This document shows, in pieces, positions 1-64,000 of a stretch of DNA of 64,000 nt. Each line of letters opens with the position of its first letter. The first letter of the stretch is position 1. Origin of the DNA: Bifidobacterium gallicum DSM 20093 = LMG 11596 (GTDB lineage: Bacteria > Actinomycetota > Actinomycetes > Actinomycetales > Bifidobacteriaceae); assembly GCF_000741205.1 (NCBI RefSeq), contig NZ_JGYW01000004.1:124001-188000 (forward strand), written 5' to 3'. The notes below the pieces were generated by a model. It had not been told where the DNA came from. It did not search any database and saw nothing but the letters and a program-made list of their open reading frames with translations. Position numbers and translations under genes: made by a program.

Positions 1-1069
1 CCGCCGGCGTAAAGGTGCCTATACCTACCCGACAGTAATTGTCGGGTCTCCGGAGGGTATTGGGCAGGCGCTCAAATTCATTAATAATCGCAAGCAACTC
101 AATTACAAGGCCATTGCCGTGTGCCCGATCCGCGTGAACCGCAAGACGGGTTTGATTGAGGCTGATGACGATTACGAGGCGCTCAAGACACAGATGAAAG
201 GCCATGGTGGCCACGGCATTATGCCGGTGCGCTATGGCGAGAACATGGGGGAGCGGTTCGCCCAGCTTGGCGCGCAGACGATCATGGTTACCGATGTGCT
301 CGACCGGTTCTCCGACAACCTCAACATGTTCTCGCTGCAAATGGAAGCCATGAACCTTGAGGTCGCGCTCGTCACGTCCGCAGTGGACATCGCGGGCCAT
401 GCCACGCGCATCCAAAACCGTAACGGCCTGACGATCATGACGATTTACTTGCCGCAGTATTCGCCATATGAGCAAATCAAGAAGCGCATCTTCGACATTG
501 TGGTTTCGAGTGTGGCCCTTGTGGTGTCGTCGCCAATCATGGCCATCGTGGCTTTGGCCATCAAGATGGAAGATGGCGGCCCAGTGTTCTATAAGCAGGA
601 GCGCATCGGATTGCGCGGCAAGCCGTTTTATATCCACAAGTTCAGGTCGATGTATGTCAATGCGGACGCGCGCCTTGAGGAAGTGCTCAAAGAACAAGGT
701 CAGGAACTTGGCGCCCGATACAAGCTCAAGCATGATCCGCGTATCACCAAGGTCGGCGCATTCATCCGCAAGACGAGCCTGGACGAGTTGCCGCAGTTCT
801 TTGACTCGTTCCGGGGCGCCATGAGTGTGGTGGGTCCACGACCACAGCGCGATTTTGAAGTGCGTGAATATGACCGTGTCTATGCTTCGCGTTTGCTCGT
901 CAAGCCCGGTATTACCGGTCCTTGGCAGGTCTCCGGCCGCAATGATCTGGATGAGGCAGAAAGCCGCCAGCTTGATGTGTCGTATGTGCAGGACTGGAGC
1001 GTGATGGGAGACATCGTATACATTCTTCGTACGGTGGGCACGGTGCTGCGGCCAAGCGGCGCGTATTAA
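1..1069 (+). CDS. Priming polyprenyl glycosylphosphotransferase, 3' part (5' end outside window)
   Basis: Reading frame 2 is open from the first base, so the gene begins upstream of the window. The visible C-terminal half is a bacterial sugar transferase domain: a hydrophobic helix (IVVSSVALVVSSPIMAIVAL) followed by the family signatures GPVFYKQERIG, KFRSM, KTSLDELPQ, VGPRP and KPGITGPWQVSGR. The family moves a hexose-1-phosphate from a nucleotide sugar to undecaprenyl phosphate at the inner membrane face, the first step of EPS repeat-unit assembly. Which sugar is primed cannot be read from the sequence. The part before the helix belongs to the usual CoA-binding-like region of the long WbaP/CpsD type. 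It is the only priming transferase in the window although two sets of assembly genes follow, so it may serve both. Confidence 0.93.
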   Translation, partial: RRRKGAYTYPTVIVGSPEGIGQALKFINNRKQLNYKAIAVCPIRVNRKTGLIEADDDYEALKTQMKGHGGHGIMPVRYGENMGERFAQLGAQTIMVTDVLDRFSDNLNMFSLQMEAMNLEVALVTSAVDIAGHATRIQNRNGLTIMTIYLPQYSPYEQIKKRIFDIVVSSVALVVSSPIMAIVALAIKMEDGGPVFYKQERIGLRGKPFYIHKFRSMYVNADARLEEVLKEQGQELGARYKLKHDPRITKVGAFIRKTSLDELPQFFDSFRGAMSVVGPRPQRDFEVREYDRVYASRLLVKPGITGPWQVSGRNDLDEAESRQLDVSYVQDWSVMGDIVYILRTVGTVLRPSGAY

Positions 1070-1108
1070 TGGTGTTGCTGAATAGGGCGGTGAAGTAGCA
1101 GGTAGTCG

Positions 1109-1195
1109 GATGGGCTGGAACGGTACTGGACGGTTTCGAACGGGCTGGGGCGGTTTCGAACGGTCTTGGACGGTACTGACGGTTCTGGGTTGCGG
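1109..1195 (+). repeat. Degenerate short direct repeats
   Basis: The stretch after the priming transferase repeats a unit of about a dozen bases resembling CGGTTTCGAACGG or CGGTACTGGACGG several times. No reading frame of interest covers it. It could be slippage-generated filler; I see no function. Confidence 0.5.
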
Positions 1196-1234
1196 TTGGG
1201 CGCTGGTGAGTGATTGTTGATTGCTAAATGCGCC

Positions 1235-1308
1235 ATGCGCTGCTGGGAAAAGCGAGACTGAACAACGTTGGAAGATGTTGGAAGCTTGAGCTTATCCCAG
1301 CAGCGCAT
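1235..1308. repeat. 19-bp inverted repeat in gene-free stretch
   Basis: Arms 1235-1253 and 1290-1308 are reverse complements except for one base and are separated by 36 bases. The arms contain GCGCTGCTGGGA and TCCCAGCAGCGC. No T-tract follows either arm, so a simple intrinsic terminator is not the obvious reading. It lies in the 330-base gap between the priming transferase and the unknown membrane protein. Confidence 0.6.
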
Positions 1309-1400
1309 TGTGCATGCGGCTTGAGTAGAACCGTGCACAATGGAACTGTTGTTTGTTGTGTTGATTATGAGTTGATCATTATTGGAAGTGGGGCGGTTCC

Positions 1401-2036
1401 ATGGCATCCAAAAACCGGCAGCGAGGTGTATCCAACCGACAGCGAGGTGGATCCAAAGGGTTCGTGGTTTGCGTCGTGTTGTTTGTGGCATCGCTTGTGG
1501 GATTAGTGGTATCGCTGTGCGATGATTTCGTGGTATCGAGCGATGTGCTTGTTGAAATCTCGGTGCTTGTGCTCTTTATTGCCGGATTCTTTATGACCAC
1601 GCGCCGCATGCAGTTCATCTACTTGGTGTTCGCCAATCTCTACTGCATTGTGTTTCTTGCGATTTTTGGATATATGACCTATGTGACGACTGACCATGGC
1701 ATCAGCATTCTGTTTTTGATCCAGATCATTTTCCTTTGCATCAATCTGGTGCCGATTATTTGGCATCATTTGGCGGGTCGCGTGTTCTACTTCACCTATC
1801 AACGTCAGCTGATTTACCCTACGATGTTCTTTTTGTTCTTGTTGCTGAGCCGCTTGCCAGGAGGTGCCAACCTTATTGAACAAATCACGCATGAAGTCTT
1901 CTCGCTAATCATCTTCTCGCAAGCGTTCAGCATGTTCAACGCGTTCCATACGATTGGCAAGGCCTACCATTTGGCCACCTATGCGCAAGAGTCCGCGGAA
2001 CTCGGCGAGGACGATGAGGAAGCGGAAATGGAGTAA
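1401..2036 (+). CDS. Unknown membrane protein, five hydrophobic segments
   Basis: I do not recognise the family. The 211-residue product starts with a basic, Gln/Arg-rich segment in which NRQRG occurs twice (a short in-frame tandem repeat), followed by hydrophobic segments at about residues 20-41, 47-65, 71-94, 99-120 and 138-153, and a short strongly acidic tail (EDDEEAEME). The ATG is preceded by a purine-rich stretch with GTGGGG that could serve as ribosome site. It lies between the priming transferase and rmlB on the same strand, so a role in polysaccharide export or assembly is possible, but position is the only support. AT-rich codons in the membrane segments reflect Phe/Ile/Leu content. 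Confidence 0.75.
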   Translation: MASKNRQRGVSNRQRGGSKGFVVCVVLFVASLVGLVVSLCDDFVVSSDVLVEISVLVLFIAGFFMTTRRMQFIYLVFANLYCIVFLAIFGYMTYVTTDHGISILFLIQIIFLCINLVPIIWHHLAGRVFYFTYQRQLIYPTMFFLFLLLSRLPGGANLIEQITHEVFSLIIFSQAFSMFNAFHTIGKAYHLATYAQESAELGEDDEEAEME

Positions 2037-2095
2037 ACAAGCGCAGGCGCTACTCCACCACAGGTATTATTTCAGCGCAGGCACTGTGATAGTAG

Positions 2096-3166
<1,071 letters not shown>

Positions 3167-3332
3167 ATCAACAGCCGTCCATCTTGTGAGCAATGCTGCA
3201 AATGATTGCAGCCACATGTCTTATTGCTTGAGTGATTGACATTGTTGGAATGCGACACGCGGATACGTCTCGAGCTGTCTCATATTTTACAAGATTTGCC
3301 TGATCTGACCCATACGAAGCCGCGATTTGTAC

Positions 3333-3442
3333 TATACTGAAATCAATTGCTAACGTTCTCATCACCGACCCTCACAACTGCCCATCAAGGCATAATCTTC
3401 ACTGACAGAAGAATAATCATGTGAGAACGCCATGAGAACGTT
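3333..3442 (+). promoter_or_regulatory. Candidate promoter -10 and LacI-type operators before first amylase
   Basis: TATACT at 3333-3338 is a good -10 hexamer, without a clear -35. Thirteen bases after it lies CTAACGTTCTC with a central CG (3354/3355), overlapping the expected transcription start. Two more copies of GAGAACG follow (centres 3428/3429 and 3439/3440), and 3352-3362 and 3432-3442 are exact reverse complements (AACGTTCTCAT). Dyads centred on CG are typical of LacI-family operators, which control many bifidobacterial carbohydrate genes. The third amylase has the same layout. The rest of the gap 3167-3546 holds no gene I can support. Confidence 0.45.
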
Positions 3443-3546
3443 CGCAGAGCGAAGCTGAATCATTCGGAATATCTGCCAAAAGAGAGGTCGCTTCGCTTAC
3501 CCGATGTCCAATGAGGAGCATCGAAATGAGAGAGAAAGGAACCACT

Positions 3547-6500
3547 GTGTCGCACACGGTGACGAACCGGGCTCAGGGTGTTGAAGGAACGGAACCTTCA
3601 GTTGCCATGACCGGCTCACGTAATACCAACAGGGGAGCAGCCAAGAAGGCTACTGCCCTTGTTTTGTCTATGGCCACATTGCTGGGTGGCCTGTCGCTTG
3701 GTGTTTCAACCGCACAAGCGGCGATCCCGACTACGAGCTACGACCGCACTCTTGGCAATGCCACATTCGAGGCGGCACGCCAGCAGAACGGCTTGGCCAA
3801 GGAGATGAGCTACGGCTCCATCCTGCATGCTTGGATGTGGTCGGCCAACACACTGAAGTCCAAGATGGCAGAGATTGCCGATGCAGGCTATACCACGATT
3901 CAGACAGTTCCGATTGCAGAAATCAAGGGACCTGTCCGCGGTATGCAATTCGACGAGAACTGGTACTTCGTGTATCAGCCCACTGGCACCAAGATTGGCA
4001 ACAAGGTTATTGGTACCGAGGCTGAAATTCAGGCTATGACGGCTGAAGCCCATAAGTACGGCATCCGCGTCATTGCCGACGGCGTTATCAACCACTTCTC
4101 CTCCGACTGGAACGCCATTGATCCCGAGTGGCAAGACAAGAACCTGTTTCACACGCGTAACGGCATTTGCGGTGGCGCAGATGGCGACAAGATCAATTAC
4201 GGCGAACGTTGGCAGGTCACTCAGTGCCATCTGTTGGGTCTGTGGGATTTGAACACGCAGAGCCAGGAAGTGTCCAACCGCATGCACGATTATCTGTCGC
4301 GTGCAGTGGCTGACGGTATTGACGGCTTCCGCTACGATGCGGCCAAGCACATTGAGCTTCCGAACGAATTCGCTACGTATTCTCCTTACTACGACACCAT
4401 CCTGCCGAACGGCGCCCAGTACCAGTATGGTGAGGTGCTGCAGGGTGACTCCGGTCTGAACGCAGCCGCATATCCGGCCCTGTTCGATAAGTACTCGACG
4501 AACGGCGGCGGTAACACCGCTTCCAAGTTCGGTGGTACTATCCGTGCTGCTATCAACTCGGGCCGCGTTTCTGCCTCCTCCATGCGTAACTTGCAGGGCG
4601 ATGGTGTGCGCGACAACCAGCTTGTCACTTGGGTTGAGTCGCACGATAACTACGCCAACAAGGAAATGGATGGCCACGGCGTTTCCTCGGCCATCTCGGC
4701 CGAAAAGATTCGTAAGGGCTGGGCCCTGATTGCATCACGTGCTGGTGGCGCTCCGCTGTTCTTCAACCGTCCGGTCGGTTCCGGTGGTCCTAGCCAGCCG
4801 CAGTTCTCTGAGCGGACCCAGCTGGGCTCCGCTGGCGATGACGAATGGAAGCATCCTGAGGTCAAGTGGGTCAACAAGTTCCGTAACGCTATGGAAGGCT
4901 CGCCTGAGAACCTGCAGAACTGCAACGGCGACCAGTCCTGTGTGACAATCGAACGTGGTATTGCTGATGGCAACAGCGGCAGCGACGGCCTCGTCGCTGT
5001 CAACCTGGGCGGCGGTGACAAGGATCTTGCCGGCATGTCGACCATCCTTGACGACGGTACCTATAAGGACCAGGTCAATGGCGGTTCCATCACTGTGTCG
5101 GGCGGCAAGATCACTTCCGGCCGCGCTGCCGGCAACAAGGTCAGCGTCTTCTGGAACAACGAAGGCGGCTCCAATATTGGTGCAGAGTCCATCAGCGCCG
5201 CTCCGATGAATACCACGTTCACGGGCAACGGTATCGAAGTCACACTGCGCGCACAGAACGCCACCGATTTGAAGTGGACGACTTCCGATGGCAAGTCGGG
5301 CACGTTCGCATCCGGCGAGAAGATCACGGTCGGTGCCTCGGCACAGGTCGGCGACACCATCACGTTGACCATTACGGGTAAGGGCACCGGCGCTGAAGGC
5401 AAGAGCCTCAAGCAGACCTATACCTACACGAAGACCGAGCGCTCGTCTCAGAACCTGGCCAAGTACTACACCACCAACACCACGGGTCAGAAGATCAAGA
5501 AGACGATCTCGGTTGATGGTGCTGCTGGTGACTGGGACAGCTCCATGCTGATCGCCCAGGGTACGGCCAACGATGATCCGCGTATTTACCGTGAAAACTC
5601 GATGTATGAGATGCCTATCGATCTCTATGCGCTTTACGGTACCTACGATGACAACAACCTGTACCTGATGTGGGAAATGACGAACGTCCAGGATGTCGTT
5701 GACCAAATGGACAACTATCCAATCGGCCGTCCTGCCCATGTGGAGAAGGGCCCTGCAATCTGGATCGCTCTGGACACGGGTCGTCCTGACAACCGTGTTG
5801 GCAAGAATGCCAATCTGCAAACTGGTGGCACCATCTGGGATTCTCGCATCTCTTGGGAGCAGAATGTCAACAACGTCATTGGCCTTGCTGTGAAGAAGGG
5901 CGAGAACGGTCCGTGGGTGTACGGCGGTGACGAAACCGGTCTGAGCGCTACAGCACTCTACGGTCCCGGTGCTGATCCGAAGTCGGGTACTCAGAAGAGC
6001 AACATCCAGTATGCTGCTGGAACCGGCCTGCTGAGCAAGTCCGTCATGGGTCTCGAAGGCGGTTGGGGTCACTACAACAACCGTCTGCCAGGCGACATGA
6101 AGAACGACAATGGTCCTTGGGTTGACTTCATGTCCAAGGGGCACAACCCCAGCACGCAGGATTCAATCTGCGAGATTGCAATTCCGCTCGAGGAACTCGG
6201 CATCTCTGCTGCTGACGTTGAGAAGACCGGTGTTGGCGTGCAGGTTGTGGCAACCATGGGTCTGTCCGGTATGGACTCCCTGCCTTACGATCTGACGGTC
6301 AATGACAACGCTGATCTGCCCGATACGCAGTCCCAGGAGAACAACTCTTACGAGAAGTCCGATGAGGATTCGTTCTCGGTGCCTATGGCCCGCATCGGCA
6401 ACGCTGGTGGCGAAGTAGAAATCATTCCGGTCGATTCTGTGACAATTGCCGGTGGCGACATCTCCATCGACCTTGGCACGTCTCGCACGGCTCAGGTTTC

Positions 6501-8364
6501 CGCTACGGTCAGCCCGGCTAACGCAACTTCCAAGAAGGTCACGTGGGCATCGTCGAACGAGGCTGTGGCCAAGATCGACAAGAATGGCAAGATCACGGCC
6601 TCCAAGGCTGGCACGACTACTATCACCGCAACGGCCGGTGGCAAGTCCGCTTCCATTAAGGTCACGGTGACTGGTGAGCTCGTAATCCCGACCACCACGA
6701 CGGTCTACTATCCGTCCGCAACCTACGGTGCTAACTCCACTTACCTGCATTACCGCGTGAATAAGAACGGTGCTGCTGGCACTTGGACCACGGTTCCTGG
6801 TGTGAAGATGGAAGCCGCTTGCGATGGCTGGGTCAAGTACACGGTTGACAACCCGAACCAAGACGAAGTCGAGTTCGTGATCAACAACGGTGCTGGCGCT
6901 TGGGATAACAACGGTGAAGCCAACTACAAGGGCACGGGTGAATCCCTGAAGCTCCAGAACGGCACGCTGACTGTTGACTCCGCTCCATGCGTGGTGGATG
7001 TGCCTGTCTCCTCGGTGTCGATTGCTGGTGGCGATTTCTCGCTGGCTGTGGATGCCACGAAGCAGCTTTCTGCTTCGGTTGCTCCGTCGAACGCGACGGA
7101 CAAGGTCGTGTCGTGGAAGTCGTCGGATGCGGCTGTCGCCACGGTTGACGCTTCGGGCAAGGTGATGGCGAAGAAGGCTGGTTCGGCCACGATTACGGCT
7201 TCGGCTGGTGGCAAGTCGTCGTCGGTGACGGTGACGGTGGTTTCGGCTTTGGTGCCGGTGTCGTCGGTGACGATTTCCCCGTCGTCGTTGTCGTTGAAGA
7301 AGGGTGAGTCGGGCCAGTTGACGGCCACGGTTGCCCCGTCGAACGCTTCGGACAAGACGGTGACGTGGCGTTCGAGCAATCCTGCTGTGGTGTCGGTTGA
7401 CGCGGATGGCAAGGTGACGGCGCTCAAGGCTGGTGTGGCCGCGGTGACGGCTACGGCTGGTGGTGTGGCGTCTTCGGCGATCGCGGTGTCGGTGACGGAG
7501 ACGACGGTGGTGCCGGTGACGGGTGTGCAGGTGTCCGATCCGGCGGATGGCAAGCTGGAGTTGACTGTTGGCGCTTCGCACCAGGTCAAGGCTTCGGTGA
7601 CCCCGTCGAACGCAACGGACCAAACAGTGTCGTATTCGTCGACCAACGCTTCGGTGGTGAGTGTCTCGTCGACCGGCGTGGTCACTGCGAAGACTGAAGG
7701 CACTGCAAACATCATTGTGTCCGCTTCGGGCCATGCTGCACTGGTGTCCGTGAAGGTGACACCGCGTAAGGTGCAGTTTACGGATGTGCCGGTGTCGGCG
7801 TGGCAGGCGTCTGATATTCAGTGGCTTGCTGACAATGCCATTTCGATGGGCAATGGTGATGGCACGTTCGGGTTTGGCAAGTCGTTGAACCGTCGTGACA
7901 TGGCTATTTTCCTGTATCGTTTGGCGAAGTTGAATGGTGACGCTTCGGCGGCGTCGTTCAAGCCTTCGGCTGCGGATTATGCTCGGTTCTCGGATGTCAA
8001 GCAGGGGTCGTTTGGTGCGACCGAGGTGTTGTGGTTGGCGTCCAAGGGTGTGATCAAGGGGTTCGAGGATGGTTCGTTCCGTGGGGACAAGTCGTTGAAC
8101 CGTCAGGATTCGGCGATTTACCTGTATCGTTTCGCGAAGGTGATGGGTGACGCTTCGGCGTCGTCGTTCAAGCCTTCGGCTGCGGATTACGCGCGGTTCT
8201 CGGATGTCAAGCAGGGTTCGTTTGGTGCCACGGAGATTTTGTGGTTGACCAGTGTGGGCATTGTCAAGGGCAACACGGACGGCACGTTCCGTGGTGGCAG
8301 CAACCTCACTCGTGAGGACATGGCCGTGTTCCTGCACCGCACACACAACCATCTGAACAAATAA
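3547..8364 (+). CDS. Surface alpha-amylase, GH13-CBM74-CBM25-Big2-SLH
   Basis: Secreted endo-acting starch hydrolase, 1605 residues. Order: signal peptide to about residue 58 (cut after AQA); GH13 barrel to about 535 with nucleophile D264 (GFRYDAAKH), acid/base E296 (YGEVLQ) and D367 (ESHDNY); an Ig/Fn3-like module to about 632; a region of about 320 residues (633-955) matching CBM74, the long starch-binding family of resistant-starch amylases (GDWDSSMLIAQG, YDDNNLYLMWEMTN); Big2; CBM25 (1047-1146, GAGAWDNNG); three Big2; three SLH repeats (1408-1605). The GTG at 3547 follows AGAAAGGA and aligns with the start of the third amylase (both begin V-S-H); ATG 3526 and 3511 are in-frame alternatives. 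SLH repeats should hold it on the cell wall. Closest in design to the RSD amylases of B. adolescentis. Confidence 0.93.
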   Translation: MSHTVTNRAQGVEGTEPSVAMTGSRNTNRGAAKKATALVLSMATLLGGLSLGVSTAQAAIPTTSYDRTLGNATFEAARQQNGLAKEMSYGSILHAWMWSANTLKSKMAEIADAGYTTIQTVPIAEIKGPVRGMQFDENWYFVYQPTGTKIGNKVIGTEAEIQAMTAEAHKYGIRVIADGVINHFSSDWNAIDPEWQDKNLFHTRNGICGGADGDKINYGERWQVTQCHLLGLWDLNTQSQEVSNRMHDYLSRAVADGIDGFRYDAAKHIELPNEFATYSPYYDTILPNGAQYQYGEVLQGDSGLNAAAYPALFDKYSTNGGGNTASKFGGTIRAAINSGRVSASSMRNLQGDGVRDNQLVTWVESHDNYANKEMDGHGVSSAISAEKIRKGWALIASRAGGAPLFFNRPVGSGGPSQPQFSERTQLGSAGDDEWKHPEVKWVNKFRNAMEGSPENLQNCNGDQSCVTIERGIADGNSGSDGLVAVNLGGGDKDLAGMSTILDDGTYKDQVNGGSITVSGGKITSGRAAGNKVSVFWNNEGGSNIGAESISAAPMNTTFTGNGIEVTLRAQNATDLKWTTSDGKSGTFASGEKITVGASAQVGDTITLTITGKGTGAEGKSLKQTYTYTKTERSSQNLAKYYTTNTTGQKIKKTISVDGAAGDWDSSMLIAQGTANDDPRIYRENSMYEMPIDLYALYGTYDDNNLYLMWEMTNVQDVVDQMDNYPIGRPAHVEKGPAIWIALDTGRPDNRVGKNANLQTGGTIWDSRISWEQNVNNVIGLAVKKGENGPWVYGGDETGLSATALYGPGADPKSGTQKSNIQYAAGTGLLSKSVMGLEGGWGHYNNRLPGDMKNDNGPWVDFMSKGHNPSTQDSICEIAIPLEELGISAADVEKTGVGVQVVATMGLSGMDSLPYDLTVNDNADLPDTQSQENNSYEKSDEDSFSVPMARIGNAGGEVEIIPVDSVTIAGGDISIDLGTSRTAQVSATVSPANATSKKVTWASSNEAVAKIDKNGKITASKAGTTTITATAGGKSASIKVTVTGELVIPTTTTVYYPSATYGANSTYLHYRVNKNGAAGTWTTVPGVKMEAACDGWVKYTVDNPNQDEVEFVINNGAGAWDNNGEANYKGTGESLKLQNGTLTVDSAPCVVDVPVSSVSIAGGDFSLAVDATKQLSASVAPSNATDKVVSWKSSDAAVATVDASGKVMAKKAGSATITASAGGKSSSVTVTVVSALVPVSSVTISPSSLSLKKGESGQLTATVAPSNASDKTVTWRSSNPAVVSVDADGKVTALKAGVAAVTATAGGVASSAIAVSVTETTVVPVTGVQVSDPADGKLELTVGASHQVKASVTPSNATDQTVSYSSTNASVVSVSSTGVVTAKTEGTANIIVSASGHAALVSVKVTPRKVQFTDVPVSAWQASDIQWLADNAISMGNGDGTFGFGKSLNRRDMAIFLYRLAKLNGDASAASFKPSAADYARFSDVKQGSFGATEVLWLASKGVIKGFEDGSFRGDKSLNRQDSAIYLYRFAKVMGDASASSFKPSAADYARFSDVKQGSFGATEILWLTSVGIVKGNTDGTFRGGSNLTREDMAVFLHRTHNHLNK

Positions 8365-8435
8365 GCCCAAACGTCGGTATACCGGCAACAATGACAGGAT
8401 AATTGGCTGATTACATAGCAGATATCTTTGTCGCC

Positions 8436-8470
8436 TAGGGGGCGAGACGGTAGTCCCGCCCCCTATTTTT
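8436..8470 (+). terminator. Intrinsic terminator of first amylase
   Basis: Arms of 13 bases (8436-8448 and 8453-8465, one mismatch) with a GGTA loop are followed by TTTTT. It ends transcription of the first amylase. It lies only 45 bases before the start of the second amylase, so that gene has a very short leader and probably its own promoter, or depends on read-through. Confidence 0.88.
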
Positions 8471-8514
8471 ACACATTATTCTTGTGGATACTCATTCTTG
8501 TAAGGAAGCAACGA

Positions 8515-11500
8515 ATGTCATTTTCTTCGTCTTTCCTCGCCATGAGGAAGAAAGCTATTGCTGGCTTGCTGGCAGTGGCCACAATGGGAGCAGGGCTAGC
8601 GGTATCCGTTTCGCAGCCAGAGGCCGCCCAGGCAGCAACGCGAGACAGCTACTCCGACACGATCGGCAATCCGTCGTTTGAGGCAGCCCGCAACAAGTAC
8701 GGCCTGACCAAGAACATGCGTGATGGTTCCACGTTGCATACGTTCATGTGGTCGTTCAAGACGATTACTGAGCATATGCCGGAAATCGCACAGGCCGGCT
8801 ATACGTCAATTCAGACGAACAATGTTTCGGCTGTCAAAGACAATAGTGAACTCGGCAAAGGCAACTGGTATCTCAACTGGTACTACATTTACCAGCCGAC
8901 CGACACGACCGTTGGCAACTACATCCTCGGTACTGCCGAAGAGTTCAAGACGATGTGCGATACCGCTCATCAGTATGGCGTGCGCGTCATCGTCGATGCT
9001 GTCGCCAACCATTTCACCTCCGACTTTGATGTGATCGAACCGGCATGGCAAGACAAATCCCTGTTCCATGTGAACAAGGGCAATATCAGCGATTACAACG
9101 ATCGTGAAGACTGCACGCAGAATCAGCTGTCGGGCCTGTGGGATCTCAATACGCAGAGCAAGGAAGTCGAAAACCGCATGGCCGACTTCTACAAGCAGGT
9201 CGTCGCGCTGGGTGCCGACGGTTTCCGTTATGATGCTGCAAAGCATATCGAGCTGCCGGGAGAATTCGGTGGCTCAACGTATTGGACCGGCATTCTGAAC
9301 AATGGTTCGCAGTACCAGTACGGTGAAGTGCTGCAAGACAAGAACGTGCGCGAAGTGGATTACGCGAACATGTTCTCGCAATCCTCGATCGGTGGCGGCG
9401 GTGTCACGGGTTCCGATTACGGCCAGGAAATGCGCAACTCGATGAACGACCGTTCGCTTTCTGCACGTTTCTTCTCCGACTACCGCATGGGCACCAGCCC
9501 CGACAAGATTGTCACCTGGATTGAATCGCACGACAATTACTGCGATCGCCAGTCCGAGAAGTTCACTGAAGAGCAGGTTCGCGGCGCCTATGCAACGATG
9601 AACGCACGCGGTGAGACGATGACGCTGTTCTTCAACCGCCCTTACGCTTCGGGTGGTACGCAGCCGTGGTTCTCTGAGAAGTCAAAGATCGGTGACGTTG
9701 GCGCCGACGATTGGAAGCAGCCTGGCATTGTCGCGTCGAACCATTTCCGTAACGCTATGGTTGGCAACGACATGAACACCGTCAACTGCGGCGGTGACCA
9801 GTGCGTCATGGTCGAGCGATACAAGAAGAACGGCAGCTCTGCCGATGACGGTCTGCTCGTCGCAACGACTGAACGTGGCGGTTCGTCAATCAATGGCATG
9901 AGCACGAAGCTCGACGACGGTGTGTATACCGATGAAGTCTCGGGCGCGAAGCTCACTGTTTCCGGCGGCAAGATTTCCGCCACTGAAATCGGCCCGAACA
10001 CGGTCGCCGCGTTCTACAACGCCAAGGTTGACACGACGCCGATTTCGTCCGCGACTGCCGCTCCTAATCAGGGTGTTATTGAAGACACGAAGAGCGTCAC
10101 GCTGCGTTCGTTCAATATGGCGAACGCCTCGTACAGCACGTCCGAAGGCGCTTCCGGTTCGTTCAAGGACGGCGACATCATCGAAATTGGCGGTTCTACC
10201 GGTTCCGGCGGCACCGTGACCGTCACCGTGAGCGGTACCGGCAACAACGGCAAGCAGGTGAACAAGACCTTCACCTACACGAAGGAAACAGTCACTCCAG
10301 TTGATACGTTGACGATTTCCGGCGACGGTGTCTCGAACAACACGCTCACTATCGATCTCGCGTCCGCCACGAGCGCGCAGCTTGAGGCAACGTATACTCC
10401 TGCGAACGCGACCGTCAAGAAGGTCACCTGGACTTCTTCTGATCCGACTGTTGCGACCGTCTCGTCGACGGGCGCTGTCGAGGCGATCAAGGCCGGCTCG
10501 ACTACAATCTCCGTGACTGCAGGTGACAAGACCACGTCGATTTCTGTGCGTGTGACTGGCGATATTCCCGTCGACCAGATGACAACTATTTATTACCCAT
10601 CTAGCACCTATGGCAAAGACTCCACCTATATCCATTACCGTGTCGGAGACGGCGCATGGACTGTGGCGCCTGGCGAAAAGATGAGTGAAGCATGCGATGG
10701 CTGGGTTTCCAAGCGCATCACGACAGGCGGCAAGGCCGTGACGTTCGATTTCAACAACGGTGCCGGCGCTTGGGACAACAACGGAGGCAAGGATTACACC
10801 GGTAAGGGCACGACCCTTGTGGTGGAGAAGGGTCAAATTGGCGTAACAGTGCCGTGCAAGACCACTCCGGATCCGGTTGTCGTGCCGGTTTCTTCGGTGT
10901 CGATTGCTGGTGGCGATTTCTCGCTGACGGAAGGCGCGTCGAAGCAGTTGTCTGCGACGGTTGCTCCTTCGAATGCGACGGACAAGGTCGTGTCGTGGAA
11001 GTCTTCGAATGCGACTGTCGCCACGGTTGACGCTTCGGGCAACGTGACTGCGAAGAAGGCTGGTACAGCTACAATCACGGCTACGGCTGGTGGCAAGTCG
11101 TCGTCGGTGACGGTCACTGTGTCGGCCGCTTCGGTTGATGTTCCTGTTGAGTCGGTGTTGGTGTCTCCGTCGTCGTTGGTGTTGAGGAGGGGTGAGTCGG
11201 GGCAGTTGTCGGCTTCGGTTGCCCCGTCGGATGCGTCGGACAAGTCGGTGGTGTGGTATTCGAGCAATCCTGCTGTGGCTTCGGTTGACGCTTCGGGCAA
11301 GGTGACGGCGCTCAAGGCTGGTGTGGCCGCGATCACGGCTTCGGCTGGTGGTGTGGTGTCGTCGGCGGTATCGGTGACGGTGACGGACACGGTGGTTCCG
11401 GTGACGGGTATCACGGTGGACGATCCGGCTGATGGCAAGCTGGGGTTGCAGGAGGGCGCGTCGAAGGTGATCCGCACGACGGTGACGCCGTGGAACGCGT

Positions 11501-12249
11501 CGGATCCGACTGTGGTGTATTCGTCGACCGATCCTACGGTTGTCAAGGTTTCGGCTGATGGCATGGTCACGGGTGTCAAGGCTGGTACCGCGTATGTGCT
11601 GGTTTCGGCTTCCGGTTTCGCGCAGGTGGTCGAGGTGACGGTGTCGCCGCGTAAGACGGTGTTTACGGATGTGCCGGTGTCGGCGTGGCAGGCGTCTGAT
11701 ATTCAGTGGCTTGCTGACAATGCCATTTCGATGGGCAATGGTGATGGCACGTTCGGGTTTGGCAAGTCGTTGAACCGTCGTGACATGGCTATTTTCCTGT
11801 ATCGTTTGGCGAAGTTGAATGGTGACGCTTCGGCGGCTTCGTTCAAGCCTTCGGCTGCGGATTATGCTCGGTTCTCGGATGTCAAGCAGGGGTCGTTTGG
11901 TGCGGCCGAGGTGTTGTGGTTGGCGTCCAAGGGTGTGATCAAGGGGTTCGAGGATGGTTCGTTCCGTGGGGACAAGTCGTTGAACCGTCAGGATTCGGCG
12001 ATTTACCTGTATCGTTTCGCGAAGGTGATGGGTGACGCTTCGGCGTCGTCGTTCAAGCCTTCGGCTGCGGATTACGCGCGGTTCTCGGATGTCAAGCAGG
12101 GTTCGTTTGGTGCCACGGAGATTTTGTGGTTGACCAGTGTGGGCATTGTCAAGGGCAACACGGACGGCACGTTCCGTGGTGGCAACAACCTCACTCGTGA
12201 GGACATGGCCGTGTTCCTGCACCGCACACACAACCATCTGAACAAGTAG
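8515..12249 (+). CDS. Surface alpha-amylase, GH13-CBM25-Big2-SLH
   Basis: Secreted GH13 amylase of 1244 residues. The start is the ATG at 8515 after AAGGAAG (six-base spacing); the longer frame from 8428 would begin before the upstream terminator. Order: signal peptide ending near AAQA (about 40), GH13 barrel with D240 (GFRYDAAKH), E271 (YGEVLQ) and D340 (ESHDNY), Ig/Fn3-like module, Big2 (about 598-682), CBM25 (about 688-782, GAGAWDNNG), three Big2 (about 788-1045), three SLH repeats (about 1048-1244). It lacks CBM74 and CBM26 and its catalytic domain is the most divergent of the three (shorter loops, different flanks), while its SLH DNA is almost identical to its neighbours. Likely wall-anchored and cooperating with them on granular starch. 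Confidence 0.93.
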   Translation: MSFSSSFLAMRKKAIAGLLAVATMGAGLAVSVSQPEAAQAATRDSYSDTIGNPSFEAARNKYGLTKNMRDGSTLHTFMWSFKTITEHMPEIAQAGYTSIQTNNVSAVKDNSELGKGNWYLNWYYIYQPTDTTVGNYILGTAEEFKTMCDTAHQYGVRVIVDAVANHFTSDFDVIEPAWQDKSLFHVNKGNISDYNDREDCTQNQLSGLWDLNTQSKEVENRMADFYKQVVALGADGFRYDAAKHIELPGEFGGSTYWTGILNNGSQYQYGEVLQDKNVREVDYANMFSQSSIGGGGVTGSDYGQEMRNSMNDRSLSARFFSDYRMGTSPDKIVTWIESHDNYCDRQSEKFTEEQVRGAYATMNARGETMTLFFNRPYASGGTQPWFSEKSKIGDVGADDWKQPGIVASNHFRNAMVGNDMNTVNCGGDQCVMVERYKKNGSSADDGLLVATTERGGSSINGMSTKLDDGVYTDEVSGAKLTVSGGKISATEIGPNTVAAFYNAKVDTTPISSATAAPNQGVIEDTKSVTLRSFNMANASYSTSEGASGSFKDGDIIEIGGSTGSGGTVTVTVSGTGNNGKQVNKTFTYTKETVTPVDTLTISGDGVSNNTLTIDLASATSAQLEATYTPANATVKKVTWTSSDPTVATVSSTGAVEAIKAGSTTISVTAGDKTTSISVRVTGDIPVDQMTTIYYPSSTYGKDSTYIHYRVGDGAWTVAPGEKMSEACDGWVSKRITTGGKAVTFDFNNGAGAWDNNGGKDYTGKGTTLVVEKGQIGVTVPCKTTPDPVVVPVSSVSIAGGDFSLTEGASKQLSATVAPSNATDKVVSWKSSNATVATVDASGNVTAKKAGTATITATAGGKSSSVTVTVSAASVDVPVESVLVSPSSLVLRRGESGQLSASVAPSDASDKSVVWYSSNPAVASVDASGKVTALKAGVAAITASAGGVVSSAVSVTVTDTVVPVTGITVDDPADGKLGLQEGASKVIRTTVTPWNASDPTVVYSSTDPTVVKVSADGMVTGVKAGTAYVLVSASGFAQVVEVTVSPRKTVFTDVPVSAWQASDIQWLADNAISMGNGDGTFGFGKSLNRRDMAIFLYRLAKLNGDASAASFKPSAADYARFSDVKQGSFGAAEVLWLASKGVIKGFEDGSFRGDKSLNRQDSAIYLYRFAKVMGDASASSFKPSAADYARFSDVKQGSFGATEILWLTSVGIVKGNTDGTFRGGNNLTREDMAVFLHRTHNHLNK

Positions 12250-12287
12250 TGTGACGGCGGCTTGCCGCCGTTGCCACCGGTTTTCTG

Positions 12288-12324
12288 GGGAGGTTTGGAA
12301 CAACACACCCAAACCTCCCTTTTA
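12288..12324 (+). terminator. Intrinsic terminator of second amylase
   Basis: Perfect 11-base arms GGGAGGTTTGG (12288-12298) and CCAAACCTCCC (12309-12319), a 10-base loop, then TTTTA. A smaller GGCGGC/GCCGCC hairpin lies just upstream. Confidence 0.88.
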
Positions 12325-12435
12325 TTGTTTCATAACGTGGACGCATCACTGATATAAGGTTAATCATCTATCCTCTTGAGTTGCTGGAAAACAGTCAATA
12401 AATGCTTATGAGCATTTCCTCTTTGCATTGTTTCT

Positions 12436-12520
12436 GATGCCAACGTTGTCACAATTTCGGGAAAACCACGGTTTGTGTGCGACAGATACTTTATACTTGT
12501 CCTAATGCCAACGATTGCAC
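12436..12520 (+). promoter_or_regulatory. Candidate promoter -10 and paired operators before third amylase
   Basis: TATACT at 12492-12497 is followed twelve bases later by ATGCCAACGATTGCAC; a related element ATGCCAACGTTGTCAC lies upstream at 12437-12452. Both carry a central CG, 68 bases apart, in the manner of LacI-type operators flanking a promoter. The spacing of TATACT to the downstream element matches the first amylase. The remaining part of the gap 12325-12736 shows no gene. Confidence 0.45.
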
Positions 12521-12736
12521 TATGGAGTGTGAGCTTGATGATAGTTGGTACTGAAGTTCGAGAATCCTACTATTTCAAGGCTTTCAGTACAAACAACGTG
12601 GAAAAGCATAATCGACTGGCAGCTGAATGAAAGATACCGTGATGTCGTTATCGCAGCTTCTTTCAATCGGAATGTAGAGAGAGCTTCGGCAAGCAGTATT
12701 TCGGATGTTGCCGAAGGATAGGAAAGGAACCTAGCA

Positions 12737-15700
12737 GTGTCCCATCCTGCACCAGAATCGCGGGCGTCACAGGGTGTCAATGATGTGAATACATCGTGGC
12801 ATTCCACTGCCCGGACCATTGGCAAGAAGTCAACAGCCTTCGTGATTTCTGCAGCGACCATGCTTGGTGGCATGGCTGTTGTCACGAATACCGCGCAAGC
12901 CGCCAATGGACCCACCACCAGCTACGATCGCACACTCGGCAATCCCACGTTTGAGGCTGCGCGCCAAGCCAATGGCCTTGCCAAAGAGATGAGCTATGGC
13001 GCAATCCTTCACGCCTGGATGTGGTCGGCCAACACGATCAAAGCCCATATGGCTGAGATTGCCGATGCTGGCTATACCACCATCCAGACTGTTCCCATTT
13101 CTGAAATCAAGGGCCCCATGCATGGAGGCCAGTTCACTGAAAACTGGTATTACGTATATCAGCCTTCCGGCACCAAGATTGGCAACAAGGTCATTGGTAC
13201 CGAAGCTGAAATCAGGGCTATGACTGCTGAAGCCCATAAATATGGCATTCGAGTCATTGCTGACGGTGTGATCAACCATTTCACTGCGGATTGGAATGCC
13301 ATCGATCCTGAATGGCAGCGCAGCGAGTATTTCCACACGCGTACTGAAGGTAACTGCGGTGATAACGGTACTGCCATCAATTATAGTCAGCGTTGGCAGG
13401 TTACTCACTGCCATTTGCTGAGCTTGTGGGATCTGAACACTGAAAACCAGACCGTCGCCAACAAGATGAAGGACTATCTGGTTCGCGCAGTGGATGCCGG
13501 CATTGACGGTTTCCGTTATGATGCGGCGAAGCATATTGAGCTTCCAAACGAGTTCAGCACATATTCGCCTTACTACGACACGATTCTTCCCAACGGTGCA
13601 CAGTACCAGTATGGCGAAGTGCTCCAAGGCGACAACGGCCTGAACGCTCCGGCTTATCCTGCCCTGTTCTCCAAGTATTCAACGAATGGTGGCGGCAACA
13701 CCGCATCCAAGTTCGGCAATGCATTGCGTGGCGCCCTGCAAGGCTACAACCTGAACGCAGGCAACCTTTCCAACCTGCAAGGTGATGGTGTGCGCGACAA
13801 CCAGCTTGTCACCTGGGTTGAATCGCACGATACATATGCCAACACGAACGAGTATTCTTCGCAGTTGAATGCATGGCAGATGCGCATGGGCTGGGGTGTT
13901 GTGGCATCCAAGTCCGGTGGCGCTCCACTGTTCTTCAACCGTCCGGCCGGTTCCGGCGGTAGCAACCCCCGATTTGCCGAGCGCTCCTCGTTGGGTGATG
14001 CTGGCGATGACGAGTGGAAGCATCCAGAAGTTGTGGCGGTCAACCATTTCCGCAATGCCATGGAAGGCAACGCGGAATTTATGCGCAATTGCCAGGGCGG
14101 CAACCAGTGCCTGATGATTGAGCGTTACAAGACCGATGGCAACAGCAACAATGATGGTGTCACCGTTGTCAACATGGGTGGCGAGAAGAATCTCGCTGGC
14201 ATGGCCACCACGCTTGATGATGGCACATATACCGATCAGGTCTATGGCGGCACGCTGACGGTGCAGAACAAGAAGATCACTTCTGGTAACGCTCCTGCAG
14301 GCAAGATTGCCGTGTACTTCAATGGTTCCGCATCCAAGCGCGGTGTCGTTTCCGTGTCCGGCGCCAAGTCGTTCAAGACTGATACCACCACGGTTACGCT
14401 GAACTCCCGCAATGTGACCAATACCCGTTACACCACAAGCGAGGGCGCATCCGGCTCCTATACGGATGGACAGACCATCACGATTGGCCGTAACACCTCG
14501 TATGGCAGCTCGATTACCGTTACCGTGACAGGTACCTGCGAAGACGGCTCCCAAGTCACGGATTCGTTGACAGTTCTGAAGAAGGACCCGAATGCTGTGG
14601 TGAGCTACACCGCATATGCGAAGAAGCCGTCGACGTGGAGCAGCATTTATGCATATGCCTATGTCGATAACAACGCCACGGGCTCGAACGTCATTGAGAA
14701 TGCCGCTTGGCCTGGTGAGTTGATGACGGCTGAGTCGGATGCCTGCAATGGCACTGCCGATCAGGTTTATGAGATTCCTGAGGAAATGATTGAAGAAGCG
14801 GGCGATTCCCCAATCCGCATTATCTTCAATAATGGTGGCCCTGGCCAGATTGCCGGCAACAAGTTCCCAGGCGATGCCGTGTCGACTGATCCCGAGGATC
14901 ATGTGGACGCAGCAGGCCTCCAAATCGATGGTTCCTATGTGTGGGATGGCAACCTGACTGTTTCCTCGACTTCGTGGACTGAGGCAGCATGCGCACCAAT
15001 CGTGGTCAATTCCATCTCCATTAACGGTGCGAACAACGGTCAACTCTCGCTTGATCTGGCAGATGCTCCGACCGCCAAGCTGACGGCTGTGGTTGATCCC
15101 GCCAATGCCAAGGTTTCGTGGTCTTCGTCCAACGCCAAAGTGGTTTCGGTCAACAATGGTGTCGTCACTGGTGTTGCCAAGGGTACGGCCACTGTCACCG
15201 CTAAGGCTGGCGACAAGTCCGCTTCCGTTACCGTGACGGTGACGGGCGAACCTCCTGTGGTGGCCTCCACGACCATCTATTACCCGGCTTCGAAGTTTGG
15301 TGCTAACTCCACTTACCTACATTACCGCGTGAACAAGAACGGTGCTGCCGGCACTTGGACCACGGTTCCTGGTGTGAAGATGGAAGCCGCTTGCGATGGC
15401 TGGGTCAAGTACACGGTTGACAACCCGAACCAAGACGAAGTCGAGTTCGTGATCAACAACGGTGCTGGCGCTTGGGACAACAACGGTAAGAAGAACTACA
15501 CCGGTACCGGCGCCAACCTCGTTATCGAGAACGGCAAGGTAGGAACTATCGCTCCTTGTGTGGTCGAGGTTCCGGTTTCTTCGGTGTCGATTGCTGGTGG
15601 CGATTTCTCGCTGACGGAAGGCGCGTCGAAGCAGTTGTCTGCGACGGTTGCTCCTTCGAATGCGACGGACAAGGTCGTGTCGTGGAAGTCGTCGGATGCG

Positions 15701-16933
15701 GCTGTCGCCACGGTTGACGCTTCGGGCAAGGTGACGGCGAAGAAGGCTGGTACTGCCACGATTACGGCTTCGGCTGGTGGCAAGTCGTCGTCGGTGACGG
15801 TGACGGTGGCTTCGGCTTCGGTGCCGGTGTCGTCGGTGACGATTTCCCCGTCGTCGTTGTCGTTGAAGAAGGGTGAGTCGGGCCAGTTGACGGCCACGGT
15901 TGCCCCGTCGAACGCTTCGGACAAGACGGTGACGTGGCGTTCGAGCAATCCTGCTGTGGTGTCGGTTGACGCGGATGGCAAGGTGACGGCGCTCAAGGCT
16001 GGTGTGGCCGCGGTGACGGCTACGGCTGGTGGTATGGCGTCTTCGGCGATCGCGGTGTCGGTGACGGAGACGACGGTGGTGCCGGTGACGGGTGTGCAGG
16101 TGTCCGATCCGGCGGATGGCAAGCTGGAGTTGACTGTTGGCGCTTCGCACCAGGTCAAGGCTTCGGTGACCCCGTCGAACGCAACGGACCAAACAGTGTC
16201 GTATTCGTCCACGAACGCCTCAATCGCTTCGGTATCCACTTCGGGTGTAGTGACGGCGAAGGCGCAGGGTTCGGCTTCGATCATCGTGTTCGCGAATGGT
16301 CATGCGGCCACGGTTGAAGTGAAGGTGACACCGCGTAAGGTGCAGTTTACGGATGTGCCGGTGTCGGCGTGGCAGGCGTCTGATATTCAGTGGCTTGCTG
16401 ACAATGCCATTTCGATGGGCAATGGTGATGGCACGTTCGGGTTTGGCAAGTCGTTGAACCGTCGTGACATGGCTATTTTCCTGTATCGTTTGGCGAAGTT
16501 GAATGGTGACGCTTCGGCGGCGTCGTTCAAGCCTTCGGCTGCGGATTATGCTCGGTTCTCGGATGTCAAGCAGGGGTCGTTTGGTGCGACCGAGGTGTTG
16601 TGGTTGGCGTCCAAGGGTGTGATCAAGGGGTTCGAGGATGGTTCGTTCCGTGGGGACAAGTCGTTGAACCGTCAGGATTCGGCGATTTACCTGTATCGTT
16701 TCGCGAAGGTGATGGGTGACGCTTCGGCGTCGTCGTTCAAGCCTTCGGCTGCGGATTACGCGCGGTTCTCGGATGTCAAGCAGGGTTCGTTTGGTGCCAC
16801 GGAGATTTTGTGGTTGACCAGTGTGGGCATTGTCAAGGGCAACACGGACGGCACGTTCCGTGGTGGCAGCAACCTCACTCGTGAGGACATGGCCGTGTTC
16901 CTGCACCGCACACACAACCATCTGAACAAATAA
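12737..16933 (+). CDS. Surface alpha-amylase, GH13-CBM26-CBM25-Big2-SLH
   Basis: Secreted GH13 amylase of 1398 residues starting at GTG after AGGAAAGGAA. Order: signal peptide ending near NTAQA (about 54), GH13 barrel with D262 (GFRYDAAKH), E294 (YGEVLQ) and D365 (ESHDTY), Ig/Fn3-like module (about 535-618), CBM26-like module (about 620-752: an aromatic-rich start, WPGELM, then IIFNNGG), Big2 (755-837), CBM25 (842-942, GAGAWDNNG), three Big2 (944-1198), three SLH repeats (1200-1398). The GH13 part is much closer to the first amylase than to the second, but a CBM26 plus Big2 stands where the first has CBM74. CBM25 and everything after it are nearly the same DNA as in the first amylase. Its own promoter region precedes it. 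Confidence 0.93.
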   Translation: MSHPAPESRASQGVNDVNTSWHSTARTIGKKSTAFVISAATMLGGMAVVTNTAQAANGPTTSYDRTLGNPTFEAARQANGLAKEMSYGAILHAWMWSANTIKAHMAEIADAGYTTIQTVPISEIKGPMHGGQFTENWYYVYQPSGTKIGNKVIGTEAEIRAMTAEAHKYGIRVIADGVINHFTADWNAIDPEWQRSEYFHTRTEGNCGDNGTAINYSQRWQVTHCHLLSLWDLNTENQTVANKMKDYLVRAVDAGIDGFRYDAAKHIELPNEFSTYSPYYDTILPNGAQYQYGEVLQGDNGLNAPAYPALFSKYSTNGGGNTASKFGNALRGALQGYNLNAGNLSNLQGDGVRDNQLVTWVESHDTYANTNEYSSQLNAWQMRMGWGVVASKSGGAPLFFNRPAGSGGSNPRFAERSSLGDAGDDEWKHPEVVAVNHFRNAMEGNAEFMRNCQGGNQCLMIERYKTDGNSNNDGVTVVNMGGEKNLAGMATTLDDGTYTDQVYGGTLTVQNKKITSGNAPAGKIAVYFNGSASKRGVVSVSGAKSFKTDTTTVTLNSRNVTNTRYTTSEGASGSYTDGQTITIGRNTSYGSSITVTVTGTCEDGSQVTDSLTVLKKDPNAVVSYTAYAKKPSTWSSIYAYAYVDNNATGSNVIENAAWPGELMTAESDACNGTADQVYEIPEEMIEEAGDSPIRIIFNNGGPGQIAGNKFPGDAVSTDPEDHVDAAGLQIDGSYVWDGNLTVSSTSWTEAACAPIVVNSISINGANNGQLSLDLADAPTAKLTAVVDPANAKVSWSSSNAKVVSVNNGVVTGVAKGTATVTAKAGDKSASVTVTVTGEPPVVASTTIYYPASKFGANSTYLHYRVNKNGAAGTWTTVPGVKMEAACDGWVKYTVDNPNQDEVEFVINNGAGAWDNNGKKNYTGTGANLVIENGKVGTIAPCVVEVPVSSVSIAGGDFSLTEGASKQLSATVAPSNATDKVVSWKSSDAAVATVDASGKVTAKKAGTATITASAGGKSSSVTVTVASASVPVSSVTISPSSLSLKKGESGQLTATVAPSNASDKTVTWRSSNPAVVSVDADGKVTALKAGVAAVTATAGGMASSAIAVSVTETTVVPVTGVQVSDPADGKLELTVGASHQVKASVTPSNATDQTVSYSSTNASIASVSTSGVVTAKAQGSASIIVFANGHAATVEVKVTPRKVQFTDVPVSAWQASDIQWLADNAISMGNGDGTFGFGKSLNRRDMAIFLYRLAKLNGDASAASFKPSAADYARFSDVKQGSFGATEVLWLASKGVIKGFEDGSFRGDKSLNRQDSAIYLYRFAKVMGDASASSFKPSAADYARFSDVKQGSFGATEILWLTSVGIVKGNTDGTFRGGSNLTREDMAVFLHRTHNHLNK

Positions 16934-16939
16934 GCCCAG

Positions 16940-16961
16940 ACCGGGTAGTGAACTGCCCGGT
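16940..16961 (+). terminator. Small hairpin directly after third amylase
   Basis: Arms ACCGGGTAGT and ACTGCCCGGT pair with one G-T wobble and a two-base loop, starting seven bases after the stop codon. Only TTTAA follows. It probably assists the stronger terminator 26 bases downstream. Confidence 0.5.
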
Positions 16962-16986
16962 TTAAGCGTGTGAACATGTCATCGCC

Positions 16987-17019
16987 AAGGAGGGCCCGGT
17001 GCATACCGGGTCCTCCTTT
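16987..17019 (+). terminator. Intrinsic terminator of third amylase
   Basis: Arms AAGGAGGGCCCGGT and ACCGGGTCCTCCTT pair with one mismatch around a GCAT loop and run into TTTC. It separates the amylases from the leucine-rich-repeat gene. Confidence 0.85.
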
Positions 17020-17185
17020 CATATTCCGGCCATGATTATGAACGGCAGGCAAAAGAAATGGGAAATGTAAAACAATTGTGCACATATGCCCACACATTGC
17101 AAATATTTGGAATAAAGTAGCTTGCAAAGTGGTTGAATAATGGAGGATAAGTTGCAATATAACGTAGTATTGTAAGGAAGAAATA

Positions 17186-17213
17186 TTGTGGGAAAGCTTT
17201 ATTTCCCTATATA
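17186..17213 (+). promoter_or_regulatory. Candidate promoter of the LRR-SLH gene
   Basis: TTGTGG (17186-17191) and TATATA (17208-17213) are separated by 16 bases. Transcription would start only about 10-12 bases before the ATG at 17232, giving a very short leader that still contains the AAGGTGG ribosome site. The surrounding 200 bases are AT-rich and hold other weaker matches. Confidence 0.45.
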
Positions 17214-17231
17214 TAACTCAAGGTGGTGAAG

Positions 17232-20200
17232 ATGAGAAGGACTATGGGGGAAGGCCCTACTCGCGCGATTGCAGCGGTTTTATCCAGCGTTTTTGCTGCA
17301 GCTTCATTTATTGGCGTGGTTAATCATGCATTCGCCCAGGAGCAAGACAATGTTGTCGCCTCGGAATGCGCGGTTGGTAGCAATACTTATACGCAGTGTA
17401 TGCCAGACAAGAATTTGGCATCCGTAGTGGCCAAGGCTGCAGGTGCATCTGTGGGCGATGTCATTAGTGAGCAGGCGCGTGCGTCTGTGACTGAAATCAA
17501 TGCGCGTAATGCCAACATCCAGGATTTGACTGGACTGGGCACGTTTACGTCGCTTGAACATGTGCAACTGTCCGACAACAATATCGAGTCGTTGAAGCCG
17601 TTGTCGGCCTTGACCACATTGAAGTCGTTCGAGGCATACAATAACGCCATAGTCAGTATCGATCCATTGAAGAACAACACCTCGTTGGAAACGCTTGGTG
17701 TTGGTGACAACAAGCTGGATAATATCTCGGTGCTGTCGAATATGCCGAATCTGACGTCGGTCAATATTTCGCATAACAACGTTTCTTCAATCCAGCCTTT
17801 GGCTTCGGCTTCCAAGTTGGAGTGGCTCTGGGCTTCTTCGAATGTCATTACTGATGCCACGCCAGTCAATGGTCTCACCGCATTGAAGGGCGCTGATATC
17901 AGCAGCAACACTATTGCCACGGCAAGCGGCGTGACGGCTGACCCACCGAAGTACTTGGTGATGACGGGCAATGTCAACCACTACAACCGTACCGTGGAAT
18001 ATGGCGGATCCATCACGGTTCCTATGCCTACCGGTTATGATGGCAAGCCGATTGTGCCTAGCGGCATCAACAACAACGGTACCTATGATGAGGCAACCGG
18101 TTCGGTGACGTGGCCAAACAATATCTATTCGGGTATTGGGCTTATTGCCACCTATACCAGCCAGGGCGGTGGTGTTTCTGGAGATAGACCATTCTCGGGC
18201 ATTGTACGTGTGGATGTGACCATTCAGGGCTCTGAATACCCTGAAGATCCTTCACCAATCCAGGATCCGGTTTGGATCAAGCGTGCCAAGGAAAAGCCGA
18301 CCCCTACGCCGCTTGCCGCTACCACATGCACACCAGACCAATCCACATTTGCTGACTGCTTTGCTGACGCGAAGTTGGCTGCGAAAGTGGCTGAAGCTGC
18401 CAAGGCGGCGGTGACTGATGTGGTGACGCAGCAAGTGCTCGACAGCGTTACCGAGTTGTATGTCAATGGTGCCGGTATCACATCATTGGCTGGTCTTGAA
18501 CATTTGACCAACCTGCGCACGATTCACGCTTCCAATAATGCCATCGACAATATTGAGCCGTTGCGTGATTTGACGCACTTGTATGATGTGCAGATTTACA
18601 ACGCGCGTGTGACCGATGTTTCCCCGCTGGCCAACAAGCCGGAATTGTGGGGCTTGGGCATGGGCAACAATTACATTGAGAATTTTGCCGCCATGACCGA
18701 CGTGCCCAAGCTGGCTTGGGCGGATATTTACGACAACCTGATCAGTGATTTGAGCTTTGTGCGCCAGTGGCCCACACTCAATGCATTGTGGGTGTCGGGC
18801 AATCCGTTCAAGGACGTGTCCCCGCTGGCCGATGTCAAGGATTTGCGCCGCATCCAGTTGGAAAGCAACTCCATTGAAGACATGTCGCCGTTGGTCAATA
18901 CAACGCCAACCGAATACTCGATGAACGACAACCAAACCATCCGCCGTGATGATATTACCGCGGATGAGGCTGGCAGCGTTTCGATGCTGTCGGTCAAGGG
19001 GCGCCAAGGCAATTACCTCAAGCCAAAGACCATGTCTCCCGAAGGTGGCGTATTTGATGCCACTACTGGAAAGGTGACGTGGAACAACGTCAAGAATAGT
19101 GGCATCTATCAGTTCACGTTCAGCGAGTCGGATACCCAAGATTATTTGTACAGCGGCAAGGTTCAAGCCAATGTCACGGTGGAACATAACGACAAGACGC
19201 CGCCGCAGTTCAATGGTGTATACGATACCAATGTCACGCTTGGTGAGAAGTACGACTGGATGTATGGTGTGACAGCCACTGATGACCAGGACGGTGATAT
19301 CACCGACCGCATTGTGATTCGTAAGAATGATCTCAACGTCAACGTTGCCGGCACGTATGGCATCCGCTATTACGTGGAAGACAGTGCAGGCAACGGCACT
19401 TGGGCTGGTCGCAAGGTCACGGTTTCCGATGCCACAATTACCAAGATCAAGGTGTGGGATAAGGAAACGCAGGCTGGCACCAAACCGGATTTGGGTATTG
19501 CGTCCGTGGAATGGAGCAACGGCCAGACAACGTATGAACCCGTTGTTTGGGATGCCATTACCGAAAGCCAGTATGCCAAGCCGGGCAAATTTGAGGTGCA
19601 TGGTTTGGTTCGTGGCAATCATGACGTGAAGTGCACGGTTACAGTCAAAGCGGTGCCGGTGCCCGCCGAGTCCGTAGTAGTCAAGGGCGAAGGTGTAAGC
19701 GATGGAAAGCTGAAGATGATGGCGCAGTCGGTGCATAACGTCACCGCCAGGCCAATGCCCGCGAACTCGACGGATACCAAGGTGACTTGGTTGAGCTCCG
19801 ATGAGTCCATTGCCACAGTTAGTGTGAACGGTTATATCCGCACCACCACCAAGACGGGAACTGTGAAGATCACGGCGAAGATTGGTCAGAAGGAATCGTC
19901 CATCACGGTCACAGTGCGCGACCGGTTCAAGGATGTTCCCGCGAATGCGCAATTCGCCGATGCGCTCGACTGGTTGTATACGGTTGGTATCACTCAGGGC
20001 AATTCCGATGGCACGTTTGGGTATGGCCAAACGTTGACTCGTCAAGACATGGCTGTGTTCATCTACCGTTTGGCCAAGCTGGAGGGTGACGAAAGCGCGA
20101 TCAACTTCAAGCCCACGGATAAGGATTACACCCGTTTCAAGGATGTGAAGAAGGACAGCTTTGGCGCCAAGGAAATCCTTTGGATGGCCGCGAAGGGTAT

Positions 20201-20513
20201 CACTTTGGGTAATCCGGATGGAACATTCAAAGGCAGTGCCAAGCTCACGCGTCAGGACGCTGCAATCTTCCTGTACCGTTTGGCCAAGTTGGAAGGCTGC
20301 AAGTCTGCAAAGACGTTTGCTCCTACGGATGAGGATTATGCCAAGTTCAAGGATGTGAACAAAGACACGTTCGCGTCCAAGGAGATTCTGTGGATGGCGT
20401 CCGAGCACATTACGAATGGCAACTCGGATGGCACATTTGGCGGTACCAGCCGCCTTATGCGACAGGATATGGGTGTGTTCCTCAAGAGGACCCATGACGC
20501 AATTCAGAAATAA
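17232..20513 (+). CDS. Internalin-like leucine-rich-repeat surface protein with SLH anchor
   Basis: 1093 residues, ATG after AAGGTGG; GTGs 6 and 9 bases upstream are alternatives. A signal peptide ends near HAFA (about 35). Two halves each begin with a Cys-containing cap (CMPDKNLASVV; CFADAKLAAKV) and carry 22-residue internalin-type LRRs (about 95-235 and 400-560; pattern LxxLxxLxxNxI, for example HVQLSDNNIESLKPLSAL). Then come a DUF5011-like Ig domain (about 645-720, DDQDGDI), a Big4-like domain (VEWSNGQTTYEP), one Big2 and three SLH repeats (about 893-1093, LTRQDMAVF). Such LRRs bind protein or glycan partners; here adhesion to host, food particle or other cells is the best guess. The SLH tail is related to those of the amylases but clearly diverged in sequence, unlike the near-identical amylase tails. 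Confidence 0.88.
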   Translation: MRRTMGEGPTRAIAAVLSSVFAAASFIGVVNHAFAQEQDNVVASECAVGSNTYTQCMPDKNLASVVAKAAGASVGDVISEQARASVTEINARNANIQDLTGLGTFTSLEHVQLSDNNIESLKPLSALTTLKSFEAYNNAIVSIDPLKNNTSLETLGVGDNKLDNISVLSNMPNLTSVNISHNNVSSIQPLASASKLEWLWASSNVITDATPVNGLTALKGADISSNTIATASGVTADPPKYLVMTGNVNHYNRTVEYGGSITVPMPTGYDGKPIVPSGINNNGTYDEATGSVTWPNNIYSGIGLIATYTSQGGGVSGDRPFSGIVRVDVTIQGSEYPEDPSPIQDPVWIKRAKEKPTPTPLAATTCTPDQSTFADCFADAKLAAKVAEAAKAAVTDVVTQQVLDSVTELYVNGAGITSLAGLEHLTNLRTIHASNNAIDNIEPLRDLTHLYDVQIYNARVTDVSPLANKPELWGLGMGNNYIENFAAMTDVPKLAWADIYDNLISDLSFVRQWPTLNALWVSGNPFKDVSPLADVKDLRRIQLESNSIEDMSPLVNTTPTEYSMNDNQTIRRDDITADEAGSVSMLSVKGRQGNYLKPKTMSPEGGVFDATTGKVTWNNVKNSGIYQFTFSESDTQDYLYSGKVQANVTVEHNDKTPPQFNGVYDTNVTLGEKYDWMYGVTATDDQDGDITDRIVIRKNDLNVNVAGTYGIRYYVEDSAGNGTWAGRKVTVSDATITKIKVWDKETQAGTKPDLGIASVEWSNGQTTYEPVVWDAITESQYAKPGKFEVHGLVRGNHDVKCTVTVKAVPVPAESVVVKGEGVSDGKLKMMAQSVHNVTARPMPANSTDTKVTWLSSDESIATVSVNGYIRTTTKTGTVKITAKIGQKESSITVTVRDRFKDVPANAQFADALDWLYTVGITQGNSDGTFGYGQTLTRQDMAVFIYRLAKLEGDESAINFKPTDKDYTRFKDVKKDSFGAKEILWMAAKGITLGNPDGTFKGSAKLTRQDAAIFLYRLAKLEGCKSAKTFAPTDEDYAKFKDVNKDTFASKEILWMASEHITNGNSDGTFGGTSRLMRQDMGVFLKRTHDAIQK

Positions 20514-20577
20514 AAATTGCTGATCTGCTGATTTGCTGAGCTGTTGAGCGGAAGCAAAAAAGCACGATACAAAAACA

Positions 20578-20622
20578 CAAGGGCTGCTCTGTGCTGCGTA
20601 ACGCAACACAGAGCAGCCCTTG
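20578..20622. terminator. Bidirectional terminator between convergent genes
   Basis: Sixteen-base perfect arms (20578-20593 and 20607-20622, containing GGGCTGCTCTGTG) enclose a small inner TGCG/CGCA hairpin. A-rich sequence lies on the left, giving a U-run for the minus-strand transcript. It serves the LRR gene and the convergent glycosyltransferase. Confidence 0.85.
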
Positions 20623-20643
20623 CTTGTGTGGGGAAAGCGGGCC

Positions 20644-21681
20644 CTAGATGCGCCGGTGGTCACGCAACTTGGAGACGGCTGTAAGAGCCGGCTGACAATG
20701 CAAATAAATGGGCGTGACCTTCAACATGTTGGTCAGCGTCATGCGGCGAACGCCCAGTTTTTTGATGCGGCTCGTCATGTACTTGCGTGTGGAGCGCACG
20801 AAAGCGCGGTAGGAAGAGGGTCGATCAAACTGCTGTTTGGACTCGCTGGCCCAAATGATAGCGGCCGAAAGATAACGCACCGACCAGTTGAGTTCCTTTT
20901 CGAGCAGCTCGGGATAGCGCTGTTGTGCGAAAATGTCAATCGCCTTGATGTCTTTGACCGTGTCGGCGCTCATGGCCGGCGGCTTGCGGTCGAGAATCGA
21001 GTTGGAACGCACGCGGTAGTTATATAAACAAACTGGCAGAAAATACACGGCGTTGGCGGCGTCATAGAGTTTGTATGTGGTTCCCATGTCTTCCATGAGT
21101 TGGTTGAGCGGGAAACGGATGCCGTCATACACGGAACGCTTGGCAAAAATGGACCACGAGAAATTTTGAATCTTGTCATTCCACAGTTCGGTCAACGCCT
21201 CAGCGCTGGAACGGCGTCCCTCGGCCGGGAATTTCTCCGAATCTTTGGAGGGAAAGACGTGACTGCCGTCCTCGTTGGCTGAGTTGTAGGCGATGACAAC
21301 CATATCTGAGTCGGTGTCCTGGGAGGTGCGCAACGCGGTCTGCACGAGCTGCGGCTCAATCCAGTCGTCGGAATCCACAAAGTACACATACTCGCCGGAA
21401 GCGCGCTCGAGCCCGTAATTGCGTGCGTCTGACAGGCCGCCGTTCGGCTTGTGCAGCGCGATGATGCGCGAATCCCGGCGCGCCCACTCATCCACCATCG
21501 CGTGGCAGTTGTCTTTGGAACCGTCGTCAACGAGCAGAATCTCCAGATTGGCATACGTCTGATTGACGATGGATTCTACGCACTGATCAAGGAACGCTTC
21601 CACCCCATATATGGGAACAATGACGGAAACTAACGGATTGCTGTGCTGATGTTCTTGCTGAGTTGTCACGGCATACCTCAT
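20644..21681 (-). CDS. Glycosyltransferase family 2
   Basis: 345 residues with a GT-A fold: VSVIVPIYGVEAFLDQCV at about residue 18, VDDGSKD, the SDARNYGLE motif, and the metal/nucleotide motif DSDDW. It should transfer a sugar from a nucleotide donor to a lipid-linked glycan on the cytoplasmic side. It is read away from the pyruvyl transferase gene and towards the LRR gene. The ATG at 21681 has a weak ribosome site; a GTG at 21669 preceded by GAGGT is an alternative. Donor and linkage cannot be predicted. Confidence 0.88.
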   Translation of the reverse strand: MRYAVTTQQEHQHSNPLVSVIVPIYGVEAFLDQCVESIVNQTYANLEILLVDDGSKDNCHAMVDEWARRDSRIIALHKPNGGLSDARNYGLERASGEYVYFVDSDDWIEPQLVQTALRTSQDTDSDMVVIAYNSANEDGSHVFPSKDSEKFPAEGRRSSAEALTELWNDKIQNFSWSIFAKRSVYDGIRFPLNQLMEDMGTTYKLYDAANAVYFLPVCLYNYRVRSNSILDRKPPAMSADTVKDIKAIDIFAQQRYPELLEKELNWSVRYLSAAIIWASESKQQFDRPSSYRAFVRSTRKYMTSRIKKLGVRRMTLTNMLKVTPIYLHCQPALTAVSKLRDHRRI

Positions 21682-21819
21682 CTATTTCTAGAACCGGATT
21701 TCAGTATAGCGTTGCACGGGCGAACATCAATGAACGGGGGTGCGGTGGGTAAAAGATTCTCTAATAAATATAGTCAATTGAATGCTGTGATTTCTGGGGT
21801 TTCTATACCCTTATTCTGT

Positions 21820-21829
21820 GGGGGGGGGG
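21820..21829 (+). repeat. G10 homopolymer in divergent intergenic region
   Basis: Ten consecutive G in the 286-base spacer between the GT2 gene (minus) and the pyruvyl transferase gene (plus), 138 bases before the latter's start. Runs this long are rare in the window and are prone to slipped-strand length change. A -10-like TATGAT lies at 21912-21917, so the tract would be upstream of that promoter; its effect is unknown. Confidence 0.7.
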
Positions 21830-21967
21830 TATGACAGCTGAAAAGAAATGTGCGATTTCAGTAATAATTGCAAACCTGTAAGATGCTGTATCCCTTCGTA
21901 CTACCCCTCGTTATGATAGAGTTTATCGGTTGCAGATTGCGTCGGTGAATGAAGAGGGCGGTTTGGT

Positions 21968-23038
21968 GTGGATAAACGTGCGGCATTCAAGCTGAAGCTC
22001 GGAGCTTCGCGTGTGGGCCGACTATCAAATATGTCTGACGTGATGAAGGGGTATGGCAGCCACCGCAACGAGTTCATGGCGTTGTCTAGTGATCGGCGCA
22101 CGGCGTTCGTCATTGGTACGGCCAACTACGCGAATCTGGGCGACCTGGCCATCTCGGAAGCGCAGATGCAGTATGTGCGGCGTTATTTTGATGGCGATGT
22201 GATGGAAATTCAGACCACAAAATTCTGGGAATATGAACTGTGGTTGCGGCGTGCAATGCGCCCCAATGACCTTATTTTGTTGCAAGGCGGCGGCAACATG
22301 GGGGATTTGTATTATTGGTTCGAATTTGAGCGTTGCGCAATCGCTGAATGTTTCCCGGACCAGCGCATCATCATGTTTCCTCAAACTATCTCGTATAGTT
22401 CAGACGATTCGGAGTTGTTGGCATATGCCAAGCAAGCGTATGGCCGCTGTTCTGATTTGCATTTGTTTGCGCGCGAGCATATTTCCGCACAGAAAATGGC
22501 TGAGGAGTTTCCCACCACTGATGTGGAACTGGTGCCCGATATTGTGCTGACGCTCGACCCGACACCTTTTGTTCCACGCCACGTTTCACGGTGCGGTCTG
22601 GCGATGGTGCTGCGTAATGATGAGGAACGCAGTTTGTCTGATGAGGATTGGCAGATGCTGTTCAGCGCGGCTGAAGAATCCGGGTTGCCTGTCACGACGG
22701 CCGATACGGTGCTGCCGGATCAGGACGTCAGCATTGAGGGGCGCACGCTGCTGCTGTCTGACATATTGACGACGTTTGCATCCGCACAATGTGTGGTGAC
22801 AGATCGCTTGCACGGCATGATTTTCGCCGCGATCACTGAAACCCCTTGCGTGGTGCTGTCAAATTCCAACCACAAAATACGCGGAGTGTATCAGTGGATC
22901 AAGGATCTGCCTTATATCGCATTCATTGAATCCGCACAAGAAGCACGGGCCGCTTTGCGCAAAGTCATGAACGCTCCCACGACGTATCCGCGTGATCGCA
23001 TATTGCAACAGTTTGAGGCATTGCGAGCGTTGCTATAA
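21968..23038 (+). CDS. Polysaccharide pyruvyl transferase family protein
   Basis: 356 residues with the features of the CsaB/WcaK-type pyruvyl transferase family: a start like GTANYANLGDLAI, LLQGGGNMGDLY, a central MFPQTI, and the C-terminal VTDRLHGMIFA signature. Members transfer pyruvate from phosphoenolpyruvate to a sugar to form a ketal, giving a negative charge to EPS or secondary wall polymer. In Bacillus, CsaB-type pyruvylation creates the ligand for SLH domains, which makes the nearby four SLH genes notable. The start is GTG at 21968 after GAGGGCGG; the first 30 or so residues are not part of the domain, so later ATGs are possible. It heads a run of co-directional EPS genes. Confidence 0.9.
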   Translation: MDKRAAFKLKLGASRVGRLSNMSDVMKGYGSHRNEFMALSSDRRTAFVIGTANYANLGDLAISEAQMQYVRRYFDGDVMEIQTTKFWEYELWLRRAMRPNDLILLQGGGNMGDLYYWFEFERCAIAECFPDQRIIMFPQTISYSSDDSELLAYAKQAYGRCSDLHLFAREHISAQKMAEEFPTTDVELVPDIVLTLDPTPFVPRHVSRCGLAMVLRNDEERSLSDEDWQMLFSAAEESGLPVTTADTVLPDQDVSIEGRTLLLSDILTTFASAQCVVTDRLHGMIFAAITETPCVVLSNSNHKIRGVYQWIKDLPYIAFIESAQEARAALRKVMNAPTTYPRDRILQQFEALRALL

Positions 23039-23259
23039 TAACAAGTCAGCCTGAACTCAATGTACGTTGACGTATTTGAGGCACTCGAAGTAACTGAACC
23101 ATTTGAAGCACAAGAGCGAGGGAATCACGACAATCATCATGGGCCATACACAATGCGACATGCAGCTTGCGTTTTCATGTGTGCTTGCGTATTTGCTTTC
23201 GCCTTTGCTGGTGAATATCGGTCTGCGTGGCACGGCAATGCGGTTAGGAATCTGAGCAG

Positions 23260-24402
23260 ATGGTTCTTTATATCAGCGTATTCCTGACCTCTTTGGTGTT
23301 TGCTTTCTTGGCCGACACCTGCCAACGCCAATTGATGGCGGATGATGAGCAGGCGGGGCCGGCAAGGAAAAGCCGTTTGGGGTCGCTTGGTTTTATCCGC
23401 GGGACCAGAAACGCGTTTGCCGCCATTTCCGCCCTGGTGCTGATCCTGCTGATGGGCTTGCGTTACAACACGGGCTATGACTATGTGTACTCCTATGTTC
23501 CATCGCTGAATGACAACCGCCGAGGCGACAAATCTCATTATGATCCGTTGTTCAACTGGATCATCGCGCTGTTTGCCAAGTTTGACGACAACCAGTGGTT
23601 CTTCTTTGGCATGTCGGTCATCACGATTGTGCTCATGTATGTGGCGTTCTATTTGAACTCCAAGTTCATTGTGCTGCCACTAGCTTACTTCCTGTTTTCC
23701 TTCCATTACTTGCGTGCGTTCTGTTTTGTGGCGCAGTACGTGACTATGGCCGTGGCGTGTGTGGCGTTTGTGCTGCTGCTGCGCAAACGCTGGTGGTGGG
23801 CGTTTGGCTTGGTGATTTTGGCGGGATTCCTGCACATTAGCGCGTTCCTGCTTCTTCCGTTTTTTCTGTGTTATTTCTTGCGAAACAGGGTGCTGGCCAT
23901 TGTCTCGCTTGTGCTGCCTGCGTTGGCGTTGCTGTTTCAAGGGGTGGCGCGTGCAATTGTGGCGTACCTGGTGCAGGGGAGCCGATTTGCGTACTACATT
24001 TCCGGTGAGTTCGATACACGGTATACCGATAAATCATTAGTGGCTGTGAATCTGGTATTTTATATCGCTTTCATAGTGGTGTATTTCCTGCGTCAGCAAG
24101 ATTTGTTGAGTTCTAAACGCGCAACAATGTTTTTGTTTGCACAAAGTGTATGTTTCTCGTTTACGTTACTGCAATCCATGATTCCCGTGGGTTATCGCCT
24201 CGTGTGGTACTTCATGGTGTTCCAGTGTTTCTCAATCCCGTATTTCATTGGTAAAGCGACGCGCGGAAGCCTCTATTACATGGTCAATGGCGTTGTGCTT
24301 GTGGCCTTCTGCATTTGGATGATCTACGGACCGATCGCCAATGGGTCCTCGGCAGTACTGCCGTATCATCCCGTGTTTGCACCGGAGGTAAGTATTACTT
24401 GA
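23260..24402 (+). CDS. EpsG-family membrane protein, likely EPS polymerase
   Basis: 380 residues, with about nine to ten hydrophobic helices. After a polar loop (residues 25-48) comes GLRYNTGYDYVYSY, the hallmark of the EpsG family, followed by YDPLFN. EpsG-type proteins are regarded as Wzy-like polymerases joining lipid-linked repeat units on the outer membrane face. With the flippase at 29.7 kb and the kinase directly downstream, it completes a Wzx/Wzy-type module. The ATG at 23260 has AGGAA nine bases upstream; in the roughly 220 bases between it and the pyruvyl transferase I see nothing else. Confidence 0.85.
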   Translation: MVLYISVFLTSLVFAFLADTCQRQLMADDEQAGPARKSRLGSLGFIRGTRNAFAAISALVLILLMGLRYNTGYDYVYSYVPSLNDNRRGDKSHYDPLFNWIIALFAKFDDNQWFFFGMSVITIVLMYVAFYLNSKFIVLPLAYFLFSFHYLRAFCFVAQYVTMAVACVAFVLLLRKRWWWAFGLVILAGFLHISAFLLLPFFLCYFLRNRVLAIVSLVLPALALLFQGVARAIVAYLVQGSRFAYYISGEFDTRYTDKSLVAVNLVFYIAFIVVYFLRQQDLLSSKRATMFLFAQSVCFSFTLLQSMIPVGYRLVWYFMVFQCFSIPYFIGKATRGSLYYMVNGVVLVAFCIWMIYGPIANGSSAVLPYHPVFAPEVSIT

Positions 24403-24484
24403 TTCAAATAATAAATAATAAGCATGGTACGTAATAATAATTCAATATATTGTCGTTAAAGAATTTACATTTGGGGAGAGAAAT

Positions 24485-26008
24485 ATGGTACGGTCCGATG
24501 ACGAGCGTCGTGAAGACGCGCGCACAACTCGTGCTCAAGGAACCAAAGAAGGAGACAACGCTGCACTCACGTTGACCGAATTGCTGCGCACGCTGGCCAA
24601 ACACTGGATTACGGCCGTGGTGACCGCCGCTATCGTGTTGGCCGGTGTGATCACGTATCTTGCTGTGGCGCCGGCCAAGTATTCGGCAACGTCGCGTTTG
24701 TTTGCCACCTATAGCAGCACCAACAATACGGAAAATTATTCCAGCTTGAATAGTGCGGGTTCCTATATCAGTACGCAGGTGAAAAGCTATCCTGACTTGG
24801 TGGTGACCAAGGCTGTGCTTGCGCCCGTGGTTGAGCAGCTGCATTATCAGGGCACCATGCAGTCGCTGCAAAGCATGGTTTCTGCATCGAACCCTACCGA
24901 TACGGCGTTCATCAATATCAGCGCCACCACCGATGACCCGCAGCTTTCGGCAGACATCGCCAATGCGTGCGCTGAATCGTTGAAAAAGCTTGTGGAAACC
25001 TCGCTGTATCCGGCTGATCAGCAATCTCCGGTCACTATTTCCATCGTGCAGCCGGCTGTGATTCCCAGTGCTCCGAGTGCTCCGAAGAAGAATCTGATCA
25101 TCGTGCTGGGTATTGCCGTGGCCATTGTGCTGGGTGTGATCGCGGCGCTGCTGAAGAATCTGTTCACGCGCAAAATCCAGGATGAGGAAGAGCTCTCGAA
25201 TTATATTGACGCGCCTGTGTTGGGCCGCATCCCTGAAGATACGACGCTTGACGACACGGTTCCCGTGATCAAACAGCCCGGCAGTTCCCTTTCTGAGAAG
25301 TACAGGCGCGTGTGCACGAATCTTTCGTTCATCGCTCCCGCCGCAGGTACTCACGCCAGGCTCATTGTTATTTCCGCAGTTGGCGTCAATGAGGGGAAGA
25401 CTACGACATCGGTCAACGTTGCTGCCGCGCTTGCCGAAAGTGGCGCTTCCGTGCTGCTGATCGACGCCGATCTTCGCCATCCATCCGTCGCCAAGAAACT
25501 TGGCATTGACGGGGCGGCTGGTTTGGCACATATCCTGTCTGGTCAGGCAAGTGTGAAAGATGTGGTGCAGCATTATTGGAAGCCCAATCTGCATGTGCTT
25601 GTTGCTGGTCCGAAGCCACCGAACGCGGCAACACTGCTCGGTTCGCCGTTGATGACGGAATTGCTGACGCAAGCATTGCACCAGTACGACTATGTGATTG
25701 TTGATACGGCCCCGATGATTGTGGCCAATGATGCCGCTTCCTTCGCCAAGCAGGGCGGTGGCCTAGTGCTCGTATCGAAGCGAGGCGCCACGATGAAGCA
25801 CGAGTTGGCTGATGTGGCGGCGGAACTTGCCAATCTGAATGTGCCCGTCACCGGATTCGTGGCGAACTTTGCGCGTGAGAACAAAAAATTACTTGAAGGT
25901 AGCAGTTATTACTATTACTACTATTACCGCGATGGCGAGTCTTCCGATGGTTCTGCAAAGCGCAAGCACCGCCGCAAGCACAAGCAGGTCCAATCCAATC
26001 GAACGTGA
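24485..26008 (+). CDS. Wzc-like BY-kinase / chain-length regulator (first copy)
   Basis: 507 residues, one chain joining a Wzz-type membrane domain to a bacterial tyrosine kinase. TM helices are near residues 37-58 and 197-220, enclosing an outer loop. The kinase has Walker A (GVNEGKTTT, with N where the second copy has G), Walker A' LLIDADLRHPS with both aspartates, Walker B YVIVDTAPM, and a C-terminal tyrosine cluster of seven (YYYYYYY) for autophosphorylation, ending in a basic tail. Such proteins cycle between phosphorylated and free forms to control polymer length. The partner phosphatase is encoded at 31.2 kb. GGGGAGA precedes the ATG. A paralogue at 47.6 kb has the same layout. Confidence 0.92.
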   Translation: MVRSDDERREDARTTRAQGTKEGDNAALTLTELLRTLAKHWITAVVTAAIVLAGVITYLAVAPAKYSATSRLFATYSSTNNTENYSSLNSAGSYISTQVKSYPDLVVTKAVLAPVVEQLHYQGTMQSLQSMVSASNPTDTAFINISATTDDPQLSADIANACAESLKKLVETSLYPADQQSPVTISIVQPAVIPSAPSAPKKNLIIVLGIAVAIVLGVIAALLKNLFTRKIQDEEELSNYIDAPVLGRIPEDTTLDDTVPVIKQPGSSLSEKYRRVCTNLSFIAPAAGTHARLIVISAVGVNEGKTTTSVNVAAALAESGASVLLIDADLRHPSVAKKLGIDGAAGLAHILSGQASVKDVVQHYWKPNLHVLVAGPKPPNAATLLGSPLMTELLTQALHQYDYVIVDTAPMIVANDAASFAKQGGGLVLVSKRGATMKHELADVAAELANLNVPVTGFVANFARENKKLLEGSSYYYYYYYRDGESSDGSAKRKHRRKHKQVQSNRT

Positions 26009-26057
26009 TTTGTTGCTGGATTAGACCATGAATTTATTTACTGAAGCAAATTGTTAC

Positions 26058-26100
26058 CCAACCGTATCTGCAATAAATAACGATTTGGCAGATACGTTGG
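26058..26100 (+). repeat. Hairpin between kinase and glycosyltransferase genes
   Basis: CCAACCGTATCTGC (26058-26071) pairs with GCAGATACGTTGG (26088-26100) with one bulge and a 16-base loop. No T-run follows, so it may be an mRNA processing or attenuation structure rather than a terminator. Confidence 0.5.
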
Positions 26101-26187
26101 CCAAACTATGGCAGCCATGCGGAGTGGGGAATAGACGCGAATGTCAACACCAAACTTCAGCCGGGCTCGAAGAAAAGGTCTTTGGTG

Positions 26188-27333
26188 ATGTCTCGAGAGC
26201 GTGATGGCAAAATCGTCATCGCACAAGTTGTCGGAAAAATGACAGCTGGCGGCGTAGAATCTGTGGTGCTCAATAACTATCGCAACATCGATCGGGAGCG
26301 CTTCCGGTTCGATTTTATTGCCCAAGAAAACTCGACTGTAGTACCTCAAGAGGAAATCGAGGATTTGGGAGGGCGTGTACTTTACGTACCCTCGTATAGC
26401 TCGCCACATGCATATATGCGGGGGCTCAGGGATTTGTTCACCACAGAGCAGCCTGACATTGTGCATTCCAACGTCAATGCGTTGAGTGTATTTCCCCTAT
26501 ATGCGGCCAAACAAGCCCATGTTGCGGTGCGTATTGCACATAGCCACAGCACCGACAATCGGCAAGAGCATTTCAAGAGCGCCATGAAATCCGTGCTTCG
26601 TCCACTGTCACACATCTATCCGACCGACTTCGCCACGTGTTCGTGGAAGTCCGGTGAATGGCTGTTTGGCAAGAAGCTCATGAACTCCGGCAAAGTCAAG
26701 ATGCTGCCCAACGCTATCGATGTGCAACGCTTTCAATTCAACGAATCTGTGCGCCAGCGCAAGCGTAAAGAACTTGGTGTTGATGACGCTCTGGTTGTAG
26801 GTCAAGTAGGTCGTCTGTGCTTCCAAAAGAACCAGATGTTTTCGTTGCGGATCTTTGCCGAGCTCTTAAAAATCGAACCATCTGCAGTGCTGCTGTTCGC
26901 CGGAGTGGGCGATGACGAAGCCCAATTGCGGCAGGAAGCTCGCCGATTGGGCATCGACCATGCAGTGCGATTCTTAGGAATGCGCACTGATGTGGATGAG
27001 CTGGAACAAGCATTTGACGTTGTGCTGATGCCCTCTCAATATGAGGGACTGCCGTTATCTGCAGTGGAAGCCCAAGCAGCGGGTTGCCCCGTGGTGTTGT
27101 CGACAGAAGTGACCTCGGAAACCTCCATCATACCGGCTCTGATGACCTTTCTGCCGTTGTCTGCACCCGCAGGCAAGTGGGCCCAGGCATTACATCAAGC
27201 AGTCATGCGCAACCAAAACCACCGTGAATCGCGCATCCAACAATTCTACGAATCAGGCTATGACGTGCGTGATAGCGGCAAACGGCTAGGCGATTGGTAT
27301 CTCCAGCTGCTGCATGAACGGAACAGGAGATAA
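26188..27333 (+). CDS. Glycosyltransferase, GT4 type (GT-B fold)
   Basis: 381 residues with a GT-B layout: an N-terminal GGVESVVLNN loop, the domain hinge MLPNAIDVQRF, then VGQVGRLCFQKNQ and the donor-binding motif EGLPLSAVEAQAAG (E-x7-E). It resembles EpsF-like transferases of EPS clusters. The ATG at 26188 was preferred to TTG 26182 and GTG 26185 because AAAAGG lies nine bases upstream. It overlaps no neighbour but is only five bases from the next gene, so both are co-transcribed. Donor sugar unknown. Confidence 0.9.
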   Translation: MSRERDGKIVIAQVVGKMTAGGVESVVLNNYRNIDRERFRFDFIAQENSTVVPQEEIEDLGGRVLYVPSYSSPHAYMRGLRDLFTTEQPDIVHSNVNALSVFPLYAAKQAHVAVRIAHSHSTDNRQEHFKSAMKSVLRPLSHIYPTDFATCSWKSGEWLFGKKLMNSGKVKMLPNAIDVQRFQFNESVRQRKRKELGVDDALVVGQVGRLCFQKNQMFSLRIFAELLKIEPSAVLLFAGVGDDEAQLRQEARRLGIDHAVRFLGMRTDVDELEQAFDVVLMPSQYEGLPLSAVEAQAAGCPVVLSTEVTSETSIIPALMTFLPLSAPAGKWAQALHQAVMRNQNHRESRIQQFYESGYDVRDSGKRLGDWYLQLLHERNRR

Positions 27334-27338
27334 ACGCC

Positions 27339-28472
27339 ATGCCAAAGAAACCTTCTGTATTGTTCTTGGAAGTCAGCAATAACTGGGGAGGCGTTGAAGC
27401 ATTCATCTCCAATGCCGCGCTGCATCTTCAAGACTCATATGATGTGGAAGTGATCGCCCGGACGGAAGACCGGAAAATCAATGATCGCATTCAAACCAGC
27501 AAAGACCATGTAATCATTGCTCCAGGCAATGCATTGTCATTGCGATATCTGCGGACATTATGGACACAGTTTCGCAAAAACTATGATGTGATTCACTTCA
27601 ACAAGAATTCAGCCGTATTGTTCATACCGATTCTGCTCGCCAAGCTTGCCTCGCGATCAACCATCGTTGTGGAATCACACAACACAGCCCCCTCCCAACA
27701 AGGCCCACTAGGCAAACTGCATTACCTCTTCCGTCCTCTGGTCTGCCGACTCGCCAATGCCAAACTGGCATGCTCGCAAGTGGCTGGGACCTACATGTTC
27801 GGACAAAAAGCGGTAGATGCAGGAACAGTCGCAATCATTCCCAATTGCATTGACGATCAGACATTCCTGTTCAACAAGCAAACGCGTGCAGACAAACGCG
27901 CGGAGCTTGGAATTGGCGCTGACACACACGTAATCATCAACGTTGCCACACTGGCTCAACGCAAAAACCAGCGATTCCTGCTCGAGGTGTTCCGTGAATA
28001 CTTACAGGATGACCCCAGCGCGATCTTGTTGCTGGTTGGCGATGGGGAAGACCGCGAGATGTTGCGGCAGCGCGCTCGCGAACTCGGCATCGACAGCCAC
28101 ACACGATTCCTTGGCTTGCGCAAGGATGTACCGCAGCTGTTGATGGCTGCAGATATTGCAGTGTTTCCTTCGCTTTCGGAAGGGTTCCCCTATGCATTTA
28201 TTGAAGCCCAGGGAACAGGGTTGCCTCTCGTGGTTTCTGACACTGTGACCCGTGATATTGACGTGACAGGGAATGTGTCATTTGCTTCGCTGCACGAACC
28301 TGCAGCCCAGTGGGCACACATGATCAACGAGTATTTGCGCCGAGATCCACAGGCAGACCGAAAACAGCTGGAGCAGCAGCGCGTAGAGGCCATGGAGAAG
28401 GTGCGTGCGCATGGATTTGGAGGCAATCAGACAGCGCATTCGTTGGATGCACTATACCATCGGTTTATATAG
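27339..28472 (+). CDS. Glycosyltransferase, GT4 type (GT-B fold)
   Basis: 377 residues, paralogous to the preceding gene: NWGGVEAFISNAA near the start, IPNCIDDQTF at the hinge, VATLAQRKNQRFLLEVF, and EGFPYAFIEAQGTG as donor-binding E-x7-E motif. The start codon lies five bases after the previous stop, and its ribosome site GGAGAT is inside the end of that gene, which suggests translational coupling. Likely adds the next sugar of the repeat unit; specificity unknown. Confidence 0.9.
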   Translation: MPKKPSVLFLEVSNNWGGVEAFISNAALHLQDSYDVEVIARTEDRKINDRIQTSKDHVIIAPGNALSLRYLRTLWTQFRKNYDVIHFNKNSAVLFIPILLAKLASRSTIVVESHNTAPSQQGPLGKLHYLFRPLVCRLANAKLACSQVAGTYMFGQKAVDAGTVAIIPNCIDDQTFLFNKQTRADKRAELGIGADTHVIINVATLAQRKNQRFLLEVFREYLQDDPSAILLLVGDGEDREMLRQRARELGIDSHTRFLGLRKDVPQLLMAADIAVFPSLSEGFPYAFIEAQGTGLPLVVSDTVTRDIDVTGNVSFASLHEPAAQWAHMINEYLRRDPQADRKQLEQQRVEAMEKVRAHGFGGNQTAHSLDALYHRFI

Positions 28473-28585
28473 CTTTCTTCGATAACAACACCCGCACCGA
28501 TGCCCACATCAACCACATCACGTAATACTGCCATCCCAGAATAGGTATCGGCAGTACAGAAATACAGGAACACAGGAATATCGCC

Positions 28586-29593
28586 ATGACTGCATCAATC
28601 ACCAATAAATCAGTTGAAACACTCTCAACAGCGTCACCAGCCACAGCGTCAACGCAACCTCAGCCGGCTGATCAACAAGCCCGTGTGAGCATAATCATCC
28701 CTATCTATAACGCGGCTGATCATTTGGCACGAACTATTGATAGCGTGCTCGCGCAAACCTACCCTTCAATCGAACTCGTATTGATTGATGATGGTTCCAC
28801 CGATGATTCACCGGCTATCGTCGATGAATATGCAGCGCGGCTTGGCACTCAACATTGCGTTGCGGTCCACCAAGCGAACGCCGGCGCAGCCCAAGCCCGT
28901 AATGCCGGTCTGGATGCGGCGACAGGTGATTTGATCATGTGGCTGGATGCCGATGATTGGATGGAACCTGACTGGGTAGCGATGTTCGTTGACGCCCAGC
29001 AATCCTCTGGCGCCGATATTGTGGCCTGTGGCAAGACTTCCAGTGCCGATGACACCCGGCTTTTGCAGCATCCGGATCCCTTGGAAGCCTACTTGCTAAA
29101 TCGTGTGGAGAAAACCATGTGGGTCACTTGTGCCAAGGCTCAAGTATATGAAGGCCATCGTTTTGAATCCTTCACAATAGGCGAGGATGCGTTGATGTTG
29201 TGCCATTTGATGTGGGGCGTGCAAACACTGTGCATCATTCCTCGCACCGACGGTTACCACTATGAAGACGTGAGCACTTCCATTTCGCGTGAACAGCGTC
29301 TCGGCAACCGTTTGGACTGGCCTAAGCGCGCCAACGCCGAACTGGCGTTTATCGAGAGTGCATGCCCCCAGTATCGTCGTCTGGCATTGTTCGACATTAT
29401 GCGTGGCGCGGGCGTCATGTACCGTTCTACCAAGCGCCTGCAGGTTCCCAACCAGGAGCAGCAGACCAAGCAGCATCTTCTGGCCATACTGCGACGTTAT
29501 ATTTGCAGGGGCATCCTTCGTCCGCCTGTCAAATATATGAAGCCTGCTGATTATCGTCAGATACTGGTGGCTTTGCGTGATTTGCTGTGCTGA
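28586..29593 (+). CDS. Glycosyltransferase family 2
   Basis: 335 residues. The first 35 are Ser/Thr/Ala/Gln-rich and not part of the fold; the domain begins ARVSIIIPIYNAADHLART with VLIDDGSTDDS, AQARNAGLD and the DADDW metal motif. It belongs to the GT-A EpsH/WaaE-like group. It lies between the GT4 pair and the flippase on the same strand. AGGAA stands about ten bases before the ATG. Donor and acceptor unknown. Confidence 0.9.
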   Translation: MTASITNKSVETLSTASPATASTQPQPADQQARVSIIIPIYNAADHLARTIDSVLAQTYPSIELVLIDDGSTDDSPAIVDEYAARLGTQHCVAVHQANAGAAQARNAGLDAATGDLIMWLDADDWMEPDWVAMFVDAQQSSGADIVACGKTSSADDTRLLQHPDPLEAYLLNRVEKTMWVTCAKAQVYEGHRFESFTIGEDALMLCHLMWGVQTLCIIPRTDGYHYEDVSTSISREQRLGNRLDWPKRANAELAFIESACPQYRRLALFDIMRGAGVMYRSTKRLQVPNQEQQTKQHLLAILRRYICRGILRPPVKYMKPADYRQILVALRDLLC

Positions 29594-29682
29594 CTGCGCG
29601 GCGAACTGGCTGTTTGTGATACGGCGGTCAACTCCTGATTTTGAATCTCACGACCCAGCGCTGAACATCGGAAAGATTGTCA

Positions 29683-31119
29683 ATGTCTAAATACGGTAAC
29701 CTGCTGAAAAACATCGGCTTATTTACGATTAGCAACATCGCGCTTAAGCTGATCACGTTCATTCTTATTCCGCTGTACACGTATTATCTGACCACGGCGG
29801 AATACGGTTTGACCGACATGCTCAATACCGTAATGTGGATTGCGACTCCCGTGTTTAGCCTTTCTGTCTCGGACGCTGTGCTGCGTTACTGCATCGAGGC
29901 CAAAGGCAACAAACTGCAGCAAAGCAGTTACGTCACCATCGGTTTCACTGTGGTGGCATTGAGCTGCGTGTTGGCCGCGGTCTGCATACCTGTGCTGGAT
30001 CTTCCGTTTTTTGGCGGTCTGGGTGACTACAAATTATGGTATATCCTGTGTTTCGCCACGCTCTCATTCAATAACTTCTTTTCCAACGTGGCGCGTGGTT
30101 TGGATCAGGTCACGCTGATGGCTGTGTCCTCGGTGTTTTCATCATTGACTAACATCGGCGTGGGCGTGTTGACGATTGCGTTCATGGGCATGGGCATCAA
30201 CGGCTTCTTCCTGTCGATGGTGCTGGGGTATTCAGTCGGATGCCTCACCTATGTGCTGGGTGGGCATCCGCTTGCGTTGCTGCGTTTCCAGGCATTGAAG
30301 CAGCGTGCCATGTACAAGACGCTGTTCCTCTATTCGCTGCCGCTCATTCCCAATACGCTGTTTTGGTGGGCTTCACAGTGCATCAACAGGTTCTTCATCA
30401 CTGGAATGCTGGGCATTGGCGCGTCGGGCCTGTTTGCTGCCGCAAGCAAGATTCCTAGCTTTTTGAACATGGTTTCCGGCATTTTCCTGCAGGCGTGGAA
30501 CCTCTCGGCGTTTCAGGAGAGCGAGAGCAAGGAACGTGAGCGTTTCTTCAACAACATTTATCAGCTGTTCAATTTCGCCGTTCTGCTCTGTGCTGTGATT
30601 TTGATTCCCGCTTCACCGTTCATAGCGAAATTCTTGTTCCAAAAAGACTTTTACCAAGCGTGGCTGCTGGCTCCAGTGCTGCTGGTCTCGTTCTACTACG
30701 GATCGTTGAGCGCCTTCTATGGATCGCTCTACACCGCCAGTTTGAAGACCAAAGCGTTGTTCACCACCACGCTCTATGGCGCTGTGACCTGCGTGATCGG
30801 CACTTGGATTCTGGTGCAGACCGTGGGATTGCAGGGAGCCGGCATTGCTTCAGCGATTAGTAATGTGGTGGTATGGCTCACCCGTATGGTGGATTCGAAA
30901 CATATCATCACAATTACGGTGCACCCGCTGCCTGCCATTGGAGTGGCGGCTTTCCTGGTGACATCCACGGTCTTCATCGTTATGCCATGGGGTGTATGGG
31001 CGGTAGTGTTATCAGCTGCCTCGGCGTTGATTGCAGCAGCCGTTCAGTTTGCCGTATCGAAGAATGCCGTGCTGAATATCCGCGAATTCCTCAAAACGGC
31101 TATCAATGCTCGCAAGTGA
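29683..31119 (+). CDS. Wzx-type polysaccharide flippase (first copy)
   Basis: 478 residues with about twelve to fourteen hydrophobic helices. The start KYGNLLKNIGLFTISNIALKLITF and TAEYGLTDML match the MOP/oligosaccharide flippase family that moves undecaprenyl-linked repeat units across the membrane. The ATG at 29683 follows GGAAAG by seven bases; the TTG two codons upstream is less likely. It closes the co-directional module starting with the pyruvyl transferase. A second, unlike flippase is at 40.9 kb. Confidence 0.92.
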   Translation: MSKYGNLLKNIGLFTISNIALKLITFILIPLYTYYLTTAEYGLTDMLNTVMWIATPVFSLSVSDAVLRYCIEAKGNKLQQSSYVTIGFTVVALSCVLAAVCIPVLDLPFFGGLGDYKLWYILCFATLSFNNFFSNVARGLDQVTLMAVSSVFSSLTNIGVGVLTIAFMGMGINGFFLSMVLGYSVGCLTYVLGGHPLALLRFQALKQRAMYKTLFLYSLPLIPNTLFWWASQCINRFFITGMLGIGASGLFAAASKIPSFLNMVSGIFLQAWNLSAFQESESKERERFFNNIYQLFNFAVLLCAVILIPASPFIAKFLFQKDFYQAWLLAPVLLVSFYYGSLSAFYGSLYTASLKTKALFTTTLYGAVTCVIGTWILVQTVGLQGAGIASAISNVVVWLTRMVDSKHIITITVHPLPAIGVAAFLVTSTVFIVMPWGVWAVVLSAASALIAAAVQFAVSKNAVLNIREFLKTAINARK

Positions 31120-31183
31120 CAATATGGCTTAAGAGACAAAGGGGCCACAGGCCTTGGTGCTATGAATAGCCGCGTGGAACTGA

Positions 31184-31750
31184 CTATACGGATGCGTGTG
31201 CGCCTTTCACATCAAGCGCGTCTGCAATGGTACCCAAGGCTTGAAGAATCTCGGCATGGGCTTGTTCAAAAGCGGCAAAATCCTTACGAAAAGGATCGGC
31301 TATATCTGATGCGGGAGGCAACGTGTTACGAAGCATCGGTGCTTGCTCAAGCACCGATGCCAGGCGTTGTTCCAACGTGTCACCTGAAACCAAATGATGT
31401 TGAGCACAGTAGGAGCAGATGTTGGCAAAATCATTCAATGTGAACGTACGTCGTCCCACGGTTGGGTTTTGACGCACAATTTCATTGCGCTGATGAGTGC
31501 TGAAGCACAGAATCAAATCAGCCGAACGCGCAATTTGCGGCACAAGACGTTTGGAACGGAATGCGGATGCGTCAATGCCATCCGCCTGCAATAGTCGTTC
31601 ACTCGATGGGTCAATCGGACTGGCAGGCAGCCCCTGTACGCCAGCACTGTCCATAACTAGGCCACTGTCGTTGAAAAATAGCGGGAATAGATACTCGCCC
31701 ATAGGGGACCGGCAAATATTGCCCGTACAAACGAACAGCACCTTCATCAT
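31184..31750 (-). CDS. Low-molecular-weight protein-tyrosine phosphatase
   Basis: 188 residues. The signature VCTGNICRSP near the N-terminus contains the nucleophilic Cys8 and Arg; the general-acid Asp is in DIADPFRKD near residue 153. Wzb-type members dephosphorylate the Wzc tyrosine tail. It is encoded opposite to the kinase operon and convergent with the flippase, so it has a separate promoter. GGGGGT precedes the first of two adjacent ATGs. Either or both kinases in the window could be its substrate. Confidence 0.92.
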   Translation of the reverse strand: MMKVLFVCTGNICRSPMGEYLFPLFFNDSGLVMDSAGVQGLPASPIDPSSERLLQADGIDASAFRSKRLVPQIARSADLILCFSTHQRNEIVRQNPTVGRRTFTLNDFANICSYCAQHHLVSGDTLEQRLASVLEQAPMLRNTLPPASDIADPFRKDFAAFEQAHAEILQALGTIADALDVKGAHASV

Positions 31751-31805
31751 GTATAACCCCCATGTGATAACTCATAGAGTGTATGGATCTTCTACCGTTA
31801 AGAAG

Positions 31806-31960
31806 AATCATAGCGTTTCCATTGCATTGGCTAATGCATCAGTAAGACTACCGGCAAACGGGTGGCGCACATCGTAACGGACACAGCTGCCCATGGCTGT
31901 TAATCCAAATCCAGTATTCAGCTCATATTCTTTGGACAAGACTGCGTAAGCTGGGGTGGC
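31806..31960 (-). pseudogene. Possible gene remnant, 50 codons without a start
   Basis: In the 354-base gap between the phosphatase and ugd, one minus-strand frame is open for about 50 codons and ends in a stop at 31806. It reads like a protein C-terminus (contains LSKEYELNTGFG and RYDVRHPFAGSLTDAL), with no start codon or ribosome site in position. I do not recognise the family. The rest of the gap is AT-rich leader sequence for ugd. Confidence 0.35.
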
Positions 31961-32104
31961 CTATGGAGACCATGTTGCAAAACCTGTATTTACAGACACT
32001 CAGGCTTGTTCGACATCACTGTTCATGCAAATGGCGTGTACTAAATATATACTTTCAATATATCGAATAATCTAATAGCCTAACGAAGAACTGAGAATAT
32101 ACTC

Positions 32105-33349
32105 ATGAAGATTGCGGTTGCTGGTACTGGATATGTTGGACTTTCAGTGGCTCTGTTGCTTGCGCAACATAATGAAGTGCATGCACTGGATATTGTCCCT
32201 GAAAAAGTGGAAAAGTTGAACCAGTGCAAGAGCCCGATTGTCGATACGGAGATTACGCGGTTCCTTAATGGTAAGTATGCAGGCACAATGGAGCTTGATT
32301 TTCAAGCTACGACAGATCCGGCTACCGCATACAGCGGTGCTGGCTACGCGGTAGTTGCGACACCAACTAACTATGACCCTAAGAAAAACTATTTCGACAC
32401 TTCCAGTGTGGAGGCGGCCATTGAGGCCATCCGTGAATACAACTCCGACTGCTGGATTGTGATCAAATCCACGATTCCGGTAGGGTATACCGCGCAGCTG
32501 CGCGAAAAGACCGGTGATAGCAAAATCATCTTTTCTCCCGAGTTCTTGCGCGAAGGCCATGCCTTGTATGACAATCTGCATCCCTCCCGCATTGTCGTTG
32601 GCGCGCCGATGGATGACAAGGATGCAACTGAAGCTGCTCATACATTCGCTGAGTTGCTCTCCCAGGGAGCGGCTCCTGAAGAACATGAACGTGTGAACGC
32701 GGACGGCACTATTGGCATTCCTGAGCTGATTTGTGGCACGACGGAGGCGGAGGCGATCAAGTTGTTCGCCAATACGTTCCTCGCGTTGCGTGTCGCGTAT
32801 TTCAATGAGCTTGACACGTATGCTGAGTCGCGTGATTTGAACACGGCTGAGATTATTCGCGGTGTATGTCTGGATCCGCGTATCGGTGGTCATTACAACA
32901 ATCCGTCATTTGGCTATGGCGGGTATTGCTTGCCGAAGGATTCGAAGCAGTTGCTTGCGAATTACGCCGATGTGCCGCAGAACCTCATTGAAGCGATTGT
33001 GGCATCTAATAGCACGCGCAAGGATTTCATTGCTGACCAGATTCTTTCCAAAATTGAAGATGCGGATAAGCCGGTTGTCGGTATTTATCGGTTGACCATG
33101 AAATCTGGTTCCGACAACTTCCGCCAGTCCTCGATTCAGGGCGTCATGAAACGCATCAAGGCGAAGGGAATCCCGGTTGTGGTTTATGAACCAACTCTCG
33201 CTGACACTGAGTTTTTTGGTAGTGAAGTGACACATGATTTGGATGATTTCAAGTCTCGTGCTGACGTGATTGTCGCAAATCGTTGGAACGACGAACTTGA
33301 AGACGTAACAGACAAAGTCTACTCGCGTGATTTATTCAAGCGAGACTGA
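32105..33349 (+). CDS. ugd: UDP-glucose 6-dehydrogenase
   Basis: 414 residues, within family size. It oxidises UDP-glucose to UDP-glucuronate with two NAD. The N-terminal Rossmann motif is [13 protein letters not shown], the middle carries KSTIPVG and FSPEFLREG, and the catalytic Cys275 is in [15 protein letters not shown]. The presence of this gene implies an acidic EPS containing glucuronate or a derived sugar. The ATG at 32105 has only a weak ribosome site. It opens the second EPS block, followed after 42 bases by a GT2. Confidence 0.93.
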
Positions 33350-33391
33350 GCCAACGGTTCGACTCATTAATTTGGAACATAGTTAGCTTGT

Positions 33392-34477
33392 ATGGTGAAA
33401 GGGTGCAGAAAAGCGAAAATGGGTAATGTGATGGTATCTGTGGTTGTTCCCGTATATTCTGTTCCAGTAAGACTCTTCCGGAAATGTATTGACTCCCTTA
33501 AGGCCCAGACGCAGTCGGATGTGGAAATCATTATCGTTGATGATGGTAGTAAAGATAAAGAGCTTGTCAATGCATGCGATTCATACCGGGATTCATGTGT
33601 AGTTGTACACCAGAAGAATGGAGGAGTTTCTGTAGCTAGAAATCATGGCATAGAAATAGCTCAAGGCAAGTGGATTGCCTTCGTTGATGCAGATGATTGG
33701 GCTGAGCCTGATTTGCTGAAAACAATGGTTGATGCGGCGCATGGCATTGAACCGGATATCGTTGTATGTGATGCTTATGTAGAATATGCATCGCATACTG
33801 CCACTAATCATTTTTTCCCCGAATCAGCATCTTTTCAATGGGATGAAGATCAGAGAAAAAAGACTTTACTTCAAATTATGGGTCATAATAAATATTATAA
33901 TCCTCCTGAAATTGCGATTGGGGTTCCATGGGCAAAATTGTATCGGCGTACGTTCTTATTGGAAAACAATCTGACATTCATGCCTGAATTGCGTCGTATG
34001 CAAGATAATATATTTAATCTTTATGCCTTTGATGCAGCAGAAGAAGTGGTATATGTAAATAAGCCCATGATGCATTATCTGAAATTGGAATCGTCGCGTT
34101 CCACTAGGTATTCACCGGATGTCGTACAAGATTTTGAGAAAGTCCTTGATCAGACTGTTATATTTATTAATGCAAAACGTCCAACAGAGGAAATGCGTCA
34201 AGCATATTATGGGCGTGTTATACAGAGTATTCATTCTTATATGAAGTTTTGGCTTTATCATCCCAAAAATCAAATGACTAGTGTTCAGAAGCGTAAAGCA
34301 CTTAAAAATATTCTTAAAAAGGATACGTACAAGAATGCACTCAAAAATTTTAAACGCAGAGGAGGTGCTCGTGATGTTGCGGTTTTTGCAACTGTACTTC
34401 GCATGCGCTGCTTTGATGGATTGCTGGGATCACTAATCACGTGGCGTGCTAGAGGTAAACAGTCGACTTCGGCCTGA
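33392..34477 (+). CDS. Glycosyltransferase family 2
   Basis: 361 residues at most. The GT-A domain starts VSVVVPVYSVPVRLFRKC, with VDDGSKDKEL, VSVARNHGIE and the DADDW motif, and an ERR/RMQDN-like acceptor region further on. In-frame ATGs at 33392, 33419 and 33431 are possible starts; none has a strong ribosome site, and I kept the longest. From here to about 40 kb base composition is visibly more AT-rich (many ATA, AGA, TTA and AAT codons) than the flanks, which suggests recent acquisition. Confidence 0.87.
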   Translation: MVKGCRKAKMGNVMVSVVVPVYSVPVRLFRKCIDSLKAQTQSDVEIIIVDDGSKDKELVNACDSYRDSCVVVHQKNGGVSVARNHGIEIAQGKWIAFVDADDWAEPDLLKTMVDAAHGIEPDIVVCDAYVEYASHTATNHFFPESASFQWDEDQRKKTLLQIMGHNKYYNPPEIAIGVPWAKLYRRTFLLENNLTFMPELRRMQDNIFNLYAFDAAEEVVYVNKPMMHYLKLESSRSTRYSPDVVQDFEKVLDQTVIFINAKRPTEEMRQAYYGRVIQSIHSYMKFWLYHPKNQMTSVQKRKALKNILKKDTYKNALKNFKRRGGARDVAVFATVLRMRCFDGLLGSLITWRARGKQSTSA

Positions 34478-34500
34478 TTGATTGGAAATGGGAAGCATAG

Positions 34501-35322
34501 TTAAAAACTTTTTGTATATTTCTGTTTAAAGAACTTTGCTTTAAGGAAGCTGGTGCCTTTATTCCACCAATCCACATGTTCCATAAAGGTAGTAGGGAGT
34601 TCACCTACAGATATTTCATTCTTCATAATCCAGACGTTCAGTAGCATTTCGCTAATACGCCCTGGATAACGAGCGTGGAAAGCGTCATATTGTTTTGGGT
34701 CAAGCCGCCTAGTCAATTCGAATAGGATTGGGAATAACCAGCTGCAATACGCATCAAAATGTTTACTATCCATAATCATCATATTGAAGATATGGGCGCT
34801 CCGTTTATGCATAAGCTTGCGCCATGAATCTACATATTCAGGCTCAATATCTTGAAGTACTTGTTCAGTGATATCAAGCTGAATTGCGTGCATAGTATGA
34901 GCATAGTGTGAATAAATCGTTTCAATCACATAGTGACGTTTCTTTGGCAGAATTACAGGATGCTGTGCGAGCATATGGCTTAGTTCAGGGCTCTTTATTA
35001 TGCGTTCAAACCTGTTCAGGCTGTGCTGCTTGAAGACATTATGAGTAGTAAAGTATCGTCGATAGTGTACGAGTCCCTTGAAAGCGCTATGGTTATTTTT
35101 CCATAGCCAATAGAGAGCTGTAAGTTCACAGAAATAAGGGTTGAGTGTGGAGATATTATCCCCAGTGTTATCGCCTTGGATCTGCTTTAGTATCTCTGGT
35201 TTTAGCGCTGCTCCCACATGAATTGGCATATAAATGCTGCAGTCTGGGACTGGGTAGGGCTTATGCATCGCAATGCCGATGGTCGTGTCTGTGTCTTGCA
35301 TCTCTAATGTATTATTTGCCAT
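34501..35322 (-). CDS. DUF4422 capsular polysaccharide glycosyltransferase
   Basis: 273 residues matching DUF4422 proteins of capsule clusters: an opening IGIAMHKPYPVP, LNPYFCELTALYWLWKN, GLVHYRRYF, and later NMMIMDSKHFDAYCSWLFPILFEL and RISEMLLNVW. The family is treated as glycosyltransferase (LgtD-like), though the donor is rarely known. It is on the minus strand, tail-to-tail with the preceding GT2 (24-base gap), and upstream lies another minus gene. AT-rich like its neighbours. Confidence 0.85.
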   Translation of the reverse strand: MANNTLEMQDTDTTIGIAMHKPYPVPDCSIYMPIHVGAALKPEILKQIQGDNTGDNISTLNPYFCELTALYWLWKNNHSAFKGLVHYRRYFTTHNVFKQHSLNRFERIIKSPELSHMLAQHPVILPKKRHYVIETIYSHYAHTMHAIQLDITEQVLQDIEPEYVDSWRKLMHKRSAHIFNMMIMDSKHFDAYCSWLFPILFELTRRLDPKQYDAFHARYPGRISEMLLNVWIMKNEISVGELPTTFMEHVDWWNKGTSFLKAKFFKQKYTKSF

Positions 35323-35495
35323 ATGAAAAATTTATCTATGCCTACAATTTCGAAGTATATAGCATTCTATCGATTAATAATTCGAACGCTGTATATGTAT
35401 TCGAAATCTTCTTTTTCAATCATTATTTTCATTTTAGTGATAAGAATGGACATGGTCTGAATACTATCATTGAGTACATTGGATAGATGCATTTT

Positions 35496-36362
35496 CTAAT
35501 GCTCTCTTGTTCTGTATTCATCAATTCGTTTAACAAGTGTCTTTGAGAGAGGGAAGTTGATTTTACGTGCAAACAGAATGTCTGGATTTGTAACAGAATC
35601 AAAATCCTTAATAGTAAGTACGCGGGGTGAGGAATCACGATGTGTTTTATTCTCCCATTCTATGAATCGTAAAGATCCCTGTGGGGCAAGTGTGTCCCAC
35701 ATCCCATGTTTACGTAATTCATATGTTAAGAATATTTCATCGCAACAATATGTATACTTGAAAAGTTGAGCAATCTGATCTTTGTCTTTTACTAGGCATG
35801 CCACGAATTCTTTAGTCAGACTGCACCAAGTCTGATGTTTAGGGATGTCAATGTCACCAAAACGTTTGATTCCTATGAGCTGCTGAGCGTAACATAATCC
35901 AAAATCCAAGTATTTCCAGATGTTACGTTTTTTCCCGACCAATGATTCATGCAACCAATGATATTGATTGTATCTCAAAGTCAGGCGTGGTGGGACAGGC
36001 GATAACGTAATAAAGTTATATCCATTATTCATGCTGAAGTAATTATCAATGTACTCATTGGAATGCGTTACACAATCAACGCCGGAGAGTAAATGATAGT
36101 AATCGAACCCACCTTCGAGAAAGGCTCTAGAGAATAATTCGAGTTCTGCCAGGATCTGACTGGTTCCGCCCCATACGACTTTATGTCGCTTCACAAACAC
36201 AAGACGAGATAGTTTTGCAACGGGGATAAATTGTTCCGGTTCAAGATCAGAGGAAGCGTCAAGGTGAACGAAAATTCCGTGATTTGAATTATCCAAAGAT
36301 GAGATGAGGTGAGATAGTTCCTCTGGTCGATCATGCGCCATAATGAGAAATGCATGCTTCAT
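35496..36362 (-). CDS. Core-2/I-branching-type N-acetylglucosaminyltransferase (GT14)
   Basis: 288 residues resembling bacterial GT14 enzymes: KHAFLIMAHDRPEEL, FVHLDASSD, KRHKVVWGGTSQILAELEL, YYHLLSGVDC, and a late CCDEIFLTYEL. Eukaryotic members form beta-1,6-GlcNAc branches; bacterial ones add GlcNAc or other sugars to capsule units. GGGGAAATT immediately precedes the ATG. On the minus strand between the DUF4422 gene and the Wzy polymerase and probably in one transcript with them. Confidence 0.87.
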   Translation of the reverse strand: MKHAFLIMAHDRPEELSHLISSLDNSNHGIFVHLDASSDLEPEQFIPVAKLSRLVFVKRHKVVWGGTSQILAELELFSRAFLEGGFDYYHLLSGVDCVTHSNEYIDNYFSMNNGYNFITLSPVPPRLTLRYNQYHWLHESLVGKKRNIWKYLDFGLCYAQQLIGIKRFGDIDIPKHQTWCSLTKEFVACLVKDKDQIAQLFKYTYCCDEIFLTYELRKHGMWDTLAPQGSLRFIEWENKTHRDSSPRVLTIKDFDSVTNPDILFARKINFPLSKTLVKRIDEYRTREH

Positions 36363-36539
36363 AATTTCCCCAATCTTAGTTGTTTTCGCTGTCTTGGTTG
36401 CAGAATCTATATATTACATCACCTGAGTTATCAAGCTGATATATTACTGATTGTTATATATGGGTGAGATATTTGTTTCAAATAATAAATGTTTCATAGG
36501 TATGATGAATGTTGAATGCGGTAGTAGATAAGAGATTAA

Positions 36540-37853
36540 TTAGGCTTGACGGTTCGTTATGTAGTTCTTTGTGATAATATCCTTATTCTTTATGGAATGA
36601 TTAATAGACAATCTATGTATATATGCAAATGCTAGTGCCATCATGCAAATATACATAGGAGAATTATCGGACATACCATTGATGTAAAGAAGAATCAAAG
36701 ATGCAAATAAAGCTGCTGAGCGATATTGTTTGTTAGCTATTGCTAAAACACTAGCACATAATAGAGGAGCGAGTATTGCTGCAACATATATGAAGCCACC
36801 TTGAATGAGTCCAATCATGAGAGAACTAGATGTTCCAGATATTCCATCCACTGTATTCACGAGAGGAGAATAATTCCCTATGCCATATCCTAGAATCGGT
36901 CTATCCTGGAACACCTTGAAGCCATAGGTAAAGTCGTTTGAATGTGCTGCGATAGACCCTTCGTTTGTTTTCTGGGAAAACAAAGAATTAATTATAATTG
37001 GAGTAATAAGAATCAGAGTCGGTATTAATAATCTTGTCACTGCGAACGTGACCGCATTTGCGCGAGCTATGTTTTTAAGATGTCCACTGCAGAGTAATCC
37101 GATACATATTACAATAGGGGATAGAATCATTCCGAATCCAGACAGCGTACAGAATGTGCAAATCGCAAACATAAACACTATTGGCATTCGAGGTTCTGGC
37201 ATGCAAGTTGCCTCTAGAATACCACCTAGGCCAAAGTATGCTGCAGCAATTCCTCCTTCAATGTAGAACAATGTGTAGCGAGACCATCCTCTCGCAAACG
37301 CGATGTCAGAATACTGAACGTCAAAAGTAAGCCCAAATACTCCTGTTCCGATTTTTGGTCCACCCCACTGATAAGGAGTGTGGATGACAGGTAAAGGGAT
37401 ACCGATGTTAGACAGAAACCAAAGGATGAGGCCGAGAAAAGAGACTGTAGCCGCAATGTTAATGTATGTGCGAATAATCGTCGATAGAGTGACTGGATAA
37501 CCTAAGCCATTGAAAATTAAAATCAGCAAAGGCAGTAGTATGCCAAGTACGGAAAGTTTTTGTAAAGTATTATTTATAGACGAATCTCTTAAATTCGTTG
37601 CATAAATAATAAGTACTACAGATATATATATAAGAGAAATCAATAATAAAGTAATAGCGTAACTACTATTTAATTTCTTGTATAATTTATTTACATATAT
37701 GTATATTAGGCATGTGATAATAAGAATGATTTCGAACAGTGCTGATACAAGGTCACTTCTCTTGAAATAGACGTTTTCGGAATTAAGGAAGATTAATACA
37801 CATAGGAACCCAGTGAGCATGTATTGGGTTTGCGTGGGTCCTTGCTTTATCAT
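36540..37853 (-). CDS. O-antigen polymerase/ligase-like membrane protein (Wzy)
   Basis: 437 residues, with about ten to eleven hydrophobic helices and a large loop rich in Gly and aromatic residues before a late GYGIGNYSPL motif, typical of Wzy/O-antigen ligase proteins. It would polymerise lipid-linked repeat units outside the membrane. ATG 37853 was chosen because GAAGAGG precedes it by five bases; the frame could extend 17 codons upstream. Different in family from the EpsG-type polymerase at 23.3 kb, so the window encodes two polymerases. Strongly AT-rich. Confidence 0.85.
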   Translation of the reverse strand: MIKQGPTQTQYMLTGFLCVLIFLNSENVYFKRSDLVSALFEIILIITCLIYIYVNKLYKKLNSSYAITLLLISLIYISVVLIIYATNLRDSSINNTLQKLSVLGILLPLLILIFNGLGYPVTLSTIIRTYINIAATVSFLGLILWFLSNIGIPLPVIHTPYQWGGPKIGTGVFGLTFDVQYSDIAFARGWSRYTLFYIEGGIAAAYFGLGGILEATCMPEPRMPIVFMFAICTFCTLSGFGMILSPIVICIGLLCSGHLKNIARANAVTFAVTRLLIPTLILITPIIINSLFSQKTNEGSIAAHSNDFTYGFKVFQDRPILGYGIGNYSPLVNTVDGISGTSSSLMIGLIQGGFIYVAAILAPLLCASVLAIANKQYRSAALFASLILLYINGMSDNSPMYICMMALAFAYIHRLSINHSIKNKDIITKNYITNRQA

Positions 37854-38035
37854 TATTACCTCTTCACGGGAACTGTGACCAATGGTGAACATTATAAATT
37901 GCAAAACGAATGAGATTGGTGTACATTACTCTACCCCATGCTATCGAATGTGGACGATTCAAGATTGAATGAAAACGGTTTGTTGCGGAATCGTAGTTTA
38001 TCGATAACGGATAATAGCGGCAGGAAGTGTGTGGA

Positions 38036-38989
38036 ATGAATGATGCTAAAGTGAAGATTGTGGACTATTTGCATAAAGTAAGTAACGTGTTGCGGCGTAA
38101 CTGGAAAGAATTTCAGAGCGCACGAAAGCATATAGGGTTTTCAATCGCTATGTACGGCCTGGTGTTTCATTTGTTTGGAGTTATGGGAAAACGATATTAC
38201 CAGAAATTGGAGCAGTGTGCCTATGAGCGTTATATCATTCCTATACATTATGACGATAATGCGCAATTGTGGGAAAACATTCCTCAGAAAGGACCTATTT
38301 GGGTTTTTTGGTGGCAGGGTTTAGACGCGTGCGATATTCCTCTTGTGAATGCTTGCATATCTAGTGTACAGAGACATGCTGCAGGCCGGGATGTAATCAT
38401 AGTTAGCAAGTATAATTATAAAAATTACATTACAATCGATGATATAATTATTGAAAAATTCAATAGAGGAGGTATTCCGGTAACGCAGTTATCTGATATC
38501 ATACGAATGGCACTCCTCTCGCAACGTGGTGGTATATGGTTAGATGCGACCGTGTATCTTACGCAGGATATTCCTGAATCATTGTCAGAATATCCATTCT
38601 ATAGTTCGCAGTCATATAGGGCAGTTCCTGAAGCGCATTGGACTATATATTTTATGGGATGTGGTAAAGGCAATCCCCTCTGCTCGTTGGTTTATCAGGC
38701 ATTTATTAATATGTATAAGGATTTGGATGATAATCCGGAATACTTTATGCTTGATGTTTTTCTCATGGCCGCATATCGACATTATGCTAACGTTCGGAAG
38801 TATCTGGATGCGGTTCCTGTGAACAATCCAGAACGATTTGCATTGGGGGATCAATTAAACAAGCCTTTGTCTTCACTCGTCTTACCTCAAGAAGAATACA
38901 TTAATAAATTAACTTATAAAAGGGCCTTTAAGATGAGTGCAGATAATGAACCGACGGTATATAACGCACTGCTTAAAGGTGAATTGTGA
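38036..38989 (+). CDS. Capsular polysaccharide synthesis glycosyltransferase (GT32-like)
   Basis: 317 residues. Motifs of the capsule-synthesis family with a DxD-type sugar-binding region: GPIWVFWWQG, then TQLSDIIRMALLSQRGGIWLDATVYL, where the LDA stretch takes the DxD place. The start ATG 38036 has AGGAAG eight bases upstream; GTG 38027 is an alternative. It is divergent from the Wzy gene and followed on the same strand by a GT2. Donor unknown. Confidence 0.87.
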   Translation: MNDAKVKIVDYLHKVSNVLRRNWKEFQSARKHIGFSIAMYGLVFHLFGVMGKRYYQKLEQCAYERYIIPIHYDDNAQLWENIPQKGPIWVFWWQGLDACDIPLVNACISSVQRHAAGRDVIIVSKYNYKNYITIDDIIIEKFNRGGIPVTQLSDIIRMALLSQRGGIWLDATVYLTQDIPESLSEYPFYSSQSYRAVPEAHWTIYFMGCGKGNPLCSLVYQAFINMYKDLDDNPEYFMLDVFLMAAYRHYANVRKYLDAVPVNNPERFALGDQLNKPLSSLVLPQEEYINKLTYKRAFKMSADNEPTVYNALLKGEL

Positions 38990-39196
38990 TAAATGGTCTA
39001 AGATCTTGAGGTAAATTGTGATAGGGGAGTCATGCTTCTAATTTCAGGATGAGTATGTCGTAAGAGTAGGATATGAATAAGGACTTCATTTCTGTATCCG
39101 TAATCGGGTATGGAATTGTGTGGTTGAATTCATAATAGGATTTAAGAGGATGAAACGCCATGTGTTTCCGGATGCCAGTATGTTTGGGAGGGTTTT

Positions 39197-40084
39197 GTGA
39201 GAGAGAAGACTGAATTGAGGTTTGGTTTTATTGTATTACATTATTTATCGGATAAAGCGACTATGCAATGTGTCGATTCTATTCGGAGATATTGCAAAAA
39301 TTATGATTATCGAATTGTGGTAGTGGATAACAATTCATCTAATGGCAGTTATGAGCGTTTACTAGATAATTATGGTAATGACGCGGATATATTACTTGTT
39401 CATAATGCGACAAATGAAGGTTTTGCGCGTGGCAACAATGTAGGGTATCGGCTATGTCGAGATAAATTAGAGTGCCAATTTATTGTGGCCATCAATAATG
39501 ATGCGATGCTTGCTGATGATCGGTTTATACCACTCTGTATTGCCGATTTTGAAGATACTGGTTGTGGTGTGATAGGTCCTGATATCATCTCGACAAGAGA
39601 TAATCTTCATCAGAATCCTATCTATGACATTATTGATACGCATGATGAAGTCAAGCGTCAAATCCGACACTTCACATTGCTGCTCAAACTTGAAAAATTG
39701 CACTTATACCAACCGCTAGTTGTTCTCAGAGGAATGCTTACAGGTGCAGGCATGAATAGTTCAAGCCCGTATAAGAGGAATACAGCTAGTGCAAATTTAG
39801 ATATTCCTTATAAATTGCATGGTGCATGTTTAATATTTACTCCTAATTATATACAATGTTATGAGGATTGCTTTGATCCAGGAACATTCTTGTATTTTGA
39901 GGAAGACATTCTTTTAATGCGCTGCCGTAAAGCTGGCTTGAAGATGTTATATGATTCCCGTTTTTGTGTTAAACATATGGAAGACGCGTCGACGGATAGT
40001 ATGAAGCAGAATGCTCGTGATAAACAAATTTTTGTTTGGAATAATTATATTCATTCATTGAATGTATTGAAGCAGTATATTTGA
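39197..40084 (+). CDS. Glycosyltransferase family 2, rhamnosyltransferase-like
   Basis: 295 residues, GTG start after a strong GGGAGGG. It begins FGFIVLHYLSDKATMQC, with VVVDNNSSNGSYE, NEGFARGNNVGY and NNDAML in place of the DxD, then YKLHGACLIF and FLYFEEDILLMRCRKAG. This NDA/EED pattern is usual in Rfb-type rhamnosyltransferases. AT-rich. A broken relative of its C-terminal third lies 500 bases downstream, so the gene was once duplicated or two related transferases stood here. About 200 bases upstream hold nothing I can name. Confidence 0.88.
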   Translation: MREKTELRFGFIVLHYLSDKATMQCVDSIRRYCKNYDYRIVVVDNNSSNGSYERLLDNYGNDADILLVHNATNEGFARGNNVGYRLCRDKLECQFIVAINNDAMLADDRFIPLCIADFEDTGCGVIGPDIISTRDNLHQNPIYDIIDTHDEVKRQIRHFTLLLKLEKLHLYQPLVVLRGMLTGAGMNSSSPYKRNTASANLDIPYKLHGACLIFTPNYIQCYEDCFDPGTFLYFEEDILLMRCRKAGLKMLYDSRFCVKHMEDASTDSMKQNARDKQIFVWNNYIHSLNVLKQYI

Positions 40085-40577
40085 TAGTGAATGAGTGATT
40101 ATCATCAACATTTATCCAAATAACCGGTATATGTGTGATTGGTTTATAAAAATATAGTCTTTCCATGAGTTTCCAAAGGAAGATTGCTCATTGCAGATTT
40201 CTTATGAATCCGATTACGGTCCTTGAACTATATGATTAACTTGTTTGAAAATACGGGGAATAGTAGTGCTCAGGCATATTGTGTTTCTGCGAGATACCGT
40301 TGATTGACCTGTAATAGGCAAGGAGACCGAATTAGAATAGAGTGATTAGTTACTGCTTTTGCGGCACATGCATATGATTGTAAGGTTTTGTTGAGAATCA
40401 GGCAATACGGTTCAACATCTATCCCTACGATTTTCCTTAAGGAGCTATCTAGGCTTCATGTCCGAGTAAATAGACAAAACATGTCTATTATTCCTGCTTG
40501 TTGTTTATACAACTTGTTTTCCTCTGCTGCCGAAGCCTAATTCGTAGGCGTCGATATTGTCTAAGTGGGGGATAATT

Positions 40578-40870
40578 ATGTATGCGGATGCCATGCCGAT
40601 TGCCATCAAGATCCTGTATAAGCTGCACGGCGTATCTCAAGTGGTTTGAGGACGTATTCACTGCGAGTACTTTCCCGTATTTCGAGGAGCATGTTCTCAC
40701 GCTGCGGTGCCGACACGTCGAGTTGACGATGCTTTATGAACCGGATATTTGCGTCGAGCATATCGAAGACGCGACGACCGATAGTATGAAGCGCCATCGC
40801 CGTGACAAGCGGATATTCGTGCTGACGAATTATCTACGGTCATTGCAGGTGCTTGGCCGATACGTGAACT
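40578..40870 (+). pseudogene. Glycosyltransferase family 2 remnant
   Basis: Two frames together give a decayed C-terminal fragment related to the preceding gene. Frame one reads ILYKLHG then hits a stop at about 40647; the next frame continues WFEDVF, FPYFEEHVLTLRCR, LYEPDICVEHIEDATTDSM and LRSLQVLGRYV, matching the intact copy's FLYFEEDILLMRCR, CVKHMEDASTDSM and LNVLKQYI. An internal deletion and frameshift separate them and the original stop is lost. GC content is higher than in the intact gene, so it derives from a different homologue. The gap 40085-40577 upstream holds no other recognisable gene. Confidence 0.75.
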
Positions 40871-40882
40871 GGCAAGAGCGAA

Positions 40883-42415
40883 TCAACGTTTATCTTGACG
40901 CACTTCGCGGTCTTCTTCAAGGATTTCTTTGGCCTCTTGTTCCACTTGCTTCGCTGTTTTTGGCTTGCGGCGCAGGAAGCGTTCAAGAAGGAACTTGAAA
41001 CTCGTGTCCCGTGTGACGAGCATGACGGACACGTAAATTGCTGCATACACACAACCGCGCACAAGCAAGTCGACAAACGGGTTCGAAAAAGTGGTGAACC
41101 ATTCCATAAGCGCATCAGCGCTGATGATGAGTGCACCGCCTAACAGTGCATGCCACAGCGCTGACCATAACCGTAGTTTACGCAATTGGTCCGCTGCGCA
41201 TACCGCTGAAACTGCAAACACGGAAAATTCAGCTGCCAAAATGCTATAGCATGCAGAAATCATACCGAAATGGGGAATGAGCAGAAAATCAAGCCCGATA
41301 TTGACAACCGCTCCAGTAGTTGTCGCAAGCGCGACTTTGCTTTCTCGCCGCATCGGAATCAGGATGGCGCTTGTCATCAATGCGTTCGGAGTCGCCATTA
41401 GCAGCGCGAATGCGACAATGCCGAGCAATGGAGTTGCGCCAAGATATTCGTGACCGCTCAGAATAAGTACGATTGGTTCCCGTAATGTGTAAACGAGAAT
41501 TGTCGCAGGAACACATGCAATCACAATTGTATTGAACAATTGATTCAAGAGGTTGATGAATCCACGGTGATCGTTTTCTACGAGATAGGAGAGACGTGGC
41601 AGCGAAACGGCAGTAAGTGAATTGATGACCTGTCTGACGATTGTATAAACTTTCATCGCGACCGTATACAAACCCACTTGTACATCGCCCAGCATAGCAC
41701 CCACGAATGTCGTGCCTGCATTGCTGTAAATCGTAATTGCGATGTTGTTTGTGAACAACGTCATAAGTGGCTTGATATGCCGGTTGAAATCTGTTTCCGT
41801 TGTAGGAGCCAATGAACAAAATTTGCTTGCATGAAAGAATCCCCATATATTGGCCGCTGAGGACGCAAAAACGGTTATGCCTGCATAAATGACGAAGTCA
41901 GATGCTTTATGTACAAACACGAACATCAGGATAAGCGATACGAACTGCACAAGGATTGTGCGTATGGATAGATAAAAATAGTCCTCGTAGATGGAATACA
42001 ACCAATCCACACCAATCGTGGTAAAACCGATGTTTAGGCACATGATGATGAGCAGCGCCATGTAAGCGTGTAGACTTTGCACGGCGACAATGGTGATGAA
42101 GAACGCGATATAGGCAATGGCGGAAGTAATGAGATTGATGGTGAATATTTGCCGCGCAAACCTCGTCAGACGTTCCCGATCGTCGCGTATACGTGCACCT
42201 TCTCGTATAGCATATGAGGAGATGCCTAATCCAGCAAAAAGCGCGAAGTAGCTGACTATGGATTGCGCATAGTTGACTTTACCGATATTGGCCGCACCCA
42301 GAATGCGTGAAACATATGGGAAGGTAATAAGTGGGAAAATCATGCCCATTACTGTCTTCAGTGAGTTGAGCATGGCGTTACGCGTCAAAGATGGAGTTTT
42401 CTCAGATGCTGCCAT
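40883..42415 (-). CDS. Wzx-type polysaccharide flippase (second copy)
   Basis: 510 residues, fourteen or so hydrophobic helices and a charged C-terminal tail. Opening NAMLNSLKTVMGMIFPLITFPYVSRILGAANIGKVNYAQSI is typical of the RfbX/O-antigen flippase group, different from the flippase at 29.7 kb. It should move a lipid-linked unit across the membrane. It is in the GC range of the host, unlike the block to its left. It runs in the same direction as the rhamnosyltransferase gene upstream. Confidence 0.92.
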   Translation of the reverse strand: MAASEKTPSLTRNAMLNSLKTVMGMIFPLITFPYVSRILGAANIGKVNYAQSIVSYFALFAGLGISSYAIREGARIRDDRERLTRFARQIFTINLITSAIAYIAFFITIVAVQSLHAYMALLIIMCLNIGFTTIGVDWLYSIYEDYFYLSIRTILVQFVSLILMFVFVHKASDFVIYAGITVFASSAANIWGFFHASKFCSLAPTTETDFNRHIKPLMTLFTNNIAITIYSNAGTTFVGAMLGDVQVGLYTVAMKVYTIVRQVINSLTAVSLPRLSYLVENDHRGFINLLNQLFNTIVIACVPATILVYTLREPIVLILSGHEYLGATPLLGIVAFALLMATPNALMTSAILIPMRRESKVALATTTGAVVNIGLDFLLIPHFGMISACYSILAAEFSVFAVSAVCAADQLRKLRLWSALWHALLGGALIISADALMEWFTTFSNPFVDLLVRGCVYAAIYVSVMLVTRDTSFKFLLERFLRRKPKTAKQVEQEAKEILEEDREVRQDKR

Positions 42416-42459
42416 GATGGAGCTGCTTCTTTCTTACGAAATGTCAGGATGATTTGAGA

Positions 42460-43729
42460 TCACATTGCCTGATTGAGGCATTGGGCTAGAGGTTCCATGA
42501 TGTCGTCGAAAAAATCGGCTTGCGGATTGAGGTATCGGGAATACCGGTCGGGCCAGGCTGCCGTGGATGGTTTACTGCCATATTGTTGCATAGCTTGCCA
42601 AATGGTATCTGCCAACTTTTCAATGGATACGGAATCCAATGAAATGATATTTGGAATATCTCCCAAATTCTTAGGACCGAAACTATTGGTAATAGTACGG
42701 ATTCCAAAGGCCGCCATTTCCAACGGAGGGTAGCTGGGGTGAGGTGAGCACATAAGAGATACGCCAATACTGGCTCGGTGCATTAAGGTCGCATAGTCAT
42801 CCAGGGTCATCTTGCCAGGCGACTGCAAAGTTTGTCCATCGGCCAGCTTGATGCGTGGAATGTCACTGCCGATGGACAGGATCCGCCACTCTTTTGATAC
42901 CTCGGGATGATCAGTGAGTAACTTATTAAGTGCATTGATAACCAATGGAAAACAGTTGCGTGGGACTCCTGGACGCCCATAAAATATCAGAAGTTTTTCA
43001 CGATTTTGATTGATATTCTCATCGTTGAGATGCCGGGCGATATCAGGATCTAACTTTGGACTAAATACATAAGATCTAAAAAAATTATAACGGAGTTCTT
43101 CAAACCATTCCTTTAATTCATGAGAATTGAATACAGCAATAGTATCCGGCATATGGTATAGCGTATCTGTTAATAAATATTTATCATTCCATGCGTTGAA
43201 TCCAGGCTCAAAATCTTGGATTAAATGGATATGTGGCATTGCTTTTCCAAAAGTCTTCTCTTGGAAAGCGTGGTATCCGGTTGACGCGTAGGCGCCGGTC
43301 CAATAGGTGAAGACAAAGAAATCATGGGGTCGAAGGGGCAATTTGTTATGTAAACGAGTGCCAGGGTCTAGCGGTATGATTTGACGAGAGGCTTCGCTGT
43401 GCTTATTTACGGATGTAATATTCCATTCTGGATACTGTAGTCGGATGCGATTTAATTCGCGAGCATCGTAAGATTGTTCTGTGAGAATACGGGCATCACC
43501 ATCAAAAAATTTAAGTAAAGATGTAAAAAAAACGGTACGCTGTTTTTTGACCACCATACATACGTGATTTTTCTATATTAGGTATAATTAAATTCAATCG
43601 TGGCTTATCGTTTTTATCTTGCGTATATTGAACAGCTGTTAGTGATTTATATGTATCAAGGCGATATGTAGAATGTGAGCGAAGATAATGTGCCGTTTTG
43701 CGTAGCGCTTGGTGAAAATAATTATCCAT
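42460..43729 (-). pseudogene. WsaF-like rhamnosyltransferase, frameshifted at an eight-T run
   Basis: Two overlapping frames make one WsaF-like GT4 protein. The upstream part (from ATG 43729 or TTG 43750) ends LIIPNIEKSRMYGGQKTAYRFF and then stops; the downstream frame continues TSLLKFFDGDARIL through IQDFEPGFNAW, SIGSDIP and SPHPSYPPLEMAAFG. The shift is at eight T on the coding strand (eight A at 43525-43532). With seven T one frame of about 420-430 residues results, close to the known WsaF length. As written only 43557-42460 (365 codons) remains open, lacking the N-terminal strand and loop. It may be a mutation, a phase-variable switch or a sequencing error. WsaF is a rhamnosyltransferase of S-layer glycan assembly, in keeping with the rml genes next door. 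Confidence 0.8.
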
Positions 43730-43908
43730 AATATGAAACCAGCCTTTCAAGCATTTGATACTCTAACAGGAGTGGTGGGCATAGGTATTGTAAGTGAGTG
43801 TTTGTGCATAGATATATTTAATAGTGCCTTCAGGTAGCACTGCCTTAGAACATGAAGTGGCAAGCTTGGTGACGAGGAAGCTGAATCTGGCATAGCACAT
43901 TGATATAG

Positions 43909-44952
<1,044 letters not shown>

Positions 44953-45039
44953 TATTGTCGGTTGCAGCGCATACTACGTATGCAGCGAATAGTGTTTCAG
45001 ATTTTCAAGACTATTGCTATTACAGGGAAGCGTACCAAT

Positions 45040-46491
45040 ATGGAATTTGAGAAGGGACTGAAGGCTACGACGACGAATATTCCCGGGCTTATCGTGTTTG
45101 ATTTGCCTGTGCATGGGGACAATCGCGGATGGTTCAAGGAGAACTGGCAGAAAGCGAAAATGACAGCGCTCGGTTTGCCGAAAGACTTCGAGCCCGTGCA
45201 GAACAATATCAGTTTCAACGCGAAGCGCGGAGTGACACGCGGTATACACGCCGAACCGTGGGATAAGTTCATCTCGTTGGCGACCGGCGAGATTTTCGGC
45301 GCATGGGTCGATCTGCGTCCAGGAGTGACATTTGGTGAGGTATTCACCACTCGACTGGATCCGTCCAAAGCCATTTTTGTGCCACGCGGTGTTGGTAACA
45401 GCTTCCAAGCGCTGGAGGATGGTACGGCGTATTCGTATCTGGTCAATGCGCATTGGTCGTTGGACCAGAAGAAGAACTACACGTTCGTGAACTTGGCCGA
45501 TCCGCAGCTTGCCATCCAATGGCCGATTCCGTTGGAGGATTGCGAGTTGAGTGAAGCCGATCTGCATCATCCGCTACTCAAGGACGCCAAGCCTATGGAA
45601 CCAAAACGTACGTTGGTTACGGGCTGCAATGGCCAACTGGGACGTTCTATTCGTCAGTATGTGGAAAACCATGGTTTGCAAGGATTCGAGTTCACTGATA
45701 TCGACGAATTTGATTTCTCCGATCCCAAGTCGTATGAGCAATATGATTGGAGCTTGTACGGCACAATCATCAATGCGGGCGCGTTCACTGCTGTGGACAA
45801 GGCGGAAACGGAGGAAGGGCGCAAGCTGGCGTGGAAAGCCAATGCCCAGGGGCCAGCTTTGCTAGCCAAAGTCGCAGCTGACCATCATATTGTGTTGGTA
45901 CATATCAGCTCGGACTACGTGTTCGACGGCACTCAACAACTGCATACAGAAGATGAGGCGTTCTCTCCATTGGGAGTGTATGGACAGACTAAAGCGGCGG
46001 GTGATATTGCGGTCAGCAATGTGCCAGAACATTATATTCTACGCTCCAGCTGGGTGATTGGTAATGGCCACAATTTTGTGAAGACCATGATGAACTTGTC
46101 CAAACGCGTCGCGAATCCAACCGATCAATTGGAACAGGTGACCGTGGTGAATGACCAGTTCGGTCGTTTGACGTTTACTGATGAGATGGCCGCGGCCATT
46201 TTCTTCTTGTTGGGTTCCTCAGTAGCATATGGAACTTATAATATGACCGGTTCGGGCGACGTGACGAGCTGGGCGCAGATTGCCAAAGAAGTATTCAATC
46301 TTACCAGTGGTAACGGTGAGGCCGTCAAACCAATCACCACCCAGGAATACTTTTTGAACGCGAATGCCCCGGTCAGCCCGCGCCCCACGAATAGCGCGCT
46401 GGATTTGGGAAAGCTTGAGGAAGCGGGATTCATTCCTGCGGATTGGGAAGAATCGTTGGAAGAATACGTGGCGCACGAGCTTGAGCATTAA
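45040..46491 (+). CDS. rmlCD: Fused dTDP-4-dehydrorhamnose 3,5-epimerase / reductase
   Basis: 483 residues. The first ~185 are RmlC: PVHGDNRGWFKENWQ, the catalytic His in RGIHAE, then FVPRGVGNSFQAL. From about residue 190 follows RmlD: RTLVTGCNGQLGRSI, INAGAFTAVDKAE, SSDYVFDG and YGQTK with Tyr and Lys. The fusion carries out the last two steps to dTDP-L-rhamnose and is a known arrangement in bifidobacteria. ATG 45040 follows CAGGGAAG; the frame upstream is open but has no better start. It sits 87 bases after rmlB and 40 before rmlA. Confidence 0.95.
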   Translation: MEFEKGLKATTTNIPGLIVFDLPVHGDNRGWFKENWQKAKMTALGLPKDFEPVQNNISFNAKRGVTRGIHAEPWDKFISLATGEIFGAWVDLRPGVTFGEVFTTRLDPSKAIFVPRGVGNSFQALEDGTAYSYLVNAHWSLDQKKNYTFVNLADPQLAIQWPIPLEDCELSEADLHHPLLKDAKPMEPKRTLVTGCNGQLGRSIRQYVENHGLQGFEFTDIDEFDFSDPKSYEQYDWSLYGTIINAGAFTAVDKAETEEGRKLAWKANAQGPALLAKVAADHHIVLVHISSDYVFDGTQQLHTEDEAFSPLGVYGQTKAAGDIAVSNVPEHYILRSSWVIGNGHNFVKTMMNLSKRVANPTDQLEQVTVVNDQFGRLTFTDEMAAAIFFLLGSSVAYGTYNMTGSGDVTSWAQIAKEVFNLTSGNGEAVKPITTQEYFLNANAPVSPRPTNSALDLGKLEEAGFIPADWEESLEEYVAHELEH

Positions 46492-46531
46492 GTAGCGTTT
46501 TACGTAGTGAATGATTGGGGTGAAAAGCTTT

Positions 46532-47410
46532 ATGAAAGGTATCATTCTTGCTGGCGGTTCAGGCACCCGCTTGTATCCGCTGACGACTGTGACTTCCAAA
46601 CAGTTGTTGCCGGTGTATGACAAGCCTATGATTTTCTATCCGTTGAGTGTGCTGATGATGGCGGGTATCCGTGACATTCTGATTATCTCTACGCCCACAG
46701 ATTTGCCTAACTTTGAACGTTTGCTCGGTGACGGCTCCCGCTATGGCATCAATCTGTCGTACAAGGTGCAGCCAAGCCCTGATGGTTTGGCCCAGGCGTT
46801 CATCATCGGTGAGGATTTTGTCGACGGGAATCCGTGTGCGCTGGTGCTGGGCGACAATATTTTCTATGGGAATGGTTTGGGCCGAGTGCTGCGTGATGCC
46901 GCTTCGGTGGAACATGGTGCCACTGTGTTTGGCTATTACGTGGAAGATCCGGAACGGTACGGCGTGGTGGAGTTCGATAGCGACAAGAAAGTAATCGGCA
47001 TTGAAGAAAAGCCGGAACATCCCGCGTCGAACTATGCAGTTACCGGGTTGTATTTCTATGACGGGCGTGTCTGTGATTTCGCTAGGCAAATCAAGCCGTC
47101 TCCGCGAGGAGAATTGGAAATCACTGATCTGAACCGCATGTATTTGCATGATGGTTCTTTGAACGTTCAGACATTGGGGCGCGGATACGCATGGCTGGAC
47201 ACAGGAACCATGGAGTCGCTCTATGAGGCCGGTGAATTTGTACGCACGGTGGAAAAGGCTCAGGGGCTCCCGATTTCCGTGATTGAGGAAATCGCCTATG
47301 AAAATGGCTGGATTGATACGGCCACTTTGGAGAAGACGGCCAAAGCTTACGGGAAAAGCGCATACGGGCAATACCTGATGAATGTGGCTGAACGGACTAT
47401 TGCCCGATGA
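46532..47410 (+). CDS. rmlA: Glucose-1-phosphate thymidylyltransferase
   Basis: 292 residues, the normal RmlA length. It makes dTDP-glucose from dTTP and glucose-1-phosphate. The start [18 protein letters not shown] holds the nucleotide-binding loop, with [25 protein letters not shown] and EEKPEHP following. ATG 46532 fits the family start; an upstream ATG at 46511 would add seven residues. Third gene of the rml operon. Order B-CD-A is usual for bifidobacteria. Confidence 0.95.
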
Positions 47411-47567
47411 TTATTGAAGTGAATGATCAGAAGATTGAAAATGTGAATTTCTAGAGAAATGCTTAGGGTTGGATTAATGGTTTTTCAGTATCGATGGAGG
47501 ATGCTCCTTACCGTGCATTACATTGGTGGAATACGAATGATGTCATTTGCTAGCTGATAGAGGGAAG

Positions 47568-49052
47568 ATGGTGTCACAAACGTCCAATAATGTAATATCC
47601 ACTCCTACGGAAGGAGAGAGGCAGGAGAGCAATCTCACCCTAGCAGGTTTGTTTCATATTATTATGAAGCATGTTATTGCCGCTATTGTCACATTTGTAA
47701 TAATAGTGGCTTGCGCATGTTTCTATCTAGTATTGAAGGCACCTGTGTATTCAGCTACAGCCCAAACCTTTGCTACTTACAGCGAGGATTCGGCTACAAC
47801 GGATAATAATTATTCAAATTTAGGGAATGCCGCTTCATATATCAACACTCAGGTGAAATCGTATCCAGCGTTGGTTGCTACTGATGTGGTATTGCAGCCA
47901 GTGATTAATGAGTTGCATTTGAACGAGAGCGTGAATGCACTAGCGTCCACTATAAATGCGGTGAATCCAGCCAATACTGCGTTCATCAATATCTCCGTAA
48001 CCTCATCTGACCCTCAGATGGCGCAGATTATCGCGAATGCTGTCGCACAATCATTTCAAGAAGTGGTGAAAGGTTCTCTGTATACGGACGGCACTGTATC
48101 GCCGGTAAAAATCACAATTGTGAAAAAGGCTACCGTCCCTACAGCGCCAAGCGAACCTAAAAAGACATTGGTCTTGCTTGTTGGAATTGCGGGTGGCTTG
48201 GTTGCTGGTATTTTTGCTGCCCTGTTGAGAGACATGTTTACGCGCAAGATCCAGGACGAGAGGGAACTGAGTGAGTATCTTGGAGCGCCGACTCTGGGAC
48301 GCATTCCTGAAGAGGATGTGATTGATGGCAAGAGTTCGGTGATTATCTCATCTCCCTCAAGTTCTGTGGCTGAAAGCTATCGACGTATTTGCACGAATCT
48401 GTCGTTTGTTACTCCTGTGTATGGCACAAAGTCCAGGCTGATTGTGATTTCTTCTGCGGGGCCTGGTGAAGGTAAGACAACGACTGCTGCCAATATTGCT
48501 ACTGCTCTTGTAGAGAACGGTGCCTCAGTGTTGTTGATTGATGCTGGTTTGCGTCATCCTTCCGTAGCGCACAAGCTGCATATTGATGGTGAGACTGGTT
48601 TGGCCCATGTGCTTTCCGGACAAGCGTCGGTCAAGGATGTGATTCAGCCGTTCTGGCGTCCGAACCTGCATGTGATGCCGGCTGGTCCGAAGCCACCGAA
48701 TCCTGCGCAGTTACTGAACTCACCGCTGATGAGGGAATTGTTGGCGCAGGCTTTGCATCAGTATGATTTCGTGGTGGTCGATACGGCTCCTATGGTTGTG
48801 GCCAATGATGCAGCATTGTTCGCGAAACAGGGCGGCGGATTGGTCGTCGTGGCCCGACGTGGCATGACACTGAAGAAACAACTCGTTGCAATGGCTACCG
48901 AAGTGAAGAATTTGGATGTGACCGTTACCGGATTTGTGTTCAACTCAGCGAAGAATGATAAGTCGTCGCTGGCTGGATCCAATTATTACTACTATTACGG
49001 TAGTGGCGATGGCTCATCGGAAAAACGTCGCAAGTCAAATCATAAAGCCTGA
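47568..49052 (+). CDS. Wzc-like BY-kinase / chain-length regulator (second copy), altered Walker A'
   Basis: 494 residues, same layout as the protein at 24.5 kb: TM helices near residues 30-50 and 190-212, outer loop, kinase domain, tyrosine-rich end (YYYYY). Walker A is canonical (GPGEGKTTT) and Walker B VVVDTAPM, but Walker A' reads LLIDAGLRHPS: the second Asp, needed for magnesium/ATP handling in BY-kinases, is Gly (GGT codon at 48547-48549). Kinase activity may be lost or reduced. The first copy keeps both Asp. AGAGGGA precedes adjacent ATG 47568 and GTG 47571. It ends the rml-side EPS block and is followed by a terminator. Confidence 0.9.
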   Translation: MVSQTSNNVISTPTEGERQESNLTLAGLFHIIMKHVIAAIVTFVIIVACACFYLVLKAPVYSATAQTFATYSEDSATTDNNYSNLGNAASYINTQVKSYPALVATDVVLQPVINELHLNESVNALASTINAVNPANTAFINISVTSSDPQMAQIIANAVAQSFQEVVKGSLYTDGTVSPVKITIVKKATVPTAPSEPKKTLVLLVGIAGGLVAGIFAALLRDMFTRKIQDERELSEYLGAPTLGRIPEEDVIDGKSSVIISSPSSSVAESYRRICTNLSFVTPVYGTKSRLIVISSAGPGEGKTTTAANIATALVENGASVLLIDAGLRHPSVAHKLHIDGETGLAHVLSGQASVKDVIQPFWRPNLHVMPAGPKPPNPAQLLNSPLMRELLAQALHQYDFVVVDTAPMVVANDAALFAKQGGGLVVVARRGMTLKKQLVAMATEVKNLDVTVTGFVFNSAKNDKSSLAGSNYYYYYGSGDGSSEKRRKSNHKA

Positions 49053-49078
49053 TAATTGCTCAATAGTGAGATGCGCTT

Positions 49079-49118
49079 AAGGGTGCCAACTAACTATGGT
49101 TAGGTGGCACCCTTCTTT
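49079..49118 (+). terminator. Intrinsic terminator after second Wzc
   Basis: AAGGGTGCCA (49079-49088) pairs with TGGCACCCTT (49105-49114); the inner TAAC/GTTA extends the stem, and TCTTTG follows. It marks the right end of the EPS region. The following 360 bases to 49479 are AT-rich and contain no gene I can support. Confidence 0.8.
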
Positions 49119-49479
49119 GATATCACATATGTACGAGGGGATGAGAGTTATCGGTTTGCGTTGCAATGGGCAATACTATAGGAGTTCGAGGGAATAGGGC
49201 TTTACTCGAATCTTCTCTGAATCCATACAAGCTCTGCGAAAAAAACATACCTCAATTTGCAAATATAATAGATTACTGCAATAATGACCATATTGTTGAT
49301 AATGGATGTCAGAACAATAAAGAAATGCATACTTGTAGCATGATGGGTCATTGTTTAATTCATTATCATGGTGTGTGCAGTGTTGCTATGTCGGTTATCA
49401 ACAAGAGTAATAGATAAGAAAACACAAGCGGAACAGCTTATTGCGACGATATTCTCGTCCAGAAAGGACTTCCCCTATT

Positions 49480-49974
49480 ATGTCGTCATTGCAAGGATTT
49501 GAGGCTGTGAGCCCTAAGCGTCGTAGCGGCAAGGCCGTTATGACTGTTACGAACAAGGGTATACGTCTCAATAAATATGCAGTAGCGGAGCTCGAAGCTC
49601 CCAAATTCGTCAAGTTCCTGATTAATAACACGACCAGGCAGATTGCTGTTATGCCTGTTCCTGAGCGCGATGCCAATGCCATCCCGTTTGGTCTCAAGCC
49701 ATCGATTTCGGCATCTGCACATATCTACAACCCACGTGTGATTGAATCCATCCTGCGTTATTTCGATATGCCGGAAGGTGAAGGCGATGAGATCCCGACT
49801 GTGGCACTGCGTGGTCTGCTCACTCCCGAAGGCAACGCATTGGTGTTCGATGTTGCCGGTGCCAAGGTCAGCCTGACACGCAAGCGTGGCCGCAAGCCGC
49901 GTGCCGAGAAGACTCATGCTGATGTCAATCTCAACGAAGACGGCGATTGGGAAACCCCCGACACGGAAGAGTGA
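49480..49974 (+). CDS. Conserved protein of unknown function, 164 residues
   Basis: I do not recognise a family. No signal peptide or membrane segment. The body (residues 15-110) has mixed alpha/beta character (KAVMTVTNKGIRLNKYAVAE, FVKFLINNTTRQIAVMPV), then a Lys/Arg-rich patch TRKRGRKPRA that resembles an AT-hook-like GRKPR core, and an acidic tail. A DNA-binding role is possible but rests on that patch only. ATG 49480 follows AGAAAGGA. A strong bidirectional terminator follows. Confidence 0.75.
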   Translation: MSSLQGFEAVSPKRRSGKAVMTVTNKGIRLNKYAVAELEAPKFVKFLINNTTRQIAVMPVPERDANAIPFGLKPSISASAHIYNPRVIESILRYFDMPEGEGDEIPTVALRGLLTPEGNALVFDVAGAKVSLTRKRGRKPRAEKTHADVNLNEDGDWETPDTEE

Positions 49975-50010
49975 TGAATCACTTAACCAATAAGGTGTTA
50001 CTTCAATAAA

Positions 50011-50046
50011 GAAGCCGGGCAACTGTGTGGTTGCCCGGCTTCCTCT
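50011..50046. terminator. Bidirectional terminator between convergent genes
   Basis: Perfect 13-base arms GAAGCCGGGCAAC and GTTGCCCGGCTTC with a TGTGTG loop; CTCTT on the right and AATAAA on the left. Serves the 164-residue protein and the convergent Rpf-like gene. Confidence 0.9.
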
Positions 50047-50086
50047 TATTGAACCGTTTCACCTCAAAATGGAGGCGTGGACAGTA

Positions 50087-51145
50087 TCAGTACCAGTGGT
50101 TGGCTTGCCAGAAGGCGTAGGCGCCTTGGATGGATCCGTAACGGCTCTTGCAGTAGTCCCAGAACCAACGCAACTGCGTTTGGTAGTTCGTGGCCCAATC
50201 AGCGCCATGCGAGCCCATCTTGCTGCCAGGCAAAGCCTGCGGCAAGCCGTACGCACCCGAAGATGGGTTCGTGGCAGACACCGACCAGCCCGACTCGTGA
50301 CCGATGATGTACACCGTCGCCGTGAAATCAGCTTCAGTGCCGCCATTGGCGAGCAGATAATCGTGCGCCCACTGCTGCATCTCGCCCACAGGCACTGTGG
50401 TACCGATGTTGGAGCTTGCAGCTGAGCTACTAGAGTTGTTCGAATTGCTGGAACTATTCGCATTGCTGGAACTATTCGTATTGCTGGTAGCCTTCGGGGC
50501 TTCAGTCTTCGTGCCAACCAGAATCACCTTGTCGACAGGAGCCTTCTTCAGCCACGATGTGAACGTATTGGAGGACACGACCTTGTCACCGGCCATTTGC
50601 ACGAGATTCGTGTTCTCGAGAATGCCCTCCTGACCCTCAGTCTCGACCTTTTCCTCACCCTTGGCAAGATTCGGATCTTCCTTACGAATCGTATTGAACG
50701 GCACCTTCTGTTCCACAGTCTGCATTTTGGCGTCGGCGCGTTCAATCGTAATCGTTGTGTTCTCGCTCACCTTCTGATCGAGGGCGGGGGAGACCGTGTC
50801 GGTAGGTTCCAACGTAATGTCAGCGGCATCCAGCACGGACTTTACATCGGTGAAGTTTGTGCCGAACACGTTCTGCGACTTGCCGTTGACCACAACCTTG
50901 ACATACGACGTGCCATCCAAAGGAGTACGGACATCGCCACGCGATGCAGCCTCGGAATCCGTGGCGGAGAACGCTGTGACTTGAGCGGTGGGAGTCTGCT
51001 GATGGTGCTGGGTATAGATACCGCGAGTTGCCAATCCGCCGCCCACGACCGATGCGATCACAGCTGCTCCTGCGCAGATCTTGATCCACTGGCGTTTGCT
51101 TAGCGACCGGAGAGTCGGCGTTTTTGCCGCGCGATGGTCAGTCAT
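50087..51145 (-). CDS. Rpf/G5-type muralytic protein, secreted
   Basis: 352 residues, ATG 51145 after GAGGAG. A membrane-anchor or signal helix lies at about 27-45. Then come DUF348-like stretches (VVVNGKSQNVFG, VKSVLDAADI), a G5-like domain (VPFNTIRKEDPNLAKGEEKVETEG), a low-complexity Asn/Ser linker of about 30 residues, and a lytic-transglycosylase-like C-terminus: HESGW with the likely catalytic Glu, SGAYGLPQALPGSKM, and FWQANHWY at the end. Such proteins cleave peptidoglycan during growth and resuscitation. No partner gene is adjacent. Upstream 51146-51525 has no gene I can support; it should hold the promoter. Confidence 0.9.
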   Translation of the reverse strand: MTDHRAAKTPTLRSLSKRQWIKICAGAAVIASVVGGGLATRGIYTQHHQQTPTAQVTAFSATDSEAASRGDVRTPLDGTSYVKVVVNGKSQNVFGTNFTDVKSVLDAADITLEPTDTVSPALDQKVSENTTITIERADAKMQTVEQKVPFNTIRKEDPNLAKGEEKVETEGQEGILENTNLVQMAGDKVVSSNTFTSWLKKAPVDKVILVGTKTEAPKATSNTNSSSNANSSSNSNNSSSSAASSNIGTTVPVGEMQQWAHDYLLANGGTEADFTATVYIIGHESGWSVSATNPSSGAYGLPQALPGSKMGSHGADWATNYQTQLRWFWDYCKSRYGSIQGAYAFWQANHWY

Positions 51146-51525
51146 TATGCTCCTCAGCATCAGACGGTAATCCTCGACGGTTCAGCACTGCACTTCGTCA
51201 ACCTCACCAGAATGGTATGTGCAGTAGGTGCCGGGCTGATTCATCTCGTATGAATCGTTGGAATCGTTTGCGAACCTCGCACACGCAATCCAGCGCAGCC
51301 ACCGTCGGAAAGGCACCCAGTGCCATATTCTACCTGAATATCCCTCTACTTGTTCCCAAAAGCTACAAAATTCACACCTATGACATTCCAAACCTATGCT
51401 TATCAACGTGTAAAACGATTAATCGTTGAGAAAAACACGGATCACGTCGTGAACATGAGCGATGCGCCAGTGCAATCGTGGCAGCCAGACCTTTTGCATA
51501 TGTATGTTACGTGGCTATATAAACG

Positions 51526-51564
51526 CGTGGCGGTCGGAACCTTGGGGAAGTTCCGACCGCCACG
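51526..51564 (-). terminator. Intrinsic terminator of thioredoxin gene
   Basis: Perfect 15-base arms containing GGCGGTCGGAAC and GTTCCGACCGCC with a 9-base loop; on the minus strand it continues into CGTTTATATA. It lies 36 bases after the thioredoxin stop codon. Confidence 0.85.
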
Positions 51565-51599
51565 ACATATTGGATGTGCAGACTTGAAGTCTGGAATTG

Positions 51600-51959
51600 T
51601 CAGTTCTGGGCTGCTGCCTCCGCGAGCGCCGCATCAACATCAAGCTTCTTGGCCTGCTCAATGATGCTGTCCAGATCGGCTGCACGCAGAGCGCCTGCCT
51701 GCTGGTAGACGATGTGGCCTTTCTTGGCGATCAGCAGTGTCGGCACTGCTTGGATGCCAGCTTGGTTGGCCAGGTCCTGCTGCTTGTCGATGTCGACCTT
51801 GCCGAAGTAGATGTCTGGGTTGGCGTCGCTAGCCTTGTCAAAGATCGGGCCGAATGCGCGGCACGGTCCGCACCAGGTCGCCCAGAAGTCGATGAACACG
51901 AGTTCGTTGTCTGCAATAACGCTGTCAAAAGTTTCGGAAGTAACTTCGTGAGTTGCCAT
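51600..51959 (-). CDS. trxA: Thioredoxin
   Basis: 119 residues. The active site WCGPC gives redox cysteines 30 and 33, and the cis-proline loop reads AVPTLLI. It reduces protein disulfides in the cytoplasm. ATG 51959 follows GGAGGAATC; the frame is open 49 codons further upstream but without a better start. Monocistronic, with its own terminator. Confidence 0.95.
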   Translation of the reverse strand: MATHEVTSETFDSVIADNELVFIDFWATWCGPCRAFGPIFDKASDANPDIYFGKVDIDKQQDLANQAGIQAVPTLLIAKKGHIVYQQAGALRAADLDSIIEQAKKLDVDAALAEAAAQN

Positions 51960-52294
51960 GATTCCTCCATTCATGGATCCGGCGCCCGCTATGCTGCGCT
52001 CGGGATCGAAGCTTTCATTCAACGCGACCGGCTTGCCGCGTTCCACACTTGAGTATTGAATCCCAAGCTTGGGGAAAGCTGGAGGCATCCTGCGAATCCG
52101 TCTCAAGTTTTGAAGTGTGCTGTTATATGCCTTGTTGATTGTGCATTGCGTTCAACTGCGCATATTTATCTGCCTCAACTAACCTCTGATATTTTCTTTG
52201 CTGCTTCATTGTGTAATCGGGGGGTTGGCTGTGAGGGGTTCTTGTGGGATACTGCAACGTAACAATGTGGCAGTGGCCAGTGAAGGAGTGCGGC

Positions 52295-52933
52295 ATGCGC
52301 GTGATGGGTGGGGAGATTCCGGGCGAGGATGATTTCGATGCGCCGAACGGGTCTGATGGCGGCGATTTTGGGTCGGGCGGATTCGGCGGCGACGATTACG
52401 GCAACGACTTTTTGGAGCCGGACGGTTGGCTGCCTGAATACGAACTCAATTACATTCGCACGCGCACGCCAATGCCATACGTGGTCGTCGTGCCCGTGCA
52501 TACGGACCAGCTTGGTCGTATTGAGGAAGTGGGCACGTTGCTGCGCGTCAGCGACGATGGAGCAGTTGTGGAACGTGCACTGGTTGCTGGCCGCGTGACC
52601 TATGGCGAAGAATTGCGTCATGCTGTGATGCGCCATATCACGCGTGATTTGGGTCCGTTCGCATTGCCTGCGATGCCGCATACGATGCAACCGTTCATGG
52701 TGGCCGAATACTTTCCGATGCAAGGCATCACGCCGTTCTATGACAAACGCCAACATGCCATCGCTCTGTGTTATGTCGTGACGATGACTGGCGAATGCCA
52801 GGCCAAAGACGAGACTATCGATGTGGAATGGACGCATGTGGCCAGTGATGGCATCCGTTCCATTGTGGATCAAATGCCGTATGGTCATGGTCGCATCCTG
52901 GCTCAAGCGCTGAATGACGCGGGATTGCTCTGA
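52295..52933 (+). CDS. DUF4916-type Nudix family protein
   Basis: 212 residues, ATG after AAGGAG with six-base spacing. An acidic, Gly-rich N-terminus (about 1-40, DDFDAPNGSDGGDFGSGG) precedes DGWLPEYELNYIRTRTPMPYVVVVPVH, which is typical of the actinobacterial DUF4916 relatives of Nudix hydrolases. The classical GX5EX7REUXEEXGU Nudix box is not visible, so catalytic activity is uncertain. It stands alone between the thioredoxin gene (divergent) and an alpha/beta hydrolase. Confidence 0.8.
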   Translation: MRVMGGEIPGEDDFDAPNGSDGGDFGSGGFGGDDYGNDFLEPDGWLPEYELNYIRTRTPMPYVVVVPVHTDQLGRIEEVGTLLRVSDDGAVVERALVAGRVTYGEELRHAVMRHITRDLGPFALPAMPHTMQPFMVAEYFPMQGITPFYDKRQHAIALCYVVTMTGECQAKDETIDVEWTHVASDGIRSIVDQMPYGHGRILAQALNDAGLL

Positions 52934-53204
52934 ACCATAACGATGACCATAACGGTGCCACTTGCTGGCCGACGCCGACCAAGTGGCTGCCTGCGCCATA
53001 TACCTAATACCTACGCAACATATACGCATTCGCATAGCAAACAACCCGTGTGCACGTCATGCAGCAACCCGCTCGGCTCCGCTTCTTGCGTCACCGTCCC
53101 AGCCGTCTTTTCGCGCATGCGCGTAGTGTGGAGGTAACGAAGTACGCTGGCACCGCCACGGAAAGCAATGGCGCGTGCGTGTGTTGCGGCAGGAAGGAAT
53201 GCCC

Positions 53205-54062
53205 ATGGCTGTTGAGGTTGTGAACCATATGTATCGTGAAGGCAATGAGCTGCCACTGATCCTATGCCATGGATTCCCTGTGGACCATCGCATGTGGGAT
53301 CGTTGCGCGACCTCTCTCATGGAACTGGCCGACGAACAGGAATTCGTACCCTTCCCGATTTGGGCGCCCGATATGCCCGGAGCCGGCGACGCCCCGATTG
53401 TGGACCCGGATGACGTGGGCCGCATCGCACCTGATGGCGCCTACGAAGACGCGCTTGATCTGATGGCCGACGCCTACGTGCAGATGCTGCATGATGCGGG
53501 CTATGAGCAGGCCATTTGGGCAGGGCTTTCGATGGGCGGCTACTTGGTGCTGAACATCCAACGCCGTCACCCTGAATCCGTGGCCGGTATCGCATTACTT
53601 GACACCAAAGGTGACGCTGATCGGCCGGCTGCCCGTGCGAACCGCCTGGCCATTGCCGACGAATGCGAGCGTGAGCACAGCGTGGCTCCCGTCATGTTCT
53701 TCGTGGAGCCTAATCCCAACGATTCCTCAATCAAGCGTTCGGCTGCTTATATCGAGCAGTTCAGCACGTGGATCAACGAGCAGGATCCCGAAGGCATCGC
53801 TTGGCGTGAACGCATGGCTGCGGGCCGCCCCGATTTGAACGACCAGTTCGAGCGCATCACGGCTCCGGCTGCAATCGTGTGTGGCGAACAGGATCCATCG
53901 AGTTCACCGGCCGTTATGCAACCGATGGCCGACCGCATGGTGCACACGGAGGTGACGCTTACTGCCATTGAGGATTGTGGGCATTTCAGCGCGTGGGAAC
54001 ACCCTGAAGATGTGGCCGACGCGTTGCTCGCACTCGTGCGCCGCGTCCGCGACGCCCGATGA
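53205..54062 (+). CDS. Alpha/beta hydrolase
   Basis: 285 residues. LILCHGFPVDHRMWD forms the oxyanion region, WAGLSMGGYL carries the nucleophile Ser (GLSMG), an Asp lies in CGEQDPSS and the His in DCGHFSAWEHPE, giving a full catalytic triad. Substrate unknown; the family includes esterases and lipases of small molecules. ATG 53205 follows GGAAGGA; ATG 53199 lies inside that spacing. The next gene, nudC, begins about 50 bases after its stop and is probably co-transcribed. Confidence 0.88.
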   Translation: MAVEVVNHMYREGNELPLILCHGFPVDHRMWDRCATSLMELADEQEFVPFPIWAPDMPGAGDAPIVDPDDVGRIAPDGAYEDALDLMADAYVQMLHDAGYEQAIWAGLSMGGYLVLNIQRRHPESVAGIALLDTKGDADRPAARANRLAIADECEREHSVAPVMFFVEPNPNDSSIKRSAAYIEQFSTWINEQDPEGIAWRERMAAGRPDLNDQFERITAPAAIVCGEQDPSSSPAVMQPMADRMVHTEVTLTAIEDCGHFSAWEHPEDVADALLALVRRVRDAR

Positions 54063-54113
54063 GCGGTCAGATCGGCAAGAAGTCAGTCCTGCAAGCAATC
54101 AAGGAGTATGGCT

Positions 54114-55223
54114 ATGACGTTGTTTTCCCCGTTGGCATTGACGCCCGCGCTGCCATTGCTGCCGCTGGCCCAAGGCGACATTGATTACGAGATTGAGCGC
54201 CGTGAGCAAGACGGCATTATTGAAGAACTGCTCGCCAGCCCGCATACGCAGGTCATGCTCGTGCGCAACGGTTTGGTGGCCGTGCCGCAAGGCTCCAGCC
54301 GCCAGCCACGCATACACTTGGCCACCGTGCCGGCCCAGTATGTGGCACGAGCGTATGAAACGCTGTGCCAGGACCTGCATGTACGTATCCCGGCCATCTT
54401 CCTGGGTTCCTACGGCACCGCCGCGGACGCCGGGCGCGTGGTGGCCCTCGATTTGACAGCGCTGGATTTGACGACTCGGGATTCCGCATTCCTGGACTCA
54501 CCGGACTCACTAGACTCACCGGATTCGCCAGTGCAACCGCTGCCTGTAGACAGGTTCGCGGCGCTGCGTGCCGATGCGCAGGTGCTTGTGGAAGCCTGCA
54601 GCAAGTTCGAGTGGATTGATTTGCGCACGTTTGTGCCGCGTGCGAGCGCGCGTGAAATCGGGCAGGCCACGTCGGCGATCAGTGTGGCCAACTGGCAGGA
54701 TTCGCAGCGGTATTGTCCGGCTTGCGCGGCACCTACCGCAATTATTCACGCGGGCTGGGCGCAACGCTGCACGAATCCTGACGATGGCCGTGAACTGTTT
54801 CCGCGCGTGGAACCGGCCGTAATCACGGCCGTCGTGGACCATGGGGACCGTCTGCTGCTGCAGCACAACAGCGCATGGAGCAATCCGCTGTTGTATTCGG
54901 TATCGGCAGGCTTTGTGGAAGCTGGCGAGAGCTTGGAACATGCTGTGCGGCGCGAGACGCTTGAGGAAACGGGCATTGCGCTTGGTGAGGTCAAGTATTT
55001 GGGTTCCCAGCCGTGGCCATATCCGGGTTCGCTGATGATGGCGTTCAAAGCTGTGGCCAATACGACTGACATTCAGGTGGACGGTCAGGAAACAGTGGAC
55101 GCCCAGTGGATGACGCGTGACGAGTATCGCAACGCGCTGATCATGGGACGCATGGAACCGCCCGTCAAAGCGGCCATTGCGCGTGTCATGATTGAACAGT
55201 GGCTCGGTCACGCCATCGACTGA
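54114..55223 (+). CDS. nudC: NAD(+) diphosphatase, NudC type
   Basis: 369 residues. The Nudix box GFVEAGESLEHAVRRETLEETGI is complete and is followed by SQPWPYPGSLMMAF, the motif that separates NADH pyrophosphatases from other Nudix proteins. It splits NAD(H) into NMN(H) and AMP and may de-cap NAD-RNA. The zinc ribbon has CPAC and one further Cys, but the fourth ligand place reads TNPDDG. A low-complexity insert rich in Asp-Ser-Pro (about residues 125-143) separates the N-terminal domain from the rest. ATG 54114 was preferred to 54108 because AAGGAG ends only one base before the latter. Confidence 0.92.
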   Translation: MTLFSPLALTPALPLLPLAQGDIDYEIERREQDGIIEELLASPHTQVMLVRNGLVAVPQGSSRQPRIHLATVPAQYVARAYETLCQDLHVRIPAIFLGSYGTAADAGRVVALDLTALDLTTRDSAFLDSPDSLDSPDSPVQPLPVDRFAALRADAQVLVEACSKFEWIDLRTFVPRASAREIGQATSAISVANWQDSQRYCPACAAPTAIIHAGWAQRCTNPDDGRELFPRVEPAVITAVVDHGDRLLLQHNSAWSNPLLYSVSAGFVEAGESLEHAVRRETLEETGIALGEVKYLGSQPWPYPGSLMMAFKAVANTTDIQVDGQETVDAQWMTRDEYRNALIMGRMEPPVKAAIARVMIEQWLGHAID

Positions 55224-55369
55224 AGCGCGGCCACTGCGTTTATACTCGTGCATACCGCGCACAGTATGAGTGAAACGTTCGTGAAACACGGTGGCTCCCG
55301 CCAGACCTCGGCTGCATACACCACTTACCAACCCTCCAACAGAACCGATCCAACAGAAAGGCAACGACC

Positions 55370-55762
55370 ATGACCGACAACAAACCGCGCCTCGACATTC
55401 CCGATGACCTTGAATACTCCGACGACCACGTGTGGGTGAACGCCGAAGACGAACCCGCTGTGCTCGGCATCACTGAATACGCGGCCGAACAGATGGGCAG
55501 CCTCGTGTTCGTGGATCTGCCCGACGTAGGCACGCATATCAACAGCGGCGACGACCTGGCCCAGGTCGAATCGGCCAAAACCGTGCAGCCCGTCATCAGT
55601 CCCGTCGCCGGCACAGTCAAATACGTCAACCGTGCGCTCGAAACCGATGCGGAAATCATCAATGAGGACCCGTATGGCGAAGGCTGGATTGTCAAGATGG
55701 AGCTTGACGATGACCAACCCGATTTGCTGGCCGCTGAACAATACGCCGCTCTGCTTAAGTGA
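55370..55762 (+). CDS. gcvH: Glycine cleavage system H-like lipoyl protein
   Basis: 130 residues with the H-protein fold: EYSDDHVWV near the start, GITEYAAEQMGSLVFVDLP, and the lipoylation site ESAKTV with Lys70. H protein carries the aminomethyl group between P, T and L proteins. No gcvP, gcvT or lipoate ligase gene is in the window, so it may be an orphan with another lipoyl-dependent role. AGAAAGGCAACG lies before the ATG. It sits between nudC and the App1-like gene, all on the plus strand. Confidence 0.93.
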   Translation: MTDNKPRLDIPDDLEYSDDHVWVNAEDEPAVLGITEYAAEQMGSLVFVDLPDVGTHINSGDDLAQVESAKTVQPVISPVAGTVKYVNRALETDAEIINEDPYGEGWIVKMELDDDQPDLLAAEQYAALLK

Positions 55763-55877
55763 TTCTTAAGCGATTACTGTCCAGTACCGCCCAGTAATTC
55801 CATTCGTGCAATTACGCCCGTGTAATTACATCCGTGCAATGATGGAATGACATCCATGCAAGGGGAGGATGATCCGA

Positions 55878-57278
55878 GTGAAACAGAGTGTGACCACACA
55901 AGACAAGCGGATCCTCGAACGCGCCATCGAGCATGAGCAAAGCCATGCCACCAACAGCGACGAGCAGGCTCCCGCCGTCGCGCTGCCGACCACGTCGGTG
56001 GCCACGGCCATTGACGATGTGCAACTCGCGTCGCCTGAGCAGCGGCGTGCATCCATGATGTCGCACCGCGCGGCCGCCTATTTGACCACGAGCGACACGT
56101 TGCGTCGCGCACGGCGCAAACTCGGCGGCGTCAAACGCCTGGTCCGCAAGGCCATCATCAAAGTGTTCGGCATCTGGACGCGCTTTTCCACGTCATACGT
56201 GCAGCGCATGGGCTGGTATCCCGTGGTCAAGCCGTACGTGGGTTACGGCACTGAGGAATATTCGCGCTTGATTTGCCGCACCGTCTACGCGCCGCGCAAC
56301 GCCGACCCGCACCGTCCCGTACGTGGCATCCGCGCGATGCTCGAGGTGCCGGCTCCCGGCGAATGCGTGCGTTTGTCAATTGACGGCACCAAACTGCGCA
56401 CAATTCAGCTTGGTTCGATTGAAGTGTTCGAACGCAACAATCCCACACGCACACGCACGTCGGATTATGCGATTTCCGATGCAGCTGGCTACCTCGATTT
56501 GCTCGCCGAATATCCGCTCGAACCCGGCGTACACACGATGACATGCCGTGTGCCGCATCGCAAGCCCGTCACCTCCGAGCTGTTCACAATCCGGGAACAC
56601 TGCAAAGTCGGCATCATTTCCGACATTGACGACACGATCATGGTCACGCAAGTGCCCACGCTGTGGAAGGCTGCTTACAATCTGCTGCTGATGAGCCCGC
56701 GCAAACGCGCGAGTGTGCCCGGCATGGCCGTGATGTACAACAAACTGCACCACATGTTCCCGCAGGCCCCGTTCTTTTACCTGTCCACGTCGCCGTGGAA
56801 CGTGGAGAGCCAGATCCGCGGGTTCATCAACGATTACGGGTTCCCCGACGGCCCGCTGCTGCTGCGCGACCTTGACCCGCGTCCCAAAACATTCATCCCG
56901 TCAGGCGTGACGCACAAACTCGAGTATGTGGACCAACTCATGGCCGACTTTCCCGACATGCGTTTCATTCTGCTCGGCGACGACGGTCAAAAAGACCCGA
57001 CGACGTACGCCACAATCGCCAGTCGCTACCCGGGTCGCGTGTTGGCAATTGGCATCCGTCAGCTTTCCGTGCGTGAAGCTTCGGGCGGCATGACGATTTC
57101 GGTCATGCGCGGCACCGCATCCACGCAGCCGATGCCCGAGACGGACGTGCCCGTGTTCAGCGGCGCCACGGGCGTCAACATCATGAAAACAATGCTGCCC
57201 TACCTTGAGCAGTTCGTTGAGGACCCCGACCAGCCCGCGTCCGAGCAGCCCGCGTCCGACCAGCCCGCTTCGAACTAA
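55878..57278 (+). CDS. App1-type phosphatase domain protein (DUF2183)
   Basis: 466 residues. GTG 55878 follows GGGGAGG by nine bases; the ATG at 55869 directly abuts the ribosome site. After a polar N-terminus and a beta-rich part (RMGWYPVVKPYVGYGTEE), the DUF2183 catalytic core has SDIDDTIMVT (DxDxT of the HAD phosphatases), FFYLSTSPWN and LLGDDGQKDP. Yeast App1 is a phosphatidate phosphatase; the substrate here is unknown. The protein ends in short repeats of the type QPASE/QPASD/QPASN, and the same slippage-prone pattern runs on past the stop codon. Confidence 0.87.
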   Translation: MKQSVTTQDKRILERAIEHEQSHATNSDEQAPAVALPTTSVATAIDDVQLASPEQRRASMMSHRAAAYLTTSDTLRRARRKLGGVKRLVRKAIIKVFGIWTRFSTSYVQRMGWYPVVKPYVGYGTEEYSRLICRTVYAPRNADPHRPVRGIRAMLEVPAPGECVRLSIDGTKLRTIQLGSIEVFERNNPTRTRTSDYAISDAAGYLDLLAEYPLEPGVHTMTCRVPHRKPVTSELFTIREHCKVGIISDIDDTIMVTQVPTLWKAAYNLLLMSPRKRASVPGMAVMYNKLHHMFPQAPFFYLSTSPWNVESQIRGFINDYGFPDGPLLLRDLDPRPKTFIPSGVTHKLEYVDQLMADFPDMRFILLGDDGQKDPTTYATIASRYPGRVLAIGIRQLSVREASGGMTISVMRGTASTQPMPETDVPVFSGATGVNIMKTMLPYLEQFVEDPDQPASEQPASDQPASN

Positions 57279-57482
57279 CTCACTGCCAACCAGCCCATCT
57301 CCAACTGGTGCGCTTCTATTCGCTGCGCTGGTATCCGTTCCACTTCGAGCTAGCTCACTGCCATCCGGTCCACCGCTGTCCGGTCCACCGCTGTCCCGTG
57401 CGCTCGGCTCGGCGCTGGTTGCACTTCCGTAGCGCCCGTTTGCTTCGGGCTTGCGGGCGCGCGGCCGCGCTATAATCCCGGC

Positions 57483-60050
57483 ATGACTGAAAATGCCGAG
57501 GACGCGCTGTTCCACCCTGCTTGTGAGCCTTCTGATTCTTCCCTAGCCACGACTTCTTCCCTAGCTGCAACTTCTTCCTGTACGACCGATTCTTCAACGG
57601 ATCCGGCAGCGTTGGCAGTGCCGCAGGCCGCGCGTCACGGCGAGCCGCGCACGTTCCACGGCGACACGTTCATCGACGATTTCGCTTGGATGCGTCACAA
57701 AGACTCTCCGGAGGTGGCGAAATATGTGGCCGAGCAGAACGCGTACTGTGACGCGCGCACCGCGCATCTGGGGACATTGCGTGCCACACTGCTCGACGAG
57801 TTCCGCTCTCACGTGCAAGAAACTGACCTGTCGGTGCCGACGCGTATCGACGACTACTGGTATTTCACACGCACGCAGGAGGGCAGCCAGTACGCCGTGC
57901 AATGCCGTCTGCCGATCCGCGGCGCCGACGACTGGGACGCGCCCGTCATCGACCCTGCGTCCGCTCCGGGTTCGCTCGACGGCGAGGAGATTGTGTTCGA
58001 TATGAACGCCGAGGCCGAAGGTCACGACTTCTTCCGTTTGGGAGGCATGGATCTCTCGCGTGACGGCCGTTTCATGCTCTACGGCGTGGACACGACCGGC
58101 GCTGAACGGTATGATTTCCGCATTCGCGACCTGTGGCAATCCGACGCCACGCAACGCGACCTTCCCGATTTGCTGCCCGGCATCTGCGGAGCCTGTTTGA
58201 CGCCAGATGCGCAATGGGTGTTCTATTCGGTGCTCGACGACGCATGGCGCCCCTACGCCGTGATGCGCCACCGCGTGGGCACCGATGTCAGCGAAGATGT
58301 GGAAGTGTTCCACGAACACGATGAACGCTTCTGGTGTGGCGTGGGTCTGTCATTCGACGAACGTCACATTGTGATCGGCACAGGGTCGAAAACCTCAACC
58401 GAAGTGCTGATGCTGCCGATTGACGATCCGACCGGCGAATTCCAAGTGTTCATCGCACGCCAACCCGACGTGGAATACGACGTGAGTTTCGCCTGTTTCG
58501 AGCAGGCCGGCGCACCTGATGCCAACGGCCAACGCGCCGACATTCCGCTGGCCATCGTCTATCACAATGCGAACAACCCGAACTTTGAAATCGACGTGAT
58601 CGACATGCGCGACCACAAACCGCCATACACGCTTGGCGAAGGTGTGCGCGTAGCTGTCGGATCGCCCTACGGGTGCGAACAAGGTGACCTCGTGGTCGAA
58701 GGCGCCTCACACGAACCCATAGCCACACCTTGGAGCGTGGACACGAACCCCGCCATTTTGCAAGGCGCCAAAGGTCTGGGCATTGAAGGCATTGCGATAC
58801 ACCGCCATTTTGTGGCGCTGTCATACCGTGAGTCGGGCGTGCCACATCTGGCCGTATGCGCCAAAGATGATGCGGCGCAGGACTTTGTGGAGGGGCGGCC
58901 GTGGCGATTTACGGAGGTTGTGCCCCCTACGCTTGATGTGGACACATGCGACGATGCGACGGCCACTGAGGAAATGGCGGAAATAACCAAGAAACTCAAC
59001 CTCACCACGCAACGTCTGTACTCGATCGGGGCGGGCGGCAACCCGAACTATGACGCGCCGCGCATGCGATACTCGTTCGGCTCGTACACGCGGCCGAGCG
59101 AACTGCACGAACTTGACGTGCGCACGGGCGAGGACCGGCTGCTCAAGCGCGCGAACGTGCTCGGCGGGTTTGATGCGCGCGACTACACGGAAGCGCGCGC
59201 GTGGGTGGACGTGCGTGACGGCGAGCGCGTGCCCGTCTCGCTCGTGTGGAAGCGCGGGCAGCTCAAAGCTGGCATGCCGATGTTTGTGATCGGCTACGGG
59301 GCTTACGAAATCAGTTCTGATCCGGGATTTTCGGTGTCGCGACTGAGCATGCTCGACCGCGGCGTGCTCTATGCCGTGCCGCACGTGCGCGGCGGTGGCG
59401 AAATGGGGCGCGCCTGGTACGAGCAGGGCCGCATGCTGAACAAAAAGCACACGTTCGAGGATTTTGTGGACGTGACGGCGGCGCTTGAAGACAGCGGACT
59501 TGCCGACACGGCGCGCACGGTGGCCAACGGCGGCTCAGCTGGCGGCCTGCTGATGGGTGCGATCGCGAACATGGCTCCCGAACGGTACGCGGGCATTGAA
59601 GCCGACGTGCCGTTTGTGGACGCGCTGACGTCGATCCTCGACCCGTCGTTGCCGTTGACGGTGACCGAGTGGGACGAGTGGGGCGACCCGCTGCATGATG
59701 CGGAGGTCTACCGCTATATGAAGTCGTACTCGCCGTATGAGAACGCGCCGTTGCCGAGGGAGAAGACGAGTTCTGCGGAAGGTGAGGCTGATTGCGCAGA
59801 TGAGGCTGGAGCTGGCGCCGGGCGTGTGGTGTACCCGAAGATTTTTGTGACGACGTCGATGAACGATACGCGCGTGATGGTGGCCGAACCGCTCAAATGG
59901 GTGGCGCGTCTGCAGGCGGCCGGCGTGGACGCGATCATGAAAATCGAGGTGCAGGCGGGTCACGGCGGCACGACGGGACGCTACAAGCAGTGGGAGGAAG
60001 TCTGCTTTGAAAACGCCTGGTGCTTGGATGTGATGGGCATCGAGCGGTAG
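57483..60050 (+). CDS. ptrB: Oligopeptidase B-type S9 serine peptidase
   Basis: 855 residues: a beta-propeller domain (about 100-500) and an alpha/beta hydrolase domain with Ser685 (NGGSAGGLL), Asp795 (TSMNDTRV) and His827 (AGHGGTTGRY). The family cuts short peptides after basic residues in the cytoplasm. The first ~45 residues are a Ser/Thr/Ala-rich extension before the usual ARHGEPRTFHGDTFIDDFAWM start, and an acidic insert lies at about 760-780. No signal peptide. No clear ribosome site precedes the ATG, whose start follows AATCCCGGC; a leaderless transcript is possible. Confidence 0.93.
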   Translation: MTENAEDALFHPACEPSDSSLATTSSLAATSSCTTDSSTDPAALAVPQAARHGEPRTFHGDTFIDDFAWMRHKDSPEVAKYVAEQNAYCDARTAHLGTLRATLLDEFRSHVQETDLSVPTRIDDYWYFTRTQEGSQYAVQCRLPIRGADDWDAPVIDPASAPGSLDGEEIVFDMNAEAEGHDFFRLGGMDLSRDGRFMLYGVDTTGAERYDFRIRDLWQSDATQRDLPDLLPGICGACLTPDAQWVFYSVLDDAWRPYAVMRHRVGTDVSEDVEVFHEHDERFWCGVGLSFDERHIVIGTGSKTSTEVLMLPIDDPTGEFQVFIARQPDVEYDVSFACFEQAGAPDANGQRADIPLAIVYHNANNPNFEIDVIDMRDHKPPYTLGEGVRVAVGSPYGCEQGDLVVEGASHEPIATPWSVDTNPAILQGAKGLGIEGIAIHRHFVALSYRESGVPHLAVCAKDDAAQDFVEGRPWRFTEVVPPTLDVDTCDDATATEEMAEITKKLNLTTQRLYSIGAGGNPNYDAPRMRYSFGSYTRPSELHELDVRTGEDRLLKRANVLGGFDARDYTEARAWVDVRDGERVPVSLVWKRGQLKAGMPMFVIGYGAYEISSDPGFSVSRLSMLDRGVLYAVPHVRGGGEMGRAWYEQGRMLNKKHTFEDFVDVTAALEDSGLADTARTVANGGSAGGLLMGAIANMAPERYAGIEADVPFVDALTSILDPSLPLTVTEWDEWGDPLHDAEVYRYMKSYSPYENAPLPREKTSSAEGEADCADEAGAGAGRVVYPKIFVTTSMNDTRVMVAEPLKWVARLQAAGVDAIMKIEVQAGHGGTTGRYKQWEEVCFENAWCLDVMGIER

Positions 60051-60084
60051 GGGCGCGGTGTGGGCGGCGGGGCGTGACGAGCTG

Positions 60085-60156
60085 TGACTGGCGTGTGCTG
60101 CTGCGGGGCGGGCGGTGTCTGGCGTGTGCTGGCGTGACTGGCGTGTGCTGCTGCGG
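60085..60156 (+). repeat. Two 22-bp direct repeats, 50 bp apart
   Basis: The sequence TGACTGGCGTGTGCTGCTGC plus two G occurs at 60085-60106 and again at 60135-60156, with further GGCGTGTGCTGGCGTG between them. The gap 60051-60384 between ptrB and leuB is GC-rich, with many such GCGTG and GCTGC motifs, and holds no gene I can support. TACAAT at 60333-60338 may be the -10 of the leuB promoter. Confidence 0.6.
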
Positions 60157-60384
60157 ATGCAGTGTGACGGCCGGAAGAGTCGAGCGTGGCGGGTTGAACG
60201 CGGCGGTCCGCACGCGCTGGACACGGCGAGCGTGACGTGACGGGTGCTGCGGGTGCTGCGAGCATGGTGTGACGGGCGCGAATGTGACGGGCTGACGTTC
60301 CACGATGTGAGAGCTTTGCGGGATTCGTTTCATACAATGAGCGATTGTGCAGCCCCCCGAATCGGCGCGTGTAGTCTCGCCCCT

Positions 60385-61425
60385 ATGAATGATGCAACCA
60401 AGCAGTACACCATTGCCGTGATCCCCGGAGACGGCATCGGCAAAGAAGTCACACCATGGGCCAAGCAGGCTCTCGAGAAAGCCGCAGGTGACGCGGCGTC
60501 GTTCCAGTATGTGGACTTTGACCTTGGCGCCGAACGCTACCTGCGTGACGGACAGATCCTGCCTGACGAGGATCTGGAAGCGATCAAGCAGACTGACGCA
60601 ATCCTGTTGGGTGCCGTGGGTGACCCGCGTATCAAGGCCGGCATTCTTGAGCGCGGCCTGCTGCTCAAGCTGCGTTTTGCGCTCGACCAGTACGTGAACC
60701 TGCGTCCCTCGAAGCTCTATAAAGGCGTGACGAGCCCACTGGCCGAGCCCGGCGAGATTGATTTCGTCGTCGTGCGAGAAGGCACGGAAGGCCTGTATTG
60801 CGGCGCGGGCGGCGCTGTGCGTCGTGACACGCCGGCCGAGGTGGCTACGGAAGTGTCGATCAACACGGCCTACGGTGCCGAGCGCGTGGTGCGTTACGCG
60901 TTCGAGCTGGCCATGAAGCGGCGCAAGCACGTCACGCTCGTGCACAAGAAGAACGTGCTTGTCAACGCGGGTGACATGTGGCAGCGCATTGTGGACCGCG
61001 TGGCGCAGGAGTACCCGGAAGTGACGCACGATTACTGCCATATTGATGCGGCGACGATTTACATGGTCTCCGATCCGCAGCGTTTCGACGTGATCTTGAC
61101 CGACAACCTGTTCGGTGACATTCTGACCGATGAGGCGGGCGCTGTGGTCGGTGGCGTGGGCTACTCGGCCTCGGGTTGCATCAACGCGTCGAATGAGTTC
61201 CCGTCGATGTTCGAGCCGATTCACGGCTCGGCACCCGATATTGCCGGACAGAACATCGCCAATCCGACGGCTGCAATCCTGTCGGCCGCGATGCTGCTGC
61301 GTCACTTGGGATTCGACGAGCAAGCCGAACGCATCGACCGCGCTGTAGAAGCCGACATTGAGGAGCTCGGGTCCACCCAGCGCTCCACTGATGAAGTCGG
61401 CCGCGATATTTTGGCGCGTATGTAA
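60385..61425 (+). CDS. leuB: 3-isopropylmalate dehydrogenase
   Basis: 346 residues, the actinobacterial length. It oxidises and decarboxylates 3-isopropylmalate in leucine synthesis. IAVIPGDGIGKEVTP opens the protein; LRFALDQYVNLRPSKLY carries the substrate arginines, VREGTEGLY follows, and NLFGDILTDEAGAVVGG holds the metal-binding aspartates. No ribosome site stands before ATG 60385, so a leaderless mRNA from the TACAAT at 60333 is doubtful but the start itself fits the family. No other leu gene is nearby. Confidence 0.95.
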   Translation: MNDATKQYTIAVIPGDGIGKEVTPWAKQALEKAAGDAASFQYVDFDLGAERYLRDGQILPDEDLEAIKQTDAILLGAVGDPRIKAGILERGLLLKLRFALDQYVNLRPSKLYKGVTSPLAEPGEIDFVVVREGTEGLYCGAGGAVRRDTPAEVATEVSINTAYGAERVVRYAFELAMKRRKHVTLVHKKNVLVNAGDMWQRIVDRVAQEYPEVTHDYCHIDAATIYMVSDPQRFDVILTDNLFGDILTDEAGAVVGGVGYSASGCINASNEFPSMFEPIHGSAPDIAGQNIANPTAAILSAAMLLRHLGFDEQAERIDRAVEADIEELGSTQRSTDEVGRDILARM

Positions 61426-61445
61426 GCGATGGCTTTTACGAAGTT

Positions 61446-61498
61446 GGGGGGGGCGTGAGCACGCCATATGGTGAGCACCATATGGTGGGCTCGAGCCC
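61446..61498 (+). repeat. G8 run and three stacked palindromes after leuB
   Basis: Eight G at 61446-61453 are followed by CGCCATATGGTG (61462-61473), CACCATATGGTG (61476-61487) and GGGCTCGAGCCC (61487-61498), then CCTTCTTC. GTGAGCAC precedes each of the first two, so they are also direct repeats. The last palindrome with its pyrimidine tail could terminate leuB; the first two look like protein-binding dyads for the small ORF downstream. Confidence 0.5.
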
Positions 61499-61582
61499 CC
61501 TTCTTCGTGCCTCGCCTGTACAGTGGGGCACGAATGGAACAGGTCTTGCCGATGGCGGGGCCGTGATGAAACGAGGTATACC

Positions 61583-61732
61583 ATGTGTGGTTGCTGCGAT
61601 TGCGCCGATACGTTTGATCCGAACTACCTGCACTGCTCGAACGGCATGCAGGCTTATGCCGCTGGCACCGCCGGTCCGTACATCGCCACGACGCATGTGC
61701 CGGGCGAGTATGGTCCGACGTATGTGGCCTGA
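61583..61732 (+). CDS. Small Cys-rich protein, 49 residues
   Basis: The ORF starts at ATG 61583, six bases after GAGG in ACGAGGT, and reads MCGCCDCADTFDPNYLHC near its start, with five Cys in the first 18 residues, then a Gly/Ala/Thr/Tyr-rich tail. The clustered Cys suggest metal or redox binding. No known family comes to mind. The good ribosome site and the gap between leuB and the TM2 gene argue for a real gene; conservation would decide. A longer in-frame start at 61523 exists but lacks a ribosome site. Confidence 0.5.
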   Translation: MCGCCDCADTFDPNYLHCSNGMQAYAAGTAGPYIATTHVPGEYGPTYVA

Positions 61733-62037
61733 GGCTTTGCCGAGCAGCTTTGCCGAGAGGCTTGGCTGAGAGGCTTTGTCGAGAGGCTTCGCCGACCCGT
61801 GTGATTGTGGTTGGGGCTGCTGGATTGGCGTTGTGAAGCCAATGCAAATGTTCTCATAAATCATGCGGGAATATATCTGGAATATCGGTCGTTGTGTATG
61901 CTGATACACGCGACCGATTTCTTGTATGCATGAATATGCACATGAGTTCTTGGGGAATGGCAAGGATTCCAAGGTCGGTAGGCTGCCCCCCTATGAGGTT
62001 GCGGCAACGCTTCCCTCAACATTGCACACGAGAGAAA

Positions 62038-62892
62038 GTGACATACCAAGTGACCAACGTGAATAACGAATTCAATCCGCAAGATCCCAATGCGCAGCAG
62101 GCCGCGCCGGAATACGGCGCCCCGAACTACGCCGCTGCTCCGCAGGCGCCAAGCTATGGCGAGTCGGATGCGACGTCAATCGCGCAACCCGATGCGATGC
62201 CATCGCTTTCCGCACCTTCGTACGGTGCAAACAGCGAAGCGCCGGCGTATGGTGAGCCTGCGGCTCCGACCTATACGGAAACCGTATTTGAGGAAACCAC
62301 GATGTATACGCAGCCTTCGGTAAGCGAACCGGCAGCTGCACCGGCTTATACTGAACCGGCCGCTGCTACGGCTGCCACTGCTGCCTATGGTGCGCCGGCG
62401 TATAACCAGTCTGCGGCGCAGGGCTATGCCGCGCCGGAATACGGACAGTCCGGCTATGCTCAGCAGACGGCGTACACGCAACCCGCATACACGCAGCAGA
62501 GCTATGCGCAGCCGCAGCAGCCTACGCAGCCGCAGGCCGGTTACGCCCAGACCGGCTATGCGCAACCGGGGTATGCACAGCCCAACTACGCACAGGCTGG
62601 TCAGTACTCGGCTACGGGCGAGGTGCTGCCTGCAGGTTATACGCCAAAGAGCAAGATTGCCGCAGGCCTGTTGAGCATCTTCCTCGGATGCTTCGGCGTG
62701 GGCAACTTCTATCTGGGCTTCACGGGCAAAGCCGTCGCCCAGCTGCTGCTGACACTGCTCGGCTGGATTGTGCTCGGCCTTGGTCCCATCGCCGCCAGCA
62801 TCTGGGGTCTGATCGAAGGCATCATGATCCTGTGCTCCCACCCGGGCCAGCCCGCGCACCGCGATGCCAAGGGTGTGGAATTGACTGATTGA
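62038..62892 (+). CDS. TM2-domain membrane protein with repetitive Tyr/Gln/Pro/Ala region
   Basis: About 284 residues. The N-terminal two thirds are low-complexity, built on short Tyr-Ala-Gln-Pro repeats (YAQTGYAQPGYAQPNYAQ), and probably unstructured in the cytoplasm. The C-terminus is a TM2 domain: KSKIAAGLLSIFLGCFGVGNFYLG, a polar turn with FTGKAVAQ, and LLGWIVLGLGPIAASIWGLIEGIMIL. Function of TM2 proteins in bacteria is unknown. GTG 62038 (after CGAGAG) or GTG 62050 are the likely starts; the frame is open to 61894 but without a ribosome site. Confidence 0.82.
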   Translation: MTYQVTNVNNEFNPQDPNAQQAAPEYGAPNYAAAPQAPSYGESDATSIAQPDAMPSLSAPSYGANSEAPAYGEPAAPTYTETVFEETTMYTQPSVSEPAAAPAYTEPAAATAATAAYGAPAYNQSAAQGYAAPEYGQSGYAQQTAYTQPAYTQQSYAQPQQPTQPQAGYAQTGYAQPGYAQPNYAQAGQYSATGEVLPAGYTPKSKIAAGLLSIFLGCFGVGNFYLGFTGKAVAQLLLTLLGWIVLGLGPIAASIWGLIEGIMILCSHPGQPAHRDAKGVELTD

Positions 62893-62986
62893 TCATCGTC
62901 GCGTGGCGACTTGACGGTCAAGCGGGCAGTCGGAAGGATTGCCTGTGGCATGTGGCCGCTGACGTATGCGACTGATTACTGAACGT

Positions 62987-63027
62987 GTGGCGCGTTTGAC
63001 CCCAACGGGTCAGACGCGCCACTTTTT
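62987..63027 (+). terminator. Intrinsic terminator of TM2 gene
   Basis: Sixteen-base arms GTGGCGCGTTTGACCC and GGGTCAGACGCGCCAC (one T-G wobble) with a CAAC loop, then TTTTT. Its top contains TGACCC/GGGTCA, which recalls the dyads that follow downstream. Confidence 0.92.
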
Positions 63028-63091
63028 GTTGTGGAGTGGCGTGGGTTGGCGGGGAGTTGACGTGGACGCCTCGATTGGATGTAGCGCTTTT

Positions 63092-63379
63092 GTACCACCG
63101 TGGTACGAACGCACTACGGATTGGTGGGGAAATTCGGAAAATGTGTCGCGTTTGTACCATGGCGGTACGTTCGCGATACACCCGCGGCAGATCCCGCATC
63201 TTTCCGTACCGGGCTGGTCAGGGGAGATGCGTTTTGGGGGCGGATTGTGCGTTTCTTCTGACCGGTCTGGTCAGGGGAGATGCGTTTTGGGGGCGGATTG
63301 TGCGTTTCTCCGTACCAACCTGGTCAGGAAAGGTGCACTTTGGGGACGGATTCTGCATTTCTCCTGACCAGCCTGGTCA
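63092..63379. repeat. Six 15-bp dyads at about 53-bp spacing, within 53-bp tandem repeats
   Basis: Dyads of the form KNACC-N5-GGTNM occur at 63092-63106, 63154-63168, 63206-63220, 63259-63273, 63312-63326 and 63365-63379. Two are GTACC/GGTAC, two GTACC/GGTCA hybrids and two TGACC/GGTCA. Centre distances are 62, 52, 53, 53 and 53 bases, about five helical turns. The last four belong to a 53-bp tandem repeat that shares CAGGGGAGATGCG and GGATTGTGCGTTTCT. No convincing gene covers the array. It looks like multiple binding sites of one protein, or a structured repeat. Confidence 0.75.
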
Positions 63380-63430
63380 GGGGAGATGCGGTTTTGGGGT
63401 GAAAGTTTGGACGAGTGGGAAGAGGAGGGT

Positions 63431-63774
63431 TGGTAGCTGGATGCGGAGTTCGTGAGAGTGACACTTTGACGCCTAGGGATCAAAGTTGAGGGTGGTGATG
63501 AGTTGGAAGGGAAGAAAGGGAAGGACGCGGCAGGAGAGGGGGGATGCGGTAGCTGGATGGGGATGCCATGGAGGTTGGACGGAAATAAAAAGTGAAAAGG
63601 GAAAGAGGTCGGTGGAGAGGGAGGAGGAAAGGAAGAGACAAGTCAGAGAAGGAGGGAAGAAGCGAGTTGGCAAAGAGGGAGGAAAGGAAGAGCGCGGAAA
63701 AGAGGAAGGGAAATTGGTAGTTGGGTGGGGAATTCGTGAGGTGACACTTTGACGCCTGGGGGTCAGAGGTTGAG
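63431..63774 (+). repeat. 60-bp direct repeat pair
   Basis: 63431-63490 and 63715-63774 are similar over about 60 bases and share GTGACACTTTGACGCCT exactly. They flank a purine-rich segment of about 225 bases. Origin unknown; no transposase or terminal inverted repeat is seen. Confidence 0.65.
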
Positions 63775-64000
63775 AGGGGCGGAATGGAAGAAAAGGGACG
63801 GGGCGGAATGGAAGAAAAGGGACGGGGCGGCGGGAGTGGAGAGAAGGGAAAGGGCGGCGGAAGTGACGAGAAGGGAAAGAAGGAAACTGAAGGAGAAGAG
63901 AGAGAAGGAGGTCGGAGAAGAGGAGAGAAAAGGGAGTGATGAGAAGAGAAAAGGAAGAGGAGGGGGAAGGGATGAAAGAAAAGCGGGAAGGGATAAGAGA
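63495..64000 (+). other. Purine-rich tract without recognisable gene
   Basis: From about 63495 to the window end the plus strand is dominated by G and A, with long runs free of C or T, interrupted by the second 60-bp repeat. It includes an exact 24-bp tandem duplication (63781-63804 and 63805-63828, GGAATGGAAGAAAAGGGACG plus GGGC). The open frames here encode only Lys/Arg/Glu/Gly strings and no ribosome site fits, so I regard them as composition effects. Confidence 0.55.

Follow-up and report, generated by a model that had tools for sequence, protein, structure and literature searches.

SLH-tailed amylases in a bifidobacterial exopolysaccharide locus: two SLH families, two pyruvyl transferases and a possible match between anchor and coat

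Three consecutive amylase genes and a gene for a leucine-rich repeat (LRR) protein of Bifidobacterium gallicum, all encoding proteins with C-terminal S-layer homology (SLH) modules, lie in an exopolysaccharide (EPS) locus close to a gene for a polysaccharide pyruvyl transferase. Anchoring of SLH modules to pyruvylated glycans is established, according to the parts consulted of PMC6081394, PMC6801904 and PMC6030368, and this arrangement raises the question of which glycan would hold the four proteins and which enzyme would pyruvylate it. We consider that the SLH trimers of this locus bind the pyruvylated local EPS, while a second SLH family is served by a parallel channel with its own transferase, a reading to which we give about an even chance (0.5).

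The amylase cluster and its anchor modules

The window (the whole stretch of 64,000 nucleotides analyzed, positions 124001-188000 of contig C4) belongs to a genome of 2.0 Mb assembled in 12 contigs. The following features of the window are relevant here:

3511..8364, forward strand: GH13 amylase 1, 1617 aa, with GH13, CBM74-like and CBM25 modules, four Big_2 and three SLH
7774..8355, forward strand: type II SLH trimer of amylase 1, motifs NRRD, NRQD and TRED
8428..12249, forward strand: GH13 amylase 2, 1273 aa, with GH13, CBM25, four Big_2 and three SLH
11659..12240, forward strand: type II SLH trimer of amylase 2
12737..16933, forward strand: GH13 amylase 3, 1398 aa, with GH13, CBM26, CBM25, four Big_2 and three SLH
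16343..16924, forward strand: type II SLH trimer of amylase 3
17223..20513, forward strand: putative surface protein with LRR and Ig-like parts, 1096 aa, three SLH
19923..20504, forward strand: type II SLH trimer of the LRR protein, motifs TRQD, TRQD and MRQD
20644..21681, reverse strand: family 2 glycosyltransferase (GT2), between the SLH genes and the pyruvyl transferase gene
21968..23038, forward strand: Pvg1p-like polysaccharide pyruvyl transferase (PF04230), with NxGD, GGG, R169, D191, R280 and H282 kept
23260..31119, forward strand: start of the downstream EPS block (EpsG, Wzz/ATPase, three glycosyltransferases, Wzx-like)

The preliminary description had recognized four consecutive genes with three terminal SLH repeats each, three of them for GH13 amylases with starch-binding modules and one for an LRR protein, and the open reading frames and Pfam searches bear this out. 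Each protein has three SLH stretches above the family cut-off (PF00395, whole-protein E-values from 2.2e-25 to 9.5e-25), which excludes a chance match. The GH13 domains of the amylases (PF00128) are accompanied in Pfam by CBM25 and four Big_2 domains in all three and by CBM26 in the third, and residues 565-1006 of the first resemble the CBM74 structure 7uwv (E 2.4e-51); the catalytic motifs GFRYDAAKH, GEV and ESHD are intact in 3/3 amylases. The start given previously, 3547, falls within the reading frame beginning at 3511. A signal-like hydrophobic stretch was found close to each N-terminus, the last 60 residues are free of LPxTG, and no dockerin was present among the Pfam results for the window proteins. 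We suggest that all four proteins are exported and that their C-terminal SLH trimers attach them to the cell surface without a covalent bond.

Amylases 1 and 3 do not differ in their final 591 coding bases, and the tail of amylase 2 has 98.6% identity to this sequence at the DNA level, which means that the amylase tails were homogenized by conversion between copies; the tail of the LRR gene is 60-61% identical to those of the amylase genes.

A tree of 65 fetched full-length trimers, on which the type assignments in this work are based, separates two SLH families: type II (24 trimers), comprising those of the EPS-locus amylases and LRR proteins, and type I (41 trimers), comprising the remainder, including those of proteins encoded near the second transferase described below. 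For 62 additional SLH segments (genomes G016, G023, G047, G052, and G066) the nearest relative was type I in all cases, and the other SLH matches of G029, G033, G038, G062, and G000 were typed in part. In an enlarged tree of 117 rows, the split uniting all 24 type II trimers has a support of only 0.55.

In the alignment of the fetched trimers, SLH-Gly29 is glycine in every repeat of 65/65 and SLH-Arg43 is arginine in 65/65, 65/65 and 63/63 of the first, second and third repeats with a residue there. Both positions contact pyruvate in SpaA, as described in the sections consulted of PMC6081394, and the SLH modules give profile matches to the Sap and SbsB structures. It is the positions facing the sugar that differ. 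SLH-Trp13, the residue that in SpaA packs against the sugar, is tryptophan in only 3/24 type II first repeats and mostly proline in type I, according to an alignment placing in which shifts are possible; the surrounding zone reads T-P-H in type I and is mostly F/W/H in type II, with mostly F in repeats 2 and 3. SLH-30 is mostly W/Y/F in type I, and in type II it is Asn in 14/24 first and 20/24 third repeats. With Gly29 and Arg43 kept and positions 13 and 30 altered, the pyruvate grip appears to be retained and the sugar-facing side to be different. The Arg and Gly of the SLH grooves would thus grip a ketal pyruvate on the glycan, as in SpaA and Sap.

The preliminary description had proposed that the variants in the place of TRAE point to a different ligand. 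The variants themselves are present as it listed them (NRRD/NRQD/TRED in the amylases, TRQD/TRQD/MRQD in the LRR protein), but they give no argument for another ligand, since the Arg is kept and the Glu of TRAE does not touch the ligand in SpaA (PMC6081394, in the part consulted). A better argument is provided by the changes at Trp13 and SLH-30. The loss of Trp13 would also suit a non-pyruvylated ligand, e.g., modified peptidoglycan as bound by OmpM of Negativicutes, and SLH domains able to bind polyaminated peptidoglycan are described in the available part of PMC10628300. Nevertheless, with Arg43 and Gly29 invariant and a PF04230 gene in all SLH-positive genomes (see below), we regard such a ligand as quite improbable.

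Two pyruvyl transferases and their distribution

The pyruvyl transferase gene, previously placed 1.5 kb further on inside an EPS cluster, starts 1.45 kb past the LRR gene (PF04230, E 9e-32) and is surrounded by genes for EpsG, Wzz/ATPase, glycosyltransferases, Wzx, UDP-Glc dehydrogenase and rhamnose synthesis, i.e., by a long EPS locus; among phage records nothing matched window positions 20000-24000. Residues 47-305 of its product match Pvg1p (5ax7; E 3.2e-13) in an alignment that takes in the Arg, RxH and Lys region, and this match was absent for A1 (see below) and the G022-type enzyme. Pvg1p is galactose-specific (PMC6030368, in the part consulted). The glycan bound by the type II modules is most likely the EPS specified by the adjoining block, which this Pvg1p-like enzyme would pyruvylate.

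It is not the only such enzyme of the strain, as a second, divergent PF04230 gene, named here A1, was found on contig C3, and further SLH genes are present on contigs C3 and C2. The window enzyme and A1 score 111.5 and 40.4 bits, respectively, against PF04230 (gathering score 25.3), and 34.7 and 35 bits against the CsaB equivalog TIGR03609, under its curated cut-off of 213.1; 14/14 A1 members match the latter model (best E 4e-10). By its family, A1 is a predicted CsaB-like pyruvyl transferase. The 21 PF04230 sequences compared, drawn from the window type, A1 and a third type of G022 and G061, share invariant NxGD and GGG motifs, an invariant Arg and Asp, and R-x-H; each of the three groups keeps the Arg of the PEP site and RxH. 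By motif, in our own placing, the invariant Arg and R-x-H would correspond to the residues R148, R306 and H308 given for CsaB in the consulted part of PMC10435577.

The C3 locus (L078) contains, in this order, genes for a sulfatase-family protein, DUF4012, a GlfT2-like galactofuranosyltransferase, an unknown membrane protein, GH25-SLH, A1, CAP/Flg_new-SLH, MFS and a Wzt-like ABC ATPase. In the B. mongoliense locus a Wzm-type permease and UDP-galactopyranose mutase are encoded beside Wzt. A Wzt homolog occurs in 110/112 genomes of the genus (E <= 1e-50; 43-100% identity), which suggests a core export locus to which A1 and its SLH genes have apparently been added. An SLH gene or fragment lies 0-4.6 kb from A1 in 13/14 Bifidobacterium A1 loci examined, and A1 overlaps a large family 2 glycosyltransferase gene by 4 nt in G006 and G030. 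A1 of an Aeromicrobium record lies between an SLH gene, which ends 33 bp before it, and a GlfT2-like gene, which begins 70 bp after it, while in a Collinsella record the SLH gene is 156 bp from A1; no SLH was found within the fetched stretch around A1 of Alloscardovia criceti, and in G095 A1 is in two pieces on a 4.7-kb contig, with SLH not in view. Two of seven A1-neighboring glycosyltransferases pass the GlfT2 domain cut-off (those of Aeromicrobium and Collinsella) and two more match below it; on this basis, a galactofuranan as the acceptor of A1 is only a suggestion. Pyruvylated galactans and 5,6-pyruvyl-Galf occur in other systems (PMC6801904, in the part consulted). The type I SLH proteins (GH25, CAP) together with A1 and this galactan-type export locus on another contig would form the parallel channel.

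For the comparative analysis, 112 genomes of the genus were used, 17 of which were SLH-positive by Pfam and 18 by a genus profile (the latter number was applied). The preliminary description had called for a survey of this kind, in which SLH proteins without any pyruvyl transferase would speak against its proposal; no such genome was encountered. A PF04230 gene was present in 64/112 genomes, including 18/18 SLH-positive and 46/94 SLH-negative ones (Fisher p 1.4e-5), and A1 in 15/112, i.e., in 14/18 and 1/94, respectively ([[14,4],[1,93]], p 1.8e-13, uncorrected), whereas PF04230 genes other than A1 were found in 13/18 and 45/94 (p 0.07, uncorrected); all these Fisher values ignore kinship. Kinship was considered on a quick, single-gene rpoB tree, with uneven composition flagged for many rows. 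On this tree, A1 and type I SLH gave eight independent pairs, 6.5 the same way and 0 opposite (median p 0.031), and A1 and any SLH 5.5 and 0 (median p 0.0625). The corresponding values were 2.0 and 0.2 in seven pairs for SLH and non-A1 PF04230 (p 0.5), and 3.2 and 0 for SLH and any PF04230 (p 0.25). EPS-type transferases as a general partner of SLH proteins are therefore unsupported. The same applies to A1 as a general partner in Actinobacteria: in a 396-genome sample of the phylum, a first look with few candidates scored per genome, SLH was found in 48 genomes and A1 in five, with both in G000 alone.

These data allow another explanation, namely that all SLH proteins, the amylases included, bind a wall glycan pyruvylated by A1, and the EPS transferase decorates EPS only. 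The association of A1 with SLH in the genus and on the rpoB tree, the short distances between their genes, and G029, in which A1 is the sole PF04230 gene and type II SLH amylases are present, are in its favor. However, four SLH-positive genomes are devoid of A1: G022 and G026, with type II SLH only and the EPS-locus gene as the sole PF04230, and G061 and G068, with type I SLH. In the fetched export loci of these four, no A1 remnants were found at E <= 1, and the sole weak match to the A1 profile (E 2e-5) is the EPS-locus transferase of G061. Conversely, G049 (B. mongoliense) has A1, and SLH was not found in it. Taking into account also the covariation between the EPS block and the type II modules (see below), we consider this explanation unlikely. 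As a separate observation, the GH25 protein of the A1 locus in G049 carries, by eye, choline-binding-like C-terminal repeats replacing SLH.

Covariation of the anchors with the EPS block

Type II SLH was found in eight genomes (G000, G022, G026, G029, G033, G038, G061, and G062), and in 8/8 the amylases are located within the EPS locus. Where the left flank could be seen (G022, G061, and G026), a Wzz-like gene and one further conserved gene precede the amylases, and this upstream flank is conserved (Wzz-like 87-100%, DUF4012-type 80-93% identity). The EPS locus of 7/8 genomes also contains a PF04230 gene, which lies at a distance of 1-5.5 kb from an SLH gene; G029 is the one without an EPS-locus transferase. 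The window-type enzyme occurs in G000, G026, G033, G038, and G062 (48-94% identity), while the EPS transferases of G022 and G061 are of another type, 50% identical to each other and giving no blastp match to the window type.

Comparison across the transferase types revealed that the conserved stretch of the amylases is 83-94% identical, and their SLH modules 43-65%. In the rpoB sister pair G061 and G033 (98% identity), the amylase-3 bodies are 89% and the SLH 45% identical, and in G022 and G038 the amylase body is 84% and the SLH 49% identical; in both pairs the transferases are of different types. The divergence starts inside the amylase genes, about 150 residues ahead of SLH, in the Ig-like stalk, and in G022 the break is found in both amylase genes, i.e., there are two islands.

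Among seven genomes, type II SLH distances correlate with transferase distances (r 0.87) and far less with those of the amylase body (0.27) or rpoB (0.22). Given body and rpoB, the partial r between SLH and transferase is 0.88 (permutation p 0.004, 20/5040), with the reservation that the test was post hoc, devised after the discordance had been noticed, and that two of its seven genomes form one close pair; without G033 the value is 0.72 (p 27/720, 0.0375), and without G000 it is 0.89 (p 5/720, 0.007). The amylase bodies also depart from rpoB (AU p 0.002 and 0.006), and type II SLH changes only three times on the rpoB tree, too few for a test against the transferase there. It should be stressed that the whole EPS glycosyltransferase block covaries with type II SLH, and the signal of the transferase cannot be told apart from that of its neighbors. 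Judged from the sequences, the anchors are coupled to the EPS type; the pyruvyl group may be the reason for this coupling, by analogy with the SLH-CsaB paradigm, and the anchor modules would then be kept matched to the local EPS.

The same covariation might arise by hitch-hiking, if the SLH tails, which border a serotype region that undergoes recombination, were exchanged and homogenized together with it and no mutual binding were involved. SLH is linked to the EPS block at 1-6 kb, the window amylase copies (98.6-100% identical DNA) testify to conversion, and the covariation extends over the whole block; linked exchange together with conversion between SLH copies could yield it without function. 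On the other hand, in G022 the conserved body of the second amylase lies between the block and the SLH of the first, which makes a single tract insufficient, although conversion between copies could suffice. We regard this explanation as unlikely, slightly more so than the preceding one.

The proposal of the preliminary description has to be divided here. A pyruvylated local glycan as the anchor gains from the invariant Arg and Gly, the 7/8 linkage in the EPS locus and the co-divergence of SLH and transferase, whereas the local transferase as the partner of SLH proteins is opposed by the tracking of SLH by A1, the lack of association of EPS-type enzymes and the case of G029; the window enzyme as the sole pyruvyl transferase is ruled out by A1. 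Our preferred reading, binding of type II trimers to the local EPS beside an A1 channel for type I, may tentatively be extended: the SLH tails of the surface starch enzymes would have been exchanged to fit the adjoining pyruvylated EPS, the second family would use a CsaB-like enzyme and a galactofuranan-type wall glycan, and each cell would have two non-crossing address systems, with the EPS serotype deciding which enzymes are retained at the surface. This fuller version is possible rather than probable. If it is true, the EPS locus is an enzyme-display system, in which the coat tethers the enzymes that degrade resistant starch in gut bifidobacteria, and the coat type sets the surface enzyme repertoire. 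Closely similar amylases with different SLH tails beside different pyruvyl transferases constitute a natural experiment on SLH specificity, and A1 is an actinobacterial CsaB candidate with a likely non-ManNAc acceptor.

Comparison with known systems

Dockerin amylosomes and sortase-anchored amylases are other surface starch-degrading systems, from which the window proteins differ in having neither a dockerin in the Pfam results nor LPxTG in the last 60 residues. Clustered amylases with S-layer homology domains are already in print for B. globosum 45 (2026; PMC13271388): as far as the consulted part of that report goes, it presents, as in the window, three clustered GH13 proteins with CBMs, one of them with CBM74, CBM25 and S-layer homology. 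Its main text does not contain the string 'pyruv', and a link to an EPS locus or to anchor exchange was not found in the part consulted. The consulted part of PMC10057886 assigns two SLH proteins to BB-12 and discusses alongside them the pyruvyl transferase of a B. longum strain, so the pairing of SLH and pyruvyl transferase in bifidobacteria has already been touched on. The A1-SLH cassette, the two SLH families and the covariation of anchor and EPS were not found in the open-licence PMC literature, as far as it was covered.

Amylolytic activity combined with S-layer homology is also known from Bacillota, e.g., the amylopullulanase of Anoxybacillus (PMC3709733, in the part consulted), while the window encodes a three-enzyme cluster inside an actinobacterial EPS locus. 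The window transferase resembles Pvg1p, the galactose pyruvyl transferase of fission yeast, in sequence, the Arg, RxH and Lys region included, and differs from it in being bacterial and encoded in an EPS locus. The closest parallel for the anchoring itself is the SpaA (Paenibacillus alvei)/Sap - CsaB system, with which the bifidobacterial proteins share the three SLH modules, the kept Gly29 and Arg43 and the accompanying PF04230 enzyme. They depart from it in the replaced Trp13 and the type-dependent SLH-30, in that neither enzyme reaches the CsaB cut-off, and in that the loci are of the EPS and galactan type and not for a ManNAc polymer.

Composition and gene content of the EPS locus

Within the exopolysaccharide (EPS) locus, the G+C content falls to 0.38-0.39 at 34000-40000, as compared with 0.52-0.59 before 32000, which suggests that the glycosyltransferase genes of this segment were imported. 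The following ORFs of the EPS region are also worth mentioning:

24485-26008, Wzz/ATPase protein, first of two
44962-46491, dTDP-4-dehydrorhamnose epimerase and RmlD domains fused in a single ORF
47547-49052, Wzz/ATPase protein, second of two, with the same make-up as the first

SLH genes outside the window

Two short SLH pieces, a 97-aa ORF on contig C3 (L078:10212-10502) and a 158-aa ORF on contig C2 (L080:8459-8932), were found elsewhere in the B. gallicum genome, and both look like remnants of SLH genes. In two other Bifidobacterium genomes, G066 (contig C12) and G047 (contigs C13, C22, and C27), SLH genes are very numerous (23 and 25 matches, respectively, in the SLH profile search of each genome), and several of them are arranged in runs.

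Homologs of the CsaB-like pyruvyl transferase A1 and SLH anchors

Two genomes from the class to which B. gallicum belongs contain genes similar to A1 (E about 1e-80; loci L140, L141, and L144); in neither of them was SLH found at the threshold used. In the A1 locus of B. mongoliense, the C-terminal repeats of a GH25 protein (L090:1102-3537) appear, by eye, choline-binding-like and have apparently replaced the SLH anchor present at that place in relatives.
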